Source of the DNA: Candidatus Gastranaerophilales bacterium
GTDB lineage: Bacteria; Cyanobacteriota; Vampirovibrionia; Gastranaerophilales; Gastranaerophilaceae
Direction: 5' to 3'
Assembly: GCA_017560095.1 (NCBI GenBank)
Contig: JAFYOU010000039.1
Coordinates: 1 to 64,000, forward strand
DNA length: 64,000 nt
Shown: piece by piece, positions 1 through 64,000 of the stretch
Numbering within the stretch: the stretch's first letter is position 1
Layout of the letters: each line of letters begins with the position of its first letter
Position numbers and translations under genes: made by a program
Notes under the pieces: generated by a model
Database searches by the model: none
Told to the model about the DNA's origin: nothing
What the model saw: the letters and a program-made list of their open reading frames with translations, nothing else

Positions 1-205
1 CCTGCCAAGGGTAAACGCCCAGTAGCTGTGTTCCAAGTGGATAAGTGCTGAAAGCATATAAGTACGAAGCCCACCATAAGATGAGATCTCTCATAGCATA
101 AGCTAGTAAGTCCCGTCGCAGAACACGACGTTGATAGGATGTAGATGGAAGTTTGGCAACAGACGTAGTCGAGCATTACTAATCGGACGAGGGCTTTTCC
201 TGAAT
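1..205 (+). rRNA. 23S ribosomal RNA, 3' end (partial)
   Basis: The first ~200 nt match the conserved 3' end of 23S rRNA: the CTGAAAGCAT block, the GAAGCCCACC/GATGAGAT segment, and the closing ACTAATCGGACGAGGGCTT. The 5' part lies before the window. The exact 3' end (about 195-205) is estimated from the family, not seen. A 5S gene follows on the same strand, giving the usual 23S-5S order. Confidence 0.95.
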
Positions 206-220
206 ACGGCAGTCAAATGA

Positions 221-327
221 GTTTAGTTCGCAGGGCGAACTTAACGAATGAAGACTGACGCACAAGGTGTGTGAGACCGTGATGGCGAAAGCGTTGAGCT
301 TTCGACAGACAGGTCGAAACCGTACCA
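221..327 (+). repeat. Structured repeat element inside the 23S-5S spacer
   Basis: This stretch of the spacer is related to the G+C-rich repeat at 41514-41703. Shared blocks include CGTGATGGCGAA, TTCGACAGACAG and CCGTACCA. It has a hairpin at 225-241 (AGTTCGC/GCGAACT) and another at 286-304 (CGAAAGC/GCTTTCG). In the distant copies both hairpins are kept but with different stem bases, which suggests a conserved RNA structure. Whether it belongs to rRNA processing or is an inserted repeat cannot be decided here. Confidence 0.6.
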
Positions 328-388
328 AGTAATTAAGGTTATCAATTTTATCATTATGCAACTTCCAGTGTATGTCACTAAAAGATTT

Positions 389-503
389 ATCGGTGACAAA
401 GCAGAAGGACACCACCCGTTCCCATCCCGAACACGGTCGTAAAGACTTCTCGCGCCGACAATACTCGGAGGGTAGCCTCCCGGGAAGATAGGTCGTTGCC
501 GAT
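389..503 (+). rRNA. 5S ribosomal RNA
   Basis: The 115-nt region starts ATCGGTGAC and ends GTTGCCGAT, which pair as helix I with wobbles. It contains the conserved 5S core (CACCCGTTCCCATCCCGAACACGG). The helix pairing fixes both ends to within a base or two. An intrinsic terminator follows directly. This is the intact copy; decayed partial copies lie downstream. Confidence 0.93.
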
Positions 504-516
504 TCCTATATTTAAT

Positions 517-553
517 AAAAGACTCTAGAAAATAATCTAGAGTCTTTTTATAA
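517..553 (+). terminator. rRNA operon terminator A
   Basis: Hairpin AAAAGACTCTAGA / TCTAGAGTCTTTT with a 6-nt loop, followed by T-rich sequence. It is placed straight after 5S. The same sequence recurs at 774-805. Confidence 0.9.
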
Positions 554-563
554 TTTGTTTCCC

Positions 564-637
564 GTTCAAAGATTTTTTGCACCAACAATACTTCGGAGAT
601 TCGTCGCACCCCTCGAAGATAGGTTGTTGCCGATTCC
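564..637 (+). pseudogene. Decayed 5S rRNA 3' fragment, copy 1
   Basis: About 74 nt resemble the 3' two-thirds of the 5S gene: CAAAGATT..GC.CCAACAATACT.CGGAG, then GAAGATAGG.TGTTGCCGATTCCTATA. The 5' strand of helix I is absent, so it cannot fold as 5S. It is followed by its own terminator at 648-680. Confidence 0.8.
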
Positions 638-647
638 TATATTTATT

Positions 648-683
648 AAATAACCTTGAGATTCGTTCTTGAGGTTATTTTTT
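648..683 (+). terminator. Terminator B after 5S fragment 1
   Basis: A 13-bp stem (AAATAACCTTGAG with CTTGAGGTTATTT, two G-U pairs, loop ATTCGTT) followed by a T run. Confidence 0.8.
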
Positions 684-689
684 CATTTC

Positions 690-763
690 GTATCAAAGAC
701 TTCTTGTGCCGACAATATTCAAAGAGTAGTCGCTCCCCTCAAAGATAGGTCGTTGCCGATTCC
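690..763 (+). pseudogene. Decayed 5S rRNA 3' fragment, copy 2
   Basis: It carries CAAAGACTTCTTGTGCCGACAA and AAAGATAGGTCGTTGCCGAT, matching the 3' part of 5S at 450-503. The 5' half is missing. It is closest to the intact gene near the AAAGACTTCT segment. Confidence 0.78.
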
Positions 764-773
764 TATATTTAAT

Positions 774-808
774 AAAAGACTCTAGAAAATAATCTAGAGT
801 CTTTTTAT
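774..808 (+). terminator. Terminator A' after 5S fragment 2
   Basis: Same hairpin as 517-548. The surrounding 59 nt (761-819) are identical to 504-562, showing a recent duplication with a unit of 257 bp. Confidence 0.85.
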
Positions 809-819
809 AATTTGTTTCC

Positions 820-893
820 TGTTCAAAGATTTTTTGCGCCAACAATGCTTCGGAGGTTCGTCGCACCCCTCAAAGATAGGTCATTGCCGATTC
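820..893 (+). pseudogene. Decayed 5S rRNA 3' fragment, copy 3
   Basis: Nearly identical to copy 1 (GTTCAAAGATTTTTTGC.CCAACAAT.CTTCGGAG) and ends with AGGTCATTGCCGATTCCTATA. No terminator follows this copy. Confidence 0.78.
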
Positions 894-912
894 CTATACT
901 GAAGACATAAGC

Positions 913-973
913 TAAAGATTTTTAATACTGACAATATTTTAGGTATTTGTTGCGAATTTTGAAGACTATTTCC
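913..973 (+). pseudogene. Highly decayed 5S fragment, copy 4
   Basis: AAAGATTTTTAATACTGACAATATTTTAGG followed by TTGTTGCGAATTTTGAAGA still tracks the order of the 5S fragments, but with many changes. Recognised mainly because it continues the array. Confidence 0.45.
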
Positions 974-1056
974 TCTATCCACCTTAAATTTCCAACCACT
1001 CCTTGATATACATAGATAGATATATTAGACTGTTAATATGAGAAAGTATAAAAACA

Positions 1057-1686
1057 ATGCAAAAAAACAAAATTATCACAAAAGCCTTCACCATGGCAGA
1101 AGCAATTCTTGTAATGACAATCTTGGGTATCATTGCAACAATTATGATAACAACTTTAAAACCCGCCAAATTTAAAGAAAAAGGTTTGAAGGTATTAGCA
1201 AAAAAAGTATTATCTGAAATTGACAATGCAACGACACAAATTATGCTTAATGACACCAAGCTTGGCGATTTAAAATATATTATTGATCCCGAAAGCAAGG
1301 TTGTTTATGATATTGAAGACGCCAATATAACAAATAAGATGAATTATGTAATTGCATTAAGAAACGCTTATAAGAAATATCTAACCACAATAAGAACTCC
1401 TTGCGATGCTGCAAATTGTTCCGACTTGTGTGCTACAAGCGCGAGCCCTACTTCTAATGAATTAAAAAGATCATTTATATTAAAAGATGGTGCGTGTATG
1501 AGGATTCTTCTTGAAATGACTTCTGTTTTTGAACAAACTATATTTCCTGGGGAGACTGAAATTCGGGGTGCACAACTCTTGGGTACAATTACTTTTGATA
1601 TTAACAACAAAGAAGAGCCAAATCTGCTCGGTAAAGATATATTTATTTTGCCAATCGGAATAGAAGGAATTATATATTCTGAATAG
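1057..1686 (+). CDS. Type IV pilin-like (pseudopilin) protein
   Basis: 209 aa. The N-terminus has a prepilin signature: a basic leader ending KA, then FTMAEAILVMTILGIIAT, with Glu at position +5 and a hydrophobic helix. A prepilin peptidase (PilD, 37448-38452) would cut after the Ala and methylate the Phe. The C-terminal domain has several Cys around residues 115-125 (PCDAANCSDLC) and matches no pilin subclass I know. It stands alone, far from the secretion operon at 53.7-60.4 kb, and ends at a bidirectional terminator. No good ribosome site precedes the ATG. Pilin-like nature is solid; whether it builds a pilus, a T2SS pseudopilus or a minor pilin is not known. Confidence 0.82.
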   Translation: MQKNKIITKAFTMAEAILVMTILGIIATIMITTLKPAKFKEKGLKVLAKKVLSEIDNATTQIMLNDTKLGDLKYIIDPESKVVYDIEDANITNKMNYVIALRNAYKKYLTTIRTPCDAANCSDLCATSASPTSNELKRSFILKDGACMRILLEMTSVFEQTIFPGETEIRGAQLLGTITFDINNKEEPNLLGKDIFILPIGIEGIIYSE

Positions 1687-1717
1687 AAATTTTGTTTTTA
1701 TGTTGTTTTGAAATAAA

Positions 1718-1742
1718 AAATGCGAGTCTTTGACTCGCATTT
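1718..1742. terminator. Bidirectional terminator
   Basis: AAATGCGAGTC TTT GACTCGCATTT is a perfect hairpin with A/T tails on both sides. It serves the pilin-like gene and the convergent thioesterase, whose stop codon lies inside it. Confidence 0.88.
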
Positions 1743-2136
1743 ACTGAACAATTTTTATTACCTGTTCAGGTAAACTCCTATATAGTTTTCCATCTTTGTG
1801 TATTGCAACAACTTTTACAAGTGCTTCAATATACGTTTTGTTTAACTTTTCATTTTTAATAGTTTGTTGAAAAGTTATATAGAATCTTCCTTGATCAACC
1901 ACTTCAGTTTCAATTACAATAGCATCTTCTAACTTAGCGGAATTCTTATATTTAATATTAATTTCTGCAACTGGCAGAACTATATCATTTTCTTCTAATT
2001 GGCTTAATTTGTAGCCTGCATCTTCGCAAAGCATTACTCTTCCCATTTCGAGCCATCTTAAATAGCTTCCATGCCAAACAACACCATAAGCATCTGTATC
2101 TGAGTAATATACTTTAGTGGTAAAAGCATGCTTCAT
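1741..2136 (-). CDS. Acyl-CoA thioesterase, YbgC/4HBT hotdog family
   Basis: 131 aa, the usual length. The N-terminus has the family motif YSDTDAYGVVWHGSYLRWLE; the first Asp of the DTDAYG stretch is the catalytic acid in 4-hydroxybenzoyl-CoA thioesterase-type enzymes. It should hydrolyse acyl-CoA or acyl-ACP thioesters in the cytoplasm; the substrate cannot be told. The start is the ATG at 2136. TGG-TAAAAT ends exactly 6 nt upstream and there is no Shine-Dalgarno, so a leaderless transcript is predicted. Diverges from queD with only 60 bp between them. Confidence 0.88.
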   Translation of the reverse strand: MKHAFTTKVYYSDTDAYGVVWHGSYLRWLEMGRVMLCEDAGYKLSQLEENDIVLPVAEINIKYKNSAKLEDAIVIETEVVDQGRFYITFQQTIKNEKLNKTYIEALVKVVAIHKDGKLYRSLPEQVIKIVQ

Positions 2137-2196
2137 TCTTATATTTTACCATAAATATAGTTGTACAAGTTGTTTTATTGATGTTAAAATAATTTT
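2137..2196. promoter_or_regulatory. Divergent promoters for thioesterase and queD, both leaderless type
   Basis: On the minus strand TGG-TAAAAT lies at 2151-2143, 6 nt before the ATG at 2136. On the plus strand TGT-TAAAAT lies at 2182-2190, 6 nt before the ATG at 2197. Both are extended -10 elements, and both predict transcription starting at the first base of the start codon. Confidence 0.65.
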
Positions 2197-2562
2197 ATGT
2201 TTGAAGTTAGAGTAGAAACAAATTTTTCATCAGCACATCATTTGCTTAATTATAAAGGTAAATGTGAAAATATGCATGGACACAACTGGAAAGTTGAAGT
2301 TACTGCGCGTGGAGATAAATTAGATTCTTCTAATATTTTAGTGGATTTCAAGACATTGAAACGTGTTGTTAATGAAGTGATGGAATATTTAGATCATAAA
2401 GATTTAAATGAACTTGACGAATTTAAAAATGAAAGTCCTAGTTCTGAGTTTATTGCAAAATTTATATTTTATAAAGTACGTGAGCAAATTAAAGAAGTGC
2501 ATTGTGTTAATGTTTGGGAAACACCGACATCACGTGCAAGTTATTTTGAGATAGAGGAATAG
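2197..2562 (+). CDS. queD: 6-carboxytetrahydropterin synthase QueD (PTPS family)
   Basis: 121 aa. Converts dihydroneopterin triphosphate to 6-carboxy-tetrahydropterin in the pathway to queuosine/7-deazaguanine. Zinc-ligand histidines are visible in SSAHHL (about residue 14) and MHGHNW (27 and 29). The catalytic Cys is in GKCENMHGH (24), the Asp-His pair is in YLDHKDLN, and the final Glu is in VWETPTS. Length fits QueD rather than animal PTPS. No other queuosine gene is nearby. The ATG is 6 nt after an extended -10. Four bases separate its stop from uppP, so the two are probably co-transcribed. Confidence 0.9.
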   Translation: MFEVRVETNFSSAHHLLNYKGKCENMHGHNWKVEVTARGDKLDSSNILVDFKTLKRVVNEVMEYLDHKDLNELDEFKNESPSSEFIAKFIFYKVREQIKEVHCVNVWETPTSRASYFEIEE

Positions 2563-2565
2563 ATA

Positions 2566-3402
2566 ATGCATACATTACAAGCAATAATAACAGGCGCAAT
2601 CCAAGGGTTGAGCGAGTTCTTGCCGATTTCAAGTTCTGCGCATATTGTGTTTTCTAATGAAATATATGAATTTGTGATAGGAGCTAAAACGGGAACTGTT
2701 CAAGAAGAGATATTTTTTAGTATAATTATTCATCTTGCAACTTTGCTTGCTGTTTTAATTTATTTTTTTAAAGATTTAAAAGAAATTTTTTTAGGCTTTA
2801 TGGTTTCGCTCAAAAATAAAGATTTTCAAAATCATAATTTTAAATTTGTTAATTATGTTATTTTAACTACCATAATTACTGGCATTATAGGGCTTTCTTT
2901 TAAAGAGCCTGTAGAAAAATTAATGTCTAATCCTCAAATAATATGTTTCTTTCTTTTTATAACAGGGTTAATATTATTAGCTAGTGAAAAATTTTATAAA
3001 GGTGATAAAGAAATTTCCCTAAAAAATTCTATTTTAATTGGTATTGCTCAAGGGTTAGCTATTTTTCCGGGATTTTCAAGAAGTGGGTTAACTATTTCAA
3101 CTGCATTATTTTTAGGAGCAGAAAGAACTAAGGCTGCAAGATTTTCTTTTTTAATAAGTATTCCAATTATTTTTTTAGCCTCAATGATATATCCTTTGCT
3201 CGAACTTGATTTTAATGCCATCTCAAGTTTTAATCATAAAGCTATGGTTTTAGGATTTTTAACATCGTTTTTTGTTGGTTATATATGCATTAAGTATTTT
3301 ATGAAACTTTTGGCAAAGTTAAGTCTAAGAATTTTTGGTTACTACTGCCTTGTTGTTGCAATGATGATGCTTGGATTATTTCAAGTCTATTGTCATCACT
3401 AA
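2566..3402 (+). CDS. uppP: Undecaprenyl-diphosphatase UppP (BacA)
   Basis: 278 aa polytopic membrane protein with the two BacA signatures: QGLSEFLPISSSAH near residue 13-26 (catalytic Glu and Ser) and PGFSRSGLTIST near residue 170 (catalytic Arg). It dephosphorylates undecaprenyl diphosphate, recycling the lipid carrier for peptidoglycan and other polymers. Partner of UppS at 20772. Its last 104 bp overlap the 3' end of the convergent nucleotidase gene, so the two coding regions share DNA on opposite strands. Confidence 0.95.
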   Translation: MHTLQAIITGAIQGLSEFLPISSSAHIVFSNEIYEFVIGAKTGTVQEEIFFSIIIHLATLLAVLIYFFKDLKEIFLGFMVSLKNKDFQNHNFKFVNYVILTTIITGIIGLSFKEPVEKLMSNPQIICFFLFITGLILLASEKFYKGDKEISLKNSILIGIAQGLAIFPGFSRSGLTISTALFLGAERTKAARFSFLISIPIIFLASMIYPLLELDFNAISSFNHKAMVLGFLTSFFVGYICIKYFMKLLAKLSLRIFGYYCLVVAMMMLGLFQVYCHH

Positions 3403-4903
3403 ATACTAAATTGTTTTTATTTTTCATTTTGCGAATATAATCGATTGCGGTTTTGTCCTTGTCGAAATCGTAAAATTTCACAGGGAATTTTGGCGCCAAA
3501 GCAGGATATTCTCCTCCTTCTTTCATTGTGAAATCATCATATATTGCGGTGTATGTAATTTTTTCTGATGGGTTATTTATATCAATAGGTTGTTTTCTTC
3601 CCTTTTTGTCAATGAAATTTAATTCTAATAAATTTCCATTTGTATCTACTTTATATGTAAAACCGCTGGTAAATAAAAATCCTGGTTCTCCATTCGGGCT
3701 TGTTAAAGTTTCTTTTGCTGCTTGAGAGATAGCATCTACTACTTGTTTTTGAGTAACTTTAGTTTTGATTAGCCTGTTTTTCATTGGAGCAGATTCTGTT
3801 ACATCTCTTTCTGTTAGTTTGCCTTCGGTTGGTATTTTTCTGATGTTTGCAGCATTTAAAAATGCACAATCTGCACCTAGTTCAAATCTCATTGAATCTA
3901 CAATCATGTTAGACCAAGCATGGGGCTTAACTCTTCTATTAGCTGCCATTGGTTCAATCTCTTTAATTGTACCAACGGTAGGACTTATTCCCATTTTTTG
4001 TTCTTTGATAAATTCAACATTTGGATTTTTTCTTGATGAAATTTCTGTTAGTTGATTTGAAACTTTTGAGATTACACCATTTGCATCAAATTCAACATCT
4101 AAAATGCCATAATATTTTCCATTTTCTCCGGCTTGAGTAATTACAACAGGTTGATTTGATTTTGATAAAACTATATTTTCGCCCTCAGAAGCTCCTTGGA
4201 CAACGCTATGAGAATGTCCGCCAATGATAATATCTAGACCTTCTAAGGCTGCAGCTATTTTCTTGTCATTTTCATAACCAGTATGTGATAAAAGAATAAT
4301 TCTTTCTACACCTTGAGATTTAAGTTCATCGATTTCTTTTTGTAAGGCTTTGATTGTGTCATCAAAATCCATTACTTCAATATCTTCTTGGATTGATTTT
4401 TTAGTACAGGTTTCAAAATCTAATGGCATTGCGCCAATTAAACCGTATTTGGTGCCATTTTCTACTTTTATTACTGATCTTTTTACAATATTTCTCATTG
4501 CGGCATCATCATCAAATTCGACATTGGTTGCCACAAAATCAATTTTTTTGCCTTTTGCAAATTCTTTCAATCCGTTTGCAGTTGCATCCATTTCGTGATT
4601 GCCGGCACCTGATGCATCAACACGCATTTCGTTTTGCATAATATCTAGGACAACTTCATTTTTTTTAACATCTCCGCCAGAAACATTGTCGCCACCGGAA
4701 AATGAAAAAGTATCATATTCTGTGGTGTTATTATTGAAATTTTTGCCAGCTTCCATTACGCCTGCTATTTTATCAGTATTTCCGTGGAGATCGTTAAAGT
4801 AAAAAATTTGTAGTCTTTTATTTGGCGTGCGTAACCCATTCTTACCAATTGCTTTGGTTGAAGTTTGGAAAGTATTAAAATTTACGTTATTAATGCTTAG
4901 CAT
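3299..4903 (-). CDS. 5'-nucleotidase/2',3'-cyclic phosphodiesterase-like metallophosphoesterase
   Basis: About 534 aa from the ATG at 4903; an in-frame TTG at 4918 is less likely. Two-domain UshA/5'-nucleotidase architecture. The N-terminal calcineurin-like domain has FNDLHGN (metal Asp and His), GGDNVSGGD, GNHEMD, LLSHTG and GGHSHS. The C-terminal nucleotidase domain covers roughly residues 320-510 (LNAANIRK, GFLFTSGF). Family members cleave phosphate from nucleotides, usually in the periplasm. Oddly, there is no signal peptide: the N-terminus reads MLSINNVNFNTFQ, resembling a tag seen on several lineage proteins here. Location is therefore uncertain. The 3' end overlaps uppP by 104 bp. Confidence 0.85.
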   Translation of the reverse strand: MLSINNVNFNTFQTSTKAIGKNGLRTPNKRLQIFYFNDLHGNTDKIAGVMEAGKNFNNNTTEYDTFSFSGGDNVSGGDVKKNEVVLDIMQNEMRVDASGAGNHEMDATANGLKEFAKGKKIDFVATNVEFDDDAAMRNIVKRSVIKVENGTKYGLIGAMPLDFETCTKKSIQEDIEVMDFDDTIKALQKEIDELKSQGVERIILLSHTGYENDKKIAAALEGLDIIIGGHSHSVVQGASEGENIVLSKSNQPVVITQAGENGKYYGILDVEFDANGVISKVSNQLTEISSRKNPNVEFIKEQKMGISPTVGTIKEIEPMAANRRVKPHAWSNMIVDSMRFELGADCAFLNAANIRKIPTEGKLTERDVTESAPMKNRLIKTKVTQKQVVDAISQAAKETLTSPNGEPGFLFTSGFTYKVDTNGNLLELNFIDKKGRKQPIDINNPSEKITYTAIYDDFTMKEGGEYPALAPKFPVKFYDFDKDKTAIDYIRKMKNKNNLVFSDDNRLEIIQASSLQQQGSSNQKFLDLTLPKVS

Positions 4904-5030
4904 ACTTCCATAAAACAAGTGAATCTAAAAAATTGCCTTTTGTTAGCAATAATTAATATATTAGGTTGATTTAATTACTGCTTGATTTCATTATACTTGA
5001 AACATTACGATTGGGGAAGAAGTTTTTAAA

Positions 5031-5924
5031 ATGGCAGTTAAAAAAAATGTAAAAATTAAGAAACAAGCAAATCTTGAAGTAGTTAAACCAATTAAAACGA
5101 AGCCATATAATGATATTGATTTAAATAATTGGAAATTATATGAAAATGTAAAAACTGGTACTTGGTGGGAATTTGATAAGCGGGAAAAAAGCAATGGGCA
5201 TTCTTACGATTATCATGGAAACTATATTCCTCAAATAGCAACGCAACTTTTTGAAAGATATACAAAAAAGGGTGATGTTGTATTAGATTTATTTTTTGGA
5301 TCAGGCACTTCAGGTATTGAAGCAAAAAATATGAAACGTCGTTGCATAGGGGTTGAATTAAAGCAAGAAATGGTGGATTATGTTTCAAAAAAATTCAGCC
5401 CAAAAGAACTTGTTGTTGATGTGAATATTATTCAAGGTGATAGTGCTTCAAGTGCAGCAAAAGAAAAAATCCAAAATAGACTTGAGATTATGGGTGAAAA
5501 GTCAGCTCAATTTCTAATTTTACATCCGCCTTATGATGACATTATTAAGTTTTCTGATAAAAAAGAAGATTTATCAAATTGTGCCACAACTGAAGAATTT
5601 TATGATTTGTTTAAAAAAGTTGCAAAAAATGGTTATGATTTATTAGAGCAAAATCGTTTTGCCGCATTAATTATTGGCGACAAATATGCAAATTCTCGCT
5701 ATATTTCTCTTGGTTTTGAGTGTCAAAGAAGAATGGAAGAACTTGGCTTTGTTACAAAAGCTGTTATTGTAAAAAATATTGTCGGTAACGAGAAAGCAAA
5801 GGGTAAAACTGCTAATTTGTGGAGATATAGAGCGCTATCAGGCGGATTTAATATTTTTGAACACGAATATATTATGATATTTCAAAAAACTAAGTTGAAA
5901 AAAGTAAAAAATAAAGAAATATAA
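5031..5924 (+). CDS. Orphan DNA methyltransferase (N6-adenine or N4-cytosine, permuted class)
   Basis: 297 aa. The AdoMet-binding motif I is LDLFFGSGTSGIEA (about residue 85) and catalytic motif IV is ILHPPYDDIIKF (about residue 165). Motif order is permuted relative to classic gamma-type enzymes, or the AdoMet half simply comes first. Motif IV has His in place of the usual Asp/Ser (HPPY), a variant I have seen in methylases of this kind. The C-terminus ends in a typical EHEYIMIFQK strand. A Lys-rich N-terminus may contact DNA. No restriction enzyme or specificity subunit is adjacent, so this is probably a solitary methylase. Shine-Dalgarno GGGGAAG precedes the ATG. Confidence 0.85.
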   Translation: MAVKKNVKIKKQANLEVVKPIKTKPYNDIDLNNWKLYENVKTGTWWEFDKREKSNGHSYDYHGNYIPQIATQLFERYTKKGDVVLDLFFGSGTSGIEAKNMKRRCIGVELKQEMVDYVSKKFSPKELVVDVNIIQGDSASSAAKEKIQNRLEIMGEKSAQFLILHPPYDDIIKFSDKKEDLSNCATTEEFYDLFKKVAKNGYDLLEQNRFAALIIGDKYANSRYISLGFECQRRMEELGFVTKAVIVKNIVGNEKAKGKTANLWRYRALSGGFNIFEHEYIMIFQKTKLKKVKNKEI

Positions 5925-5944
5925 AAGACAATAGAAGAGAATAA

Positions 5945-5970
5945 AAAGGCTGGTATTACCAGCCTTTACT
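5945..5970. terminator. Terminator between methyltransferase and emrB-like gene
   Basis: AAAGGCTGG TATTA CCAGCCTTT, a perfect 9-bp stem with A and T tails. It can act in both directions between two convergent genes. Confidence 0.85.
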
Positions 5971-6001
5971 TTTGAAGTATATAGAATTAAGATTTTTAGG
6001 G

Positions 6002-7555
6002 TTATTTTCCTTTTTTATTGATTCCTTTTACTAGAAAGACTAAAGGAATAATCACTGCACATGCCATTGCGCAAAATTCAAATGTGTTTTTAAATGCTCC
6101 CATATTTGCTTGTTGTAACATTTGTTTATAAAGCATAGTGTTTGCCATGTTTCCTGCAGTAATTGAATCAAGGCTCGTTTGAAATTGTGCTTGAATAGCG
6201 TAAAAACGTTGAGCGAAATTATCATTTAGCATTGTCATATTGTCAACAAGAAAGCTTTGATGAGCTTGAGCTTTTCTTGATATTAATGTTGTTACAATTG
6301 ATGTTCCTATTGCTCCACCTAAGTTTTTTAATAAATTTTGTACGCCTGAAGCGTTGGTCATTTGGCTCTGTGTTAATGTTGCGGTGGATAAGGTGATAAT
6401 TGGAATCATACACATCGCCATTGCTATACCCATTACGAAATTTGGAATTGCTATATTAATTGTTGCAATTTGCAAATTTAAATTACAAAGCATAAAGCCA
6501 GATATACTTAATAAAGTTAATCCGCAAATAACTAAATATTTTTCATTAATTTTACTACCAATGGTTCCTATTAGAAATATGGTCAACATTGCTCCCATAC
6601 CGCGTGGCATCATTGCAAGTCCTGATAAGTAAGCATCATATCCCATTAAGCCTTGTAAAAATTGAGGTAATATTGCTAGTGAAGCTAATAATACTCCCAT
6701 CATTACAACTTGGACTAAAGTGCCAATAAAGAAATTGGCATCTTTAAAAACAGTAATATCAATTAAAGAATCTTTTTTCTTTGCTTGAACAATAAAGAAT
6801 GATATTGCAAATGTTACAGCAAAGAATGTCATCCAACAAACCCATGGGCTACCGAACCAATCAGCATCATTTCCTTTGTCTAAAACAACTTGCATACAAG
6901 TTAACCAACCGATTAGTAAGTAAAAACCAAGAGTATCCATTTTTACATTTTCTTGTTTTCTTGCGTATGGCGGGTCTTCAATTAGTTTTTTTGCCAATAT
7001 TACGCAAAATATGCCAACAGGAATATTAATAAAATAGATAAATGGCCATGACCAGTTTGATGTTATCCAGCCACCTAAAACAGGTCCAATAATTGGAGCA
7101 ATAACTACAACCATTCCAAATAAAGCCATTGATTGAGCTCTTTTTTCAACGGGCCACATTTCAAGAGTAATTGATTGAGATAAAGGTAATACGGCACCAC
7201 CTCCAAAGCCTTGAAGGACGCGAGTTATTACCATCATTGGTAAACTATTTGCAATTCCGCATAAAAATGACGAGACTGTAAAAAGGATAATGCTAAAAAT
7301 AAAGAAATTTTTCCTTCCCATTAACTTGCAAAAGAAACCAACGGAAGGAATAACTATTCCTGATGCAATCAAATAACTTGTTAAAACCCAAGTACTTTCT
7401 TGTCGGGAAACTGAGAAGCTTCCTGCCATATAAGGAAGTGCAACGTTAGCAATGGTTTCGTCTAATACAAACATAAACGCCGCCATCATAATCGGAATAC
7501 AAACTATCCAAGGGTTATGCTTGGGTTTCCATTCTGTTGCTTCAGTGTTAGCCAT
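6002..7555 (-). CDS. EmrB/QacA-type MFS multidrug exporter (DHA2, 14 TM)
   Basis: 517 aa, typical for the 14-helix DHA2 family. Signatures: MFVLDETIANVALPYM in TM1 (motif D1), LMGRKNFF loop, RVLQGFGGGAVLPLSQ, and GPVLGGWITSNWSWPFIYFIN (motif C). It exports toxic compounds with proton exchange. With the adjacent EmrA-like fusion protein and the divergent TolC-like outer-membrane factor it would form a tripartite pump spanning both membranes. Nine nt after the EmrA-like gene; same operon. Gene symbol withheld because substrate and orthology were not tested. Confidence 0.92.
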   Translation of the reverse strand: MANTEATEWKPKHNPWIVCIPIMMAAFMFVLDETIANVALPYMAGSFSVSRQESTWVLTSYLIASGIVIPSVGFFCKLMGRKNFFIFSIILFTVSSFLCGIANSLPMMVITRVLQGFGGGAVLPLSQSITLEMWPVEKRAQSMALFGMVVVIAPIIGPVLGGWITSNWSWPFIYFINIPVGIFCVILAKKLIEDPPYARKQENVKMDTLGFYLLIGWLTCMQVVLDKGNDADWFGSPWVCWMTFFAVTFAISFFIVQAKKKDSLIDITVFKDANFFIGTLVQVVMMGVLLASLAILPQFLQGLMGYDAYLSGLAMMPRGMGAMLTIFLIGTIGSKINEKYLVICGLTLLSISGFMLCNLNLQIATINIAIPNFVMGIAMAMCMIPIITLSTATLTQSQMTNASGVQNLLKNLGGAIGTSIVTTLISRKAQAHQSFLVDNMTMLNDNFAQRFYAIQAQFQTSLDSITAGNMANTMLYKQMLQQANMGAFKNTFEFCAMACAVIIPLVFLVKGINKKGK

Positions 7556-7563
7556 TTTTAAAC

Positions 7564-8538
7564 CTATTTAACCTTTACTTTTGGAACTACACTCATACCT
7601 GAAATAATGTTAAATTCTTCTTTTTTGATTTCTTCATCAAAAACGATTTTAACAGGTATTCTTTGAACGATTTTTACAAATGAACCAACAGCGTTTTCTG
7701 GTGGAAACAAGCTTGATTTAGCTCCTGATGCTCTTTGAATTGAGTCAACGTGGCCTTTAAAAGTTTTTCCTTTGTATGCATCAACTTTAATTGTTACTTT
7801 TTGGCCCGGTTTCATATTGCCAACTTGATTTTCTTTGAAATTAGCTACAATCCAGATTTTATCTGGGACTATTGCAAATAACGGAGAACCAACAGAAACA
7901 TAACTACCTTTTTCAATTCTTCTGTTTGTTACAATTCCTGTATTTGGAGCAGTTACATTAGTGTAATCTAGGTTTAATTTTGCTTGGTTCATAATAGCTT
8001 TTAAGGCTTTTAAATCAGCGTCAGCAACATTTGAACCAGAGGCAAAAATATTTTCTTTAGCATGGACTTGACGAGCATTAACTGCATCATAGTTAGCTTG
8101 TGCTTTATCTAGCATTTGTTTTGAGATAGCACCTTCTGAGTATAATTTTTGATATCTTTCTAAGTCTAATTTAGCTAATGCAATTTCTGAATCTGCAGCT
8201 TTCAATGTAGCTTTTGCATTTTTTTGATTTAACAATGCCTTTTCGTAATTTGCTTTAGCTTGTTCATATCTTTCAATATAAACTTCATCGTCAATTTTAG
8301 CTACAATATCGCCTGCCTTCACTTCCTTGTTATCTTCGATATAGCTTTCAATAATATGACCAGATACTTTTGGAGTTACTTGGATAATATCGGCTTCTAC
8401 ATAAGCATCATCTGTTGATTGAAAATGACTTTCATGGAATATGCATCCAGTTCCTATAATTGCGGCAATAATTACAATAGGAATAATTATTTTTCTTTTT
8501 TTTGGTTTTTGTTCGTTGTTTTTAATATCTTCAGCCAT
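7564..8538 (-). CDS. EmrA/HlyD-type membrane fusion protein
   Basis: 324 aa. One N-terminal TM helix (about residues 18-33, IIIPIVIIAAIIGTGCIF). Then come a biotinyl-lipoyl-like domain (DDAYVEADIIQVTPKVSGHI), a coiled-coil hairpin of about 100 residues, and the second lipoyl half (TAPNTGIVTNRRIEKGSYV). This is the periplasmic adaptor linking the MFS exporter to the TolC-like channel. AAGGAG lies 6 nt before the ATG. Middle gene of the marR-emrA-emrB operon. Confidence 0.93.
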   Translation of the reverse strand: MAEDIKNNEQKPKKRKIIIPIVIIAAIIGTGCIFHESHFQSTDDAYVEADIIQVTPKVSGHIIESYIEDNKEVKAGDIVAKIDDEVYIERYEQAKANYEKALLNQKNAKATLKAADSEIALAKLDLERYQKLYSEGAISKQMLDKAQANYDAVNARQVHAKENIFASGSNVADADLKALKAIMNQAKLNLDYTNVTAPNTGIVTNRRIEKGSYVSVGSPLFAIVPDKIWIVANFKENQVGNMKPGQKVTIKVDAYKGKTFKGHVDSIQRASGAKSSLFPPENAVGSFVKIVQRIPVKIVFDEEIKKEEFNIISGMSVVPKVKVK

Positions 8539-8554
8539 TTTATACTCCTTTATA

Positions 8555-9010
8555 TTATATTTTTGTTTTTAATGTTTTTGAAATTAATTGAGTGAAATCA
8601 TGAAGTGCTTTAGTTATTTCATCTAGTTTTTCTTTGGAAAATTCTTTTTCGATTTGACTTTTTAAAGGTTCAAATAAGTCCATAGAATTTTTAGCTAATT
8701 TTTTACCTTTTTCTGTAATGGTTAAAATTTTAACAGCTCGATTATTTTTAATGGTGGCTTCAATTTTGATGAGCCCTTTTTCTTCTAACGATTTTGCTAA
8801 TTTTCCTGTATTTGCCCTGTCTTTTAAAAGAACACGAGCTAAATCTCTTTGGCAACAATCTTTTGTGTCATGTACAACCATTAAAGCTAGGTGCTCAGCC
8901 GCGCTTACGCCTATATTAATGTCTTTAAAGAATTGTTCAAACAATTTATCAAAATACTTTGCGCTTGAATTAATTTGATATATTAATGAATCTTCGTATT
9001 TTGTTTTCAT
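8555..9010 (-). CDS. MarR-family transcriptional regulator
   Basis: 151 aa with the MarR winged helix: AAEHLALMVVHDTKDCCQRDLA, then RANTGKLAKSLEEKGLI (recognition helix) and a wing rich in Lys/Asn/Arg. I chose the ATG at 9010, preceded by GTGGGG; an in-frame GTG at 9019 is part of that ribosome site. First gene of the efflux operon and divergent from the tolC-like gene. A perfect palindrome in between is the likely operator, so it probably represses both directions until a ligand binds. The CC pair near residue 52 could sense oxidants; that is inference. Confidence 0.9.
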   Translation of the reverse strand: MKTKYEDSLIYQINSSAKYFDKLFEQFFKDINIGVSAAEHLALMVVHDTKDCCQRDLARVLLKDRANTGKLAKSLEEKGLIKIEATIKNNRAVKILTITEKGKKLAKNSMDLFEPLKSQIEKEFSKEKLDEITKALHDFTQLISKTLKTKI

Positions 9011-9038
9011 GATCCCCACTTGTGTTGCTTAAAACAAT

Positions 9039-9056
9039 ATGTTGCTTTTGCAACAT
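9039..9056. promoter_or_regulatory. Probable MarR operator
   Basis: ATGTTGC TTTT GCAACAT, a perfect inverted repeat in the 97-bp gap between marR and the tolC-like gene. A second half-site (GTGTTGC) lies at 9022-9028. Position and symmetry fit a MarR dimer. Confidence 0.75.
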
Positions 9057-9107
9057 TAATATGCTACCATTCAATTATAAAAAATGCAATAAATTTTTGA
9101 GGAAAAT

Positions 9108-10466
9108 ATGAAAAAGCTATTAGCAACAACTGTTTTAAGTATGCTTGCAATTAATTTAATAATTGAACCGGCATGTGCAATTTTAGAAAGAAAAATTGAT
9201 AAACAAACAAAGCAAACAACAATTTTAGATACAGTTAATTTTGATTGGTGGAAAAAGCAAAATGATGAGCACCTTGAAAAATATATAGTTTCAGCAATAA
9301 ATAATAATTACGATATTAAAACCGCTGCGCTAAAAATTGAACAAGCACAGATTAATGTCATGTCCACTCGAGCGGGTCAATTGCCAACATTGTCAATTGG
9401 TGCAAGTCCAGCGTTAATAAAAATGCCTGAAACAACAAAAACAATGGGGTCGTTTGCGCTTCCTGTTATGGCAAGTTGGGAACTAGATTTGTTTGGAAAA
9501 AATTGGGATAAAACAAAATCTTCTAAAAAATTATTAAAAGGAGTTGAATCTCAAGCTGCGGCTAGTGATATTGCAATTATCGCTGCAGTTGGAAGTGTTT
9601 ATTATAATATAGTTAAACTTGATAAATTAATTGAAGTTCAGAAAGACTTGGTTAAAGACAGAGAGTCTATTTATAATTTAATGAAACTATCAAATGATGA
9701 AGGAATCGCATCAACTGCTGATATGATTCAGGCTGAAAAATCTTTTGTTATGTCGCAAAATGAACTTTTGGATTATGAAAAAGCTAGAAATTCTGCGCTA
9801 AATGCGTTGGCTATATTAATTGGAGATAGTCCAGAAAACAAAAAAGAATATTCTAGAATTTCAGCAGATGAATTAAATTTGCAATTCGACGTGCCAAGTG
9901 AAATTTCTTCTGATATCATCTCGTCTCGTCCTGATTATAAAGCATTGGAATATCAATTAGAAGCTGCAGGACTTGATGTTCGTGTTGCAAAGAAAGAGTT
10001 TTTGCCAACAATTAATATATTAGGTATGTTAGCTTTTGTTGCAACTTCTGCTGCTTCATCTATGAGCTTTGAAAATGCACTTGGTTTAGCTGCTGGAAGT
10101 GTTAATCTCCCAATATTTACTGGTGGTTTAAAAAAGGCAAATTTGAAGTTAAACAAAAATAAGTATGAGCAACTTTTAGCGCAATATCAAAAAACAAATT
10201 TAATAGCCATTCAGGAAGTAAATGATTCGTTGTATAACTTTAAATCTGATGAAGAAAAATTAAAAAACAATTCAAAAGCATATGAAATACAAAAAAAAGA
10301 TTATGGATATTCTGAGTTAAAATACGACGAAGGTGTAATCTCTAAGCTAGATTTATTGCAACAAAAAGAAGCGTTATTATATATGGAAAAGCTTCTTGCA
10401 AGCTCAAAAACCGATTGTTATATAGATAAAATAAGTCTATACAAAGTTACTGGAGCCAGGATATAG
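9108..10466 (+). CDS. TolC/NodT-family outer membrane efflux protein
   Basis: 452 aa. An N-terminal signal peptide (MKKLLATTVLSMLAINLI..ACA) is followed by two repeats of the OEP fold: long coiled-coil helices with ASWELDLFGKNWDKTKSS near residue 120 (family WxxDLFG motif) and IFTGGLKKANLKLNKNKY near residue 330 (second-half hallmark). It forms the trimeric outer-membrane channel for the adjacent EmrAB-like pump. No lipobox Cys is evident right after the signal. TGAGG lies before the ATG. Divergent from marR and sharing its operator. Confidence 0.92.
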   Translation: MKKLLATTVLSMLAINLIIEPACAILERKIDKQTKQTTILDTVNFDWWKKQNDEHLEKYIVSAINNNYDIKTAALKIEQAQINVMSTRAGQLPTLSIGASPALIKMPETTKTMGSFALPVMASWELDLFGKNWDKTKSSKKLLKGVESQAAASDIAIIAAVGSVYYNIVKLDKLIEVQKDLVKDRESIYNLMKLSNDEGIASTADMIQAEKSFVMSQNELLDYEKARNSALNALAILIGDSPENKKEYSRISADELNLQFDVPSEISSDIISSRPDYKALEYQLEAAGLDVRVAKKEFLPTINILGMLAFVATSAASSMSFENALGLAAGSVNLPIFTGGLKKANLKLNKNKYEQLLAQYQKTNLIAIQEVNDSLYNFKSDEEKLKNNSKAYEIQKKDYGYSELKYDEGVISKLDLLQQKEALLYMEKLLASSKTDCYIDKISLYKVTGARI

Positions 10467-10620
10467 TTTATAAGCAAACTTGCCAAATAAAATAAGCAAG
10501 AAAAACAAGAGCTTCAAAATGCAACAAATTATTTCAAGATCAAGGTTGCAGAGCTAGTTTGAGGTGTATTGATATATTGGATTCCAATATTGCTGATATT
10601 TAATCTGTAAGATTAATTAG

Positions 10621-10833
10621 GATGTTTTGATGGAAGATGAAGAATTTTATTCAATAGTGTTGCATGAAATCGGCCATGCGCTTGGGATTTTATCTTATAG
10701 TCCAAGCATAGGGGATGTAATGTATTTAGATACCAATAGTTATGCCAAGACAAGAGTTTTAAATAGGGATGTAAATACAGTAAAAGACTGTATGGCAATA
10801 TTTGATATTTTTCTTCTGCGCAAGGGAATTTAA
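10621..10833 (+). pseudogene. Truncated matrixin-like metalloprotease remnant
   Basis: Only about 68 residues remain: EFYSIVLHEIGHALGILSYS, DVMY Met-turn, then NRDVNTVK. These align with the C-terminal ends of the two intact paralogues directly downstream. The N-terminal two-thirds and signal peptide are missing. The third zinc ligand His is replaced (LSYS instead of the GHS of its paralogues). After RDVNTVK the reading frame diverges from the family ending. Most likely a decayed tandem duplicate. Confidence 0.72.
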
Positions 10834-10841
10834 AGTTTGTT

Positions 10842-11402
10842 ATGAAATCTGTACTTAAGATGGTTTTATTATTGTTGCTTTTATTTTCTTGTGTATATGC
10901 AAGAATAGATAATCGCACATACAATCATGTTGTTGATGTGCAAGTAATTTGGCTGAATCCAAAAAACATAAAAGTTTATATTGAAAAATCTTCTAAGTCC
11001 CATATTTTAGAGAATGCTTTTAAAATATGGGATAAAGCATTAAGAAATGATATGAATTTTGTTTTTGTAAGCAACCAGGAAGAAGCTGATATTTGTATTG
11101 ATTATACTGAAAAATTAAATGGTAATGCTGTAGGTGTAACTTATCCTAAGTATGTTAAGATTCAAGGGAAAATATATTTATATAAATCAAAAATTTTGAT
11201 TGCAAAAAAAGATTCAATTGGTTTTATTCAATCTGATGCTAAATTATTAAAAGTAGTACTTCACGAAATCGGGCACGCAATCGGAATTATTGGACATTCG
11301 AACAGTATAAATGATATAATGTATCCTACAACCGCAAGTACAAAAAATACATCTCCATCTTTAAGAGATGTTGACACTGTTAACAAGCTTTACGGGTTTT
11401 GA
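10842..11402 (+). CDS. Secreted matrixin-like zinc metalloprotease, 186 aa
   Basis: Signal peptide MKSVLKMVLLLLLLFSCVYA. Catalytic motif VLHEIGHAIGIIGHS near residue 147 and Met-turn NDIMYPT, as in M10-type metzincins. The third zinc His lies one residue later than the textbook HExxHxxGxxH spacing. A conserved upstream block (WLNPKNIKVYIEKS, AFKIWDKAL, FVFVSNQEEADICIDY) is shared with the next gene, so the two are paralogues. No propeptide Cys switch is seen. It overlaps the next gene by 4 bp. Likely cuts proteins in the periplasm or outside; the target is unknown. Confidence 0.82.
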   Translation: MKSVLKMVLLLLLLFSCVYARIDNRTYNHVVDVQVIWLNPKNIKVYIEKSSKSHILENAFKIWDKALRNDMNFVFVSNQEEADICIDYTEKLNGNAVGVTYPKYVKIQGKIYLYKSKILIAKKDSIGFIQSDAKLLKVVLHEIGHAIGIIGHSNSINDIMYPTTASTKNTSPSLRDVDTVNKLYGF

Positions 11403-12232
11403 TGATTAAAATATTTTTTTATTTTATATTTTTTATATTTTGTTTTCAAGTAAATGCTTTTGCTTCAGCCGATTATGAGGTTTTAAAGCAAGAATTAAAA
11501 AGTTGTAATTGGAAACTTGATTGTCATTATGAGTTACTTAAGAATTATAAACAAGAACCTTTGGCAAGATATTATTATGCTAAAGCTTTAATGATTGACA
11601 AAGATTATTATAAAGCAAAAGAAAATTTTGAAATTTTATTGTCTGATTCAAAATTGAGCCCAGGCTTTAGAAAAGCTGTTCAGGATGATTATGATAAAAT
11701 AAAGCAACAATTAAAAGATATGCATATTGCAAATAGTAATGATTATGGTAATTACATTGCTGATTTGGAGGCTTATTACACCTGGAAAAATCCTGCTAAT
11801 ATAAAAGTTTTTATTAAAGAATCGAAAAAAAAGGAGCTTTTTAAACAAGCTTTTCATAAGTGGGACTATGAATTATACCAACTTGTAAATTTTGAATATG
11901 TTTCTGATGAAAGCCAAGCCGATATAGTTTGTTGTTATGTTAAAGAAATTGAACATGAAGATTGGGTTGGGATTACGCGTTCTTATCGAATAAAAGAAAA
12001 TTATACCAAGGCAATCATTGAAGTTAAAACCGTTGATGAATATAATAATCCATACAATGACAAAGAACTTCTTTCTATTATACTTCATGAAATTGGCCAT
12101 GCACTGGGAATAAGGGGACATAGTAAAAATTTGAACGATATTATGTATTTTTCAATGGATACTTATAAAAATGGAACGATTTCTCGAAAAGATGTAAATA
12201 CAGTGCTCAGAATTTATAATTTAAAAAATTAA
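11399..12232 (+). CDS. Secreted matrixin-like zinc metalloprotease, 277 aa, with helical N-domain
   Basis: Signal peptide (about residues 1-22, ending NAFA). Residues ~25-105 form a helical, TPR-like segment (ARYYYAKALMIDKDYYKAKENFEILL). A metzincin domain follows: WKNPANIKVFIKES, FEYVSDESQADIVCCY, then ILHEIGHALGIRGHS near residue 230 and NDIMY Met-turn. Same one-residue-longer zinc motif as its neighbour. Starts 4 bp inside the preceding gene (ATGA-type overlap), so the pair is co-translated. Convergent with the 728-aa gene, overlapping it by 4 bp at the stop codons. Confidence 0.82.
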   Translation: MMIKIFFYFIFFIFCFQVNAFASADYEVLKQELKSCNWKLDCHYELLKNYKQEPLARYYYAKALMIDKDYYKAKENFEILLSDSKLSPGFRKAVQDDYDKIKQQLKDMHIANSNDYGNYIADLEAYYTWKNPANIKVFIKESKKKELFKQAFHKWDYELYQLVNFEYVSDESQADIVCCYVKEIEHEDWVGITRSYRIKENYTKAIIEVKTVDEYNNPYNDKELLSIILHEIGHALGIRGHSKNLNDIMYFSMDTYKNGTISRKDVNTVLRIYNLKN

Positions 12233-14415
12233 ATATATTTTTCTGCAGCTTTTAGGTATTTATCTGCTTTTGTCATCATTGCATCATATTCACTTTGTTG
12301 TTGAACACTCATTGTTGATTTTGGAGCAATAAATGCGCTTGATGGAATATATGTTGCACTATCTGCAGTATTTGAAGTTGTTGGAGTTGAATTGGTTTTT
12401 GGATTTGGTTGAACTTGAGCTGCTGGGCTCATATTTGTTTTATTGTTTAATCTATTTTGATTTGCAGGACTTAAAATTATGCCTTGGCTAGCTGGACTTT
12501 TTGGTGGTTCTATATATTGAACTTCTTTGCCATCTAATAAATCTAAAATTAATTTTGGATTTTGCTCTATTGTGTAAGCTAACTTCGCATCGCTTTGAAG
12601 TCTTTGCATGGCGGCAGGATTTTTTTGCATTTTTTCCATTAATTCGCCTTGAGTGATTCCAAGTTCTGGAATAATTTGTTTTTTTTGTTCTTCAAGTTGC
12701 GCTGCCTTTTGTGCTTCTTCTTTGTTGTAGGGTTTTCCGAAGATTTTTTGCACCAATTTTTCAATTGGTTTGCTTATCATGCCTGAAAATACAAACATAA
12801 TCATTGCAAACCTGAAAGCGCCACCTGTAACTTTAGAAAGTGCTTTTGAATTTGGTTGTAAGCCCATTGCAAATAAATTTCCAATCCATCTTAATGGAGT
12901 TTTTAATATGCCATTATCTTTTATTTTTGATAAGTTAGCAATGCCATAGGTGATTGCACCAGCTGTTGGCATAACAACCGTCAAACTTCCAATATCGCTT
13001 GCAAAACTACTAGCTAAAGTTGCTGCTTTTTGTTCTTTTGGTGCTTCTTGAACACTATTAAATAAGCTAATAAATGACGGAATAACAATTGCATTAATTG
13101 CTGCGGCATCACAAACATAATTTGAGATTGATTCTGTTACAATTGTTGGTGCTGCTTGAACAAATTTCCCTGCAGCGGTTGTAGCTAAATCACCGTTTAC
13201 TGTATTGAATTTAATTAAAGCACTTCCAAGATTTGCTCTTGAAACATTTTTCCATTTATTACCACGAATTTTGTGTCCTAATTTATCAATCCAATTAGTT
13301 AAACCCCAAGAATCCATACCATGACACATTAAAATGTCAGAAAATTCGTCACCTTTTTTTCCTTCTTGAATTTGTTTGAAAAAATCAAGAAGTTTTTTGT
13401 TGTCTTTATCGCCAAAGCCTTGAGCTGCTCTTATATTTTTAGTTAAGTTTGAAGCAAATTCAACCCTGTCGTTTGCATCATCCAGAATAATTGTTTTGAA
13501 AGTATCTTCTAAATCAATATTTCCAATCAATTTTTCTAATATTTTTTTGTCTTCCATGGCTCTATCGAGAACTTCGTCGATAAATTTTCCAGCAGCAGGA
13601 GTATTGAAATCCATTCCTTGTAAACATTCAAGTAAAGATTTGCTAATTGTGCCATCAGCAACCATTTGAGTTAATTCATTAGCAGGTTTTTTGGCGAGCT
13701 CAATTAAATCATCTTTAGTTTTACCACTTGTTGAAATAGCTTTAACAAATTCGAAGGCTTTTTTAAAGTCTACATTGTGTGTTTTTCCATTTTTTATGAA
13801 GGTTAATAATTCGCTTGCGTCTTTTTTTGTGAAATTTTTAGCAATATCTTTTTGTCTTCCATAAAAAATACCTTGCATAGATTCAATTACAGCACAAGAA
13901 AATTGATAAACAATTCCGGAACATTGAGCTCTTGCCATTGGATTTTTAGCTTTAATTTTGCTTCCATTGGCTAGGTCACTAGAAATGCTTTTGAACAAAG
14001 GAATTTTTTTAATTGGTCCAGTAATATAGTTTTTTGTAAAGCTAGAAATTTTTTCTCCAATTTCACCAATCCATTTTCCTTTACCTTTTTGTAAAAATTC
14101 ATCTACTGCAATACCTAATTGAGCAGTATGTTTTGATGTTTTATTTCCCAAAAGTGCAAAACCGGCAACAGTTAAAGCAGTTAAACCAACAGATTTGAGA
14201 AATTTTTTAGGATCTTCTACACCAAGATTTTTTAAAATTCTAAAAACAAAGTTGTCTTTAACTTGTTCACCAGCTTTGGAAGCAATTTCAACAGTGTCTT
14301 GTTTTAATTTTTCTGTATCAATTGCAGTGAAATTTTCCTGAGATTCAATTCTTTTTTGAAGCTCAGGATTAATTTGACTATTATTTGTTGTTAAATTGCC
14401 AAATGAGATGCTCAT
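12229..14415 (-). CDS. Lineage protein of unknown function, 728 aa, membrane-associated
   Basis: No family recognised. The N-terminus MSISFGNL carries the '[IV]SF' tag seen on other local proteins. Hydrophobic segments lie near residues 90-110, 435-455, 475-500 and 545-570. Long helical Lys-rich stretches lie between them, and residues 640-705 form a Pro/Asn/Thr-rich linker (SPAAQVQPNPKTNS) before a short C-terminal helix. No signal peptide. A 24-aa microORF with a strong ribosome site lies 34 nt upstream on the same strand. The general layout (soluble helices around Gly/Ala-rich hydrophobic segments) is reminiscent of the 326-aa protein at 50763, but I cannot show homology. Confidence 0.75.
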   Translation of the reverse strand: MSISFGNLTTNNSQINPELQKRIESQENFTAIDTEKLKQDTVEIASKAGEQVKDNFVFRILKNLGVEDPKKFLKSVGLTALTVAGFALLGNKTSKHTAQLGIAVDEFLQKGKGKWIGEIGEKISSFTKNYITGPIKKIPLFKSISSDLANGSKIKAKNPMARAQCSGIVYQFSCAVIESMQGIFYGRQKDIAKNFTKKDASELLTFIKNGKTHNVDFKKAFEFVKAISTSGKTKDDLIELAKKPANELTQMVADGTISKSLLECLQGMDFNTPAAGKFIDEVLDRAMEDKKILEKLIGNIDLEDTFKTIILDDANDRVEFASNLTKNIRAAQGFGDKDNKKLLDFFKQIQEGKKGDEFSDILMCHGMDSWGLTNWIDKLGHKIRGNKWKNVSRANLGSALIKFNTVNGDLATTAAGKFVQAAPTIVTESISNYVCDAAAINAIVIPSFISLFNSVQEAPKEQKAATLASSFASDIGSLTVVMPTAGAITYGIANLSKIKDNGILKTPLRWIGNLFAMGLQPNSKALSKVTGGAFRFAMIMFVFSGMISKPIEKLVQKIFGKPYNKEEAQKAAQLEEQKKQIIPELGITQGELMEKMQKNPAAMQRLQSDAKLAYTIEQNPKLILDLLDGKEVQYIEPPKSPASQGIILSPANQNRLNNKTNMSPAAQVQPNPKTNSTPTTSNTADSATYIPSSAFIAPKSTMSVQQQSEYDAMMTKADKYLKAAEKYI

Positions 14416-14449
14416 ATATTAATAAAGTCCTGTAAAGTAAAATAATTGC

Positions 14450-14524
14450 CTAAATTGCTCGATAAGTTTTATCGTATTCATTAACTTTTGTAATTACATT
14501 TGAAATAAATCTAATAATTGCCAT
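14450..14524 (-). CDS. 24-aa microORF upstream of the 728-aa protein gene
   Basis: Encodes MAIIRFISNVITKVNEYDKT followed by YRAI and a stop. GGAGAG sits 7-8 nt before the ATG, one of the better ribosome sites in this region. It ends 34 nt before the 728-aa gene on the same strand and is probably the first cistron of that transcript. It is amphipathic and could be a microprotein or a leader peptide. The start signal is the evidence; function is unknown. Confidence 0.5.
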   Translation of the reverse strand: MAIIRFISNVITKVNEYDKTYRAI

Positions 14525-14587
14525 ATTTTCTCTCCAATATAAATATCACTCTTTTATATATAAAGTATTTGTAGAGAAAAAAATTGC

Positions 14588-15889
14588 TTAAAGATTATTA
14601 ATTATTTCGCGAATTTCATCAAAACTATAATAATCTTTTAAAGTATAAATTTTCATATCTTTGTTTAATCTTTGAATATCATCTAATGTTTTTCCATCTA
14701 GGAATTCATTTGTATAACCTTCACCATTCTTTTTAAGCATAACGGATGGGATGATAAGATTTGAAATGTTTTTGCCTTTAATTGTTTCGATAATATCGCT
14801 TGCGGTGATTAAGCCTGCAACATTGATATCTTCGCCAAAAAATTGATTTTTAATTCCAATTACTTCAAATTCAAGATTTTTAATTTGAATTTGTTTTGCA
14901 AATTCACTAAATAGTTTGGCTGGACTGGTAGCAGTTGCTATTGTTAGTTTTGTTTTATTTTTTAGTTTTTTCTTTAATTTTTTAAAGTTTTTTTTAAAAC
15001 TATCTTTTAAAAGTCTAATTGCTCCAACTCCATCTTCAATTTGCAAGAATTCGCCATAATATTTTTTATCTGGTACTTCTTGATTTGTTAATAAAAAGAA
15101 TTCATCTGAAGCCATTGCAATTTGCTTTTTGACTTTTTTATTAAATTCTTCAACCAATTTAATTGTTTCAAGTGCAACTTTTTTATCAACTTTTTTTAAT
15201 TCACCTTCGGGGCGATATTTTGAAATTCCAACAGGAACAATCGCAATTGATTTAATAATTGATTTAAATTGAGCTAAATCATCTAAAGTTCTTTTTAATT
15301 CAGTTCCATCATTAAATCCTGGACAAAGAACAATTTGTGCATGAATTTTGGTTTTTAATTTTTTAAACCTTTTTAATTGTTCAAGAATTTTACTTGCATT
15401 TGGGTTCTTGGTCATTTTAACCCTTAATTCTGGGTTTGTTGTATGGATGGAAACAAATAAAGGTGAAATATGATATTGTTCAATTCTTTGCCAATCATCT
15501 TCTTTGAAATTTGTTAAAGTAACGTAAGTTCCTTGAATATAAGATAATCTCCAGTCGTCATCTTTAACATATAACGAATCTCTTAAACCTTTTGGTTGTT
15601 GATCAACAAAGCAAAAAATGCAATGATTTTGACATCTTTTTAATTTATCAAAAACAGCAGAAGTAAAAACAATTCCTAAATCTTCATCAAAATCTTTTTC
15701 AATTTCAATTTCTTCAAGTTCTTTGTTTTTGTGTTCAACTAAAAGATTAATTTCTTCGTCGTTAATAATGTAGCTATATTCAATAATATCTTTTGGCTCT
15801 AAATTGTTAATTTTTAAAATCTTATCTTCTTTTTTGATGCCGATTTCATCAGCAATTGAACCAGATATAACTTCTTCAACTATCATCAT
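14588..15889 (-). CDS. Radical SAM protein with N-terminal PDZ domain (DUF512 family)
   Basis: 433 aa. Residues 1-60 are PDZ-like (VEEVISGSIADEIGIKKEDKI). The Fe-S/radical SAM motif CQNHCIFC is near residue 88, followed by DQQPKGLRDSLYVKDDDWRLS and the DUF512 C-terminal half. Members occur in anaerobes and cyanobacteria; the reaction is not known to me. Its start overlaps the stop of the PadR gene by 4 bp, so they form one operon, transcribed away from the GT-C cluster. Confidence 0.9.
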   Translation of the reverse strand: MMIVEEVISGSIADEIGIKKEDKILKINNLEPKDIIEYSYIINDEEINLLVEHKNKELEEIEIEKDFDEDLGIVFTSAVFDKLKRCQNHCIFCFVDQQPKGLRDSLYVKDDDWRLSYIQGTYVTLTNFKEDDWQRIEQYHISPLFVSIHTTNPELRVKMTKNPNASKILEQLKRFKKLKTKIHAQIVLCPGFNDGTELKRTLDDLAQFKSIIKSIAIVPVGISKYRPEGELKKVDKKVALETIKLVEEFNKKVKKQIAMASDEFFLLTNQEVPDKKYYGEFLQIEDGVGAIRLLKDSFKKNFKKLKKKLKNKTKLTIATATSPAKLFSEFAKQIQIKNLEFEVIGIKNQFFGEDINVAGLITASDIIETIKGKNISNLIIPSVMLKKNGEGYTNEFLDGKTLDDIQRLNKDMKIYTLKDYYSFDEIREIINNL

Positions 15890-16377
15890 AATAATTTAAT
15901 TAATCCATTTACTTCATCTAAAGTTATTTCAACAGTTTTCTTTTGGGTATCTGTCAATTGAATATATTCGTTTTTTAAACCACGCTCAAGTTTGATTTTA
16001 TATAGTTCAAGTTGGTTTAGTAAATTTTCTTTAAATGTTAAAAGCTCATTAATGCTTAAAACGTCTGAACAATAAAGTGCAATTTTTGCATTATTTATAA
16101 CATGATAAGGATTATTTAATTCAACTCTTTGAAGTTCTTCAATTAAATGTTTTTTTCCTCCAGATGTTATTGAATAAATCTTAGATAACATTCCGCCATC
16201 TGACATTTTTTCGCTACATTCAACACAACCCATTTTTTCAAGACGTTTTAGCGCAGGATTTATTGTCCCTGTGCTAGTTTTTAAATAACTAAAAAATAAT
16301 TCATCAATAATTCTTCCAACTTTATAGATTGTTGAATCGTATTTATTTAAAACATACAATATTACAATTTCTATCAT
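15886..16377 (-). CDS. PadR-family transcriptional regulator
   Basis: 163 aa. N-terminal winged helix: EIVILYVLNKYDSTIYKVGRII, then TINPALKRLEKMGCV and YSITSGGKKHL, which are PadR hallmarks. The C-terminal helical dimerisation segment belongs to the Vir_act_alpha_C-like group. Divergent from the first GT-C gene across only 37 bp, so binding there would affect both. TGT-TAAGAT ends 6 nt before the ATG and no ribosome site is present, predicting a leaderless mRNA. Confidence 0.85.
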   Translation of the reverse strand: MIEIVILYVLNKYDSTIYKVGRIIDELFFSYLKTSTGTINPALKRLEKMGCVECSEKMSDGGMLSKIYSITSGGKKHLIEELQRVELNNPYHVINNAKIALYCSDVLSINELLTFKENLLNQLELYKIKLERGLKNEYIQLTDTQKKTVEITLDEVNGLIKLL

Positions 16378-16414
16378 GTTTTCATCTTAACATAATTTTT
16401 GCTATATTGAAATT
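16378..16414. promoter_or_regulatory. 37-bp divergent promoter region, both leaderless type
   Basis: Minus strand: TGT-TAAGAT at 16392-16384, 6 nt before the padR ATG (16377). Plus strand: TGC-TATATT at 16400-16408, 6 nt before the GT-C ATG (16415). The two -10 elements are separated by 7 bp, so the promoters must compete for polymerase and PadR would control both. Confidence 0.65.
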
Positions 16415-17857
16415 ATGGGGTTTGTAAATATTTTGAAAGAAAAATTAAATAAGTTTTTCCCGATTGTTTTTGTGTTTTTTTGCTTTGTTTTGATTTTCAC
16501 AAGAACCCCATTTTTTGACGAAGCTCATGCATATTTATTATCAAAGTTCAGTTTGAATGAATTATGGCAAATAACAAGGATTGAAGGACATCCTTTGATT
16601 TGGTTTTTAATTTTAAAAACCATTAATTGGCTTAATTTTTATCCATACTCTATTTTGTTTTTAACTTGGGTTATTTCTTCGATTTTAATTATCTTTTTTT
16701 GGAAAAAAGCTCCTTTTTTGTCTTTTATTAAAATATTAATTCTGCTTTCTTTTCCATTTTTGGGATATTTTTTAATTGTTGCAAGGCCCTATGGTTTAAC
16801 GGTTTTATTGTTGTTTTTAACAACTCATTATTTTAAAAAACAAAAATTGATTTTATTTTCTTTATTTTTGACTTTTTTGGCAAATATAACAATTATGGGT
16901 GCAATTGGCGCAAGTAGTTTTTTAGTTCTTTTTGTTAAAAAAATAATTCAAGAAAAAATAAATAAAAAAAATTTAATTATCTCTATTCTAATTATTTTAT
17001 TTGGATTTTTGTTTTTATTTTTGCAGTTATATAATCCTCAAATTCCTGATAAAATAAATGAAATTAGCGAAAGTGTTAAAAATGGATTGATTTATTATTT
17101 TGTTTTTCCATTTAAAGATTTTTCATTAAAGACAATATATCAAAATGTATTTCAGATATTTTCATTTGTTTTATTTTATTTAAGTTTAATTATATTTTTT
17201 AAAAAAGATAAAAATTCCTTTTTCTTTTTGATTTTTTCATTTTTGTTTTTGACGCTTTTATTTTTAAATATCTATTCTGGTGCTTGCTGGCATTATTTTT
17301 TCTATTTTATATTTTTCATTGTTTCTCTTTGGATTTCTTGGGAAAAAATTAGAGAAATAAAATTTTATAAATATTTTGTGATTTTATTTTTATTTTTGAC
17401 GATTAATCCAATATTTTATCTTGAAAATGGAATAGATGTTATAAAAGAGACAAAAAAATACAAGCCTATTTTGCTAAAAATAATAAATGATAAAGAATAT
17501 AAAAACTCCAAGCTTTTTTGTTTTGAAAAATATTCATATCTGGCGCCAGCCTTAATTCCATATTTAGAAAAGAAAAATATTTATCTTTATGACATAAATG
17601 GTTACAAGAGAGGAAGTTTTGATTCTTATATACAAACATATTTAAAGAAAGAAAAAGGAAGCAAAATCGACTCTTTTGTTCTTAATTTGCAAAAAGATGC
17701 AAGTAATTATCTTTTTGTAAATAACTTATCTAATCTTAATATTCCTTCTATAATTGTTTTAGAGGGTAAACAATATAAAATATTATTAAAATTGGTTGAT
17801 AAAATTGAAGAATGTATTTTTGCTGTGTATAAAATAGAGGTTCAAAGAATTGACTAA
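16415..17857 (+). CDS. GT-C-like polytopic glycosyltransferase, paralogue 1
   Basis: 480 aa, very hydrophobic, about ten membrane segments. The first extracytoplasmic loop has FTRTPFFDEAHAYLL; the DE pair sits where GT-C enzymes (PMT/ArnT type) keep their catalytic acids. Further shared blocks with its three paralogues: RIEGHPLIWF, WKKAPF, VARPYGL, CWHYFFYF, and a soluble C-terminal domain with APALIPYLE. GT-C enzymes move sugars from polyprenyl-phosphate carriers to periplasmic acceptors. The next gene starts 8 bp before its stop. Exact family unnamed; glycosyltransferase role is inferred from fold features and neighbours. Confidence 0.72.
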   Translation: MGFVNILKEKLNKFFPIVFVFFCFVLIFTRTPFFDEAHAYLLSKFSLNELWQITRIEGHPLIWFLILKTINWLNFYPYSILFLTWVISSILIIFFWKKAPFLSFIKILILLSFPFLGYFLIVARPYGLTVLLLFLTTHYFKKQKLILFSLFLTFLANITIMGAIGASSFLVLFVKKIIQEKINKKNLIISILIILFGFLFLFLQLYNPQIPDKINEISESVKNGLIYYFVFPFKDFSLKTIYQNVFQIFSFVLFYLSLIIFFKKDKNSFFFLIFSFLFLTLLFLNIYSGACWHYFFYFIFFIVSLWISWEKIREIKFYKYFVILFLFLTINPIFYLENGIDVIKETKKYKPILLKIINDKEYKNSKLFCFEKYSYLAPALIPYLEKKNIYLYDINGYKRGSFDSYIQTYLKKEKGSKIDSFVLNLQKDASNYLFVNNLSNLNIPSIIVLEGKQYKILLKLVDKIEECIFAVYKIEVQRID

Positions 17858-19292
17858 AGAAAAATTGAATAAATATCTTGAAATATATTCTCCGTTTGCT
17901 TTTATTTTTTTAACTTTAATAATTGCAATATTTAGAATTCCTTTTTATGATGAAACCCACGCTTTTATTATTTCTCAGTTAAGTTTTGCTGAAATTTTTC
18001 AACTTTCAAGAATAGAAGGGCATCCAATTTTATGGTATTTGCTTTTGAAGCCATTTAATAATTTAAATTTATACCCTTATTCAATGGCAATTATTAATTG
18101 GATTTTTGCAAGTTTGATGATACTTGTTTTTTGGAAAAAGGCTCCATTTGATAATTACATTAAGTTCTTTTTAACCTTTTCATATCCTTTTTTTCAATAT
18201 TTTGGAATAGTTGCAAGACCTTATACTCTTGGTGTTTTGGCTATTTTTTTATTATGTGTTTTTTATAAAAACTCTATTAAAAGGCCAATATTGTTTTCAT
18301 TCTTATTATTTTTGTGTGCAAATATAAGTGTAATTACTGGATTTGTTGCTTTTGGGTTTGGGGTTTTATTTTTGCATGAAATTTTCAAAAATAAACTTTC
18401 TAAAAAAGATTTAATTTCAATTATCGCAATATTTGTAACAGGTTTAATTTTGTTGGCTTGTCAATTTTTATTTCTTGAGACGCCAAAACTGCAATCAGAT
18501 AATGCACATATCCTTTTTTTAAGACATTTTTCTTATTTTGTGGTTGCCCCTTTTTTAGATTTGCAAAGTAAAAATTTAAATCAAATTGCACTTCAATTGA
18601 CTAGCTCTGTGTCATTTTTTTATTTTACATTCTTGTTTTTAAAAAAAGCAAAAGATTCTTTATTGATATTCTTTTTGCCTTTGTTTTTTATGTTGTTGTT
18701 GCATATATTTATATATATTGGTGATTTTTGGCATTATTATTTTATATTTATTGCTTTCATTTGTGCATTATGGGTTAATTGGGATAAATTTAAGAACAAT
18801 AAAATTGTTAAGATCCTTTTTGTTTTATTGATTCTTTTTAATATGAGCTCTTATTCTTTGACAAAAAATGGAAGAAATCAATTAAATCAACCTGTTTTTT
18901 ATAAAAAAACTTTAGATGTAATATTGAATTCAAAAGATTACAGGAATTCTAAAATATTTTGTTTAAATTACTATTCTCATATTGCTCCAGGATTGTTACT
19001 GTATTTAAAAAAGGAAAATATAGTTTTGTATGATAATCATAATAACGACATAACTAATTTTGAAGCAATAAGGAACCTTCAAAATGTGAAATATAATGAA
19101 TTAAATCTTGATGAATTTGTTGAATATTTAGATAAGACTAAAAATAATTATCTGATTGCTGCTTCTAATAAAACATCAGATTATCAAAGTTTTAGTTATA
19201 ATGAAGGAAATAAAACGCTTTATTTGGACTTGGTCGATATTTATCCACAGTTGTATTTGTTGATTTATAAATTAAGATATGAAATACGCTAA
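17850..19292 (+). CDS. GT-C-like polytopic glycosyltransferase, paralogue 2
   Basis: 480 aa. Same block order as paralogue 1: FRIPFYDETHAFII, RIEGHPILWYLLLKPF, WKKAPF, VARPYTLG, FWHYYF, and C-terminal FCLNYYSHIAPGLLLYLK followed by YDNHN. Starts 8 bp inside paralogue 1 and overlaps paralogue 3 by 14 bp, so translation of the run is coupled. The start is fixed by the overlap and by the position of the first membrane helix. Confidence 0.72.
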   Translation: MTKEKLNKYLEIYSPFAFIFLTLIIAIFRIPFYDETHAFIISQLSFAEIFQLSRIEGHPILWYLLLKPFNNLNLYPYSMAIINWIFASLMILVFWKKAPFDNYIKFFLTFSYPFFQYFGIVARPYTLGVLAIFLLCVFYKNSIKRPILFSFLLFLCANISVITGFVAFGFGVLFLHEIFKNKLSKKDLISIIAIFVTGLILLACQFLFLETPKLQSDNAHILFLRHFSYFVVAPFLDLQSKNLNQIALQLTSSVSFFYFTFLFLKKAKDSLLIFFLPLFFMLLLHIFIYIGDFWHYYFIFIAFICALWVNWDKFKNNKIVKILFVLLILFNMSSYSLTKNGRNQLNQPVFYKKTLDVILNSKDYRNSKIFCLNYYSHIAPGLLLYLKKENIVLYDNHNNDITNFEAIRNLQNVKYNELNLDEFVEYLDKTKNNYLIAASNKTSDYQSFSYNEGNKTLYLDLVDIYPQLYLLIYKLRYEIR

Positions 19293-20715
19293 AATTATAA
19301 TACCCGTACTATATTTAATTTTTAGTTTAATAATTAGTTTCAATAGGGTTCCTTTTTGGGATGAAGCAAGAGCCTGGCTTGTTGCTCAAAATTGTAGTCC
19401 GCTTGAATTTTTAAACTTGATGAAACTTGAGTGTCATTTTTCTCTTTGGTATATTGCAATTTTTCCTTTTGCAAAACTGAATTTGTTTTATCCTTATTCA
19501 ATTTATATTTTGAATGCTCTTTTTGCATTTGTTTCAATATGTTTATTGTGGAATAAATCACCGTTTAATGCTTTTCAAAAAATCTTAATAACTTTTGGAG
19601 TCCCTTTTTTGTTTTTGTGGGGAAGTGTGGCAAGATGTTATTCGATTGGAATAATGTTTCTATTTTTAGCACTTTCGATTTATAAAGAAAGATTTGAAAA
19701 ATCTTATAAATATTTGATTTTGCTATGTCTATCTGCTCACACTTCTGTTATGGCTTTTATTGGCAGTTTTTTTCTTTTATTGATTTTTCTTTTTGAAAAT
19801 TTTAAGAAAAAGCAGTTTTTGAAGCTTTTAGGAATTTTTCTTTTATCCAATTTTTTAATTTTATTACAAATTTATGATCCAAATCCTGATTATTTAAAAC
19901 AAGCTCCAGAAATGGCTTTTTTAAGAGATTTTATTTGGTATTTGTTGAATCCTGTTGTCATAATTTCACAATATAAAATTCAGTCTTTATTGATGACAAT
20001 ATTAAGATTGAGTGTTATTGTGACTGCTTTTGTATATATTGGCTATGTCTTAAAAAGTAATAAAAAAAATTTATTTTTTATATTTTCGACTTATTTTTCA
20101 ATGGTGATTTTATTTACTTTTTTCTATAGTGGAAATTTTTGGCATTACTTTTATTTTTATTTGTATTTTATAGTTGCAACTTGGATTTTGAAATTTGAAA
20201 ATAAATCTCCTATGGCTTTAAATACAATGATAACAATTATTTTAATTATGTTTATGTTTAAAGGTTCATTATTTATTGATTCAAAATTGTCAACTGTAAA
20301 TAATTCAACATCAAATCTAATCGCAATAGAAATTCAAAAAAATTATAAAGGCAAAAAATTGTTCTGTTTGGATCCTTGGAGCGATATTGCACCAAGCGCT
20401 TTACCATATTTAAAAGAAATAGATATTTTTGATAAATATAATCAAAACAGAAAAAGCTTTGAAAGCATGAGAAGTCAAATCCGATTTAATAGAGAGCCCT
20501 TCGATCCCGATGAATTTGCAAAATATGTTGAAAAAGATTCTATTCTTCTGACGACAACATCTTTTTTAAATCACGAATTAAAAAATCCAAAAAGAAAATT
20601 TGATGAGAAAACAGGAGTAGTGTCTTTTATTGGGAATAAAAAAACTATTGAATTTATTCCATATAAATTTATGGAAGAAATTTGCCTTTGGACTTATTTA
20701 ATAAAAGTTAAATAA
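19279..20715 (+). CDS. GT-C-like polytopic glycosyltransferase, paralogue 3 (divergent motif)
   Basis: 478 aa. Aligns with the others (FNRVPFWDEARAWLV, WNKSPF, VARCYSIG, FWHYFYFY, C-terminal APSALPYLKEIDIF), but the DExH motif reads DEAR and the RIEGH motif reads KLECH. These changes flank the presumed catalytic loop, so this member may use another donor or acceptor, or bind without catalysis. It precedes uppS by 56 bp. Confidence 0.7.
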   Translation: MKYAKIIIPVLYLIFSLIISFNRVPFWDEARAWLVAQNCSPLEFLNLMKLECHFSLWYIAIFPFAKLNLFYPYSIYILNALFAFVSICLLWNKSPFNAFQKILITFGVPFLFLWGSVARCYSIGIMFLFLALSIYKERFEKSYKYLILLCLSAHTSVMAFIGSFFLLLIFLFENFKKKQFLKLLGIFLLSNFLILLQIYDPNPDYLKQAPEMAFLRDFIWYLLNPVVIISQYKIQSLLMTILRLSVIVTAFVYIGYVLKSNKKNLFFIFSTYFSMVILFTFFYSGNFWHYFYFYLYFIVATWILKFENKSPMALNTMITIILIMFMFKGSLFIDSKLSTVNNSTSNLIAIEIQKNYKGKKLFCLDPWSDIAPSALPYLKEIDIFDKYNQNRKSFESMRSQIRFNREPFDPDEFAKYVEKDSILLTTTSFLNHELKNPKRKFDEKTGVVSFIGNKKTIEFIPYKFMEEICLWTYLIKVK

Positions 20716-20771
20716 GTATGATTAAATATATAATTTAAGATAAAATTAACTTAAGTTTAAAAGAGGAAAAA

Positions 20772-21497
20772 ATGGAAACATTAACGCAAGATAAAATTGA
20801 AAAAATAGTTAAGGATACTAATTTAAATCATATTGCAATAATTATGGACGGTAATCGTCGTTGGGCAAAAGAGCATTTTTTGCCTTCAATGATGGGGCAC
20901 AAAAAAGGCGTTGATGCTCTAAAAAAGGTTACAAGAGCTTGCGATGATTTTGGGGTTAAATATTTAACTTTGTATGCTTTTTCAACTGAAAATTGGAATA
21001 GAAAACAAGAAGAAGTTGATTTTTTAATGGATTTACTGGCAACAACTTTGAAGTCTGAATTAAAAGAACTGAATGAAAATAATGTTAAAATGAATTTTAT
21101 TGGTGATTTAGCTGCTTTAAATTTAAATCTTCAAAATATTTTGGCCGAATCTCGTGAAGTTACAAAAAACAACACAGGTGTTGTTTTAACGGTTGCAATC
21201 AATTATGGTTCAAGAGATGAAATAACTTCTGCAATTAAAAATATAATTAAAGAAGGAAAACGCGAAGAAGAAATTACGCAAGAATTAATTTCGAGCTATC
21301 TTTATACATCAAACATTCCTGATCCTGATTTATTAATTAGGACATCAGGGGAAAAAAGAATAAGTAATTATTTATTATGGCAAATTGCATATAGTGAAAT
21401 TTATATAACAGATACATATTGGCCTGAATTTGATAAAGAACAACTTTCTAAAGCAATTATTGAATTTGGTTTAAGACAAAGAAGGTATGGAAAATAA
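20772..21497 (+). CDS. uppS: Isoprenyl transferase UppS (undecaprenyl diphosphate synthase)
   Basis: 241 aa. Signatures: HIAIIMDGNRRWAKEH (catalytic Asp; FPP pocket), YAFSTENWNR, and DLLIRTSGEKRISNYLLWQIAYSE with ITDTYWPEF. It makes the C55 lipid carrier by cis-prenyl addition. Sits inside the GT-C run, which would use undecaprenyl-phosphate-sugars. GAGG precedes the ATG. Its TAA overlaps the ATG of rdgB (TAATG). Confidence 0.95.
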   Translation: METLTQDKIEKIVKDTNLNHIAIIMDGNRRWAKEHFLPSMMGHKKGVDALKKVTRACDDFGVKYLTLYAFSTENWNRKQEEVDFLMDLLATTLKSELKELNENNVKMNFIGDLAALNLNLQNILAESREVTKNNTGVVLTVAINYGSRDEITSAIKNIIKEGKREEEITQELISSYLYTSNIPDPDLLIRTSGEKRISNYLLWQIAYSEIYITDTYWPEFDKEQLSKAIIEFGLRQRRYGK

Positions 21498-22090
21498 TGC
21501 TTAAAATTACTTTGGCTACAGGAAATGAACATAAAGTTGAAGAAATTAATTTAATAGCACGTGATTATAATATTCAATTTGTTTTGCCAGTGGGTGAATT
21601 TAATCCAATTGAAGATAGTGATAATTTTTTAGGTAATGCTTATTGTAAAGCGCGTTGTGCAAGTGAATCACAAATCACGGAACTTTATCTGGCTGATGAT
21701 TCTGGGCTTTGTGTTGAAGCCTTAAATGGCGAACCTGGAATTCATAGTGCACGTTATGCGCCAACTGCCAAAGAGCGAATAAATAAGCTTTTAGGAGTTA
21801 TGAAAAATATTGATAATAGAAAAGCGCATTTTACGTGTGCAATGGTAATTGTTGATAAAAATGCTAAAATTCTTTTTCAGACCCAACAATACTGTCATGG
21901 AGAAATTTTAAGGGAAGAAATTGGAAATGGTGGATTTGGCTATGACCCAATTTTTTATGTTGAGGAAGAGAAAAAGGGTATGGCCCAATTAACATCTGAA
22001 AAAAAAGCCCAAGTTTCACATAGAGCTAAAGCATTAAATGAAGTTTTAAAATGGATAAAAGATGAATACGTTCAAAGCCAAAATAAATAG
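21497..22090 (+). CDS. rdgB: XTP/dITP pyrophosphatase RdgB/HAM1
   Basis: 197 aa. N-terminal LATGNEHKVEEI, ADDSGLCVEALNGEPGIHSARYA and GGFGYDPIFYV, the HAM1 signature series. It removes non-canonical purine triphosphates (XTP, dITP) from the nucleotide pool. Translationally coupled to uppS by a TAATG overlap and overlaps the fourth GT-C gene by 29 bp. Confidence 0.95.
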   Translation: MLKITLATGNEHKVEEINLIARDYNIQFVLPVGEFNPIEDSDNFLGNAYCKARCASESQITELYLADDSGLCVEALNGEPGIHSARYAPTAKERINKLLGVMKNIDNRKAHFTCAMVIVDKNAKILFQTQQYCHGEILREEIGNGGFGYDPIFYVEEEKKGMAQLTSEKKAQVSHRAKALNEVLKWIKDEYVQSQNK

Positions 22091-23519
22091 TTATCTATCT
22101 AAAAATTGTATATTTATTTTTGCTATTGTTACTTTTTTAATAATACTTCATAGGGTTCCTTTTTGGGATGAGACGCATGCTTTTTCAATAGCAAGATTGA
22201 AATTTGATGAAATTTTATATATAACAAGAATAGAAGGACATACTGCTTTATGGTATTTAATTATTAAGCCTTTTAGTTTTTTAAATTTATATCCTTGGTC
22301 TATGTGGATTTTAAATTGGATTTTTTGCTTGGGAGCTATTTGGGTTTTATGGAAAAAGGCTCCTTTTTCTCCAGTAATTAAAACTTTTATTACTTTTTCA
22401 ACCCCATTTTTATATTATTTTGCACCTGTTGCAAGATGTTATTCTGTTGGAATTTTATTTTTGTTTCTAATTTGTGCATATTATAAAAAACGTTTTCAAA
22501 AACCTTATTTATTTTCTTTTTTTATTGTAGCTGCTGCGCATACTTCTGTTATGGCGGCTGTTGGTGCTTTTTATATAGGCTTAATTTATCTATTTGATTT
22601 ATTTTTAAAACTTAAAAAGAAAACATTCGCAATAAAAAAATATTATGGTGTAATTGTGATTTTTTTAACTTCTGCTTTGTTGTTAATTTTGCAATTTGCT
22701 GGTATGAGAAAGCCTGAAATGGAAAATAAAACTGATGTTTGGTCAAATCTTTCAAGAGTGGTTTTATTGCCTCAAGGGGTGACTATTTTCCCTTTTATAT
22801 TTCATTTAGTTTGTTCAATTGCTTTTTATTATTACGCTTTTGTCTTTTATAGAAAAAATAAAAGAGGTTTCTTTTTTGTTTCTGCTACATATTTAACTTT
22901 GACTTTTATATTTTTAATGGTTTATCAAGGAAGTCATTGGAATTATTATTTTTATTTTATTTATTTTGTTATGCTTTTTTGGATTTTTGGAAAAAAAATA
23001 CTAAAAAATAATTTTTCAAAAATTTTATTTGTTGGAATATTGTTTTTATCTTTGTTTCCAAAGGCAATATTGGAAACCGGTAAAATGGATTTAATTTACG
23101 CTTCAAGAAGTGATAAGATTTCAAAACAAATATTGGAAAACAAACAATTTAAAAATTCAAAATTATATACTTTGGAATGGTGGAGTGATTTGGCTCCAGG
23201 GGCTTTAATATATTTAGAGCGTAGAGGTGTTTTTATTTATGATTTGCATAATAGAAAAAGAACTTCTTTTGAAAGTATAAAAAATATTTTTTATATGAAA
23301 AATGAATTAATAGATTTTGATGAATTTTATCTAAATATGGACAAAAACAGTTATCTACTTTCTATGGGTTCATTGTTTAAACAAAAGTTTATTAATCTAG
23401 GTGTTTATAAAAAAGATAAAGATTATATTTTTAAAACTCAAAATAAAACTTATTATTTAAAAATGGTCTATGAGTCTAATGATACAAATTTGACTGTATA
23501 TAAAATTTATGAAAAGTAA
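22062..23519 (+). CDS. GT-C-like polytopic glycosyltransferase, paralogue 4
   Basis: 485 aa. Contains LHRVPFWDETHAFSI, RIEGHTALWYLIIKPF, WKKAPF, VARCYSVG, HWNYYFYF and C-terminal LAPGALIYLERRGVFIYD. Closest in its motifs to paralogue 2. Starts inside rdgB, so all six genes from 16415 to 23519 behave as one transcription unit. A separate -10 box for the antiporter follows immediately. Confidence 0.72.
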   Translation: MNTFKAKINSYLSKNCIFIFAIVTFLIILHRVPFWDETHAFSIARLKFDEILYITRIEGHTALWYLIIKPFSFLNLYPWSMWILNWIFCLGAIWVLWKKAPFSPVIKTFITFSTPFLYYFAPVARCYSVGILFLFLICAYYKKRFQKPYLFSFFIVAAAHTSVMAAVGAFYIGLIYLFDLFLKLKKKTFAIKKYYGVIVIFLTSALLLILQFAGMRKPEMENKTDVWSNLSRVVLLPQGVTIFPFIFHLVCSIAFYYYAFVFYRKNKRGFFFVSATYLTLTFIFLMVYQGSHWNYYFYFIYFVMLFWIFGKKILKNNFSKILFVGILFLSLFPKAILETGKMDLIYASRSDKISKQILENKQFKNSKLYTLEWWSDLAPGALIYLERRGVFIYDLHNRKRTSFESIKNIFYMKNELIDFDEFYLNMDKNSYLLSMGSLFKQKFINLGVYKKDKDYIFKTQNKTYYLKMVYESNDTNLTVYKIYEK

Positions 23520-23525
23520 TTTTTA

Positions 23526-23540
23526 TGCTAGAATGATGGT
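23526..23540 (+). promoter_or_regulatory. Leaderless-type promoter of the antiporter gene
   Basis: Extended -10 TGC-TAGAAT at 23526-23534, a 6-nt gap, then ATG at 23541. No Shine-Dalgarno fits in the gap. Confidence 0.6.
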
Positions 23541-24836
23541 ATGGAATTCAACCCTGTTGTAGTATCGGTTTTAGTTTTGTGTGCATTATGCTTATTTAGA
23601 GTCAATGTTTTATTTTCTCTTATGATAAGTGCAATTGTTGCTGGGTTTTTAGCCAAAATGCCTGTTGAAAAAATAATGAATCTTTTTATTTCTGGCATGG
23701 GGCAAAATTCCGAAACTGCTCTTAGTTATATTCTTTTGGGAACCCTGGCTGCTGCTATGACTCATACAGGTTTAACAAAAGTTATTTCGATTAAAATTGC
23801 CGAATTTATCAAAGGTAATAAATATTTTTTGATTGGAATTTTGATTTTAATTTCAATAATGTCACAGAATTTAATTCCTGTTCATATTGCATTTATTCCT
23901 ATTTTAATACCTCCATTGCTAAGCTTGATGAATCAATTAAAAATAGATAGACGTGCAATCGCTTGCTCTTTAGTTTTTGGATTAAAAGCACCATACATTG
24001 CCTTACCTTTGGGGTTTGGTTTGATTTTTCAAGGCTTGATAGCCGATAATATGACTCAAAATGGAGTTGCAGTTTTAAAAACCGATGTTTGGCGATATAG
24101 TTGGTTTCTTGGATTGGCTATGTTTATAGCTTTGCTGGTTGCAATTTTTATAGTTTATCGAAACCCAAGAGAGTATAAACAAAAAGATGAAGTTGTACTA
24201 GAAATGGAAAATGTTAAATTAAACAAAGAACATTATATAACTCTTTTGGGTGCAGTTATAACTTTGGTTGTTCAATTGATTAGCGGTTCTTTGCCGTTGG
24301 GTGCATTAATTGGATTGTGTGTAATATTTGGTTTTCGTGCTGTTTCTCATAAGAAAATGGACTTTCTTATAAATGAAGGCGTTGGACTGATGGGCTATAT
24401 TGCTTTTGTTATGTTGGTTTGCGCTGGCTATGCACTTGTTTTAAAAGAAACGGGTGGTATTGAATCTTTGGTTAATTCAATATTGCCTCTGATTGAAAAT
24501 TCCAAAATTCTCGCAGGTTGCACTATATTGTTGATCGGACTTTTAATAACAATTGGAATCGGTTCGAGTTTCGGAACAATACCAATTCTAGCTGTTTTAT
24601 TTGTTCCATTGTGTGTTAAGCTTGGTTTTTCAACTCCAGTTATAATAATATTGATGTGTTCAGCTGCCGCATTAGGTGATGCTGGTTCTCCAGCTTCTGA
24701 TACTACTTTGGGGCCTACTGCTGGATTGAATGTTGACAATCAACATGATCACATCAAAGATACTTGTATACCTACTTTTTTGCATTTTAATATTGCATTA
24801 TTTATTGCAACATTAATTGCTATATGTTTTTTATAG
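23541..24836 (+). CDS. Na+/H+ antiporter family transporter (YuiF/NhaC-like)
   Basis: 431 aa, about 12 membrane helices. Features of the ion-transporter superfamily: SQNLIPVHIAFIPILIPP and the Gly/Ser-rich GIGSSFGTIPILAVLF, plus SAAALGDAGSPASDTTLGPT, a hallmark of this antiporter family. Some members carry organic solutes instead, so the substrate is open. TGC-TAGAAT ends 6 nt before the ATG, giving it its own leaderless-type promoter just 22 nt after the GT-C run. Confidence 0.82.
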   Translation: MEFNPVVVSVLVLCALCLFRVNVLFSLMISAIVAGFLAKMPVEKIMNLFISGMGQNSETALSYILLGTLAAAMTHTGLTKVISIKIAEFIKGNKYFLIGILILISIMSQNLIPVHIAFIPILIPPLLSLMNQLKIDRRAIACSLVFGLKAPYIALPLGFGLIFQGLIADNMTQNGVAVLKTDVWRYSWFLGLAMFIALLVAIFIVYRNPREYKQKDEVVLEMENVKLNKEHYITLLGAVITLVVQLISGSLPLGALIGLCVIFGFRAVSHKKMDFLINEGVGLMGYIAFVMLVCAGYALVLKETGGIESLVNSILPLIENSKILAGCTILLIGLLITIGIGSSFGTIPILAVLFVPLCVKLGFSTPVIIILMCSAAALGDAGSPASDTTLGPTAGLNVDNQHDHIKDTCIPTFLHFNIALFIATLIAICFL

Positions 24837-24854
24837 TCTAAATTTAGATATAAA

Positions 24855-24886
24855 AAAAGGCGCTATTGTTAGCGCCTTTTTTTTAT
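24855..24886. terminator. Bidirectional terminator between antiporter and tpiA
   Basis: AAAAGGCGCT ATTGTT AGCGCCTTTT with A and T runs on both sides, between convergent genes. Confidence 0.92.
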
Positions 24887-24899
24887 TTGATTTAATTTA

Positions 24900-25670
24900 T
24901 TACATTGCACCTTCAATTAATGCTACAAAGCTTTCAGCTTCTAATGCAGCTCCACCAATCAAACCACCATCGATTTCTGGTTGTGCCATTTGTTCAACAA
25001 TTGTTGAAGGCTTAACAGATCCACCATAAAGGATTCTGATTTTGTCGGCAACATCTTGAGAATAAAGTTTAGCAACAACTTTTCTGATTTCGCCAATTGT
25101 TCTGTTTGCTTCAGTGGCGTCACATGATTTACCTGTGCCGATTGCCCATATTGGTTCGTATGCGATTACTGATTTTGCAACGTCATCTGCTGAAATGTTT
25201 GCTAATGCTTTTGTGATCTGAGCTTCTAAGTGAGCATCGGTAACGCCTGCTTCTCTTTGCTCTAGTGTTTCGCCACAGCAAATAATTGGAATTAAGCCAG
25301 CATTTAAAATAGCAATTGCTTTTTGATTGATAAATTCATCTGTTTCATTGAACATTTGACGACGTTCAGAGTGTCCAATAATAACAAATTTAACATCAAA
25401 ATCAGCTAACATTTCTAGTGAAATTTCGCCTGTGTATGCCCCTTTTGGATTTGGGTTTACGTTTTGAGCAGCTAAAGCTACTTTTGGTTCATTTTTAATT
25501 AATTCATGAACTTGCCATAACGCTGTATAAGTTGGAGCCACTACAACTTCAGGCATTTTAGAAGCATCTAATTTTGAGATACCATAGTTGATGCCATCCA
25601 TTAATTCTCTTGCAGCAGCTTTATTGTTGTGCATTTTCCAGTTACCAGCAATAATTGGTCTTCTTGCCAT
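24900..25670 (-). CDS. tpiA: Triosephosphate isomerase
   Basis: 256 aa. Glycolytic interconversion of DHAP and glyceraldehyde-3-phosphate. Motifs: IIAGNWKMHNN (substrate Asn/Lys), VIIGHSERR (catalytic His), IAYEPIWAIGTGK (catalytic Glu, loop 6) and ILYGGSVKP (phosphate-binding). AAGGAG lies before the ATG. Not in an operon with other glycolytic genes here. Confidence 0.97.
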   Translation of the reverse strand: MARRPIIAGNWKMHNNKAAARELMDGINYGISKLDASKMPEVVVAPTYTALWQVHELIKNEPKVALAAQNVNPNPKGAYTGEISLEMLADFDVKFVIIGHSERRQMFNETDEFINQKAIAILNAGLIPIICCGETLEQREAGVTDAHLEAQITKALANISADDVAKSVIAYEPIWAIGTGKSCDATEANRTIGEIRKVVAKLYSQDVADKIRILYGGSVKPSTIVEQMAQPEIDGGLIGGAALEAESFVALIEGAM

Positions 25671-25774
25671 AATATAACTCCTTAAATTTACTTACAAGGA
25701 ATATATTATCATAAAAAATAAATAAAAATCCATTTGCTTTAGATAAAAGGAATTTTTAAACCATCGTTTAGCTT

Positions 25775-26599
25775 TTAAATAATTGTTTTATTCATTCTTT
25801 CGCTTCTATTTGAGCTTAAAATATTTCTTAATTTCATTATTGCTTGAGCATGAAGTTGGCAAACACGAGATTCTGAAACATTAATAGCTTCGCCAATTTC
25901 TTTAAGAGTCATATTTTCGTGGTAGTAAAACACCAAAAGAGTTCTTTCTCTTTCTGGCAATTTTTTAAGCGCTTGTTCTAATTCTTTTTTAGCATCAACT
26001 TGCTCTAGTTTGTCTTCTGGGCGAGACGAATTTTCATCTTCGATAGTATCAATTATTTCAACACTATCTTCGCCAGTTCCTTTTTTATCATATATTGAAT
26101 TAACACTAACATCACTAGACATTATTTCAATTACTTTTTCTTCAGAAAGTCCCATAACTTCTGCAACTTCACGAGTTGTTGGCGCGCGACCAATTTGTTG
26201 TTTTAGCCTTTCTGTTGCAATTTTAACTTCTTTGATTTTTCTTCTTAGAGTTCTTGGGAGCCAATCAGATGAGCGAATTTTGTCTATAATAGAACCTCTA
26301 ATTCTCATTAGGGCATATGATTCAAATTTAGCTCCTTTGGACGGATGATATTTTTCAATTGCATCAATTAGTCCTTCAATGCCAAAAGAAACAATATCTT
26401 CGAAAGAAAAACTTGGTGGAAGATTTACTTTAATTCTTCCTACTACATATCGTGCAAGATAAATATATTGAACGATTAGTTTATCTCTAACCACCTTGTT
26501 TGACTTGTCTTTTAAATATTCTTCCCAAAGGGAGTTTAATTCTTCATCTGAAAGCCTGTTTATTTTTTTATATGAATCAATGTCTGCTATCTGACTCAT
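25775..26599 (-). CDS. FliA/WhiG-type alternative sigma factor
   Basis: 274 aa. Regions 2 (VRDKLIVQYIYLARYVVGRI, FEDIVSFGIEGLIDAIEKY, FESYALMRIRGSIIDKIRSSDWLPR), 3 (IGRAPTTREVAEVMGLSEEKV) and 4 (LPERERTLLVFYYHENMTLKEIGEAINVSESRVCQLH) are all present. The RGSIIDKIRSSDWLPR stretch is typical of FliA/WhiG. No flagellar genes are in the window, so its regulon is unknown. First of three non-housekeeping sigma factors in 18 kb. No clear ribosome site at the ATG. Confidence 0.92.
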   Translation of the reverse strand: MSQIADIDSYKKINRLSDEELNSLWEEYLKDKSNKVVRDKLIVQYIYLARYVVGRIKVNLPPSFSFEDIVSFGIEGLIDAIEKYHPSKGAKFESYALMRIRGSIIDKIRSSDWLPRTLRRKIKEVKIATERLKQQIGRAPTTREVAEVMGLSEEKVIEIMSSDVSVNSIYDKKGTGEDSVEIIDTIEDENSSRPEDKLEQVDAKKELEQALKKLPERERTLLVFYYHENMTLKEIGEAINVSESRVCQLHAQAIMKLRNILSSNRSERMNKTII

Positions 26600-26697
26600 T
26601 TTATTTTCTTAATTTCCCCGATGTCTTAAAATTAAATCACATAAGTTATTTTCTTAGAATAATGACCCCATGTCATCATCTAAAAAGATTAATGTAA

Positions 26698-27111
26698 TTA
26701 TTGTGCTGTTGATTGCAAATTTTTGTTGATTATTTTTTTGGATTTCTCAACATTTTTCATTTTTTTGTTTATTTCTTTAATCTCTTTTTTTAGTGATTTG
26801 CAATTTGCAACCATTTTATTTTTTTCATTTACTGCTTCATTGTATTTTGCGGTTAATGTTGCAAGTTCTTGTCTTAATTCAACTTGGGCATCGTCAAGAT
26901 TAACTAGTGCTGAATTAAATTTTTGTTCTTTAATGGTTGAATGATAAACGGAATTTACATTTTTAACAGATTCTTGTGTTTGAGAAGTTGTTTTAATTGC
27001 TGGTGCAAGTTTTACTTCTGTCGCTTTTTCCATTGAATCAAAAACGTTGTCTGCCATAGTAATAGTTGTGCTTAATGTTAAAATAAATGCACTTATTAAT
27101 ATTTTTTTCAT
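26698..27111 (-). CDS. Small exported coiled-coil protein
   Basis: 137 aa from the ATG at 27111. GGAG lies 6 nt upstream; an in-frame TTG further upstream sits in the ribosome site and is rejected. Signal peptide MKKILISAFILTLSTTITMA. Residues ~45-130 form a heptad-like coiled coil rich in Lys/Glu/Asn (AQVELRQELATLTAKYNEAV). No family recognised. Probably periplasmic; alone between sigma and the ZIP gene. Confidence 0.72.
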   Translation of the reverse strand: MKKILISAFILTLSTTITMADNVFDSMEKATEVKLAPAIKTTSQTQESVKNVNSVYHSTIKEQKFNSALVNLDDAQVELRQELATLTAKYNEAVNEKNKMVANCKSLKKEIKEINKKMKNVEKSKKIINKNLQSTAQ

Positions 27112-27181
27112 TCTAAACTCCAAATAATTCTAACCTTTATAGTTATATTACTTTATTGTATTTCTTTGGGTCAAACAATAT

Positions 27182-27190
27182 TGCTATAAT
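27182..27190 (+). promoter_or_regulatory. Extended -10 upstream of the ZIP transporter
   Basis: TTGC-TATAAT at 27181-27190. A second TATAAT at 27222-27227 ends 6 nt before the ATG at 27234, so a leaderless start is also possible. Confidence 0.5.
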
Positions 27191-27233
27191 TACTCCTTTT
27201 ATTTGATTTTATTTTTTGTTATATAATTTTTTT

Positions 27234-28073
27234 ATGGAAAATAATTATTTAATAGCATTTATATTTTCTGCAATTGCGGGCTTATCAACTGTAATTGGTG
27301 GTTTAGTTACTTTTTTTATAAAAGGTAATTCGCTTAAATATCTTTCCTTTGGGCTTGGATTGTCAGCTGGTGTTATGTTGTTTGTTTCATTGGTTGACTT
27401 ATATCCAGAAGCAGGTGAAATGATAAAAGCACAAATGGGCGATAAATATACCTGGTTGGCTATAGTATGTTTTGGTTTAGGTATTTTGGTTGCTATTTTG
27501 ATAGATTATTTTATTCCTGATCATATTCAAGCTTCAATGTTCACCAAACAAATTGGTGCTAATGAAAAACATATAGATAGTACTGATTGCAAACAAGATG
27601 AAAATGCGGTGATTTCCATAGGCAAAGTTAGACGAGCAGGTTTGATTACAGCAATAGTTGTTGCGCTCCATAATTTACCTGAAGGTCTTGCAACATTTAC
27701 ATTGACAACTCAGGATGTGATGCTTGGCTTGGGTGTTGTTTTTGCAATTTCAATACACAATATTCCTGAAGGTATGGCTATTTCAATTCCTGTTTATCAA
27801 GCAACTCATTCTAAAAGAAAAGCTTTTTTATATTCTTTTTTATCTGGTATGGCTGAGCCTGTTGGGGGTGTGTTGGGTTATTTGTTAATTAATGCATTAT
27901 TTCCAAATCTTTGTATAGGTACACTTTTTGCTCTTGTTGCAGGAATTATGACGTATATTTCGCTTGATACATTATTGCCTTTATCAAGAGACTATGATAC
28001 TGGCCATTACTCAATAAGCGGAATGGTTTTTGGATTAATGATAATGGGTATTGCTTTAAATTTTATACATTAA
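27234..28073 (+). CDS. zupT: ZIP-family metal transporter (ZupT-like)
   Basis: 279 aa from the ATG at 27234; an upstream TTG at 27216 overlaps the -10 box and is rejected. Eight predicted helices. Signature HNLPEGLATF in TM4 and HNIPEGMAIS in TM5, the paired metal-binding helices of ZIP proteins. Takes up Zn2+ and probably other divalent cations. The cytoplasmic loop near residues 95-130 has DCKQDE and several His. No operon partner. Confidence 0.92.
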   Translation: MENNYLIAFIFSAIAGLSTVIGGLVTFFIKGNSLKYLSFGLGLSAGVMLFVSLVDLYPEAGEMIKAQMGDKYTWLAIVCFGLGILVAILIDYFIPDHIQASMFTKQIGANEKHIDSTDCKQDENAVISIGKVRRAGLITAIVVALHNLPEGLATFTLTTQDVMLGLGVVFAISIHNIPEGMAISIPVYQATHSKRKAFLYSFLSGMAEPVGGVLGYLLINALFPNLCIGTLFALVAGIMTYISLDTLLPLSRDYDTGHYSISGMVFGLMIMGIALNFIH

Positions 28074-28081
28074 TAAGTTAA

Positions 28082-29491
28082 TTAATGTTTTGCTTTTAAT
28101 AGGCGAATAAAAGTGTCGTAATACGACTTAAATTTAGTCAATGAAGTAATATTGCAAGCCATTTTTAATATATAAGTTGGTCTTAAATAATATTCTTTGT
28201 TGAATTTTTTGTTTGCTTCGAAAATTTCCTGGCTTGTTAATTCATAACTTCTTACGCTTGGGAAAATATATGGTTTTTCATAGCTAATTTCGCCAAGTCT
28301 GTTTTTATTTACATAATCATAGAATTTTGTACCCATTAAAGCGGTTGCGGTATAAAAACTTGCATAATGAGTATTTAATTTTTTAGCAAAATTAAATGTT
28401 GCTTTTAATGTTTCTTTTGTTTCCCAAGGTAGGCCAATAACATAATATGCATATGTTTGAATTCCTGCCTTATGTATCATTGAAACTGCTTTTTTGATTT
28501 GTTCAAGAGTTATTTTTTTACCCATTTTATCAAGCATTTCTTGTGAGCCTGATTCAACTCCCATTGAAAGTAAAGTACAGCCTGCTTTTTTCATTAGGCA
28601 AAGCGTTTCAATATCTAAAGTATCTACTCTTGTGTTAGCTGAAAAGCTGATTTTTAAGTCTGCTTCAATAATTAATCTGCAAAGTTTTTGAACCCATTCT
28701 TTGTTTAAATTGAATATGTCAGACCAAAAGATGAAATCTTTAATGTTATATAAAGTTATGCATTCTTTTATTTCTTTTACAATTAATTCAGGGCTTCGAT
28801 ATCTTACAATTTTTCCGTTTAATGGGCTTGCAAGACAAAAGAAGCAATGGTTTGGACATCCTTTTGAAACTCTTATAATTGTTTGAGGTTTTTTTGTATC
28901 TGGTCTTTGATAAATACTGTTGTCAATTAAGCTTCTATCTAAAATCGGAAGATAATCTATATCGGATTTTAATTCTCTATCTGCCGTAGAAATAATTTTA
29001 TTATTAATTTGATAAGTTATTCCTTTTATTTCTTTGAAATTTTTATATTGAATAATTTCATCAAAAGCCTCTTCAATTTCCCCTCTTAGAGCTATATCGA
29101 TTTCAGGATTTTTTTGCATTATTGAATAAGAGTTAAAATTAAATATTGCTCCTTTGACAATAACAACAGTGTCTTCTAATAAATCTCTAGCTGCAGATAA
29201 TATTGATAAATCTTTTTCTAGTGTAGTTGAAGCTATATTTATTACAAGAAAATCAGGCTGATAGTTTCTTAAATCTCTGATGAAATCGTGAACTGTTTCA
29301 TTTTTTAAGCTGTAATCATGAAATTTTGTTTCATACCCTCTTTTTTTGGCTATTGCAGACAAGCTCATCATATCAACTGGAGGCAATGGTGGTATCACAA
29401 CTAACTCGCTTGTAGGCTGTTGACATCTGTCTTCTCTGTTCATAATGGGAGCAGGTGGGTATATAAAAAATATTTTTTGCTTTTGTTTCAT
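28082..29491 (-). CDS. B12-binding-domain radical SAM protein (BchE/Elp3-like fold)
   Basis: 469 aa. N-terminal cobalamin-binding-like Rossmann domain (residues ~1-160; PPLPPVDMMSLSAIAKKRGY), then the cluster motif SKGCPNHCFFCLAS near residue 205 and LSMGVESGSQEMLDKMGKK. The first domain lacks an obvious DxHxxG cobalamin loop, so B12 binding is not assured. The substrate is unknown. Its ATG directly follows the stop of the SDR gene, so the two are one operon and may act on the same envelope or lipid product. Confidence 0.83.
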   Translation of the reverse strand: MKQKQKIFFIYPPAPIMNREDRCQQPTSELVVIPPLPPVDMMSLSAIAKKRGYETKFHDYSLKNETVHDFIRDLRNYQPDFLVINIASTTLEKDLSILSAARDLLEDTVVIVKGAIFNFNSYSIMQKNPEIDIALRGEIEEAFDEIIQYKNFKEIKGITYQINNKIISTADRELKSDIDYLPILDRSLIDNSIYQRPDTKKPQTIIRVSKGCPNHCFFCLASPLNGKIVRYRSPELIVKEIKECITLYNIKDFIFWSDIFNLNKEWVQKLCRLIIEADLKISFSANTRVDTLDIETLCLMKKAGCTLLSMGVESGSQEMLDKMGKKITLEQIKKAVSMIHKAGIQTYAYYVIGLPWETKETLKATFNFAKKLNTHYASFYTATALMGTKFYDYVNKNRLGEISYEKPYIFPSVRSYELTSQEIFEANKKFNKEYYLRPTYILKMACNITSLTKFKSYYDTFIRLLKAKH

Positions 29492-30295
29492 TTATTTTTT
29501 CTTTTTTATTCTCATTTTAAGTGCAAATTTAACTAAATTGTTTACAAATTTTTGAGGTAAAAACCTAGTAAATTTCGTTAGTTTAGCATCTAGTCCAATA
29601 TTATACACAGGTTTTGGATTTTTTAATTCAACAATTTGTGCGATTTTTTTGCCAACATAAATTGGGTTTGTTGCATGAAGTGAATTTTTGTTTGCGTTTT
29701 CAACTAAAAATTCTTTTTCTGATTTATATTTTTCGTTTTTGCTTTCAAAAGTATTTTTATTGTTTTCAATTGATGCTTCCCAGAATTTTGTTGCTACCGC
29801 TCCTGGGCGAATTGAGACAACTCTTGTATTAGTTTCTATTGAATAAGAATTTAGCAAAATATCAGCAGCTGCTTTTGATGCACAATATGGTGATAAAAAT
29901 GGAAATATGCCATAGCTTGCCATAGAGCTTATGTTTATTAATCTTCCATCTTTATTTAAGTTTGGAGTTAGATGTTTGATTATTCTCAAGAGTCCATAAT
30001 AATTTACTTCGAATTGCTTTTTGAGTTCTAGTTCATTTAGTTCTTCGACTGCGCCCGCTATGGCAATTCCTGCAAAATTTAAAATAACGTCAAACTTTAA
30101 ATCTTTTATTTTTTCTTTTAAATGGATAAAATTCATTTCATTTGTAATATCTAAACTAAATTCCCGAACATTCTCATCCATTAAGCCAATTTGACGAGAA
30201 GTGGCATAAATATTCCAATTCTTCTTTTTTAACTCTTCTATGGTATCTTGGGCAAGTTCTGAGTTTAGTCCGATAATTAATATGTTCTTATCCAT
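29492..30295 (-). CDS. Short-chain dehydrogenase/reductase
   Basis: 267 aa. Rossmann start is NILIIGLNSELAQ, with the usual TGxxxGxG glycines mostly replaced, so the family's dinucleotide loop is atypical. The rest is classical: NFAGIA, NISSMASYG and catalytic YCASK near residue 140. NAD(P)H-dependent oxidation or reduction of an unknown substrate. TATAGT ends 6 nt before the ATG; no ribosome site. Divergent from csaB. Confidence 0.85.
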   Translation of the reverse strand: MDKNILIIGLNSELAQDTIEELKKKNWNIYATSRQIGLMDENVREFSLDITNEMNFIHLKEKIKDLKFDVILNFAGIAIAGAVEELNELELKKQFEVNYYGLLRIIKHLTPNLNKDGRLINISSMASYGIFPFLSPYCASKAAADILLNSYSIETNTRVVSIRPGAVATKFWEASIENNKNTFESKNEKYKSEKEFLVENANKNSLHATNPIYVGKKIAQIVELKNPKPVYNIGLDAKLTKFTRFLPQKFVNNLVKFALKMRIKKKK

Positions 30296-30359
30296 AAATT
30301 AACTATAGCTAAATGTTTCTACTTTTGCAACAAAAAACAAAATGTGTTATAAAATAAGT
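30296..30359. promoter_or_regulatory. Divergent promoters for SDR and csaB, both leaderless type
   Basis: Minus strand TATAGT at 30307-30302, 6 nt before the ATG at 30295. Plus strand TGT-TATAAA at 30345-30353, 6 nt before the ATG at 30360. The plus -10 box decides the csaB start, because the upstream in-frame ATG (30342) lies before it. Confidence 0.6.
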
Positions 30360-31370
30360 ATGAAAAATGTTCTTGTTTCTGGCTATATAGGCTTTGATAA
30401 TTTTGGAGATGAAGCAATTTTTTATGCCTTATCAACTCATTTGAAAAAAATGGGTTATTTTGTAAGTGTACTTTGCAATAAGAAGCAAAATGTTAGTAAA
30501 AAATATGGCGTAGTTGCATACAATTACAAAGAGCCTTTTGAAATTTTTAAAGCAATTACTAGTTGCGATATTTTGATTTCTGGTGGAGGAAGCTTGCTTC
30601 AAAATAAAACAAGCAATTTTAGTTTGTTTTATTATCTTTTAGTACTTTTATTTGCTAAAATTTGTTTTAAAAAGGTTATAATTTTTGCGCAAGGAGTTGA
30701 ACCTATTATAGGTAAGATTCCAGAATTATTTACAAGAACAATTTTAAAATTAGTTGATTTTATTTCTGTAAGAGATGATAAATCTAAAGAACTTTTGGAG
30801 TCTTGGAAAATTAAATCAAATTTGGTTTCTGATCCTGCTTATTCTTTAGTCCAAGATAAGGAAATATCTAAAAAAGAAGGTTTGATTGTTCAACTTCGAA
30901 GCTTTAAAGGGATGGATGATAAACTTTTGAGCAATTTATGCGATTCAATAGTTAAAAATTACAAAGATGAAGTAAAAGTATTTTCTTTTCAAGACGAGGT
31001 TGATGAAAATATTTGTCTTAAATTTGTAGAAATGATTAAAAAAAAGTCAGCAAATGCAAAATATATTTCAGCTAAATCGATTGATGAAACCATTAATATA
31101 ATTAATGGTTCAAAATATATGATTTCAACAAGACTTCATGGTTTGATTATTTCAAATGCACTGCAAACAAAAACTTTTGCTCTTTGTTATGATGATAAAA
31201 TTAAAACAATTGTTGAAGAATTAAATCTAGAAAATATTGATATTTTAAATTATAGTCAAGATGAATTAAATAAAAAGATGGATAATTTTTTTGGTGATAC
31301 AATAAGTAATGTTCTTCCATATCGTAGGTTTGAGTGGGATGAAATAGATTTTGAGTTAGCAAAGCAATAA
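30360..31370 (+). CDS. csaB: Polysaccharide pyruvyl transferase CsaB
   Basis: 336 aa. N-terminal VLVSGYIGFDNFGDEAIFYAL and C-terminal ISTRLHGLIISNAL are the two family motifs. It adds pyruvate ketals to cell-wall polysaccharide; in Firmicutes, Thermus and cyanobacteria this makes the ligand for SLH domains. Suggests that SLH-type outer-membrane or surface proteins are anchored to pyruvylated peptidoglycan-linked polymer; no SLH gene is in the window. Followed 10 nt later by the acyltransferase. Confidence 0.92.
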   Translation: MKNVLVSGYIGFDNFGDEAIFYALSTHLKKMGYFVSVLCNKKQNVSKKYGVVAYNYKEPFEIFKAITSCDILISGGGSLLQNKTSNFSLFYYLLVLLFAKICFKKVIIFAQGVEPIIGKIPELFTRTILKLVDFISVRDDKSKELLESWKIKSNLVSDPAYSLVQDKEISKKEGLIVQLRSFKGMDDKLLSNLCDSIVKNYKDEVKVFSFQDEVDENICLKFVEMIKKKSANAKYISAKSIDETINIINGSKYMISTRLHGLIISNALQTKTFALCYDDKIKTIVEELNLENIDILNYSQDELNKKMDNFFGDTISNVLPYRRFEWDEIDFELAKQ

Positions 31371-31380
31371 GGAGGAGACT

Positions 31381-32058
31381 TTGGAATCTTTGCAATTAAA
31401 ATTTAGAAGGTTTAGAAAAAAATATGGATTTGAATTAATTTCGGCTTTCGTCATAGCATTATTTAAATTGGAAAAAATATTTTATACCTGTAAATGTATA
31501 AATTATCCAAAAGAAAAATGTATTTTTGCTCTTTGGCATGCCCATCAATGTGGTGTTTTTTCTTGTAATATGTACAAAAAAACTTGCATTATGGTTTCAA
31601 ATTCTCAAGATGGTGAAATTATTTCTCGCGCTGCAAATGCGGTTGGAGTTGAAACTGTTAGGGGTTCTCAAAATAGAGGTGGTGCTAAAGCAAGCTTAGA
31701 ATTAATCAAGAGAATAAAAGAAGATGATGTAAATGGCGCACTAACAATTGACGGACCTCGTGGGCCCAATAGAGTTGTTAAAAAAGGTATAATTGAAATT
31801 GCAAGAATGGCTAATACTCCAATTGTTCCTGCCGTTTATTGGAGTCCTCAAAAAAGATTTTTGCAGTTTAATTCTTGGGATAAATTTAGATTCCCATTGA
31901 TTGGCACAAAGCTTGTCATGGTTTTTGGAGATCCAATTCCTGTTAAAGAAGAAATGACTGATGAAGAAATTGAACAAATCAGAAAACAAATCGAAGATAA
32001 AATGCATGAACTTTATAAGGATTTAAAAGAAAACTATAAAAAATATTTAAAGCAATAA
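31381..32058 (+). CDS. DUF374 lysophospholipid acyltransferase-like protein
   Basis: 225 aa. Starts with TTG at 31381; GGAGGAG at 31371-31377 makes this start convincing. Motifs of the family: ALWHAHQCG (H..D-like acyltransferase position), VSNSQDGEII, VRGSQNRGGAKAS and TIDGPRGPNRVVKKG. Relatives acylate lipid A-like or phospholipid acceptors at the inner membrane. The csaB neighbour fits a role in envelope building; the acceptor is unknown. Confidence 0.85.
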   Translation: MESLQLKFRRFRKKYGFELISAFVIALFKLEKIFYTCKCINYPKEKCIFALWHAHQCGVFSCNMYKKTCIMVSNSQDGEIISRAANAVGVETVRGSQNRGGAKASLELIKRIKEDDVNGALTIDGPRGPNRVVKKGIIEIARMANTPIVPAVYWSPQKRFLQFNSWDKFRFPLIGTKLVMVFGDPIPVKEEMTDEEIEQIRKQIEDKMHELYKDLKENYKKYLKQ

Positions 32059-32083
32059 TTTTTTTCATTTGTTTTATAAAAGT

Positions 32084-32446
32084 ATGAGTGTTAATTTTTG
32101 CGGAAAATTAATCATAGATAAAAGCCTGTATTCTTTAAGGCAAAGCAAACCAGATGAGATTATTGCTTTGACTAAAAGATTTTTAGATTCTCCAAAAATT
32201 CAACAAATTGTTCCAGAAGATATAATTCTTTCAGGAAAGGGGTTAAAAGGTGGGGATGTTGTTGAAATTCGATATGGTGATAAATCTTTTGATATTTCTT
32301 CAAAAGGCTCAATTAATTCAGCAACCGTTCCTCAACAAATATTGATAGCGATTTGTGAAAAATATGGGAAAAGATTAAGAGGGACGAGTTTCTCGGATAT
32401 AATGGCAAAAATTGCTGAAATTATAAAAGAAAATAGCGCTAATTAA
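32084..32446 (+). CDS. Small lineage protein, 120 aa, unknown
   Basis: Starts at the ATG at 32084; an in-frame TTG at 32069 is less likely. N-terminus MSVNFCGKLI carries the local '[VI][SN]F' tag. The rest is a compact alpha/beta protein without signal or TM segments and I recognise no family. Upstream sequence TTGTTTTATAAAAGTATG is nearly the same as that before the nucleotidase start (4903), with TTTTAT 6 nt before the ATG. Ends at a terminator shared with serC. Confidence 0.65.
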   Translation: MSVNFCGKLIIDKSLYSLRQSKPDEIIALTKRFLDSPKIQQIVPEDIILSGKGLKGGDVVEIRYGDKSFDISSKGSINSATVPQQILIAICEKYGKRLRGTSFSDIMAKIAEIIKENSAN

Positions 32447-32462
32447 TTAGCGCTATTTTTAT
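32430..32462. terminator. Terminator between the small protein and serC
   Basis: A 30-bp palindrome (AAAATAGCGCTAATT / AATTAGCGCTATTTT) with flanking A/T. Bidirectional, between convergent genes; it includes the end of the small protein gene. Confidence 0.85.
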
Positions 32463-32475
32463 AAAAGCTATTTAT

Positions 32476-33564
32476 TTACGCATTTTCTTTTTCAAATTTT
32501 GCCATAAAATCAACTAAAGCTTGAACACCTTCTATTGGCATAGCATTATAAATTGAAGCTCTCATACCGCCAACCGAACGATGACCTTTTAATTGGACAA
32601 GTCCTTCATTTTTTGCTTTTTCAATGAATTTTTTATCTAATTCATCAGAACCTGTAACAAAAGGAACATTCATTAATGAACGAGAATTCTTTTCAACTGT
32701 ACCTTTAAATAATTTTGAATTATCTAAGAAATCATAAAGAATTTTTGCTTTTTTCTCGTTATATTCTTTGATAGCTTCAAGACCACCTTGTTTTTTAAGC
32801 CATTTAAATACCAACCCGCAAATATAGATGCCATAAGCTGGAGGGGTATTATATAATGAATCATTGTCTGCATGGGTTTTATAGTTTAACATAGTAGGAC
32901 ACCAGCTTGGAAGATCATCTCTTAATAAATCTTCTCTAATGATTACAATTTGAACACCTGCTGGGCCAACATTTTTTTGAACACCTGCATAAATTAAGCC
33001 ATATTTTGTAACATCAACTGGTTCAGATAAAAAACAAGAAGACATATCCGAAACTAAAATTTTACCTTTTGTGTTTGGTAAGGTATGAAATTTTGTTCCA
33101 TAAATTGTGTTATTTTCACAAATATAAACATAATCAGCATCAGGTGAAATATCTAAATTGGAACAATCTGGAATGTATGAAAATGTTTTATCTTCAGAAG
33201 TTGCAACTTTATTAATTTTTCCATATTTTTGTGCTTCTTGATAAGCTTTTTTGGCCCATTGTCCTGTTACAATGTAATCTGCAACTCCATTTTTAAGAAG
33301 ATTAATTGGAACCATTGAAAATTGAAGATGGGCCCCTCCTTGCAAAAATAAAACTTTATAATTATCAGGAATATTCAATAATTCTCTTAAGTCTTTTTCA
33401 GCAGTTTTAATAATATCGTCATAAGTTTTAGATCTGTGCGACATCTCCATAACGCTCATGCCTGAATTTTGATAATTAAGCATTTCTTCTTGTGCTGTTT
33501 TTAAAACTTCAAGCGGTAAAACAGCTGGCCCTGCTGAAAAATTGTAAACTCTTTTTTCTGACAT
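32476..33564 (-). CDS. serC: Phosphoserine aminotransferase
   Basis: 362 aa. NFSAGPAVLPLEVL at the N-terminus, GMSVMEMSHRS, GGAHLQF, VSDMSSCFLS and the PLP-lysine motif YAGVQKNVGPAG; C-terminal HRSVGGMRASIYNAM. Converts 3-phosphohydroxypyruvate to phosphoserine (serine and B6 synthesis). AAGGAAA lies upstream of the ATG. Single gene. Confidence 0.97.
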   Translation of the reverse strand: MSEKRVYNFSAGPAVLPLEVLKTAQEEMLNYQNSGMSVMEMSHRSKTYDDIIKTAEKDLRELLNIPDNYKVLFLQGGAHLQFSMVPINLLKNGVADYIVTGQWAKKAYQEAQKYGKINKVATSEDKTFSYIPDCSNLDISPDADYVYICENNTIYGTKFHTLPNTKGKILVSDMSSCFLSEPVDVTKYGLIYAGVQKNVGPAGVQIVIIREDLLRDDLPSWCPTMLNYKTHADNDSLYNTPPAYGIYICGLVFKWLKKQGGLEAIKEYNEKKAKILYDFLDNSKLFKGTVEKNSRSLMNVPFVTGSDELDKKFIEKAKNEGLVQLKGHRSVGGMRASIYNAMPIEGVQALVDFMAKFEKENA

Positions 33565-33684
33565 CTTAATTTCCTTATTTGAGTAATGCTTTAATTTTAC
33601 ATCCAGAGTTTTTATTTGTCATTTTATTGATGTATTTTTATTAAATATTGTTATATTTTATTAGTTTGTGCCGATATTTTTGAT

Positions 33685-34404
33685 ATGAATAATAGAATTA
33701 AAATTAAATCTCAAATTTCACTTTTGCAATTTATTGTCACTGTAATTATATTGCTTGGAATAGTTGGTGGATTATTTTACTTTATTTTCACACAAGATGT
33801 AAGAGCTAAAACATATAGTGAAAGTTTGGCTATAATTCCTTTTATACTTTTTATTATCTCAACACTATACAATAATTTAATGAGTAAAAAACAATATCTT
33901 TCAGATATTTATATATACGATAATGAAATTATTTTAACTTTTAAAATAAGAGATAAAATTTCAAAAACTATAGCTATACAAAAAAACAACATACAAAAAT
34001 TTAAACTTGATGCACATATTCAACTTTGCAATTGCGGAAAACACTCAAAGGTGGATGTTGACTATAAATTTTTTATAGATTTGATTAAAGGTCAAGATAT
34101 TTCAATTAATCAATTATCAGACTTAACCCTCGTTGAAGGAAATTATAAATTTTTATACAGAATTATGGATGGCGCAAAGAATATTCCGAATTTTGAAATC
34201 AATTTCACATCAAATTCCGAAATGATTAAAGCAGAGCTTGATTATTACAAAAGATTTGGTAAAAAAATTCCCCTATTTGTTGTACAGTTTAAAAAAGCGT
34301 CTATTTTTTTAAAAATATGGTATCTGCTATTAATCGCGGCTGCTTGTTTTTGTATGTATGCTTTCTTTCAAGTTATTCGTCATTCTATATCACCATTATT
34401 ATAA
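33685..34404 (+). CDS. Membrane protein of unknown function (N-terminal part of a broken gene)
   Basis: 239 aa. Two TM helices near residues 10-32 and 45-60, a soluble domain of about 140 residues with an ICxCG-like pair (LCNCGKHSK), and a last TM helix near 212-232. Translation stops at TAA 34402-34404, but the same frame continues without another stop into TPR-like sequence that has no start codon of its own. So this may be the front part of a longer TM-TPR protein. Confidence 0.6.
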   Translation: MNNRIKIKSQISLLQFIVTVIILLGIVGGLFYFIFTQDVRAKTYSESLAIIPFILFIISTLYNNLMSKKQYLSDIYIYDNEIILTFKIRDKISKTIAIQKNNIQKFKLDAHIQLCNCGKHSKVDVDYKFFIDLIKGQDISINQLSDLTLVEGNYKFLYRIMDGAKNIPNFEINFTSNSEMIKAELDYYKRFGKKIPLFVVQFKKASIFLKIWYLLLIAAACFCMYAFFQVIRHSISPLL

Positions 34405-34991
34405 GCTAGTGAACAAAAATATATAAATTACATATTTTCTTCATACAAATATTTTCAAGCAGATAGATATAACGAAGCAATTCAACTATTAGACAAAGCT
34501 AAAGCAATATTTCCAACAGACCCACATTTATACTATCGCTACGTCATTTCATACGAATATAAAAAGATTACTATAACGCAATCAAATTTACTCGCCAAGG
34601 AATTGCCCTCCTTGGAAATAAAGAAATATATTACAAACAATACAGATATAAACACAAATCAGATATACAACTATACCATGCGCTTGCAGATAATTATTTT
34701 AAGAATAAAGAATGGCAAAACGCTATTGAAGCTTGTACATATGTTATCCAAAATCTAAAAAACGCCTATAGTGAATCTCGTTTTAAGCGCGGTCAAGCTT
34801 ATTATCATCTAGGGCAATATGATTTAGCTTATCAAGATTTTCTAAAACAAAAAGATGAAATTATAATGTATCTTAAAGATCAAGAAAGTTCGGAATATAA
34901 AGCAAAATATCCAATATATACTAATGCTCATTTAGAAAATATTTACGAGTGGATTTATGCTTGTGAAAAATATAAAGCTTATGCTTCATAA
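34405..34991 (+). pseudogene. TPR-containing C-terminal region, broken by a stop and a frameshift
   Basis: In frame after the preceding TAA: ASEQKYINYIFSSYKYFQAD, then RYNEAIQLLDKAKAIFP (a TPR). At 34561-34566 an A-tract is one base short; one frame over, the protein resumes as DYYNAIKFTRQGIALLGNK, NYFKNKEWQNAIEACTYVIQ, RFKRGQAYYHLGQYDLAYQDF and ends at the TAA at 34989-34991. No ATG, GTG or TTG opens the first segment. The repeat spacing is preserved across the break, so the loss is recent, or it is a sequencing error or recoding. Confidence 0.78.
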
Positions 34992-35434
34992 AAAATTAAA
35001 GCGTCATTCAGTAATATTTCGCTATCACTATTGGGTACAAAATAATCTTCGTTACGCTTAATTAAAGCAATTAAAAAATTGCAACTGCAACCTATTTCGT
35101 TAATTTTTTTGTTAAGCCAATCGTGGTCTTTATCAATTATGGTTTCGCATAAATTAATTTCATTTTTAGTAATCGCTTGAGTTGTAGCTATTTTATTATC
35201 TGATTTTTTGGTGCAAAAGCCACCATAAAAAATTATAAATAACAATCCAATTGAACAAAGTTTTGATGTTAAATCAAAATCATCGAAAGAAATTTTTAAT
35301 AATCCGTCACATCCAAACAAAATACCAAAAAACATAAAAAATACAAGCGTTGGTATTCCAAGCTTGCTTGAGAACTTGTTTGTAATAATGCAGGAAAATA
35401 TTACTATCGAACAAAATAAGATAATTTGAGACAT
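34979..35434 (-). pseudogene. Internally deleted CPA-type K+/H+ (or Na+/H+) antiporter
   Basis: 151 aa where about 480-500 are expected. Residues ~1-78 match the N-terminal helices of NhaP2/CvrA-type antiporters (SSKLGIPTLVFFMFFGILFG, FDDFDLTSKLCSIGLLFIIFYGG). Residues ~90-150 match the C-terminal TrkA-C/RCK domain (INLCETIIDKDHDWLNKKI, LIALIKRNEDYFVPNSDSEI). The frame is kept across the junction but the transport core is missing. Either a remnant or a small membrane-tethered RCK sensor. It overlaps the broken TPR gene's end by 13 bp. Confidence 0.7.
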
Positions 35435-35454
35435 AAGTTTGTTATCTCAAAATA

Positions 35455-35485
35455 AAAGGTTATGGAAAGTCCCATAACCTTTATC
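35455..35485 (-). terminator. Terminator of grcA-like gene
   Basis: AAAGGTTATGG / CCATAACCTTT with a 6-nt loop, located just past the grcA-like stop codon on the minus strand, followed by a short T run. Confidence 0.75.
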
Positions 35486-35728
35486 TTAACAGCCTAGACA
35501 TCCGTGGAATGTTCGTGAAATAACATCATCTTGTTGCTCTTTGGTGAGTTTATTAAAGTTTACAGCATAGCCTGAAACCCTAATTGTTAATTGAGGGTAT
35601 TTTTCGGGATGTTGTTGAGCGTCAATTAATGTTTCTCTGTTGAAGACATTTACATTCAAATGGTGTCCGCCTTTTTCTACGTAGGCATCGAGTAAATTGA
35701 TTAAATTCTCTTCTTGTTGTGTAGCCAT
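35486..35728 (-). CDS. grcA: Stand-alone glycyl-radical domain protein (GrcA/YfiD-like)
   Basis: 80 aa from the ATG at 35728, with AAGGAGA upstream; longer in-frame starts are rejected. The sequence is the C-terminal glycyl-radical domain of pyruvate formate-lyase on its own: [32 protein letters not shown] (radical Gly in SGYA) and [15 protein letters not shown]. In E. coli GrcA such a domain replaces the oxygen-cut end of PflB. This one is shorter than GrcA (127 aa) and ends HGCLGC, a Cys pair absent from PflB. No pfl gene is in the window. Confidence 0.88.
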
Positions 35729-35758
35729 TTTATTTTCTCCTTGTAGTTTTTTTATCTT

Positions 35759-35793
35759 TTCCCACAATGGTGAAAATATCACCACTGTGGGAA
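35759..35793 (-). other. Hairpin between rubredoxin and grcA-like gene
   Basis: TTCCCACA-TGGTGA / TCACCA-TGTGGGAA, a 14-bp stem with one mismatch. No T-run follows on the minus strand, so it is more likely an mRNA processing or stability element in the 5' leader of grcA than a terminator. Confidence 0.55.
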
Positions 35794-35818
35794 GAAAGAC
35801 AATTTAGTTTACGTGAAT

Positions 35819-35977
35819 TTATTCTTTTTCGAATACTTCTTTGCCTAAAGAACACAATGGGCACAACCAATCCTCCCCAAGATCGTCAAATTTTGTACCC
35901 GCTTTGATTGAGTTTTCCTCATCCCCTAGTGATTCATCATAAACATAACCACAAGTTGTACATACGTATTTTGCCAT
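35819..35977 (-). CDS. Rubredoxin
   Basis: 52 aa from the ATG at 35977 (GAAAGG upstream; an upstream in-frame ATG at 36007 is rejected). Iron-binding motifs VCTTCGYVYDE and WLCPLCSLGKE place the four Cys as in rubredoxin; the second loop has Ser where Gly is usual. Electron carrier in anaerobic oxygen or peroxide defence. It is upstream of the grcA-like gene on the same strand, and its promoter region holds a Crp/Fnr-type palindrome shared with the divergent regulator. Confidence 0.92.
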   Translation of the reverse strand: MAKYVCTTCGYVYDESLGDEENSIKAGTKFDDLGEDWLCPLCSLGKEVFEKE

Positions 35978-36046
35978 AATATTTGCCTTTCTTTTTTTGT
36001 TTGTCATTTCTATGTTTTTAATATAGACTAATTTTTATAAAAAATC

Positions 36047-36062
36047 TGTTGTAATTACAACA
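36047..36062. promoter_or_regulatory. Crp/Fnr-type operator
   Basis: TGTTGTAATTACAACA, a perfect 16-bp palindrome between rubredoxin and the Crp/Fnr gene. The TTGT-N4-ACAA core fits the family. It predicts autoregulation and control of the rubredoxin-grcA unit. Confidence 0.75.
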
Positions 36063-36084
36063 AAAATGTAGGAAAAATATAAAA

Positions 36085-36753
36085 ATGGAAAAATATTTAT
36101 CAAAAATTAAAAAATCACCTTTGTTTTTAGGAATAACAGAGGATGAATTATTTAAAATGCTTACTTGTTTTGGTGCAACAATAAAACAATATGAATCAGG
36201 GGATATGATTATTCGTCAGGGGGACGTAGTTTCTAAAATTTATATGATTTTAGAAGGCTCTGTTTATATTGAAAAAGATTCATATTGGGGAAGAAGAATA
36301 ATTATTCAAAAATTAAATGAATTAAATAATATTGCATTAGGGCTTGTTGCTTCAAGAAATATTGAATCAACAATCAGTGCGGTTTGTTCTAAAAAAGCTA
36401 CTATTTTAGCTCTAAATTTTAATAAATGCTCGACGATGTGTACAAATGCATGTAATCACCATGTAGCTTTGATTCAAAACATGTTTAAAATATTATCTAA
36501 AGAAAATATAGAATTATTAGAAAAAATTGAAAATATTTCTCAAAAATCAATTAGGGATAAATTACTTACTTTTTTATCAAATGAAAGCTTGAGACATAAA
36601 TCATCAAATTTCGAAATTAATTTTAATCGTCAAGAACTTGCAGATTATTTAAATATAGATAGAAGCGCAATGAGTTTCGAGATGTCAAAATTGAAAAATG
36701 AAGGCGTGATTGATTTTGAGAAGAATAGGTTTATTTTGTATGAACTACCATAG
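36085..36753 (+). CDS. Crp/Fnr-family transcriptional regulator with a Cys cluster
   Basis: 222 aa. Cyclic-nucleotide-binding beta-barrel (residues ~10-115; IRQGDVVSKIYMILEGSVYIE), long dimer helix and C-terminal winged helix (NFNRQELADYLNIDRSAMSFEMSKLKNEGVI). Between barrel and helix lies KCSTMCTNACNHH, three Cys spaced by three plus two His, a possible Fe-S, heme or metal site for redox or NO sensing. Relatives in anaerobes control nitrosative and oxygen stress genes. Divergent neighbours (rubredoxin, GrcA-like) fit this. Confidence 0.88.
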   Translation: MEKYLSKIKKSPLFLGITEDELFKMLTCFGATIKQYESGDMIIRQGDVVSKIYMILEGSVYIEKDSYWGRRIIIQKLNELNNIALGLVASRNIESTISAVCSKKATILALNFNKCSTMCTNACNHHVALIQNMFKILSKENIELLEKIENISQKSIRDKLLTFLSNESLRHKSSNFEINFNRQELADYLNIDRSAMSFEMSKLKNEGVIDFEKNRFILYELP

Positions 36754-37447
36754 TTGAAGAATAGGTAAACATTTGAATAAAATGTATTATTTTATTCAAA
36801 TGTTTATATAAAAGTCTAAAATCCTAGTTCATTTTTCTATTCAAGAAGCTTAAGCTTCTTCTTCACTTTTCTCTTTTTATTCATGCGCCGATGAAAAAGA
36901 GAAAAGTGAAGCGAAAAGAGAAAACACGGCTTGATGATTTCATTAGCTATTCTTTTTTAAATTTTTTCCTACTTAAAAAATAGTCAAGACTTTGTAATTA
37001 AATTATTCCCATACAAAACAAGCAAAAACACAATCAAAAATTATAAGTCACAAAGTCTCTCCGATTTTTTAATGTTATGGAAAAAATTTAAAAAAGGTGA
37101 GTTGTATTTTATTTTTAATAAGCGAAAAATTTAATTCCACAAAAAGGCAAATGCTGAAAAGATTTTGTGCGCCATTATAATTTAATTACCAAATATAGAA
37201 ATTATTGTGTAAGATGTCAAAATCTTTGAATCTTTTGACTAGGAATTAAATTTTGAAGCATTGATTGAAACCAAGAATTAAAGCAAGCCGCTATTTTCTT
37301 CTTTTTTGGTTCCGTTTTTTCTTCTTTTGATTACGGCGTTTGAGTGCAAAAGAAGAAAAAATGAACTGGAGCTTTAGCTCCAAAGGAAAAAAGCAAAGCC
37401 TTTAGTTTTTAAAGAAAATTGAATAAAATAATACATTTTATTCAAAA
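36754..37447. other. Non-coding region dense in inverted repeats
   Basis: No plausible gene in 694 bp. Stems seen: 36767-36805 (17-bp stem), 36843-36860 (perfect palindrome AAGAAGCTTAAGCTTCTT), 36862-36910 (17-bp stem), 36953-36969 with 37079-37095 (17 bp, perfect) enclosing 36988-36995 with 37050-37057, 37126-37138 with 37242-37254 (13 bp) enclosing 37158-37167 with 37218-37227 (10 bp), 37315-37329 with 37347-37361, 37368-37381, and 37419-37445. The first and last hairpins are reverse complements of each other over 27 bp, so they bracket the region as terminal inverted repeats. Confidence 0.7.
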
Positions 37448-38452
37448 TCATATAAAAAAGCTCAAAGCGCACTCTTTGATTTCATTAATAAAAAATATAC
37501 AAATAGTTGCACTAATTAAAAGCGCAGGACCAAAAGGCATTAAATTAAACTTTTCCTCTTCACATTTTGAATCATCTAGTTTTTTATTTCTTATCTCAGC
37601 CAAAATATTTTTCAATGACCACAACATAAAAACTGTAAGAACTGTTGTAGAAGCAGAATACAATAAATAATTATTGATTAATTCAATTTGATTAAATATA
37701 AACAATAAAATAATTGCAAAAAATACAAACATATAAGAAAAAGCAAGTTTCTTATTTTTATTTTTAAATGACTGAACAATTAAAATAGGAATAGCACATA
37801 AACCCTGAATTAAAATACTTAAGGCAATTATAATCAATAAATTTTTCCAACCAAAAATCGCCCCTAGACCAAGAGCAATTAAACTATCTCCTTCACCAAA
37901 CATTCTGCAACCGCAAAATATTTTTCCCAATCTTGCCAAAACTTCAAAAATAAGGAAACCAAAACCAGCCCCGATTAACGCTTGAACTATATTTATATCG
38001 CCAAGTTTCAAATACGAATACAAAAGTCCAACACCCAAAAGAATATATGCATGAATATCAATAATTACGGTTTCTTTAAAATCCGTTACGCACATTGCGA
38101 TAAACAAAGCAAATATTATGCATAAAAATAAAGTTTTTAATGTCAGACCAAACGAAAAATATATAAATAAAAAAGCTGTAGCAGTAATAAACTCAACAAA
38201 AGGATATTGAATGGAAATTTTATCTTTACAAAATGCACATTTTCCACCCAAAAAAAGATATGATAAAAGTGGTATATTCATATACCACTTTAATTGATTA
38301 TTGCATTTAGGGCAATAAGAGCGTTTAAAAACTATACCTTCTCCTTTTAAACCCCTCAAGATAACAACATTCAAGAAAGAACCCGTACAAAGCCCTAAAA
38401 GAACGACATACAAAACTATAAACCATTGAGGTAATAGTTCTAAATTATTCAT
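37448..38452 (-). CDS. pilD: Prepilin peptidase / N-methyltransferase (PilD, A24 family)
   Basis: 334 aa. N-terminal GSFLNVVILR followed by the four-Cys zinc site CPKCNNQ...CAFCKDK, about eight TM helices, and catalytic Asp residues in CVTDFKET and FGEGDSLIA. Cleaves and methylates prepilins at the inner membrane. The length exceeds the usual 250-290 aa because of a C-terminal extension of about 60 residues. Its substrates here include the pilin-like protein at 1057. Overlaps the upstream sigma gene by 8 bp, so it is co-transcribed with it. Confidence 0.93.
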   Translation of the reverse strand: MNNLELLPQWFIVLYVVLLGLCTGSFLNVVILRGLKGEGIVFKRSYCPKCNNQLKWYMNIPLLSYLFLGGKCAFCKDKISIQYPFVEFITATAFLFIYFSFGLTLKTLFLCIIFALFIAMCVTDFKETVIIDIHAYILLGVGLLYSYLKLGDINIVQALIGAGFGFLIFEVLARLGKIFCGCRMFGEGDSLIALGLGAIFGWKNLLIIIALSILIQGLCAIPILIVQSFKNKNKKLAFSYMFVFFAIILLFIFNQIELINNYLLYSASTTVLTVFMLWSLKNILAEIRNKKLDDSKCEEEKFNLMPFGPALLISATICIFFINEIKECALSFFI

Positions 38453-39236
38453 AGCTTTTTAAACCTTTTTTTGAAACAATTTGAAATAACTTTTGGATAG
38501 CTTTCTTAAGTTTTCTTGAAACCTGCATTTGAGAAATATTTAACTTTTCAGATATTTCTCTTTGATTTAAGCCTTCGTAGTAATTTAAAATTACAAGTTC
38601 TTGCTCGATAGGTTCAAGCCTTTTAATAGCATCATTTAAAATTATTCTATTTTCATAGCTATTAAAAGCAGCGCTTTGGCTTTCATCTTCAATTTTTTCG
38701 ACAAGCGAAATTGAATTTTCGTCATTTCCTACTATTTGATCAATGGAAATAGTCGTCGTTCTGCGTTCAAGATTATTACATTCTTCAACTTTTTCTTGAG
38801 GCATTTGCAAAGCTTCTGCAATGTCTTTGTCCGTAGGAATTCTTCCAAGTTTTTCAGTTAATTCTAATGTTAACTTGTGAACCCTAAAAGAAAGTTCTTT
38901 AATTTCTCTTGGAGCACGGATGATAGTAGTTTTGTCCCGCAGATAATGGCGAATTTCACCTGTAATTAAATATGTTGCATAAGATTTAAAATTCTTTGAA
39001 ATTTCAGGATTATATAAATCTACAGCCTTAATTAACCCCAAAGAACCAACTTGAGTAATATCTTCCACAGGGTCAGTGCAACGACGAGCTAACGAACGAG
39101 CAACTTTTTTTACTATAGGCATACAAGCCAAAATCACAAGCTCTTTTAATCGTTTTTTAGTTTTATCATCATCTGTAGTATGATACTCGTCAAGCCACAG
39201 ATTAACATCCTCTATTGATAAAGTATTTTCTTCCAT
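38445..39236 (-). CDS. Group 3 sigma factor (SigF/SigB-like), linked to pilD
   Basis: 263 aa. Region 2 (PVEDITQVGSLGLIKAVDLYNPEISKNFKSYATYLITGEIRHYLRD), region 3 (LGRIPTDKDIAEALQMP) and region 4 (LEPIEQELVILNYYEGLNQREISEKLNISQMQVSRKLKKA) are clear, matching the SigB/SigF branch. In cyanobacteria SigF governs pilin genes; here the gene is translationally coupled to the prepilin peptidase, so a similar role is plausible but unproven. Between ilvC and pilD on the same strand; 12 nt from ilvC. Confidence 0.92.
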   Translation of the reverse strand: MEENTLSIEDVNLWLDEYHTTDDDKTKKRLKELVILACMPIVKKVARSLARRCTDPVEDITQVGSLGLIKAVDLYNPEISKNFKSYATYLITGEIRHYLRDKTTIIRAPREIKELSFRVHKLTLELTEKLGRIPTDKDIAEALQMPQEKVEECNNLERRTTTISIDQIVGNDENSISLVEKIEDESQSAAFNSYENRIILNDAIKRLEPIEQELVILNYYEGLNQREISEKLNISQMQVSRKLKKAIQKLFQIVSKKGLKSYE

Positions 39237-39248
39237 TTTTACTTTACC

Positions 39249-40247
<999 letters not shown>

Positions 40248-40372
40248 TTACTCCTTTTTAAAAATTCATCTTTATATATAGTTTAGTTTGTTAAAGCATT
40301 TTGGTCAATAAATTTAAATAACAATTTTGATATTTACACGTTTTATACAAATAAGATTTTAGGTATATTATT

Positions 40373-41386
40373 ATGAACATTCAAAATATAAACAATTATA
40401 TATATTTACAAACTTTTAATAGTCGCAATTTACTCCAAAAAAGAACTGGTTCAAAACCAGATGATACCCATACAAACCTGCAAAAAGATACCAAAATTCC
40501 ACAACAAGCAACTTCACTTGGGATTGAAAACAGTACAGCAATTGCTGCTTCTCAAAAAAAAGAGGAAATATTTTTTAAAACCTTCTTAAGAAAAAAAGGT
40601 AAAGTAACCAAAGAAGAATATGATGATATTATAAAAAACCATCCTAGTGCATTGGTAAAGGCTCAAAAACATATAGAGCGTTATCACATAACATCAACAA
40701 CGCCAGAAACAATTGCCAAAGCGGCAATTTGCCTAAAAAAGCACTATGACGAATCCTATAAAGAAGGTTATATAATTATTTCTGTTGGCACAAGTCCATC
40801 TGCAATAACAGAAACAATGCAAGCATTGGGTTGTAGGGTTATTTTTCTTCCAGTTTCTGGATTAAGAGACATGCCAGAACCTAAAAAGGAAGAACTCGAG
40901 AAATATATAGAAGAAACAAATTTAAAATATCTACCCAAATATTTAGAACAACATGGAGTAAATCAAGAAAATAATGATTTCATTATCTTGCTAGATTACT
41001 TTTTATCCGGAAGAAGCTTGAATTATTTAGCTACTTTTTTCACAGAAATGAATACGTGCCAAAAAGATAAACTAAGTGCAGATTCAATATTAGGATATTT
41101 AGAATTATACACATCACCAAATAAGGAGGATGGGATATTTTTAACCGAAGAAGAATATGTAATGTTGGAGAACAATATGTGTGATGAAGATATATTCAAA
41201 CTTTCCAATACTCCACATTTTTATATGGACAAGGATTATAACGGTTGGAACAGAAGTTGCATTGCTTCAAGTGATAAATCTGAAAAAGAATTATTCAAGG
41301 AATTTGATGATTTTTCTCAACCTCTAGCTCGTGCTTTTGCATTGTGCAGTATACATGAAGCAATGAAATTAATTAAAGAAACATAA
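40373..41386 (+). CDS. Phosphoribosyltransferase-like lineage protein
   Basis: 337 aa. Residues 1-60 are a low-complexity N-terminus (MNIQNINNYIYLQTFNSRN) resembling the tag region of other local proteins. Residues ~120-235 look like a type I PRTase fold: a strand-loop IIISVGTSPSAITETMQALG, then VIFLPVSGLRD, then FIILLDYFLSGRSLNYLATFF in the position of the PRPP loop (D..x.SGxS). The second acidic residue of the classic DD pair is missing. No exact family recognised; a nucleotide or RNA-processing role is speculation. Ends at a terminator followed by the repeat at 41514. Confidence 0.55.
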   Translation: MNIQNINNYIYLQTFNSRNLLQKRTGSKPDDTHTNLQKDTKIPQQATSLGIENSTAIAASQKKEEIFFKTFLRKKGKVTKEEYDDIIKNHPSALVKAQKHIERYHITSTTPETIAKAAICLKKHYDESYKEGYIIISVGTSPSAITETMQALGCRVIFLPVSGLRDMPEPKKEELEKYIEETNLKYLPKYLEQHGVNQENNDFIILLDYFLSGRSLNYLATFFTEMNTCQKDKLSADSILGYLELYTSPNKEDGIFLTEEEYVMLENNMCDEDIFKLSNTPHFYMDKDYNGWNRSCIASSDKSEKELFKEFDDFSQPLARAFALCSIHEAMKLIKET

Positions 41387-41480
41387 TTTTATATACATGT
41401 TATATACTTTTTATATGTGGTATTAAATACATGTTGTTCTCTTTTCCACTCCTTCCTCCATATGCAGATTTTATAGCATT

Positions 41481-41507
41481 AATCCGCTTTTTGCGGATTT
41501 TTTTTGC
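41481..41507 (+). terminator. Terminator after the PRTase-like gene
   Basis: AATCCGC TTTTT GCGGATT followed by eight T. Confidence 0.88.
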
Positions 41508-41513
41508 ACCCAA

Positions 41514-41703
41514 GTCGAGCGAGCTTAGCCAGACTTGGCTTAGCGAGCGAAGACGAGTGCAGAGGTGTGCGTAGCTCGTGATGGCGAAGCGATGAGCTTC
41601 GACAGACAGAGCGTAGTCCGTACCATAATGTCGAGCGAGCTTAGCCAGACTTGGCTTAGCGAGCGAAGACGAGGGCAGAGGTGTGCGTAGCTCGTGATGG
41701 CGA
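41514..41703 (+). repeat. G+C-rich structured tandem repeat (117-bp unit, 1.6 copies)
   Basis: Copy 1 is 41514-41630; copy 2 is 41631-41703, truncated within the CGTGATGGCGA block. The two differ by one base over 73 nt (GAGTGCAG/GAGGGCAG). Each has a hairpin AGCCA/TGGCT, and copy 1 also has CGAAGC/GCTTCG at 41585-41601. It is clearly richer in G+C than the surroundings and related to the rRNA spacer element at 221-327. No coding frame. Confidence 0.85.
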
Positions 41704-41730
41704 TTTTTCTTTTATTTTAATATACGCTTA

Positions 41731-41751
41731 AAAAAACCTCCCAAAGGGAGG
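41731..41751 (-). terminator. Orphan minus-strand terminator-like hairpin
   Basis: On the minus strand this reads CCTCCC TTT GGGAGG followed by seven T. No minus-strand gene ends here, so it may end a short untranslated transcript starting near the rph gene. The rest of 41752-41878 holds only the AT-rich rph leader. Confidence 0.5.
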
Positions 41752-41878
41752 AAGTAGCAATCAGAAGAGTTGAGGATTTACAATCACATAATAAAATATT
41801 TAATCAATGATTAAATTGGAAAAAAATCTAATTCAAAATTATAAATTATGCTAAGATAAATAAAAAAGCGAGGATATT

Positions 41879-42574
41879 ATGAGAATAGATGGCAGAAAAA
41901 ATGACGAATTAAGACCAATTAAATTTACACATGATTTTACAAAGCACTCACTTGGCTCTGTATTAGTTGAGTTTGGAGAAACAAAAGTACTAGTATGCGC
42001 AAATTTTGAAGACGCAATTCCAAAATGGATGGAAAAAGATTCTCCTGAGGGCTGGTTAACTGCCGAATATTCCCTTTTGCCATCAAGCACAGAAACTCGT
42101 TGCCAAAGAGAAAGAACAAAAATCTCAGGAAGAACACAAGAAATTCAAAGATTAATTGGGCGTTCTTTAAGAGCTTGCCTTGATTTAACTAAAATCAAAG
42201 GAAAAACTTTTATAATTGATGCTGATGTAATTCAAGCAGATGGCGGAACAAGAACAACCTCAATTTGTGGAGCATATGTTGCAGTTTGCGATATGATTAA
42301 AAAACTACTTGAAAAAGGTTTAATAAATGAAAACCCAATAATTGAACCAATTGGAGCAATAAGCGCTGGAATTGTAAATAATGTAGTAATGGTTGATCTT
42401 TGTTATCAAGAAGATTCAAATGCTCAAGTTGATTCAAACGTAGTTTTAACAGCTTCGGGGAAAATAATTGAATTTCAAACAACAGCAGAAGGTTTGCCTT
42501 TTGAAAAAAATCAATTAGATGAAATTTATGATTTAGCTAAAAATTCAATTAATAAAATTATAAAAATGTATTAG
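41879..42574 (+). CDS. rph: Ribonuclease PH
   Basis: 231 aa. MRIDGRKNDELRPIKF, SLGSVLVEFGETKVLVCA, TAEYSLLPSSTETRCQRER, RSLRACLDLTKIKGKTFIIDADVIQADGGTRTTSI are RNase PH signatures. Phosphorolytic 3' trimming of tRNA precursors. GAGG precedes the ATG. Ends at a bidirectional terminator. Confidence 0.96.
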   Translation: MRIDGRKNDELRPIKFTHDFTKHSLGSVLVEFGETKVLVCANFEDAIPKWMEKDSPEGWLTAEYSLLPSSTETRCQRERTKISGRTQEIQRLIGRSLRACLDLTKIKGKTFIIDADVIQADGGTRTTSICGAYVAVCDMIKKLLEKGLINENPIIEPIGAISAGIVNNVVMVDLCYQEDSNAQVDSNVVLTASGKIIEFQTTAEGLPFEKNQLDEIYDLAKNSINKIIKMY

Positions 42575-42588
42575 TAAATAACTAAATT

Positions 42589-42620
42589 AAAAAGCGATGT
42601 TAAATAACATCGCTTTTTAA
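42589..42620. terminator. Bidirectional terminator between rph and sigma gene
   Basis: AAAAAGCGATGTTA AA TAACATCGCTTTTT, perfect 14-bp stem with A/T tails. Confidence 0.92.
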
Positions 42621-43244
42621 TAATTCATCTTTAACTTTATCTAATGCAGATTTTATAATTCGTGAAATCCTACTTGGAGATATTGAAAATTCATCAGATA
42701 ATTCATGTAATTTTTTTTCAGAATAAAATTTAGATTCAATTAATTCACGTTCTCTTTGAGGCAAGGTTTCAACAGCGCTTTTAATAACTTTTGCCATCAT
42801 TGAAAATTCACAATTTTCTTCAGGAGTTTTCCTAAAATCCTTCACTTCAAAGCTTTTTTCAGCATCGTTCATATCATCAGTAGATAAAATTGCTTTATAG
42901 ATAGCATCTTTTAATTCATTTTGTTCTTCTTCAGTTAAATTAGGATTTTGTCGAACACCATACCAACGATATCTATTTCTAAGTTCATTTCTTATTGCCC
43001 ATTTAATTGCAGTTGACAAATAACTTTCATTATATGTAGCAAAATCTTTTTGAGAACACAAAACATTGATTGTTTGAAAACCAATATTAATCAACTCTTC
43101 AAATTCAATTAAATATTGTGCCCCCATAGACCTATATTCGACTTTGGCAATCTTATTAATTAAGTCAGAATACTGTTTCAAATGTACATCTTTTAAAACT
43201 TTTTCTTTACTGTTTAGCATATTCATTCTTTTACATTTGGGCAT
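42600..43244 (-). CDS. Sigma-70-family factor, divergent, 214 aa
   Basis: Region 2-like segment (YSDLINKIAKVEYRSMGAQYL, FEELINIGFQTINVL, YLSTAIKWAIRNELRNRYRW) and region 4 (LPQRERELIESKFYSEKKLHELSDEFSISPSRISRIIKSAL). Region 3 is short, replaced by an acidic linker (SFEVKDFRKTPEENCE). The start is uncertain: TATAAT lies only 2 nt before the first ATG (43244), so Met7 (43226) or Met9 (43220) may be used. Third alternative sigma factor in the window; regulon unknown. Confidence 0.82.
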   Translation of the reverse strand: MPKCKRMNMLNSKEKVLKDVHLKQYSDLINKIAKVEYRSMGAQYLIEFEELINIGFQTINVLCSQKDFATYNESYLSTAIKWAIRNELRNRYRWYGVRQNPNLTEEEQNELKDAIYKAILSTDDMNDAEKSFEVKDFRKTPEENCEFSMMAKVIKSAVETLPQRERELIESKFYSEKKLHELSDEFSISPSRISRIIKSALDKVKDELLKSDVI

Positions 43245-43395
43245 TTATTATAACACGTCACTTTTGTTAATTAAAGCAAAACGAACAAAATATTAACTTT
43301 TGTATAGTTGGAGTGCTTTAGTTGTTAATAGAAACTCTACTAAAAAAAATAATTGCTTAATTTGAGCAAAATATTAATTTATGTTAAGAATTTAA

Positions 43396-43423
43396 TTGAC
43401 AATATAACTTGACCAAGTATTAT
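43396..43423 (+). promoter_or_regulatory. Promoter of the rplJ-rplL operon
   Basis: TTGACA at 43396-43401 and TATTAT at 43418-43423, spaced by 16 bp: the strongest consensus promoter in the window, with a long leader after it. Confidence 0.75.
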
Positions 43424-43430
43424 CATTATA

Positions 43431-43548
43431 GTACCAAAGACAGTTGGTGGCTTATGCCTTAAATTTCCAACCGAGGTTTCAAAAAATTAAATATTACTTA
43501 TTTAATAATTTTGGCCGTTTTGCGTACTATACTCGCAAAACTTTTTTG
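43431..43548 (+). ncRNA. Ribosomal protein L10 leader with attenuator
   Basis: Contains ACCAAAGACAGTTGGTGG...CTTAAATTTCCAACCGAGGT, the conserved L10 leader core bound by the L10(L12)4 complex. It is followed by GTTTTGCG TACTATACT CGCAAAAC (43517-43541) and six T, an intrinsic terminator. L10 binding is therefore expected to favour early termination and balance L10/L12 production. The lack of a long frame start inside it confirms rplJ begins further down. Confidence 0.85.
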
Positions 43549-43599
43549 TTTATAAAATTGATTTGCGAAGTCTTAAAAGAAAGGAGAAACGCAAACAAA

Positions 43600-44121
43600 A
43601 TGGCAACAAAACAATTCAAAAATGACAAAATTGAATATTACAAAAAACAATTTGAAAATGCTAAAGTTGCTGTTGTAGCTGATTATCGTGGGTTATCAGT
43701 TGAAGAAATCACTGAATTAAGACGTGAATTACAAAAAACTGATGCTGATTTAACAGTTACAAAAAATACTCTTTGCAAAGTTGCTACTCAAGGAACATCA
43801 TTTGAAGCAATTGCTGAATTGATGACTGGCCCTACTGCAATCGCTTTTGGTTATGGCGATGAAGTAGCTGCTGCAAAAGTATTAGCAAAATTCATTAAAG
43901 AAAACAAAAAAGGAGAAATTACTGGTGCTGTACTAGAAGGCAAAGTTCTTAATGCTGACGAAGCTAAAAAACTTGCTTCTATGCCATCAAAAGAAGAGCT
44001 ATACGCAAAAATTCTTGGCTCTATCAATTCTCCAGCAAGTGGCTTAGTATACTCTATCAATGGAGTTATGTCAGCTCTTGTACGTGCTATTGACGCTGTA
44101 GCAAAGCAAAAACAAGCGTAA
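43600..44121 (+). CDS. rplJ: 50S ribosomal protein L10
   Basis: 173 aa from the ATG at 43600, with AAAGGAG about 13 nt upstream. An upstream in-frame extension (from 43444) would be translated from the L10 leader RNA and is rejected. Core: YYKKQFENAKVAVVADYRGLSVEEITELRRELQ, VTKNTLCKVA, GPTAIAFGYGD. C-terminal helix binds L7/L12 dimers. Operon with rplL. Confidence 0.96.
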   Translation: MATKQFKNDKIEYYKKQFENAKVAVVADYRGLSVEEITELRRELQKTDADLTVTKNTLCKVATQGTSFEAIAELMTGPTAIAFGYGDEVAAAKVLAKFIKENKKGEITGAVLEGKVLNADEAKKLASMPSKEELYAKILGSINSPASGLVYSINGVMSALVRAIDAVAKQKQA

Positions 44122-44156
44122 GTTATTACAAAATTAATTATGAAAGGTGAATAAAA

Positions 44157-44528
44157 ATGTCTAACGTAGAAACAATTTTAGAATCAATTGAAAAATTAAC
44201 ATTATTAGAAGCTGCTGAATTAGTAAAAGCTATGGAAGAAAAATTTGGCGTTTCTGCTGCTGCTCCTGTAGCTGTTGCTGCTGCTCCAGTTGCTGCTGAA
44301 GCTGCTGCTGAAGCTCCATCAGAAGTTAACGTAATCTTAACTGATGCTGGCGCTAACAAAATCGCAGTTTTAAAACTAGTTCGTGAATTAACTGGCTTAG
44401 GCTTAAAAGAAGCTAAAGATTTAGTTGATGGTGCTCCAAAAGCTGTTAAAGAAGGTGTAAAACCTGAAGAAGCTGCTGACATCAAAGCTAAATTAGAAGA
44501 AGCTGGTGCTAAAGTAGAAGTTAAATAG
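44157..44528 (+). CDS. rplL: 50S ribosomal protein L7/L12
   Basis: 123 aa. N-terminal dimerisation domain ([24 protein letters not shown]), Ala-rich hinge, and C-terminal domain ([35 protein letters not shown]). Recruits elongation factors to the ribosome. AAAGGTG precedes the ATG. Confidence 0.98.
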
Positions 44529-44547
44529 TTAACTTAAAAGAATTACC

Positions 44548-44582
44548 AAAAACCCTTACCGATTTCGGTAAGGGTTTTTATA
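44548..44582 (+). terminator. Terminator of rplJL operon
   Basis: AAAACCCTTACCGA / TTTCGGTAAGGGTTTT followed by T-rich sequence. It also lies at the end of the convergent 360-aa gene. Confidence 0.9.
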
Positions 44583-44587
44583 TAGTT

Positions 44588-45670
44588 TTACTGACAAATA
44601 GATTGACCTACCCTGTCAAAAAGACTTTGTTCTACACCAAGGAGTTTTCCCAATTCTTCATTTTTAGAATCAACTTTTTGACCATTTAATTTATATTCAA
44701 AGCCTTTTGAATTATCTCTTGTTCCAACAAGGATTTTATCGCCTTGCTGGAATGTTCTAGTATATGTTTTGTTTTCACCATTTGTCTTGACAGAAGTGCC
44801 AATCAAACCATCTTTTTTGCAAGTTATACGAGTTTCGTTAGATAAAACCTCTTTTGTCCAAATTGAATCAATACCGTTATCATTGCGAGAAATTACTTGA
44901 TTTAAAATCGTTTTACCGTCTTTATCATCAATTACTCTTGATTTGAGCTTGCCCTCATTATCGTAGTCAAATTTTTGAATTGTTCCGTTTGGATATTCTA
45001 CTTTTTCAATTTTTTTACCAAGTTTAGTGAATTTTGTTATTTCCTTATCATTTTTAACAATTTCACTCATTCCAGATGCGTCATATTTATATGTAAATAC
45101 ATCATTTCCAACAGTCTTTTTAACAAGTTTTCCTTTAGTGGCTTCATCTGCACCATACTCAAAAGTTGTTGTTACACCGTCTTTTATGCTTTTAATCAGT
45201 TTATTATCAGAGTTATACTCTAGTTTGATTGTTTTTCCATCTTTAAATACTTTTTGAGAAATTCTTTTTCCATCATTGAATTTAGTAGTTAGGCTTTTAG
45301 AACCATCTTCGGCATATTTTACAACTTTACCAGATTTAATATTGCCGTTTTTATCAATACCTTTAATCCATTTAGAAATTTTACCTAATTCAGAACCATC
45401 AGCTGCTTTTTGATAAGTTGCCTTACCTGCTTTATCAAATTTAACATATTTTGAATCAATTCCTTTACCTCGAATAGCAGCATACGCAATACCGCCAACA
45501 GCCAGTGTTGCAGCTCCAATTACACCCGCCCATTGAAGTGCACTCATTGACTTTTCATCTCCATTTTCAATTGGATTTGACATAGCTGGAGTTGATACTT
45601 GTTCAGCTTCTTTTGCCGACATTGCATTTGCTTGAAAACTTACCCGTCCTAGATTTTGAATTTGCTCCAT
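44588..45670 (-). CDS. Lineage protein with YD-like repeats and one TM helix, 360 aa
   Basis: N-terminus MEQIQNLGRVSFQANAM with the '[VI]SF' tag. A hydrophobic stretch lies near residues 45-66 (ALQWAGVIGAATLAVGGIAYAA). From about residue 75 to 330 it consists of repeating short strands with G.(x)K..Y patterns (KVVKYAEDGSKSLTTKFNDGK, IQKFDYDNEGKLKSRVIDD), like YD/RHS or MORN-type beta repeats. No signal peptide, no nuclease tip. GGAGG lies before the ATG. Function unknown; perhaps an exposed beta-solenoid anchored by its TM helix. Confidence 0.7.
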   Translation of the reverse strand: MEQIQNLGRVSFQANAMSAKEAEQVSTPAMSNPIENGDEKSMSALQWAGVIGAATLAVGGIAYAAIRGKGIDSKYVKFDKAGKATYQKAADGSELGKISKWIKGIDKNGNIKSGKVVKYAEDGSKSLTTKFNDGKRISQKVFKDGKTIKLEYNSDNKLIKSIKDGVTTTFEYGADEATKGKLVKKTVGNDVFTYKYDASGMSEIVKNDKEITKFTKLGKKIEKVEYPNGTIQKFDYDNEGKLKSRVIDDKDGKTILNQVISRNDNGIDSIWTKEVLSNETRITCKKDGLIGTSVKTNGENKTYTRTFQQGDKILVGTRDNSKGFEYKLNGQKVDSKNEELGKLLGVEQSLFDRVGQSICQ

Positions 45671-45730
45671 AAAAAATTAACCTCCGTAAAATCCTAATAT
45701 AAAACAATAAAGTGTTTTTCTTTAAAAAAA

Positions 45731-45763
45731 TTGCGCAAAAAATATTTATAGTATAATTTTTTT
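45731..45763 (+). promoter_or_regulatory. Leaderless-type promoter of the CoA-activase-like gene
   Basis: TTGCGC at 45731-45736, TATAAT at 45752-45757, then 6 nt and the ATG at 45764. No ribosome site. Confidence 0.6.
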
Positions 45764-46903
45764 ATGGAAAATAAAGAAAATAAAAAAATAAAAGTAGCTT
45801 TTCCCCACATGGGCACAATTTACGTGGCTTGGGAGATGGCATTAAAAACAATTGGAGTTGAACCTTTTATTCCGCCTTACACAAGCAAAAAAACTCTTTC
45901 AATGGGAACTAAAAATTCTCCTGAAGCAATCTGTTTACCTTACAAATTAATTTTAGGAAATTTTATGGAAGCACTTGATGGCGGAGTTGACTATGTTTCA
46001 ATGATTGCGAGTCCAGGTATATGCAGACTTGGAGAATACGGAAGAAACATAGAGCAAGTTTTAAAAGAACTTGGTTATAATGCAAATTATATTGAATTAA
46101 GTCTTTATGATGGCATAAAAGGCATGATTGATTATTTAACCAGAATTAGCGGATGTAAAAATTATTTAAAAATCATGAATGCAATTTTTCTTGCAATCAG
46201 AACAGTTTTTGCGGTTGATGAACTTCAAAATTTCTTATCTTATCATAGAGCAAGAGAAATAAAAAAAGGTGATTCAGAACGCGCATTCAATAAAGCTATT
46301 AAATTAATTCGAAACGCTAACAATGCTAAAGAATTATCAAAAGCACTAAAACAAGGGTTAAAAGAAATTTCAAATGTTGAAATTGATAAAAATAGAGACA
46401 TTTTACACGTTGATTTAACAGGTGAAATTTATATTGTAAATGATGAATTTTCAAATCAAAATATGGAAAGAGAACTTGGCGCAATGGGCGTTCAAGTTCG
46501 ACGTTCTTTAACGGTTTCATCATTTTTGAAAGACGCAATTATTCCAAAAATGTTTAAAAAAGGAGAAACCCATTTGGAACGCGCTTACAGACTAGCAAAA
46601 CCATACTTAATGAGAGATATTGGTGGTGATGCTTTAGAATGCATTTCAGACGTACTTTATGCAAAAGAAAGAAATGTTGATGGCTTAATCCATGTGTCAC
46701 CTTTTACTTGTATGCCTGAAATTATGAGTCAAAATATTTTCCCAAAAATGAGAGAAGATGTAAATTTACCAATTTTATCTTTGATTATGGATGAACAAAC
46801 AGGACGTGCTGGTTATATTACACGCCTTGAAGCTTTCGTTGATTTAATGAGAAGAAAAAAAATGAAAGCCAAAATTGAAGAGAATAAAACAACAAAAGTA
46901 TAA
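45764..46903 (+). CDS. 2-hydroxyacyl-CoA dehydratase/CoA-activase-like Fe-S protein
   Basis: 379 aa. N-terminal IKVAFPHMGTIYVAWEMALKTIGVE, then EAICLPYKLILGNFMEAL, SPGICRLGEYG and later VSPFTCMPEIMSQN: Cys residues in the positions used for an Fe-S cluster in the DUF2229/HgdB-related family. These proteins are common in anaerobes, often without a known substrate. No activase ATPase partner is next to it. It could process an acyl-CoA or simply be a scaffold; not decidable. Confidence 0.75.
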   Translation: MENKENKKIKVAFPHMGTIYVAWEMALKTIGVEPFIPPYTSKKTLSMGTKNSPEAICLPYKLILGNFMEALDGGVDYVSMIASPGICRLGEYGRNIEQVLKELGYNANYIELSLYDGIKGMIDYLTRISGCKNYLKIMNAIFLAIRTVFAVDELQNFLSYHRAREIKKGDSERAFNKAIKLIRNANNAKELSKALKQGLKEISNVEIDKNRDILHVDLTGEIYIVNDEFSNQNMERELGAMGVQVRRSLTVSSFLKDAIIPKMFKKGETHLERAYRLAKPYLMRDIGGDALECISDVLYAKERNVDGLIHVSPFTCMPEIMSQNIFPKMREDVNLPILSLIMDEQTGRAGYITRLEAFVDLMRRKKMKAKIEENKTTKV

Positions 46904-46957
46904 TGTTAAAATTTTATAATATGATATAATCCCTATAGTATTTATAGGGATTTATTT

Positions 46958-47884
46958 GTGGATAATATTTTAGAAATTAAAAATATAAATGTTGGCTTTA
47001 AAATAGAAGATAATTTTTATTACGCATTAAACAATATCAATCTTTCTTTCAAAAAAGGTAAAATCCATGCAATTGCTGGTGAATCCGGCTGTGGTAAATC
47101 CGTTTTAATTAACACCATATTAAAACTATTACCAAAAAACGGAAAAATCAGAGGCGGAGAAATTGTTTTTCAAAATAAAAACCTGTTGACTCTATCAGAT
47201 AAAGAAATTCAAAATATCAGAGGTGCAAAAATTTCTTTAATACCTCAAGATCCTTTTATGTCGCTAAATCCACTATATACAATCGAAAATCAACTTTTAG
47301 AAGTTAAAAACGACATAGAAATAATAAAAAAATCACTAGAAGAGGTAAAAATCAAAAATATCGAAAATGTTTTAAAATCATACCCGCATGAGCTATCAGG
47401 AGGAATGAAACAAAGAATAATTATAGCTATGTCATTAATTTCAGGAGCAGAACTTATTCTGGCAGATGAGCCAACAACTGCTTTGGATGTCTCAACTTCA
47501 AATTCAATATTAGACTTATTGGTTAATTTAAAAAACAAAGGCAAAACAATTATTTTAATTACACATGACTTGTCGATAGTTTCTAACTATTGCGATACTA
47601 CAACAATAATGTATCTTGGAAACATTATTGAGCAAAATGAAAGCAAATTATTATTTAAAAATCCTTTGCATCCTTACACAAAAGCTCTTTTAAGCGCTCT
47701 TCCGACAAAAAAAGGCAAGAAGCTTGAAAACATCAAAGGACAAATCTCTCCTATTACAGAAACAATAAGTGGTTGCAAATTTCACCCAAGATGCAATTTT
47801 ACAATGGACACATGTAAAAATATAAAACCTGAATTAAAAAAACACGATAATGGATATTGTGCATGTTTTTTATGTAATCAATAA
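46958..47884 (+). CDS. OppD/DppD-type peptide ABC transporter ATPase
   Basis: 308 aa, GTG start with AGGGA upstream. Walker A GESGCGKSV, Q-loop SLIPQDPFMSLNP, signature LSGGMKQR, Walker B LILADEPTTALD, H-loop ITHD, and the C-terminal oligopeptide-type extension HPYTKALLSALP with GCKFHPRCNFTMDTC (Cys-rich tail). The helical insert before the signature is about 15 residues shorter than usual. No permease or binding protein genes are nearby, so the partner genes must lie elsewhere. The 3' end overlaps maf by 15 bp. Confidence 0.9.
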   Translation: MDNILEIKNINVGFKIEDNFYYALNNINLSFKKGKIHAIAGESGCGKSVLINTILKLLPKNGKIRGGEIVFQNKNLLTLSDKEIQNIRGAKISLIPQDPFMSLNPLYTIENQLLEVKNDIEIIKKSLEEVKIKNIENVLKSYPHELSGGMKQRIIIAMSLISGAELILADEPTTALDVSTSNSILDLLVNLKNKGKTIILITHDLSIVSNYCDTTTIMYLGNIIEQNESKLLFKNPLHPYTKALLSALPTKKGKKLENIKGQISPITETISGCKFHPRCNFTMDTCKNIKPELKKHDNGYCACFLCNQ

Positions 47885-48430
47885 ATTTAATTGTTTTTTA
47901 AACAAACTTAAAGGAAACCCAATAACATTGTCTAGTTCGCCACTTATTTTAATTGCAAAATTAAATCCATCATCTTGAATTCCATAACTTCCAGCCTTAT
48001 CAAAAGGATTACATTTTTCTATATAATTCAAAATTTCTTCTTTTGATAATTCTTTAAAAGTCACAAATGTTTTCTCTGTTGCTTTTAAAATCTGTCCCTT
48101 AAAAATCAAGCAAATCGAAGTTGAAACAAAATGAGTTTTATTAGATAAAGAATATAACATCTCAAAAGCTTCATTTTTATCTTTTGGTTTTCCAAGAATC
48201 ACGCCATTATTAACCACAACAGTATCAGCGGAAACAATAAGTTCATTATCACCAATACGTTTTTTAACATCTAAAGCTTTTTGAAAAGCACAATTTTCAA
48301 CCAAAATATCACTATAGATCAAGCCATTAATTTGCTCGTCATAATTAGAGCAAACAACTACAGGCTCATATCCTCGTGTTTTTAAAATTCCATATCTTCT
48401 AGGTGATTTAGATGCTAATATTATCTTCAT
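47870..48430 (-). CDS. maf: Maf-family nucleotide pyrophosphatase
   Basis: 186 aa. IILASKSPRRYGIL at the N-terminus and VSADTVVVNNGVILGKPKDKNEAFEML, ending with DKAGSYGIQDDG: the Maf signature series. Hydrolyses dTTP/UTP or modified nucleotides; linked to septum control in some bacteria. TAGAAT ends 6 nt before the ATG. Convergent with the ABC ATPase gene, overlapping it by 15 bp. Confidence 0.93.
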   Translation of the reverse strand: MKIILASKSPRRYGILKTRGYEPVVVCSNYDEQINGLIYSDILVENCAFQKALDVKKRIGDNELIVSADTVVVNNGVILGKPKDKNEAFEMLYSLSNKTHFVSTSICLIFKGQILKATEKTFVTFKELSKEEILNYIEKCNPFDKAGSYGIQDDGFNFAIKISGELDNVIGFPLSLFKKQLNLLIT

Positions 48431-48443
48431 AATTTTATTCTAC

Positions 48444-48477
48444 AAAAAAGAGCTGACTTTCGCCAGCTCTTTTTATA
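48444..48477 (-). terminator. Terminator after tsf
   Basis: AAAAAGAGCTG/CAGCTCTTTTT hairpin with a short loop and T/A tails, between tsf and maf. Confidence 0.85.
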
Positions 48478-48490
48478 TTTTTGTATAAAA

Positions 48491-49363
48491 CTAACCTTTA
48501 ATTTGGCTCATTACTTCTTGCGCAAAGTTATCTTGTCTTTTCTCAATACCTTCACCAAGAACGTATCTATCAAATTTAACGATTGTAGTTTTGCCTTCAA
48601 TCAATTGTCCAACTGTTAAATCAGGGTTTTTAACAAATGGTTGTTCCAATAAACAACGTTGAGCCATTAGTTTATTAACTCTGCCTTCAACAATTTTTTC
48701 TCTGATTTGTTCAGGTTTATTAGCAAGATCTTCTTTACCCATTTCGATACGTTTTTCTTCTTCAATTATAGAAGCTGGGATTTCTTCTCTTGAAATAAAT
48801 TCAGGAGCATTTGAAGCAATGTGCAAACATACATCTTTTGTTAAAGCCTCATCAGCATCGCCAGTTACTTCAACCATAACACCGATTTTACCATTGTGGA
48901 TGTATGTGTTAACAGAACCTGCAACATCATATCTTTCAAATCTTCTGATAGTAATTTTTTCACCAATTGTAGCAATTTTTTCTTTAATTACTTCTTCGAT
49001 TTGTTTTTGACATTCTGGACAAACAGCAGCTAACAAATCTTCAACTGTTGCTGGGTTTAATTTAGCAACTGCACGAGCCATCATTAAAGCAAATTCTTTA
49101 AAATCTTCATTTTTAGCAACGAAATCAGTTTCACAGTTTACTTCAACCATAGCACCGATTTTACCTTCAACAACTGAAGCAACTACACCTTCAGCAGCAA
49201 TTCTGCCCATTTTTTTATCAGCAGAAGCCATACCTTTTTGTCTTAATAGCTCAACTGCTTTATCCATATCACCATTGGTTTCAACAAGAGCTTTTTTAGC
49301 GTCCATCATACCAGCGCCAGTTTTATCTCTTAGTTCTTTTACCATAGATGCTTTAATTTCCAT
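48491..49363 (-). CDS. tsf: Elongation factor Ts
   Basis: 290 aa. ASMVKELRDKTGAGMMDAKKALVETNGDMDKAVELLRQKG (EF-Tu contact), ASVVEGKIGAMVEVNCETDFVAKNEDF, and C-terminal EQPFVKNPDLTVGQLI. Nucleotide exchange factor for EF-Tu. AGGAG precedes the ATG. Follows rpsB as in most bacteria. Confidence 0.98.
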   Translation of the reverse strand: MEIKASMVKELRDKTGAGMMDAKKALVETNGDMDKAVELLRQKGMASADKKMGRIAAEGVVASVVEGKIGAMVEVNCETDFVAKNEDFKEFALMMARAVAKLNPATVEDLLAAVCPECQKQIEEVIKEKIATIGEKITIRRFERYDVAGSVNTYIHNGKIGVMVEVTGDADEALTKDVCLHIASNAPEFISREEIPASIIEEEKRIEMGKEDLANKPEQIREKIVEGRVNKLMAQRCLLEQPFVKNPDLTVGQLIEGKTTIVKFDRYVLGEGIEKRQDNFAQEVMSQIKG

Positions 49364-49393
49364 AGTTTATTCTCCTAATTCTAATCTAATTTC

Positions 49394-50146
49394 TTATGCT
49401 TCAGCATTAGCATCAGCTGCAACAACTTTTTCGATTTTACCTGTAGTTTTAGCATTGTTAGCTCTTAACTCTTTTCCTTCTAAAACAGCGTCAGCCAATT
49501 TTGAAGCGATTAATTTGATTGAACGAAGAGCATCGTCATTACCAGGGATAATGTAGTCAATACCATCAGTGTCAGCATTTGTATCTGCTAAACATACAAC
49601 AGGAATACCAAGTTTATTAGCTTCTTTAATTGCAATTAATTCTTTCTTTTGATCAACCACAACTAAAATATCAGGCATACCTTTCATTTCTTTAATACCG
49701 CCTAATGTTTTAGATAATTTTGCTAATTGTCTGTTTAATTGAGCAACTTCTTTTTTAGGAAGTTTATTAGCAGCACCAGATTCTAAGAATGCTTCTAACT
49801 CTCTTAATTTGTTAACTCTGCCACGAATTGTTTCAAAGTTAGTCATCATACCACCTAACCAACGACGGTTAATATAGTATGAACCACATCTTGTAGCTTC
49901 TTGAGCAATTACATCAACTGCTTGTTTTTTAGTACCTACAAAAAGTACATTTCTTCCCATAGAAGCAACTTTTCTTACCGCATCATAAGCTGCATCTAAT
50001 AAATCAGAAGTCTTTCTTAAGTCGATTATGTAAATACCATTTTTTGCACCAAAAATATATTGTTTCATTTTTGGATTCCATTTTTGAGTTTGGTGACCAA
50101 AGTGTACACCAGCATCTAATAATTCTACTAAAGTAGCTGTAGCCAT
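49394..50146 (-). CDS. rpsB: 30S ribosomal protein S2
   Basis: 250 aa. [83 protein letters not shown] are S2 hallmarks. Operon rpsB-tsf. The 5' leader region (50147-50240) folds into hairpins and may mediate S2 feedback. Confidence 0.98.
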
Positions 50147-50240
50147 GTTTCTTGTCCTTTCTGTTTTTCGGTTTAATCCTGACCCCTTGGCTTTTGGGCT
50201 GGCTAAAATGCCATTTGGAAATAATGACCGAAAAGGTAAT
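50147..50240 (-). promoter_or_regulatory. Possible S2 leader RNA
   Basis: Upstream of rpsB on its own strand: pairing 50165-50172 with 50227-50234 (TTTTCGGT with ACCGAAAA) closing an inner hairpin TGGC/GCCA at 50200-50213 and a G+C-rich segment (CCAGCCCAAAAGCC). Position and closed-stem form fit an autoregulatory leader; I cannot confirm a known Rfam structure. Confidence 0.45.
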
Positions 50241-50352
50241 CTAATAACACTAAAATTCTATTTTAAACATGGTTTAAAAGCAAGCGATAATTATTGTTTA
50301 GTAAACTTTTGTATAAAGCGTACTGTTTTATACAAAATATTTTATTGACATC

Positions 50353-50372
50353 TTGTAAGGTTTACCTTACAA
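50353..50372. promoter_or_regulatory. DtxR/MntR-type operator
   Basis: TTGTAAGGT-TT-ACCTTACAA, a perfect inverted repeat with 9-bp arms, 30 bp before the regulator's ATG. A weaker half (CGTAAGG..GCCTAAC) overlaps the start region at 50384-50400. Resembles DtxR-family boxes (AGGTTA-type core), predicting autoregulation. Confidence 0.75.
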
Positions 50373-50401
50373 TAAAATAAATTCGTAAGGGAAGCCTAAC
50401 A

Positions 50402-50770
50402 ATGATAACATCAAGTTTAGAAGATTATCTTGAATATATTCATAATAAAATTGCTCAAGATAAAGCTATCAAAGCAATCGATATAGCAAACAGGTTTAAT
50501 GTTTCACGCTCGACTATTTCAGAAGCCTTAATTCGACTTGCCGACCTAGATTTAATTATCTATGAAGGTAGACGAGGAATTAAAATAACTCAAAAAGGAA
50601 TAGAACAAGCAAAAAAAACTATAAAAAAACATGATGTTTTATCCAGTTTTTTTGCAAAAATTCTTAAAATAGATTCAGCCTTAGCAGACAAAAACGCATG
50701 CAAAATTGAACATGTAATAGATGATGAATTAATAGAAAAAATGAATGAGTATATAAATAGCCATGAATAA
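50402..50770 (+). CDS. DtxR/MntR-family metal-dependent regulator
   Basis: 122 aa. TSSLEDYLEYIHNKI at the N-terminus (family hallmark), HTH with AIDIANRFNVSRSTISEALIRLADLDLI, wing, and a dimer domain with ACKIEHVID (Cys/Glu/His metal ligands as in DtxR-type proteins). No C-terminal SH3 domain, so MntR/SirR-like in length. The operator lies directly upstream. No Fe or Mn transporter is adjacent; downstream is a lineage protein overlapping by 8 bp. Confidence 0.9.
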   Translation: MITSSLEDYLEYIHNKIAQDKAIKAIDIANRFNVSRSTISEALIRLADLDLIIYEGRRGIKITQKGIEQAKKTIKKHDVLSSFFAKILKIDSALADKNACKIEHVIDDELIEKMNEYINSHE

Positions 50771-51743
50771 CTTCAAAATATTTGGAAAATTTTTAGACCA
50801 GCCAATTTTGATTTCGAAACTAAACAAAGCCATGCCAGCAATAATGACTATTGGTGGAAGCGCACTTCTTGCACGTGACGCATTTGACACATTCAAAAAC
50901 ACACAAGATAAACAACAAGCAAAAAAAGAAATTTTTAAAAAAGGCATAATTATGGCCTTTTCAATTGCAAGTGCCTTAGCAGCACCAAAAATTGCATCAA
51001 AACTTGTAAAAAGGGAAAGTATTGAACCTATAGAAAAAATTGCAAGAAAAAACAGTGAATTAATCAATGATTATATTTCTAAAAACCAAATAAAGGAAGA
51101 CATTAAACCAATATTAGAAAAAGCAACAAATAAAATATTATCTCTTAGTGAAATAAAAACTTTAGTTCAAGAACTAGTACAAGACAAAAATGGTAAAGAA
51201 TTATTTAATAAACTAATCCCAGATCCTGAAAATATTAAAGCACGCGATATCTTCTCAGAGATAGGCTACTTATCAACCTACGGAGCAATTCCAGTAATTG
51301 GCGGGATTCTAGGCGGAATTAGCGCAGATATTGCAACAAAAGAAGATTGCAAAAAAACGATTCCAAATAAAATAAATGAAGGAATTTATCAGTATTTAGC
51401 AAATATATTTATGTGCAATATTGGAGCAGGTGTAGCATTGGGAATACTTGAAAAACTGAATATAACATCAAAATCAGCTCGAGCAATAAGCATGGTTTCA
51501 GGAATAGTCCTAACAGGGGTATTAGGAGGTTCAAAAATAGCTAACTTTATCTCCCAAAAGATTATTGCACCACTTACAAAATCAAAACAACAAGAAAGAA
51601 AACCCGAAGCAATGGATATTTGCCTTCATACCGATGATATTGCAACAGTTTCTTTATTATCAGGATTAAAATGGATTGAACCAACATTGCCTATTTTATA
51701 CAGTGTTTCAGGCTACAAAGCAGGAAGTGGATACAGGAATTAA
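50763..51743 (+). CDS. Lineage protein with hydrophobic segments, 326 aa, unknown
   Basis: Hydrophobic stretches lie near residues 25-40, 60-80 (GIIMAFSIASALAAPKIASKL), 165-185 (YGAIPVIGGILGGISADIA), 215-235 and 255-270 (SMVSGIVLTGVLGGSKIANFI). Charged, Lys-rich linkers lie between. No signal peptide, no recognised motif. Starts 8 bp inside the DtxR-type gene, so it is co-translated with a metal regulator, the only hint of its role. Could be a membrane protein of the local class that includes the 728-aa protein at 12229. Confidence 0.62.
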   Translation: MNNFKIFGKFLDQPILISKLNKAMPAIMTIGGSALLARDAFDTFKNTQDKQQAKKEIFKKGIIMAFSIASALAAPKIASKLVKRESIEPIEKIARKNSELINDYISKNQIKEDIKPILEKATNKILSLSEIKTLVQELVQDKNGKELFNKLIPDPENIKARDIFSEIGYLSTYGAIPVIGGILGGISADIATKEDCKKTIPNKINEGIYQYLANIFMCNIGAGVALGILEKLNITSKSARAISMVSGIVLTGVLGGSKIANFISQKIIAPLTKSKQQERKPEAMDICLHTDDIATVSLLSGLKWIEPTLPILYSVSGYKAGSGYRN

Positions 51744-51793
51744 GTTTTATTAAATATTTGTTATTAGTGAAAATAAACATATAAAATATAAGC

Positions 51794-52357
51794 ATGGATT
51801 ACATTTTACAAATAGAAAAACTAAACAAGTATTTAGAATTTAATTTAGACATCAAAGACAAAATATTATTAAAACAGTTACTTGCTAACTTTAATAATGA
51901 CTTAAATTTAATTGGCTGTTTTTTAAAAGACTTCTTAACTTTGGAAAACAACGGGCAAATAACTAGTGATGAAAATATTTATAATGACTTTGTGCTATGT
52001 TTTGAAAAATATAAATCAAAAAATAAAGAATTACACTTATTAAATAAAGTTTTAGAATATAGCGAATATTACCTAACCATCGTTTTTGAAGACACACAAG
52101 ACAGGGTTCTTTTAAGCACTATAGCAAGTATCAATTCATGCTTTGCAATGGAATATTACCCATTTATGATGGAATTAATCGGTAAAAAAATAAACACTAA
52201 GATTGATGACATCACCTATGCCCTAATGCTACAGTGTATTTCAGATGCTGTATTTAAAAATTTTCAATCTCAAGAACAATATAGTGTTAATTTATTAGAC
52301 TTAAGGGAAAAATTAGAAGAATATAATTCTTCTAAAAATGAAAGAATAGCAATTTAA
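51794..52357 (+). CDS. Lineage protein, 187 aa, helical, unknown
   Basis: All-helical by composition, Leu/Lys/Asn rich, no signal or TM segment. The stop codon is directly followed by the obgE ATG, so the two are translationally linked. TAAAAT ends 6 nt before its ATG, with TTGTTA 18 bp further up, making this the probable promoter of the pair. Function unknown. Confidence 0.65.
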   Translation: MDYILQIEKLNKYLEFNLDIKDKILLKQLLANFNNDLNLIGCFLKDFLTLENNGQITSDENIYNDFVLCFEKYKSKNKELHLLNKVLEYSEYYLTIVFEDTQDRVLLSTIASINSCFAMEYYPFMMELIGKKINTKIDDITYALMLQCISDAVFKNFQSQEQYSVNLLDLREKLEEYNSSKNERIAI

Positions 52358-53647
52358 ATGACAACTTTTATCGATAAAGCTAAAATTAAAGTTATGTCCG
52401 GTGCCGGCGGCAACGGAGCTTTAGCGTGGCGCAGAGAAAAATATGTCGATAAAGGTGGGCCTGCAGGTGGTGACGGTGGAAACGGCGGAAATGTATATTT
52501 TATAGCTACATCCGACATGTCAACCTTGCTGGATTTTACACACAAATCTATTTATAAAGCAGAACGTGGTGAAAATGGCCAAAACAAAAATTGCCACGGG
52601 AAAAACGGGAAAGATTTATATATTAAAATGCCTGTTGGTGTTGTCGTGCGTGATTTAAAAACAGGAAAACTAATTGCAGATTTAAACAAAGACGGAAAAA
52701 CTATCTTAATTGCAAAAGGCGGACGAGGAGGAAGAGGAAATGCTCGTTTTGCAACAAGTCAAAAAAGAGCACCTCAATTTTGCGAACCCGGAGAACCAGC
52801 AATTGAAAGAGAATTGGAACTAGAATTAAAACTACTAGCTGATGTTGGTTTGGTTGGTATGCCAAATGCTGGTAAGTCAAGTTTGATTTCCGTAATAAGC
52901 GCTGCTAAGCCAAAAATTGCAGATTATCCATTTACAACTTTGGTTCCAAACCTTGGTGTTGTTAAAAAACCTCAAGGAGATGGCTTTGTTATAGCAGATA
53001 TTCCTGGTTTAATTGAAGGAGCCTCAGAGGGTTTAGGCTTAGGACATGAGTTTTTACGCCATGTTCAAAGATGCAAACTTCTGCTCCATGTTGTTGATAT
53101 TTCAAAAGATGATTCAATAGAAAACTACAAAAAAATAAATAACGAACTCCAAAAATTTGATTCCGAATTAGCAAAACGTGAGCAAATCTTAGTTTTAAAC
53201 AAATTAGACTTGGCAGATTTTGAACACGCTCTTGAAATTGAAAAAAACTTCAGAGAAAAATTCAACATTAAAAACAATTCATATATAATTTCTACCGCAA
53301 CTAAAGATGGAATAAAAGAATTACTAAATTACTTATATGTCAAACTAGATGAAATTGAAGATATTGAAATCGAATTAGATATAGAAGAAGATTTAGACGC
53401 ATTTGATAATGATGATTCAGATTTCATTATTGAAAAACTTAACAAAAATACATACACTGTTACTGGGGGGAAATTAAAAAGATTAGCTTCGGTAACAGAT
53501 ATTCGAAACACTCAACAAATCAAAAGATTTACCAATATTCTTGATTCAATGGGTGTTTATAACTCACTTAGAGAATATGGAATTCAAAACGGAGACACAA
53601 TTATAGTTGCAGGAATAGAACTTATGTATGATGAAGAATATTACTAA
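52358..53647 (+). CDS. obgE: GTPase ObgE/CgtA
   Basis: 429 aa. Glycine-rich Obg fold (residues 1-155; GGDGGNGGNVYF, GKDLYIKMPVGVVV), G domain (GLVGMPNAGKSSL, DIPGLIEGASEGLGLGHEF, NKLD) and a C-terminal OCT domain (residues ~350-429). An acidic linker (EIEDIEIELDIEEDLDAFDNDD) lies between G and OCT domains. Ribosome assembly and stress GTPase. Immediately follows the 187-aa gene. Confidence 0.97.
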   Translation: MTTFIDKAKIKVMSGAGGNGALAWRREKYVDKGGPAGGDGGNGGNVYFIATSDMSTLLDFTHKSIYKAERGENGQNKNCHGKNGKDLYIKMPVGVVVRDLKTGKLIADLNKDGKTILIAKGGRGGRGNARFATSQKRAPQFCEPGEPAIERELELELKLLADVGLVGMPNAGKSSLISVISAAKPKIADYPFTTLVPNLGVVKKPQGDGFVIADIPGLIEGASEGLGLGHEFLRHVQRCKLLLHVVDISKDDSIENYKKINNELQKFDSELAKREQILVLNKLDLADFEHALEIEKNFREKFNIKNNSYIISTATKDGIKELLNYLYVKLDEIEDIEIELDIEEDLDAFDNDDSDFIIEKLNKNTYTVTGGKLKRLASVTDIRNTQQIKRFTNILDSMGVYNSLREYGIQNGDTIIVAGIELMYDEEYY

Positions 53648-53658
53648 AAAGTTACATT

Positions 53659-53732
53659 TTGACAAACAAAAAAATCATAGTACACTTAAAATAGTTTTAG
53701 TGGATTATAAAAACCGAAGATAGTATTAGAAT
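53659..53732 (+). promoter_or_regulatory. Promoter region of the pilus/secretion operon
   Basis: TTGACA at 53659-53664 with TACACT at 53681-53686 (16 bp), and a second -10-like TAGAAT at 53727-53732. The first ATG of the operon is at 53748. Confidence 0.55.
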
Positions 53733-53747
53733 AAGAGTTTAAAGTTA

Positions 53748-54938
53748 ATGTTTTTTGAGGACGAAAAAGATATTATAAGAGAAGATGCTGATATTCGTAT
53801 TGACGAAGATGGCACAGTAACTTGGGAAGATGTATTAAATACTGATGAAGATATCCAAATATCAAACATCAGGAAGAACAAAGTGCAATCAAAACAAACA
53901 ATGATTAACACTGATGATGAGCTTCAAATTGAAGAAAAAGAAATTGATGACAAAGAAATTATTAATATCATCAATGATACCCAAGCCGATACATATAAAA
54001 CTCAGTCAAATACATATGAAAATGTTGCAGAAAATAACATTAGTGATGAATTTGATATTGATAGTCAACTTGCAAATGTAGTGCTTGAACAAAATACAAT
54101 TGAAGACAATCCGCTACCAAGAAAAAATGAGAAAAAGAAATCATCTTCCGGGTCACCTGCATTATTGCTCTTGTTATTTATAGCCATCATAGGCGGAGCA
54201 GCATACTACGGAATAAACTATTTCCAAGAAAACGCACAATACGACAAATTTAATCAAAATGAGCTACCTCCTAAACATTCTATTCAAGAAGAATTAAACA
54301 ACACAACACAAGAAGAAATTAAACAACGTCAAATTACGCAAGAAAATATTCCTGTTGTTAGCGAAGATGAAGCAAACGAAGTTAAACCCGAAGAAAAAGA
54401 GGAAACAAAAGAAGAGAAGAAACAAGTAATCAAAGTTGTTCCTACGGGTCGTTCACATCCTTTCATGCCAATTGCTAAATATGCAACAACAGATATTCCA
54501 GATGCAAGCATATTATATGATAAGTCAGGTGTACCAAAACCACCGTCAGAATATGGAATACCAGAAGAAGAAACTGTTCAATTAATGACAATAGCCGTAT
54601 CCGGTATAATGTACGATGAAATAAAACCATCAGCTATCATAACATATGACAATAACGACTATTTTGTGCAAAAAGGTGATAAACTAGATAACTACAAAAT
54701 TATCGAAATAGCCAAAAATCACGTAACCATCGCTCTTGGCCCTAATACATACAGAGCCAATATTGGCGAAGAGTTCAAAATAGATTCTAGATTTGAGGGA
54801 AGTGCTCAATTTATGTCTAAGAATGAAGGTGGCGGAAAGCAATACTATTCAGTTAATTCAGAAAAAAATAGAACAAAATCAAACACTGAAAACCTAAGAT
54901 ATGTTTCAGAAGAAGACATAACTATTAATACAAAATAA
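53748..54938 (+). CDS. PilP/GspC-like inner-membrane protein of the secretin system
   Basis: 396 aa. Very acidic cytoplasmic N-terminus (residues 1-125; FFEDEKDIIREDADIRIDED), one TM helix near residues 138-158 (PALLLLLFIAIIGGAAYYGI), a Glu/Lys-rich spacer, and a C-terminal domain (VQLMTIAVSGIMYDEIKPSAI, YFVQKGDKLDNYKIIEIAKN) that looks like the HR/PilP domain that touches the secretin. The large N-terminal part is not typical. First gene of the 53.7-60.4 kb operon; the next start is 23 nt after its stop. Confidence 0.68.
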   Translation: MFFEDEKDIIREDADIRIDEDGTVTWEDVLNTDEDIQISNIRKNKVQSKQTMINTDDELQIEEKEIDDKEIINIINDTQADTYKTQSNTYENVAENNISDEFDIDSQLANVVLEQNTIEDNPLPRKNEKKKSSSGSPALLLLLFIAIIGGAAYYGINYFQENAQYDKFNQNELPPKHSIQEELNNTTQEEIKQRQITQENIPVVSEDEANEVKPEEKEETKEEKKQVIKVVPTGRSHPFMPIAKYATTDIPDASILYDKSGVPKPPSEYGIPEEETVQLMTIAVSGIMYDEIKPSAIITYDNNDYFVQKGDKLDNYKIIEIAKNHVTIALGPNTYRANIGEEFKIDSRFEGSAQFMSKNEGGGKQYYSVNSEKNRTKSNTENLRYVSEEDITINTK

Positions 54939-54961
54939 TTTAATTTGGGAGAAGATAAAAA

Positions 54962-56803
54962 ATGCAAAATTTCAGACCGGATAGTGTAGGTAAAATATGC
55001 TTAACGCTTTTAAGCTTAACACTGTTAACGCAAACGGTTTTTGGATATGAAGAAGACAAAGTCTCATATTTGGATAGCGTATCGAGCGCATACATGTATA
55101 ATTCACAAGAATCGAATTCAAACCTACTTAATATGAATTCAACAGATGCAAGAGGTGTTGAAGCTACCTTAAAACTTGATTCGATACCAACAATTGCAAA
55201 TTCTAATTTAAAAATAAATCTTTCTTTAAGAGATTCTGATTTAAAACAAGCTTTAAGGATGATTGCAGATAAAGGCGGTCTTAATATTGTTTTCGATAAA
55301 TCAGTTGAAGGTAAAATTACATTAGATCTGAACAATGTTACGGTCAATGAAGCCTTCATGACTATATTTAAATCATCACAATTAACATATACAATTGATG
55401 GAAATACAATTACTGTAATGACTCTTGAGGCTTCAAAGAATATTGCGTATACAAGACAAAACATGACAGTAATTCCAATTAAATATGTTAATTCAGAAAA
55501 TGTTGCATCCTTCTTAAATGCAAACTTATTTTCTTCAAATATATTTGGTTTATCAAACAAACCTATAGTTACTTCAAACCCAAGAACAAATCAAATTATG
55601 GTTTTTGGTACATTGGCAGACGTTAATGCAATTAAGCGCATATTGCCAATGATTGATACTAAACCTATGATTAATAGCTTTAGAGTTAACCACACAACAC
55701 CTGAAGAGATGGCAAAATTAATCTGTGATGCTATGTTTAGTGGCGAAGGATCATCTTCATCATCTACAAGCTCTTCATCAAGCAGTAGCTCTGGCGACAA
55801 AATTGCACTTGGTGGCGGGGAAATAGCTTGCAGAGATGGCGCAGATCAAAGCAGTCAATCAGGAAAATCAGCAGATTTAACCGCATTCAAAAGCACCCCT
55901 TTAACAGTTGCATATTTCCCGGACCTAGGGAAAATCAACACATACGGCGGTTCTGTAGAACAAATTGAAGTTATAAAAGATTTTATCAAAGAACATGATA
56001 AAAAACAATTAATGGCATATGTTGAATTATCAGTTGTAGAGTTAAACGAAACTGGCTCTAAGGCATTCTCCAACACTTGGAATTTATGGACACCATTTAT
56101 ATCTCTAGGTTTTAATCCAGGCTCTGGATTAAAAACAACACATCCATTCCTAGTGTGGGACGGAGGTGATATAGCAGGAGTAGCTCAAAAAACAAATAAC
56201 AAGGCTCTTGTGTACGAATTAAACTACTTAGTTAACAATGGAAACGGAAGAGTGCTTACTAATCCAAAAATCATGGTTACAAATGGAAAAACCGCTACAA
56301 TCGACTTAACGTCTGACTATGTAAAAACCGTAACAAGTCAAGTTTTACAAAACTCAAATGGTATCACAGGTGCTACACAAAAAACATACGATATTGGTTC
56401 AGATGAAGGTCTATTAATTGAAATTACACCTTTTATCTCACCAGATGGTTACGTTTCAATGAACATAACTCCAGAATTTGCAACAATTAAAGGCAGGGAA
56501 ACAACACCTGGACAAACAGGAGAACCAGAAATCGCGGCAACATTACTACAAAGACGTGATTTAGAATTGAAAAATATCAGAATAAGAGATGGTGAAACCC
56601 TTGTTTTGGCTGGTTTAATAAAAGAAAACGAAACGCAAACAGTATCTAAAATGCCATTCATATCTGATTTACCATTTATTGGCGCTTTCTTTAGAGGTAA
56701 CAACTCAGAAAAAGCTCGCGAGGAATTAGTTATCATGGTAACTCCTCACATAATAAAAGATGCTGAAGATACTATAAGTAATGGACAAGTATACGATTTA
56801 TAG
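54962..56803 (+). CDS. Secretin (PilQ/GspD-type outer membrane channel)
   Basis: 613 aa with signal peptide (residues 1-29, GKICLTLLSLTLLTQTVFG). STN/N0-like domain (LSLRDSDLKQALRMIADKGGLNIVFD), secretin N domains (VIPIKYVNSENVASFLNANL; TNQIMVFGTLADVNAIKRILPMID), a Ser-rich stretch near residues 260-275, and the C-terminal beta-domain (VNNGNGRVLTNPKIMVTNGKTA, LLIEITPFISPDGYVSMNITPEF, REELVIMVTPHII). It is the outer-membrane pore for pilus or substrate passage. GGGAG precedes the ATG. Second gene of the operon. Confidence 0.93.
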   Translation: MQNFRPDSVGKICLTLLSLTLLTQTVFGYEEDKVSYLDSVSSAYMYNSQESNSNLLNMNSTDARGVEATLKLDSIPTIANSNLKINLSLRDSDLKQALRMIADKGGLNIVFDKSVEGKITLDLNNVTVNEAFMTIFKSSQLTYTIDGNTITVMTLEASKNIAYTRQNMTVIPIKYVNSENVASFLNANLFSSNIFGLSNKPIVTSNPRTNQIMVFGTLADVNAIKRILPMIDTKPMINSFRVNHTTPEEMAKLICDAMFSGEGSSSSSTSSSSSSSSGDKIALGGGEIACRDGADQSSQSGKSADLTAFKSTPLTVAYFPDLGKINTYGGSVEQIEVIKDFIKEHDKKQLMAYVELSVVELNETGSKAFSNTWNLWTPFISLGFNPGSGLKTTHPFLVWDGGDIAGVAQKTNNKALVYELNYLVNNGNGRVLTNPKIMVTNGKTATIDLTSDYVKTVTSQVLQNSNGITGATQKTYDIGSDEGLLIEITPFISPDGYVSMNITPEFATIKGRETTPGQTGEPEIAATLLQRRDLELKNIRIRDGETLVLAGLIKENETQTVSKMPFISDLPFIGAFFRGNNSEKAREELVIMVTPHIIKDAEDTISNGQVYDL

Positions 56804-56817
56804 AAATTAACAATGTA

Positions 56818-59178
56818 ATGTCAATGGATAACAATACAATAATAAAATTAATAAAAAAAATTAACTTTGATTTAGCAAACAACTTTGATTTATCGGCAAC
56901 AAAAGAACTTTCTTTTGTGCCGATAAATATGCAAAAAAACATCGCAACAGATGAAGATGTATTTTTTGTTGCAGTTTGCAAAGATTCAAACCAAACAAAA
57001 ATCAAAGAATATATAGCAAAGTCTATTAATAATACTGTTAATTTTATAAAGATGTCTAACAATGATTTTAAAATATTGTATGATACTTTCTTGGAAAAAT
57101 ATTCAACACTATATGGTAAAACCTTGCCAGAAGAATACAATTCTTCTATTTCTGAAATTTTTGACATTAATGAGAACAAAGAGGAATTAAATATAATAAA
57201 TGATGAAGATTTTGATATAAACTCAGAATCTGATGAAGATATCACTTACAACGAAACAAATGAAGATGATTTTGATAATTGCGACTATGAAATATCTAAC
57301 GAAGAAACAGACGCAACCTATGAATTAAATAATTCTTTTGATAATCAAACATTTGACAACGACGATGATTTGTTCCAAGAAGATGAACAAGATGAAATAG
57401 AAATTATTCAACAAGATAAACCTAAAGCAGATATATCTTCAGTAAAATCGCCTCAAACAAAAAAACTTGGCGAAATACTTATTGAAGAAAATTTAATAAC
57501 AGAAGAACAACTGCAGACAGCATTAATTGAAGGACGTGCGCAAGGCATACCTTTAGGCTCGGTTTTGGTAAAAATGGGTTTTATTACCATTAAAGATTTA
57601 AAAGAAGCACTTGGTGCTCAAATGGGTCTTGAGTATGCAACGGCTGAACAATTAAAATCATTACCTGCTGCTATTTCAATATTGCCTGAAGACTTTATAA
57701 AAATCAATAAAGTTATTCCTCTTAATATGACAGACAAATCACTTGTAGTGGGAATGGTAAACCCAAACGATATTAAAGTCATTAATGAAATTGTTTATCA
57801 AACAGGTTTAAAACCTACAATTAAGCTTGTTACACATGTTGAATTTGAAAATTTTATAAACACGTATTATTCAACAGACAAACAAGAAACAAAAGAACTT
57901 TTAGAACAACTTAACGATGATGACTCCATACTGGCAACAAATGGAGAATTATGGGACCAAGTAGAACAAGAAATTCAAGACTCTGATGGCGTAGTTTCCC
58001 AACTTGCAAACAAAATTATTACAATGGCGATCGATAGACGTGCATCAGATATTCATATCGAACCTTTAAACGAAGGTTATAGAGTAAGATTAAGAATAGA
58101 TGGTTCTTTACAAGAAGTACTTCAAATTCCAGCAAAAGTTGATAGTGCGGTAATTTCAAGATTTAAAGTATTATCAAAAATGAATATTGCGGAACACAGA
58201 CGTACACAAGATGGTTCGTTTACCTTAAAATACAAAAATAAAGCACAGGATTTCCGTGTAAATACACTTCCAGTTGCCGGACGCGAAAAAATGGTAATTC
58301 GTGTACTTGCTCCGCAAATGGATTCAAAGCAAGCAAAAGCAGATAAAATCGAAGTTGTTGGAGCATCGGAAGATGACATCAAAAAGATTAGATATTTAGT
58401 TTCATCTCCAAATGGAATCGTACTAACTGCAGGTCCAACAGGCTCAGGCAAAACTACAACACTATATGCGCTTTTAAGATACATGAATTCAGATGATGTT
58501 AACATTACGACCATCGAAGATCCTGTTGAAATTAAGCTTGAGGGCATAAATCAATCTTCAATTAACACGAAAGCAGGTATTACATTTGCCAATTCACTGC
58601 GTGCAATATTAAGACAAGATCCTGATTCAATACTTATAGGGGAGATTCGTGACTACGAAACGCTTGAAGTAGCAATTTCTGCTTCACTAACAGGTCACTT
58701 AGTGTTATCTACAATTCACACAAACTCAGCTGCCGCAACAATTACACGTTTAATTGAAATGGGTGCAAAAGATTATCTTATTTCATCAACATTGTCCGGC
58801 GTTATTGCTCAACGTTTAGTTAAAAAATTGTGCCCAAATTGCAAAGAAGCTTACTTCCCAACAGTTGAAGAAGCAAGGCAAATCTTAACAGATCCTGTAG
58901 AAATACAAAAGTTAACTAAAACAAAATTATACAGACCTCATGGGTGTCCAAACTGTAAAAACTCAGGCTATTTAGGACGTCTTGCGGTACTAGAAATTCT
59001 TGTTATAAATAATGAAATAAGGAAAATGATTGCGCAACGCGCGCATGATGTAGAACTTGAAGATTATGCAATTAAACAAGGAATGAAGACGTTAAAAATG
59101 TCATGCTTAAGACACATTCTAGAAGGCAGCACTTCAATCGAAGAACAAGTAAGAATATTAGGTTTAGCAGGCGAATAA
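56818..59178 (+). CDS. PilB/GspE-type assembly ATPase with extended acidic N-terminus
   Basis: 786 aa. Residues 1-200 are poorly conserved and strongly acidic (EDITYNETNEDDFDNCDYEI). MshEN domain ~215-355 (KKLGEILIEENLITEEQLQTAL; LPAAISILPEDFIKINKVIPL). ATPase ~395-780 with Walker A GPTGSGKTTT, Asp box, Walker B SILIGEIRD, His box STIHTNSAA and the zinc site CPNCKEAYFP...CPNCKNSGYLGR. Powers pilus or pseudopilus assembly. MshEN in other systems binds c-di-GMP; ligand residues were not checked. The next gene follows after 1 nt. Confidence 0.94.
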   Translation: MSMDNNTIIKLIKKINFDLANNFDLSATKELSFVPINMQKNIATDEDVFFVAVCKDSNQTKIKEYIAKSINNTVNFIKMSNNDFKILYDTFLEKYSTLYGKTLPEEYNSSISEIFDINENKEELNIINDEDFDINSESDEDITYNETNEDDFDNCDYEISNEETDATYELNNSFDNQTFDNDDDLFQEDEQDEIEIIQQDKPKADISSVKSPQTKKLGEILIEENLITEEQLQTALIEGRAQGIPLGSVLVKMGFITIKDLKEALGAQMGLEYATAEQLKSLPAAISILPEDFIKINKVIPLNMTDKSLVVGMVNPNDIKVINEIVYQTGLKPTIKLVTHVEFENFINTYYSTDKQETKELLEQLNDDDSILATNGELWDQVEQEIQDSDGVVSQLANKIITMAIDRRASDIHIEPLNEGYRVRLRIDGSLQEVLQIPAKVDSAVISRFKVLSKMNIAEHRRTQDGSFTLKYKNKAQDFRVNTLPVAGREKMVIRVLAPQMDSKQAKADKIEVVGASEDDIKKIRYLVSSPNGIVLTAGPTGSGKTTTLYALLRYMNSDDVNITTIEDPVEIKLEGINQSSINTKAGITFANSLRAILRQDPDSILIGEIRDYETLEVAISASLTGHLVLSTIHTNSAAATITRLIEMGAKDYLISSTLSGVIAQRLVKKLCPNCKEAYFPTVEEARQILTDPVEIQKLTKTKLYRPHGCPNCKNSGYLGRLAVLEILVINNEIRKMIAQRAHDVELEDYAIKQGMKTLKMSCLRHILEGSTSIEEQVRILGLAGE

Positions 59179-59179
59179 A

Positions 59180-60403
59180 ATGGCAACATATACATATACA
59201 GCTTTAAAAGACAACACTATAACGGTTACCGGAAGAATTGAAGCGCAAGATTTAGCTGAAGCACGCAGAAAAATTCGCGCAATGAATCTTTTGCCAACTT
59301 CAATTATGGATGCTGAATCAGCAGACAATAAAAAATCTGGCTTATTCGGCTTAAAGCCTTCAAATAAAGTTTCTGCTCTTAGCTTAAAAGAAAAAATTGA
59401 TTTTACGTCAACTCTAGAAATGCTAACATCAACAGGTATTCCAATTATTGAAGCCTTATTATTCATAGAACAAAATTCAGATTCTTCAAGAATCAGAACA
59501 ATGTCTCACAATTTCAGAAAAGAAATCATTGGTGGTACTACACTTGGCGAAACACTTGAAAAATATAGAGAAATTTTTGGAAGAGTATATATTGGTCTTG
59601 TAAAAGCCGGTGAAGACTCAGGGGAACTTGATAAAACCTTAAACCGCATGTTGGAATTATTAAAAAAACAAGATGCTGTTAAAGGTAAAGTAATAGGTGC
59701 TTTAGTGTATCCTGCAATAGTTGTTGCACTTGCTATTGTTGCAGTTTTAATAATGTTAATATTTGTATTCCCCGCATTCCAAGAAATGTTTAATAATTTA
59801 GGTAAAGAATTACCTCCAATTACACAATTCTGCATGGATGCTGGTACATTTATGAAACAATATTGGATTGCTTGTTTTGTTGGAACTGCATTGGTAATTT
59901 TTATACTTTCAACACTATACAAACAACCGAGCATAAGAAATAAAATGGACGCAGTTGTATTACACATACCTGTTTTATCTAAAATGATGAAGTATTCAAA
60001 TTTTTCAAATTTTATTGCAGTACTTCAAGTATCATACGAAGCAGGTATTCCAATTGTAGATTGTTTGTTTTTAGCAAATCTAACAATGGATAACTACTTA
60101 TTAAAAATGACAATCATGGAAGCTGCAACAAAAGTGCAACAAGGCATGCATTTATCAGCAGCACTTAAGCATGCAAACCAAGTTCCAACTATGATGACAT
60201 TTATGATTGCGACAGGTGAACAGTCTGGTCGTTTAGGAGATTCGCTGTATCACTGCGTTTCTTATATCGACAAAGAACTTGATGCAACTATAGACAACTT
60301 CACAAAATTAATTGAGCCAATGCTAATGGTTGGCATAGGTATACTGGTTGCAATCTTAGGTCTTGCATTGTACCTGCCACTATTCCAAGCTTATCAACAA
60401 TAG
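59180..60403 (+). CDS. PilC/GspF-type inner-membrane platform protein
   Basis: 407 aa. Two T2SSF repeats: the first from ~70 (LKEKIDFTSTLEMLTSTGIPIIEALLFI..RTMSHNFRKEIIGGTTLGETLEKY), the second from ~270 (FSNFIAVLQVSYEAGIPIVDCL). TM helices lie near 170-195, 225-245 and 380-400. Couples the ATPase to pilin addition. Last gene of the operon, ending at a terminator. Confidence 0.95.
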   Translation: MATYTYTALKDNTITVTGRIEAQDLAEARRKIRAMNLLPTSIMDAESADNKKSGLFGLKPSNKVSALSLKEKIDFTSTLEMLTSTGIPIIEALLFIEQNSDSSRIRTMSHNFRKEIIGGTTLGETLEKYREIFGRVYIGLVKAGEDSGELDKTLNRMLELLKKQDAVKGKVIGALVYPAIVVALAIVAVLIMLIFVFPAFQEMFNNLGKELPPITQFCMDAGTFMKQYWIACFVGTALVIFILSTLYKQPSIRNKMDAVVLHIPVLSKMMKYSNFSNFIAVLQVSYEAGIPIVDCLFLANLTMDNYLLKMTIMEAATKVQQGMHLSAALKHANQVPTMMTFMIATGEQSGRLGDSLYHCVSYIDKELDATIDNFTKLIEPMLMVGIGILVAILGLALYLPLFQAYQQ

Positions 60404-60405
60404 AT

Positions 60406-60434
60406 AAACTCTCACGCACCGAGAGAGTTTTCAT
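60406..60434 (+). terminator. Terminator of the pilus/secretion operon
   Basis: AAACTCTC ACGCACCGA GAGAGTTT followed by T-rich sequence. Confidence 0.78.
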
Positions 60435-60449
60435 AAATAGTTTACTTGC

Positions 60450-60943
60450 TTATTCTATCATATCTAGTTGGTGTTTATCTTTTGTATCTGCATTAGCTTT
60501 ATGCAAAACGCTTTCTTTAGGCACATCAATTGCAGATTGCATTACTTTCTTTCCATTTGTATCTGTGTACACAAATTCAATTCCGTTGTTCTTGGTGTTT
60601 GTTATGTAATCAGGATTCCAGATACCGTTTTGAAGAAAATCATTTTGCATAACAACTTCAACATTTGCTTTTTTTGTTCCCAATTATCAATACTTGATTG
60701 TTTATGTGCTAATTCTTCTTGAGCTAATTGAATTTCTTTGTTCTCTTTAGTTAACAAATTATTAAACTCTATTTGCTCCCGCTTGGCTAATCTGGGCAAA
60801 TCCCTCTTGGCTTCTTTAGCCATTTTATCCATCATTGCTTCAATTTGTTCCAACATATCACTTGTCATTTGATCTGTTAGAATTTTAAAAATTTCTTGTA
60901 ATCTAACTATTTCATCACCAGCAACACTATCATAACTATACAA
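60450..60943 (-). pseudogene. Frameshifted coiled-coil protein remnant
   Basis: Two overlapping frames on the minus strand form one protein if a 7-A tract (about 60671-60677) is corrected by one base. The first part is a coiled coil (MLEQIEAMMDKMAKEAKRDL, REQIEFNNLLTKENKEIQLAQEELAHK). The second continues with ANVEVVMQNDFLQNGIWNPDYITN and KANADTKDKHQLDMIE. The start is a TTG without ribosome site right behind the TpsB terminator, so the 5' end may be missing too. No family recognised; a homopolymer sequencing error is the main alternative. Confidence 0.55.
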
Positions 60944-60947
60944 ATAT

Positions 60948-60980
60948 AAACACCCGCCTTAAAAGGCGGGTGTTTATATT
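60948..60980 (-). terminator. Terminator after tpsB
   Basis: AAACACCCGCCTT / AAGGCGGGTGTTT, 13-bp stem, T-rich on the minus-strand side. Confidence 0.85.
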
Positions 60981-60992
60981 AACAAAACTAAG

Positions 60993-62753
60993 TTACAATA
61001 TGTTTGAAGTTATCATAAAGTGAACTCTTAAGTTAGATGCATCATCAGGACGATTTACAATTGGAACACCAATATACACGTTACCAGATAAGTATCTTGT
61101 CATTTTAAGAATTAAACCACCACCAACACTCATAACAAAATCTGAACTCATACCATAACCATAATCTCCAAACCAACCAGCATCACAAAATGCAGCAAGT
61201 CTGATAGAGTCGTCAATAAATCTTAACTTCTGAGGAAGTTTATTCAAGAATGGAACTGGGGCTCTCAATTCTAAAGATGCTGTAGCACCATAATCTTTTA
61301 AGAAATAACCTTCTTCAAATCCACGCACAGAAGAAACGCCACCGATTTGTAATTTATCTGAATACCAAACGTTTCTATTTGTCCATTGACCATTAGCAGT
61401 AAAGATACCCATCATTCTCCAAGGCAACACTTGTAAACGAGTCAAGTTAGCATGCAATTTAACCATTTTATTTGTTGGAGTGTGTTTGCTTGAATATCCA
61501 AAATAATCATTAGAAGCGCCAAACACATCAATACCCTTACTAACTCCAAGATTTGCAAACCATTTACCATGAAAATCATCTTTAATATTTGTTAAATTAA
61601 ATTTGATTGAACGGGTTTTATATCCGTACAATTCGTAACCTCTTAAAGTAGTTTCTGTATTTCTTAAGTCAAATGCGATATCGCCATATAATTTATAATT
61701 TTCAGTTTTAACAAGTCTTCTAGACAAGTCAACATAGAAACTGTGGGATTTACCTTCAACATTAAAATCTTTTAATGGACCTTCATCTAATTCTGTTCCT
61801 GAATATGAGTAACCAAGATTTAATTTAGTTTCATGCCTTCCAATTGGAACAGAATAAAATATACCTTGACCAATTGAACTTCTAGCGATTGAAGTTGTTG
61901 ATAATAATTGATCACCAAAACCGGTTAAATTGCTCATACCAGCAAAAATAACAAATCGATTCAAACCAACAGAGCTTCTACCTTGGTTATCAAAACGGAA
62001 GTCGAAATCAATTGAGAATCTATCTTTAACATTTAAAGTTAAATCTGAATATTGTTCAGAATCTTCATTATCTTGAAGAGCAACAGCACCTTTTATATAA
62101 TCAGTTGCGTTCAATTCACGAAGAGATTCTTGAATATCTGCTACATTTAAAACTTTATCTTCTTGTATATTTTTATCTTTTAAGAAAGTAGCATTTAAAT
62201 ATTTTTTTCTGGCCCATTTGTTGCCTTCAATTGTAATATTTCCGTATTTACCCTCTACGACAACAATTTCAACGTTTCCATCTTCAACTTTTTGCGGAGG
62301 AAGATAAGCAGTTGTAGAAATGTAACCATTTTTTTGATAAAACTCGGTAATTGCATTAGCCATACCAACTAAATCATCAATTGTAACTTCGTCGCCAACT
62401 TTTTGACAAACAAGATTCATCAATTGTTCTTCAGTATACTCTGTATTACCTGTTATATGAATAGAATTTAAGGTAAAACTAACTTCCTTATTTGGAAGAT
62501 CTTGCATTTTATCTTTCATTTCTTTATTCATCTCAATATCTTGTTCAAGATGTTCTTTTTCTCTATCATCACGAACTCTTTGTTCGTAATCTTTAATTTG
62601 CCTTAAGTTAGTTTGATCAATAACACCCGGATCAAAATTACCAAACATCGGATTAAAACCAACTCCTGCCTCTGGACCAGCATATGCAACGCCTGCACCC
62701 AATATTAAGCAGGCAGCAAGAGTTAATGAATTGTTTTTAAATTTGTTATGCAC
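60993..62753 (-). CDS. TpsB/FhaC-type two-partner secretion transporter
   Basis: 586 aa. Signal peptide (residues 1-25, LTLAACLILGAGVAYA), helical plug segment, two POTRA domains (VSFTLNSIHITGNTEYTEEQL; VEGKYGNITIEGNKWARKKY), then a 16-strand barrel with the conserved SSVRGFEEGYFL loop motif near residue 480 and a C-terminal aromatic-poor strand. It moves a TpsA adhesin through the outer membrane. Its partner starts divergently at 63130 rather than downstream as in most TPS operons. AGGAATTTAGGGA lies upstream of the ATG. Confidence 0.93.
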   Translation of the reverse strand: MHNKFKNNSLTLAACLILGAGVAYAGPEAGVGFNPMFGNFDPGVIDQTNLRQIKDYEQRVRDDREKEHLEQDIEMNKEMKDKMQDLPNKEVSFTLNSIHITGNTEYTEEQLMNLVCQKVGDEVTIDDLVGMANAITEFYQKNGYISTTAYLPPQKVEDGNVEIVVVEGKYGNITIEGNKWARKKYLNATFLKDKNIQEDKVLNVADIQESLRELNATDYIKGAVALQDNEDSEQYSDLTLNVKDRFSIDFDFRFDNQGRSSVGLNRFVIFAGMSNLTGFGDQLLSTTSIARSSIGQGIFYSVPIGRHETKLNLGYSYSGTELDEGPLKDFNVEGKSHSFYVDLSRRLVKTENYKLYGDIAFDLRNTETTLRGYELYGYKTRSIKFNLTNIKDDFHGKWFANLGVSKGIDVFGASNDYFGYSSKHTPTNKMVKLHANLTRLQVLPWRMMGIFTANGQWTNRNVWYSDKLQIGGVSSVRGFEEGYFLKDYGATASLELRAPVPFLNKLPQKLRFIDDSIRLAAFCDAGWFGDYGYGMSSDFVMSVGGGLILKMTRYLSGNVYIGVPIVNRPDDASNLRVHFMITSNIL

Positions 62754-63129
62754 TTTCCCTAAATTCCTTTATGGTTAACTATGGAACTTCGCACGATACA
62801 CACTAGTGCGCAATACTATCATATAACATTGGACTTAATATACCAATAAATCATATTGATGATTTTTATCTTACTATAAAAAGAATGTAACAAAAATTTT
62901 TTGCGAATATGTTAAATTTTGTTAATTTCATACATATTTATACATATAAATAATATATCGTTTTAAAAATTATTTTTTATTTTTGATAAAATCAATATAC
63001 ACAGACTACTCCATGTAAATTTTTGTAACATTGAGGATAACAAAGTGAAATATTTGTTCTGTATGTGGTTTTTATTACATGTATGAGCATATGGATAAAA
63101 CTATAATTTATCATGAAAGGGAACATATA
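62754..63129. promoter_or_regulatory. Divergent intergenic region between tpsB and tpsA
   Basis: 376 bp, very AT-rich, without a convincing gene. It must hold both promoters; I see TTGATA-type -35-like and AT-rich -10-like sequences but none stands out. In frame with tpsA there are upstream ATGs at 63079 and 63091 lacking ribosome sites. Confidence 0.4.
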
Positions 63130-64000
63130 ATGAGTCAATTCAAAAAGAAATTAACGACGTTCACTGCAATGTTGGCTTTTCTATCATTATCTAGTGCTGC
63201 GCTTGCAGTTACGGGTGCTGACGTAATTGGCAACACAGGAAACGTAGGCGTATCTGGAAATGAAACCAGATTAGATGTAGACATTACATCTGGCGTTAAT
63301 GGAGACGTTGGTCAAGTTGACTGGAATACATTCAATGTTGGTTCAAATCAACAAGTAAATTTTGGTTTTTCTGGTCTTTCTCAAACTATCATAAACCGTG
63401 TATTAGGCGGACAAGAATCACAAATCTTAGGTAAATTGACAAACTCATGTATTGGTGATGGCTCTTGTAGTTCATTTGCTGCAACAGGCAAAGTAATTCT
63501 TATTAACCCAGCCGGTATTATGTTTGGTAACGGCTCAAGTGTTGATTTAAACTCTTTCACAGCTTCAACATTTGACATCAAAGGCGCCAAAAACCTTGGC
63601 GGTATGTCAGAAGCAGACTTAGCAAAATATCAAAAAGATGTCCTAAATAAATTTTCACCAACAGCAAAAATTAATGGTGAAAACAGGGATTATGGAAATA
63701 TTTATTTTGACTCAAACTATACAAGCGAATTTGAAAAAGCAGGAATTGCTTTAAAACCAGGCGAAACTCAAATTGTTTTAGATGGTACAACTTTTGCTCA
63801 CTTTAACAAAGATGGTTCTTTAGCTGATGCTAACCCAAATAAATCAGTAGCAATTGTTGCAGATAATATTACATACAAAGATTCATTAATCAGAACAGGT
63901 CAAAACTTCAACTATGTTACACCAAACAATAATTATTCTTTATCTAACGTAAGATTAATTACAGCTGATGGTGTTACTTTTGGTTATTTAGCTAACGGCT
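63130..64000 (+). CDS. TpsA-type filamentous hemagglutinin/adhesin, N-terminal part (runs off window)
   Basis: Starts at the ATG at 63130 with GAAAGGG upstream; the frame stays open to the end of the window (290 codons). Signal peptide (KKKLTTFTAMLAFLSLSSAALA), then a TPS secretion domain: VDWNTFNVGSNQQVNF, SQTIINRVLGGQESQILGKL and VILINPAGIMFGNGSSVDLNSFTASTFDI, with the NPAGI(M)FG motif of FhaB-like proteins. Exported by the TpsB encoded divergently; predicted to be a beta-helical surface adhesin. An in-frame extension from 63079 would lengthen the signal region by 17 residues. Confidence 0.93.
   Translation, partial: MSQFKKKLTTFTAMLAFLSLSSAALAVTGADVIGNTGNVGVSGNETRLDVDITSGVNGDVGQVDWNTFNVGSNQQVNFGFSGLSQTIINRVLGGQESQILGKLTNSCIGDGSCSSFAATGKVILINPAGIMFGNGSSVDLNSFTASTFDIKGAKNLGGMSEADLAKYQKDVLNKFSPTAKINGENRDYGNIYFDSNYTSEFEKAGIALKPGETQIVLDGTTFAHFNKDGSLADANPNKSVAIVADNITYKDSLIRTGQNFNYVTPNNNYSLSNVRLITADGVTFGYLANG

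Follow-up and report, generated by a model that had tools for sequence, protein, structure and literature searches.

A class of Gastranaerophilales genes is preceded by a TANNNT hexamer that ends exactly 6 bases before the ATG start codon. Judging from sequence, we estimate at roughly 0.9 the probability that these hexamers are the -10 elements of sigma-70 promoters that would yield leaderless, AUG-initial mRNAs. The window analysed here is the entire stretch of 64,000 nt (contig JAFYOU010000039.1, positions 1 to 64,000) from a Candidatus Gastranaerophilales bacterium. The initial annotation had listed hexamers before 11 of its genes, and all 11 lie at their coordinates, each ending 6 nt 5' of the ATG:

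2143..2148, minus strand: -10 TAAAAT, preceded by TGG; ATG 2136, gene 1741-2136, YbgC/FadM-type thioesterase
2185..2190, plus strand: -10 TAAAAT, preceded by TGT; ATG 2197, queD-like gene
16384..16389, minus strand: -10 TAAGAT; ATG 16377, PadR-type regulator
16403..16408, plus strand: -10 TATATT; ATG 16415, 480-aa ORF
23529..23534, plus strand: -10 TAGAAT; ATG 23541, Na+/H+ antiporter family
27222..27227, plus strand: -10 TATAAT; ATG 27234, ZupT-type transporter
30302..30307, minus strand: -10 TATAGT; ATG 30295, SDR oxidoreductase
30348..30353, plus strand: TATAAA, final T missing; ATG 30360, CsaB-type pyruvyl transferase
45752..45757, plus strand: -10 TATAAT; ATG 45764, DUF2229 (CoA enzyme activase-like) gene
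48437..48442, minus strand: -10 TAGAAT; ATG 48430, Maf nucleotide pyrophosphatase
51782..51787, plus strand: -10 TAAAAT; ATG 51794, 187-aa ORF, 5' of pilus-type genes

Ten of the 11 sites have the TANNNT form, the exception being TATAAA before 30360, which is the weakest of the set; T at position -1 is absent from three. The starts of two genes are a choice and not forced, since the gene at 30360 has an alternative in-frame ATG at 30342, 18 nt further 5', and a longer version of the 27234 ORF, beginning with TTG at 27216, is possible. Three divergent pairs had been described as carrying the box on both sides. This holds for 2136/2197 and 16377/16415, with ATG-to-ATG intervals of 60 bp and 37 bp, and for the third pair (30295/30360) it hinges on TATAAA. 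The 480-aa ORF at 16415 had no match in NCBIfam or Pfam, and the family search returned none for the 187-aa ORF at 51794.

For counting, every ORF of 90 aa or more was taken to start at its first in-frame ATG; shorter ORFs, those overlapping a longer ORF by more than 35%, those without an ATG, and starts less than 70 nt from the end of a stretch were dropped, and locus L001 was excluded owing to its overlap with L048. In the window, TANNNT occurred at a distance of 6 bases (d=6) before 11 of 61 such starts, compared with a mean of 3.05 at distances 12-30 and a mean of 2.57 at distance 6 in 1,000 dinucleotide shuffles, none of which reached 11. This rule-based set of 11 includes an accidental-looking start near 18,084 and omits 30360. 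In the genome to which the window belongs (547,689 bases, window included; listed contamination of the assembly, 7.07%), the box was found at d=6 before 52 of 431 first ATGs. One base closer the count fell to 10 and one base further to 8, and distances 12-30 averaged 19.8, a background of about 4.6% per position. Later in-frame ATGs of the same genome (n=2,733) showed no peak at 6. In the pooled Gastranaerophilales sample, 131 of 1,327 starts had the box at d=6, with 25 at d=5 and 35 at d=7, and 60 dinucleotide shuffles gave a mean of 54.2 and a maximum of 72. Six bases is the sole raised distance, and the pooled excess over background amounts to about 5-8% of starts. The positive control, plasmid 1 of Deinococcus deserti, yielded 4/134 at d=5 and 5/134 at d=6 against a background of 0.8; the negative control, E. 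coli, yielded 0/92 at d=6.

Because TANNNT alone was noisy in other genomes (only 25 at d=6 against a background of 15.8 in the five sampled first; 13 against 9.2 at pilB loci), T at -1 was added to the classifier. Of the 1,327 pooled starts, 92 had the resulting strict motif (-10 box, N5, T[AG]) placed so as to predict a leader of 0 nt, compared with a mean of 4.8 over leader lengths 4-45. One might suspect that an AT-rich genome full of TANNNT offers many hexamers at 6 for a reader to pick, and both the GC content of the sampled stretches (27-35%) and the background frequency of the box speak for such a coincidence. Yet it is contradicted by the position counts, the shuffles, the later ATGs, the comparison across genomes and the orthologs, and photosynthetic cyanobacterial stretches with a GC content of 35% are at background (13/310 at d=6, background 12.7). 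The peak at exactly 6 rules chance out, and we consider its probability negligible.

The bases around the box are promoter-like. TG stands one base 5' of the box at 15/51 d=6 sites in the window's own genome (one overlapping gene dropped) and at 13/38 in other genomes, compared with 57/599 where the own genome has the box at another distance. T occupies -1 at 107/131 pooled d=6 sites versus 424/950 at d=9-30 (three sample sets), although in the last ten genomes the fraction (29/41) was below that in the first sample (24/25). T(-1) followed by A(+1) forms a pyrimidine-purine step, like that seen where transcription start sites have been mapped. In the other genomes, good -35 matches have their spacing peak at 16, not 17, a trend compared with neighbouring spacings only. 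An RpoD-like sigma factor of a relative retains regions 2-4. An apparent further peak, at distance 11 and likewise with T(-1), was rejected as a separate signal because it consists largely of the TATGnT that belongs to the extended -10.

A hexamer at this place occupies the position of a ribosome-binding site, and it could be a translation signal, either ribosome-binding or merely AT-rich, comparable to those proposed for Bacteroidetes or to the weak non-Shine-Dalgarno signals proposed for Cyanobacteria; its alternation with Shine-Dalgarno (SD)-like sequences among maf orthologs would agree with that. Against this stand the spacing, exact to a single base, the TG extension, and the T at -1, a position at which genes lacking the box have A more often than T (0.50 versus 0.35). 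The box is also rare where a ribosome-binding site is most needed: among co-directional genes, the strict motif precedes only 9/446 with an upstream gap of at most 30 nt, compared with 25/171 at gaps of 31-100 nt. We therefore regard a translation signal as highly improbable and reject it for the main class.

The remaining pooled counts for the strict motif are 44/412 genes with a divergent upstream neighbour, 9/226 co-directional genes at gaps above 100 nt, and 5/72 at stretch ends. Thus the box, as a predicted promoter, is found mainly at operon-leading genes, and operon-internal and many other genes show SD-like sequences. None of the 92 strict sites had an SD-like sequence, versus 578 of the 1,235 other pooled starts, an exclusion that is partly forced because the two signals compete for the same bases; under a looser rule, 3 of the 52 d=6 sites in the own genome had one. 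The original statement that box starts have no Shine-Dalgarno sequence is borne out to the extent that there is little or none. The 16S gene was not found in the own assembly by a family search that, of 14 control genomes, detected 16S in no more than 9.

Start-codon choice is biased. The strict motif precedes 75/1,050 ATG starts of longest ORFs, where 8.0 are expected from shifted positions, 1/99 GTG starts (1.2 expected) and 1/195 TTG starts (1.3 expected). Small excesses exist among candidates inside the first 300 nt (GTG, 5 versus 2; TTG, 17 versus 11), and in one maf ortholog (L141) the box precedes GTG, so the use of ATG is near-exclusive and not absolute.

Two genes of the window, ybgC and maf, were followed through their orthologs in the best 30 of 59 and the best 30 of 58 matching genomes, respectively, own genome included. 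TANNNT stands at 6 in 21/30 ybgC loci, among them the site before 2136, and in 13/30 maf loci, with T(-1) in 20/21 and 12/13 of these. No box at 6 was present at any in-frame start considered in 8/30 ybgC and 16/30 maf loci, and 11 of these 16 maf loci have an SD-like sequence. These orthologs also bear on whether the promoters are real and yet direct leaders of 1-6 nt, or whether the true start codon lies elsewhere. Some ybgC orthologs have the box at 7, 9 or 10, and the strict motif is raised at leader length 3 (12 versus the mean of 4.8), as short leaders would predict; leader lengths 1 and 2, however, are almost empty (1 and 2 of 1,327). A misplaced start is countered by most ybgC and maf loci, in which the ATG following the box is at, or at most four codons from, the N-terminal alignment point; in L154, this ATG lies nine codons upstream of that point. 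Short leaders or displaced starts thus appear very unlikely, and the former are likewise rejected for the main class.

The preferred reading is therefore that of a promoter abutting the start codon. Its consensus runs from a weak TTG around -35 through T-rich sequence and a TATGn or TGn to TANNNT at -12 to -7, T(-1) and, as A(+1), the first base of the ATG. With the -10 element ending 6 bases 5' of the start codon, RNA polymerase would begin the transcript at this A; the mRNA would then lack a leader, and ribosomes would initiate at its terminal AUG in the absence of Shine-Dalgarno pairing. Transcription from this A and leaderless mRNAs had been proposed at the outset, and the d=6 peak, T(-1), the extended -10, the scarcity of SD-like sequences, the operon-leading use and the orthologs all point the same way, within what sequence comparison can offer. 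From these data, we infer transcription start sites at this A, leaderless translation, and a share of roughly 5-10% of genes.

To compare genomes, TATAAT-N6-ATG was counted genome-wide. A distance of 7 is a poor control here, since the later in-frame ATGs reveal a bias of coding sequence itself towards distances equal to 1 modulo 3; d=9, in phase with 6, was therefore used. In the own genome, such pattern counts were 107 at d=6, 96 at d=7 and 60 at d=9, with 38 for the reversed pattern at d=6, and in several family genomes the d=7 count equalled or exceeded that at d=6. N6 exceeded N9 in all 107 sampled family genomes (12,313 versus 5,775; median ratio 2.14). The initial annotation had made its reading depend on genome-wide enrichment at 6 nt, and this is what both the own genome (52/431 starts) and the family genomes display. 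By these counts, the predicted promoter arrangement is present throughout the sampled Gastranaerophilales family. Enrichment also occurs in some other non-photosynthetic Cyanobacteriota. Among other sampled groups, stretches of f3 had 4/64 at d=6 (background 2.7), two of the four carrying T(-1), and those of f6 had 4/129, one of the four carrying it; stretches of f10 (0/7) and f14 (0/36) are too short to judge. In 112 photosynthetic cyanobacteria, the counts were 3,029 for N6 and 2,898 for N9, and no enrichment of the box at 6 is detectable. One genome (G147, group f11, without a photosystem match) was counted neither with the family nor with the photosynthetic group.

Leaderless genes as such are known. 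In the survey of Zheng et al. 2011 (PMC3160421), genes with a TA-like (TANNNT), -10-like signal some 10 bp 5' of their start codon were taken as leaderless, and leaderless genes were reported in 207 of 953 genomes; in the sections of that paper available to us, Cyanobacteria are not named among these groups, many Cyanobacteria are said to have neither SD nor leaderless starts, and no mention of Gastranaerophilales was found. The same source already has in print the TG-extended, low-GC form: Lactococcus (low GC) has TAtAAT with a TG peak, the form seen here, where TG is likewise enriched one base before the hexamer.

For Deinococcus-Thermus, Zhong et al. 2025 (PMC12340547) describe a TANNNT hexamer, located some 6-7 bp 5' of the ORF, that acts as the -10 element, with base changes, sigma interaction and reporters, and a domain-wide scan of complete reference genomes. 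There, about 30% of ORFs are involved at 6-7 bp; in Gastranaerophilales, the estimated share is about 5-10%, almost only at 6 bp (131 at 6, 35 at 7), and the TG extension, T(-1) and low GC set the lineage further apart. Leaderless RTG transcripts of mycobacteria (Shell et al. 2015, PMC4633059) are alike in having the start codon at +1, an adjacent -10 and no SD, but they use both ATG and GTG and prefer C at -1, whereas here -1 is mostly T and the box is rare at GTG and TTG, GTG (1/99) being far from as good as ATG (75/1,050).

A gut Cappable-seq map (Ettwiller et al. 2016, PMC4782308) covering Lactobacillus johnsonii, Akkermansia muciniphila, a Lachnospiraceae bacterium and Bifidobacterium pseudolongum reports leaderless transcription start sites at 10% and 15% for two of these organisms. 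In each of the four it finds a YR motif at -1/+1, with which T(-1)A(+1) is in accord; its main text contains neither the word Cyanobacteria nor the word Melainabacteria. In the primary transcriptome of Synechococcus elongatus UTEX 2973, 19 gTSSs are regarded as leaderless (PMC6091082), so the leaderless mode exists in the phylum; few genes are involved there, and the 112 photosynthetic genomes counted here show no d=6 excess. No paper in the literature searched pairs 'leaderless' with a name of the present lineage, in keeping with the initial remark that no description was known, and for Gastranaerophilales the arrangement appears to be undescribed within that literature.

The bacteria with many leaderless genes would thereby include a further lineage, one that is widespread, lives with hosts and is for the most part uncultured. 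The contrast with its photosynthetic sisters, in which no such signal is detectable, can be used to date a gain or loss, and the order TANNNT box, five bases, T, then ATG can serve as a start-codon annotation rule for these genomes.

In a minor class of sites, the predicted +1 falls on an AUU or GUU that immediately precedes the ATG. As a conjecture that we consider unlikely, some messages may carry a 5'-terminal near-cognate AUU, AUA, AUC or GUU directly before AUG, on which the ribosome can start or once started, and a two-state system, leaderless or SD and switching between maf orthologs, may be old in non-photosynthetic Cyanobacteriota and have been lost in the photosynthetic line.

The initial annotation listed 11 starts in the window preceded by a -10 hexamer that ends 6 nt before the ATG, an arrangement predicting transcription start (+1) on the A of the ATG and hence a leaderless mRNA. 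All 11 sites read as described, with reservations attached to the starts at 30360 and 27234. When starts were called by a fixed rule (for every ORF of 90 aa or more, its first in-frame ATG), a TANNNT box was found at distance 6 in 11 of the 61 starts in the window; dinucleotide shuffles of the window gave a mean of 2.57, and 0 of 1,000 reached the observed number. Across 547,689 bases of sequence from the source genome (431 starts), the box occurred 10, 52, and 8 times at distances 5, 6, and 7, respectively, and later in-frame ATGs showed no comparable peak at 6. The source assembly, G000, comprises 2.07 Mb with contamination listed as 7.07%, and the window is part of its contig C37. No 16S rRNA gene was found in this assembly, so its anti-Shine-Dalgarno sequence is not readable. 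The box is present on both sides of 4 of the 58 divergent gene pairs in the own-genome sample. In one of these four pairs (locus L051, near 9,195-9,209), only 14 bp separate the two ATGs, each with a box at 6, and the two -10 boxes overlap on opposite strands.

The bases around the box were compared in further samples, including a set of pilB loci. At distance-6 sites, T precedes the ATG in 42/52 cases in the own genome, 24/25 in five other genomes, 12/13 in the pilB loci, and 29/41 in ten further genomes (107/131 pooled). With the box at distances 9-30, the corresponding counts are 204/432 (own genome), 171/333 (five others), and 49/185 (pilB loci); starts without a box prefer A at -1. A pyrimidine-purine step at -1/+1 is described in PMC4782308 as the initiation signature of mapped gut transcription start sites. 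TG precedes the box at distance 6 in 15/51 own-genome sites and 13/38 others, versus 57/599 at other distances. There is also a weak -35 trend: in each of the two sets, the average match to TTGACA is best at spacing 17 (2.33 and 2.39 of 6), although good matches in the other genomes are most numerous at spacing 16. The strict motif (box, five bases, T, then a purine at +1) was found among 1,327 starts 92 times at leader length 0 and 1, 2, and 12 times at lengths 1, 2, and 3; lengths 4-45 average 4.8, with a maximum of 10.

A pilus-type ATPase encoded in the window retrieves 19 loci, 16 of them from close relatives, and places the window in Gastranaerophilales. This lineage is the non-photosynthetic sister group of Cyanobacteria, mostly from guts. 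A genome-wide scan at fixed distance, of the kind proposed in the initial annotation, was carried out on 244 Cyanobacteriota genomes by counting TATAAT-N6-ATG against TATAAT-N9-ATG, chosen for its identical reading phase. It bore the pattern out: N6 exceeds N9 in 107/107 genomes of the window's family, with sums of 12,313 vs 5,775, a median ratio of 2.14 (lowest 1.20), and a median excess of 60 per genome (p<0.01 in 103/107). TATAAT-N5-T-ATG accounts for 7,823 of the 12,313 matches. For the 112 photosynthetic genomes, defined by PsaA/PsaB, the sums are 3,029 vs 2,898, with N6 above N9 in 59/112 and p<0.01 in one. The photosynthetic genome G151 (f22) has 57 matches at distance 6 versus 34 at 9. 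The excess in families f6, f10, and f14 hints at an origin of the trait before Gastranaerophilales.

TATAAT-N6-ATG vs TATAAT-N9-ATG in other Cyanobacteriota families (no photosystem match in any genome of the first eight)
f6: 213 vs 95, 5 genomes
f10: 24 vs 6, 1 genome
f14: 36 vs 10, 2 genomes
f3: 309 vs 202, 5 genomes
f13: 12 vs 4, 2 genomes
f17: 251 vs 212, 2 genomes
f4: 20 vs 19, 5 genomes
f20: 0 vs 1, 1 genome
f2: 65 vs 40, single genome

The distance-6 excess amounts to about 5-8% of sampled starts, depending on the background chosen. Since TATAAT makes up 28/89 of the boxes, its median excess of 60 would correspond to ~190 such genes per genome. The strict motif was found in 44/412 genes with a divergent upstream neighbour; among co-directional genes it preceded 9/446, 25/171, and 9/226 with gaps of <=30, 31-100, and >100 nt, respectively, and at stretch ends 5/72. 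A Shine-Dalgarno-like sequence accompanies 0/92 strict sites versus 578/1,235 other starts, a contrast partly forced because the box and the Shine-Dalgarno sequence occupy shared positions. At longest-ORF starts, the strict motif precedes ATG in 75/1,050 cases, GTG in 1/99, and TTG in 1/195; as an exception to this rare use of GTG, one maf ortholog carries the box before a GTG.

Orthologs of ybgC and maf were matched in 59 and 58 of 60 family genomes, respectively, and upstream regions were read for the best 30 loci of either gene, with the own genome among them. For ybgC, TANNNT lies exactly at 6 in 21/30 loci, and one further locus fits at an in-frame ATG one codon upstream. No Shine-Dalgarno-like sequence was seen in the remaining eight, in four of which the box lies at 9 and the predicted +1 falls on ATT or GTT. 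For maf, the box is at 6 in 13/30 loci, plus one using an upstream ATG, and 11 of the remaining 16 have a Shine-Dalgarno-like sequence. Thus, judging from these upstream regions, maf appears to be leaderless in some genera and Shine-Dalgarno-led in others.

In the simplest account, a sigma-70 promoter would fire on the A of the ATG, and the resulting mRNAs, beginning with AUG, would be taken up without Shine-Dalgarno pairing. The sigma factor encoded by a relative (locus L205) shares 50% identity with E. coli RpoD across regions 2 to 4, and these include VHMIET, the stretch said to read the TG extension.

Such signals were reported in 207/953 bacterial genomes by Zheng et al. 2011, in whose accessible text Cyanobacteria are absent from the groups named and the TG-extended form is described in low-GC Firmicutes. 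Deinococcus-Thermus is a well worked-out case, and mycobacteria differ in using GTG and preferring C at -1. The StartLink paper describes start signals as weak, with mechanism unknown, in species such as Cyanobacteria. A search of the main texts of openly available journal papers found none tying leaderless genes to Melainabacteria, Gastranaerophilales, Vampirovibrio, Vampirovibrionia, or non-photosynthetic cyanobacteria. The kind of leaderless gene is therefore already known and, as far as the open literature goes, Gastranaerophilales are added to it.

The leader-length-3 class is small and does not look random. In 12/1,327 sampled starts, and also upstream of ybgC at L162, L168, L176, and L183, the position of the box predicts +1 one codon ahead of the ATG, and this codon is frequently ATT, GTT, or ATA; the last ten genomes sampled contributed only one case at leader length 3. 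RTH codons are enriched at this position: in 97 family genomes, TATAAT-N5-T-RTH-ATG occurs 428 times (reversed-pattern control, 190) and TATAAT-N5-T-RVH-ATG 468 times (control, 415); before internal Met codons in the own-genome sample, RTH and RVH number 371 and 1,283. In the 60-nt stretch leading to the first ATG of the sampled genes, the strict motif is found at 21/1,786 in-frame and 18/2,695 out-of-frame RTH codons, and at 33/5,323 and 38/8,568 other purine-first codons, respectively. The class could reflect the decay of a former start codon, tolerance of a leader three bases long, or translation that begins on a near-cognate codon at the 5' end.

Two other features of the window were noted:
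16415-20715, + strand, three consecutive ORFs of 480, 480, and 478 aa
43416-43556, + strand, Ribosomal protein L10 leader (RF00557)

The three ORFs, none with a Pfam match, lie opposite a PadR-type regulator; their stretch is AT-rich, with a GC of 0.24. The ORF called mechanically from a TTG at 43444 begins within the L10 leader. Its match to L10 sets in only at residue 59, which puts the real L10 start further downstream.
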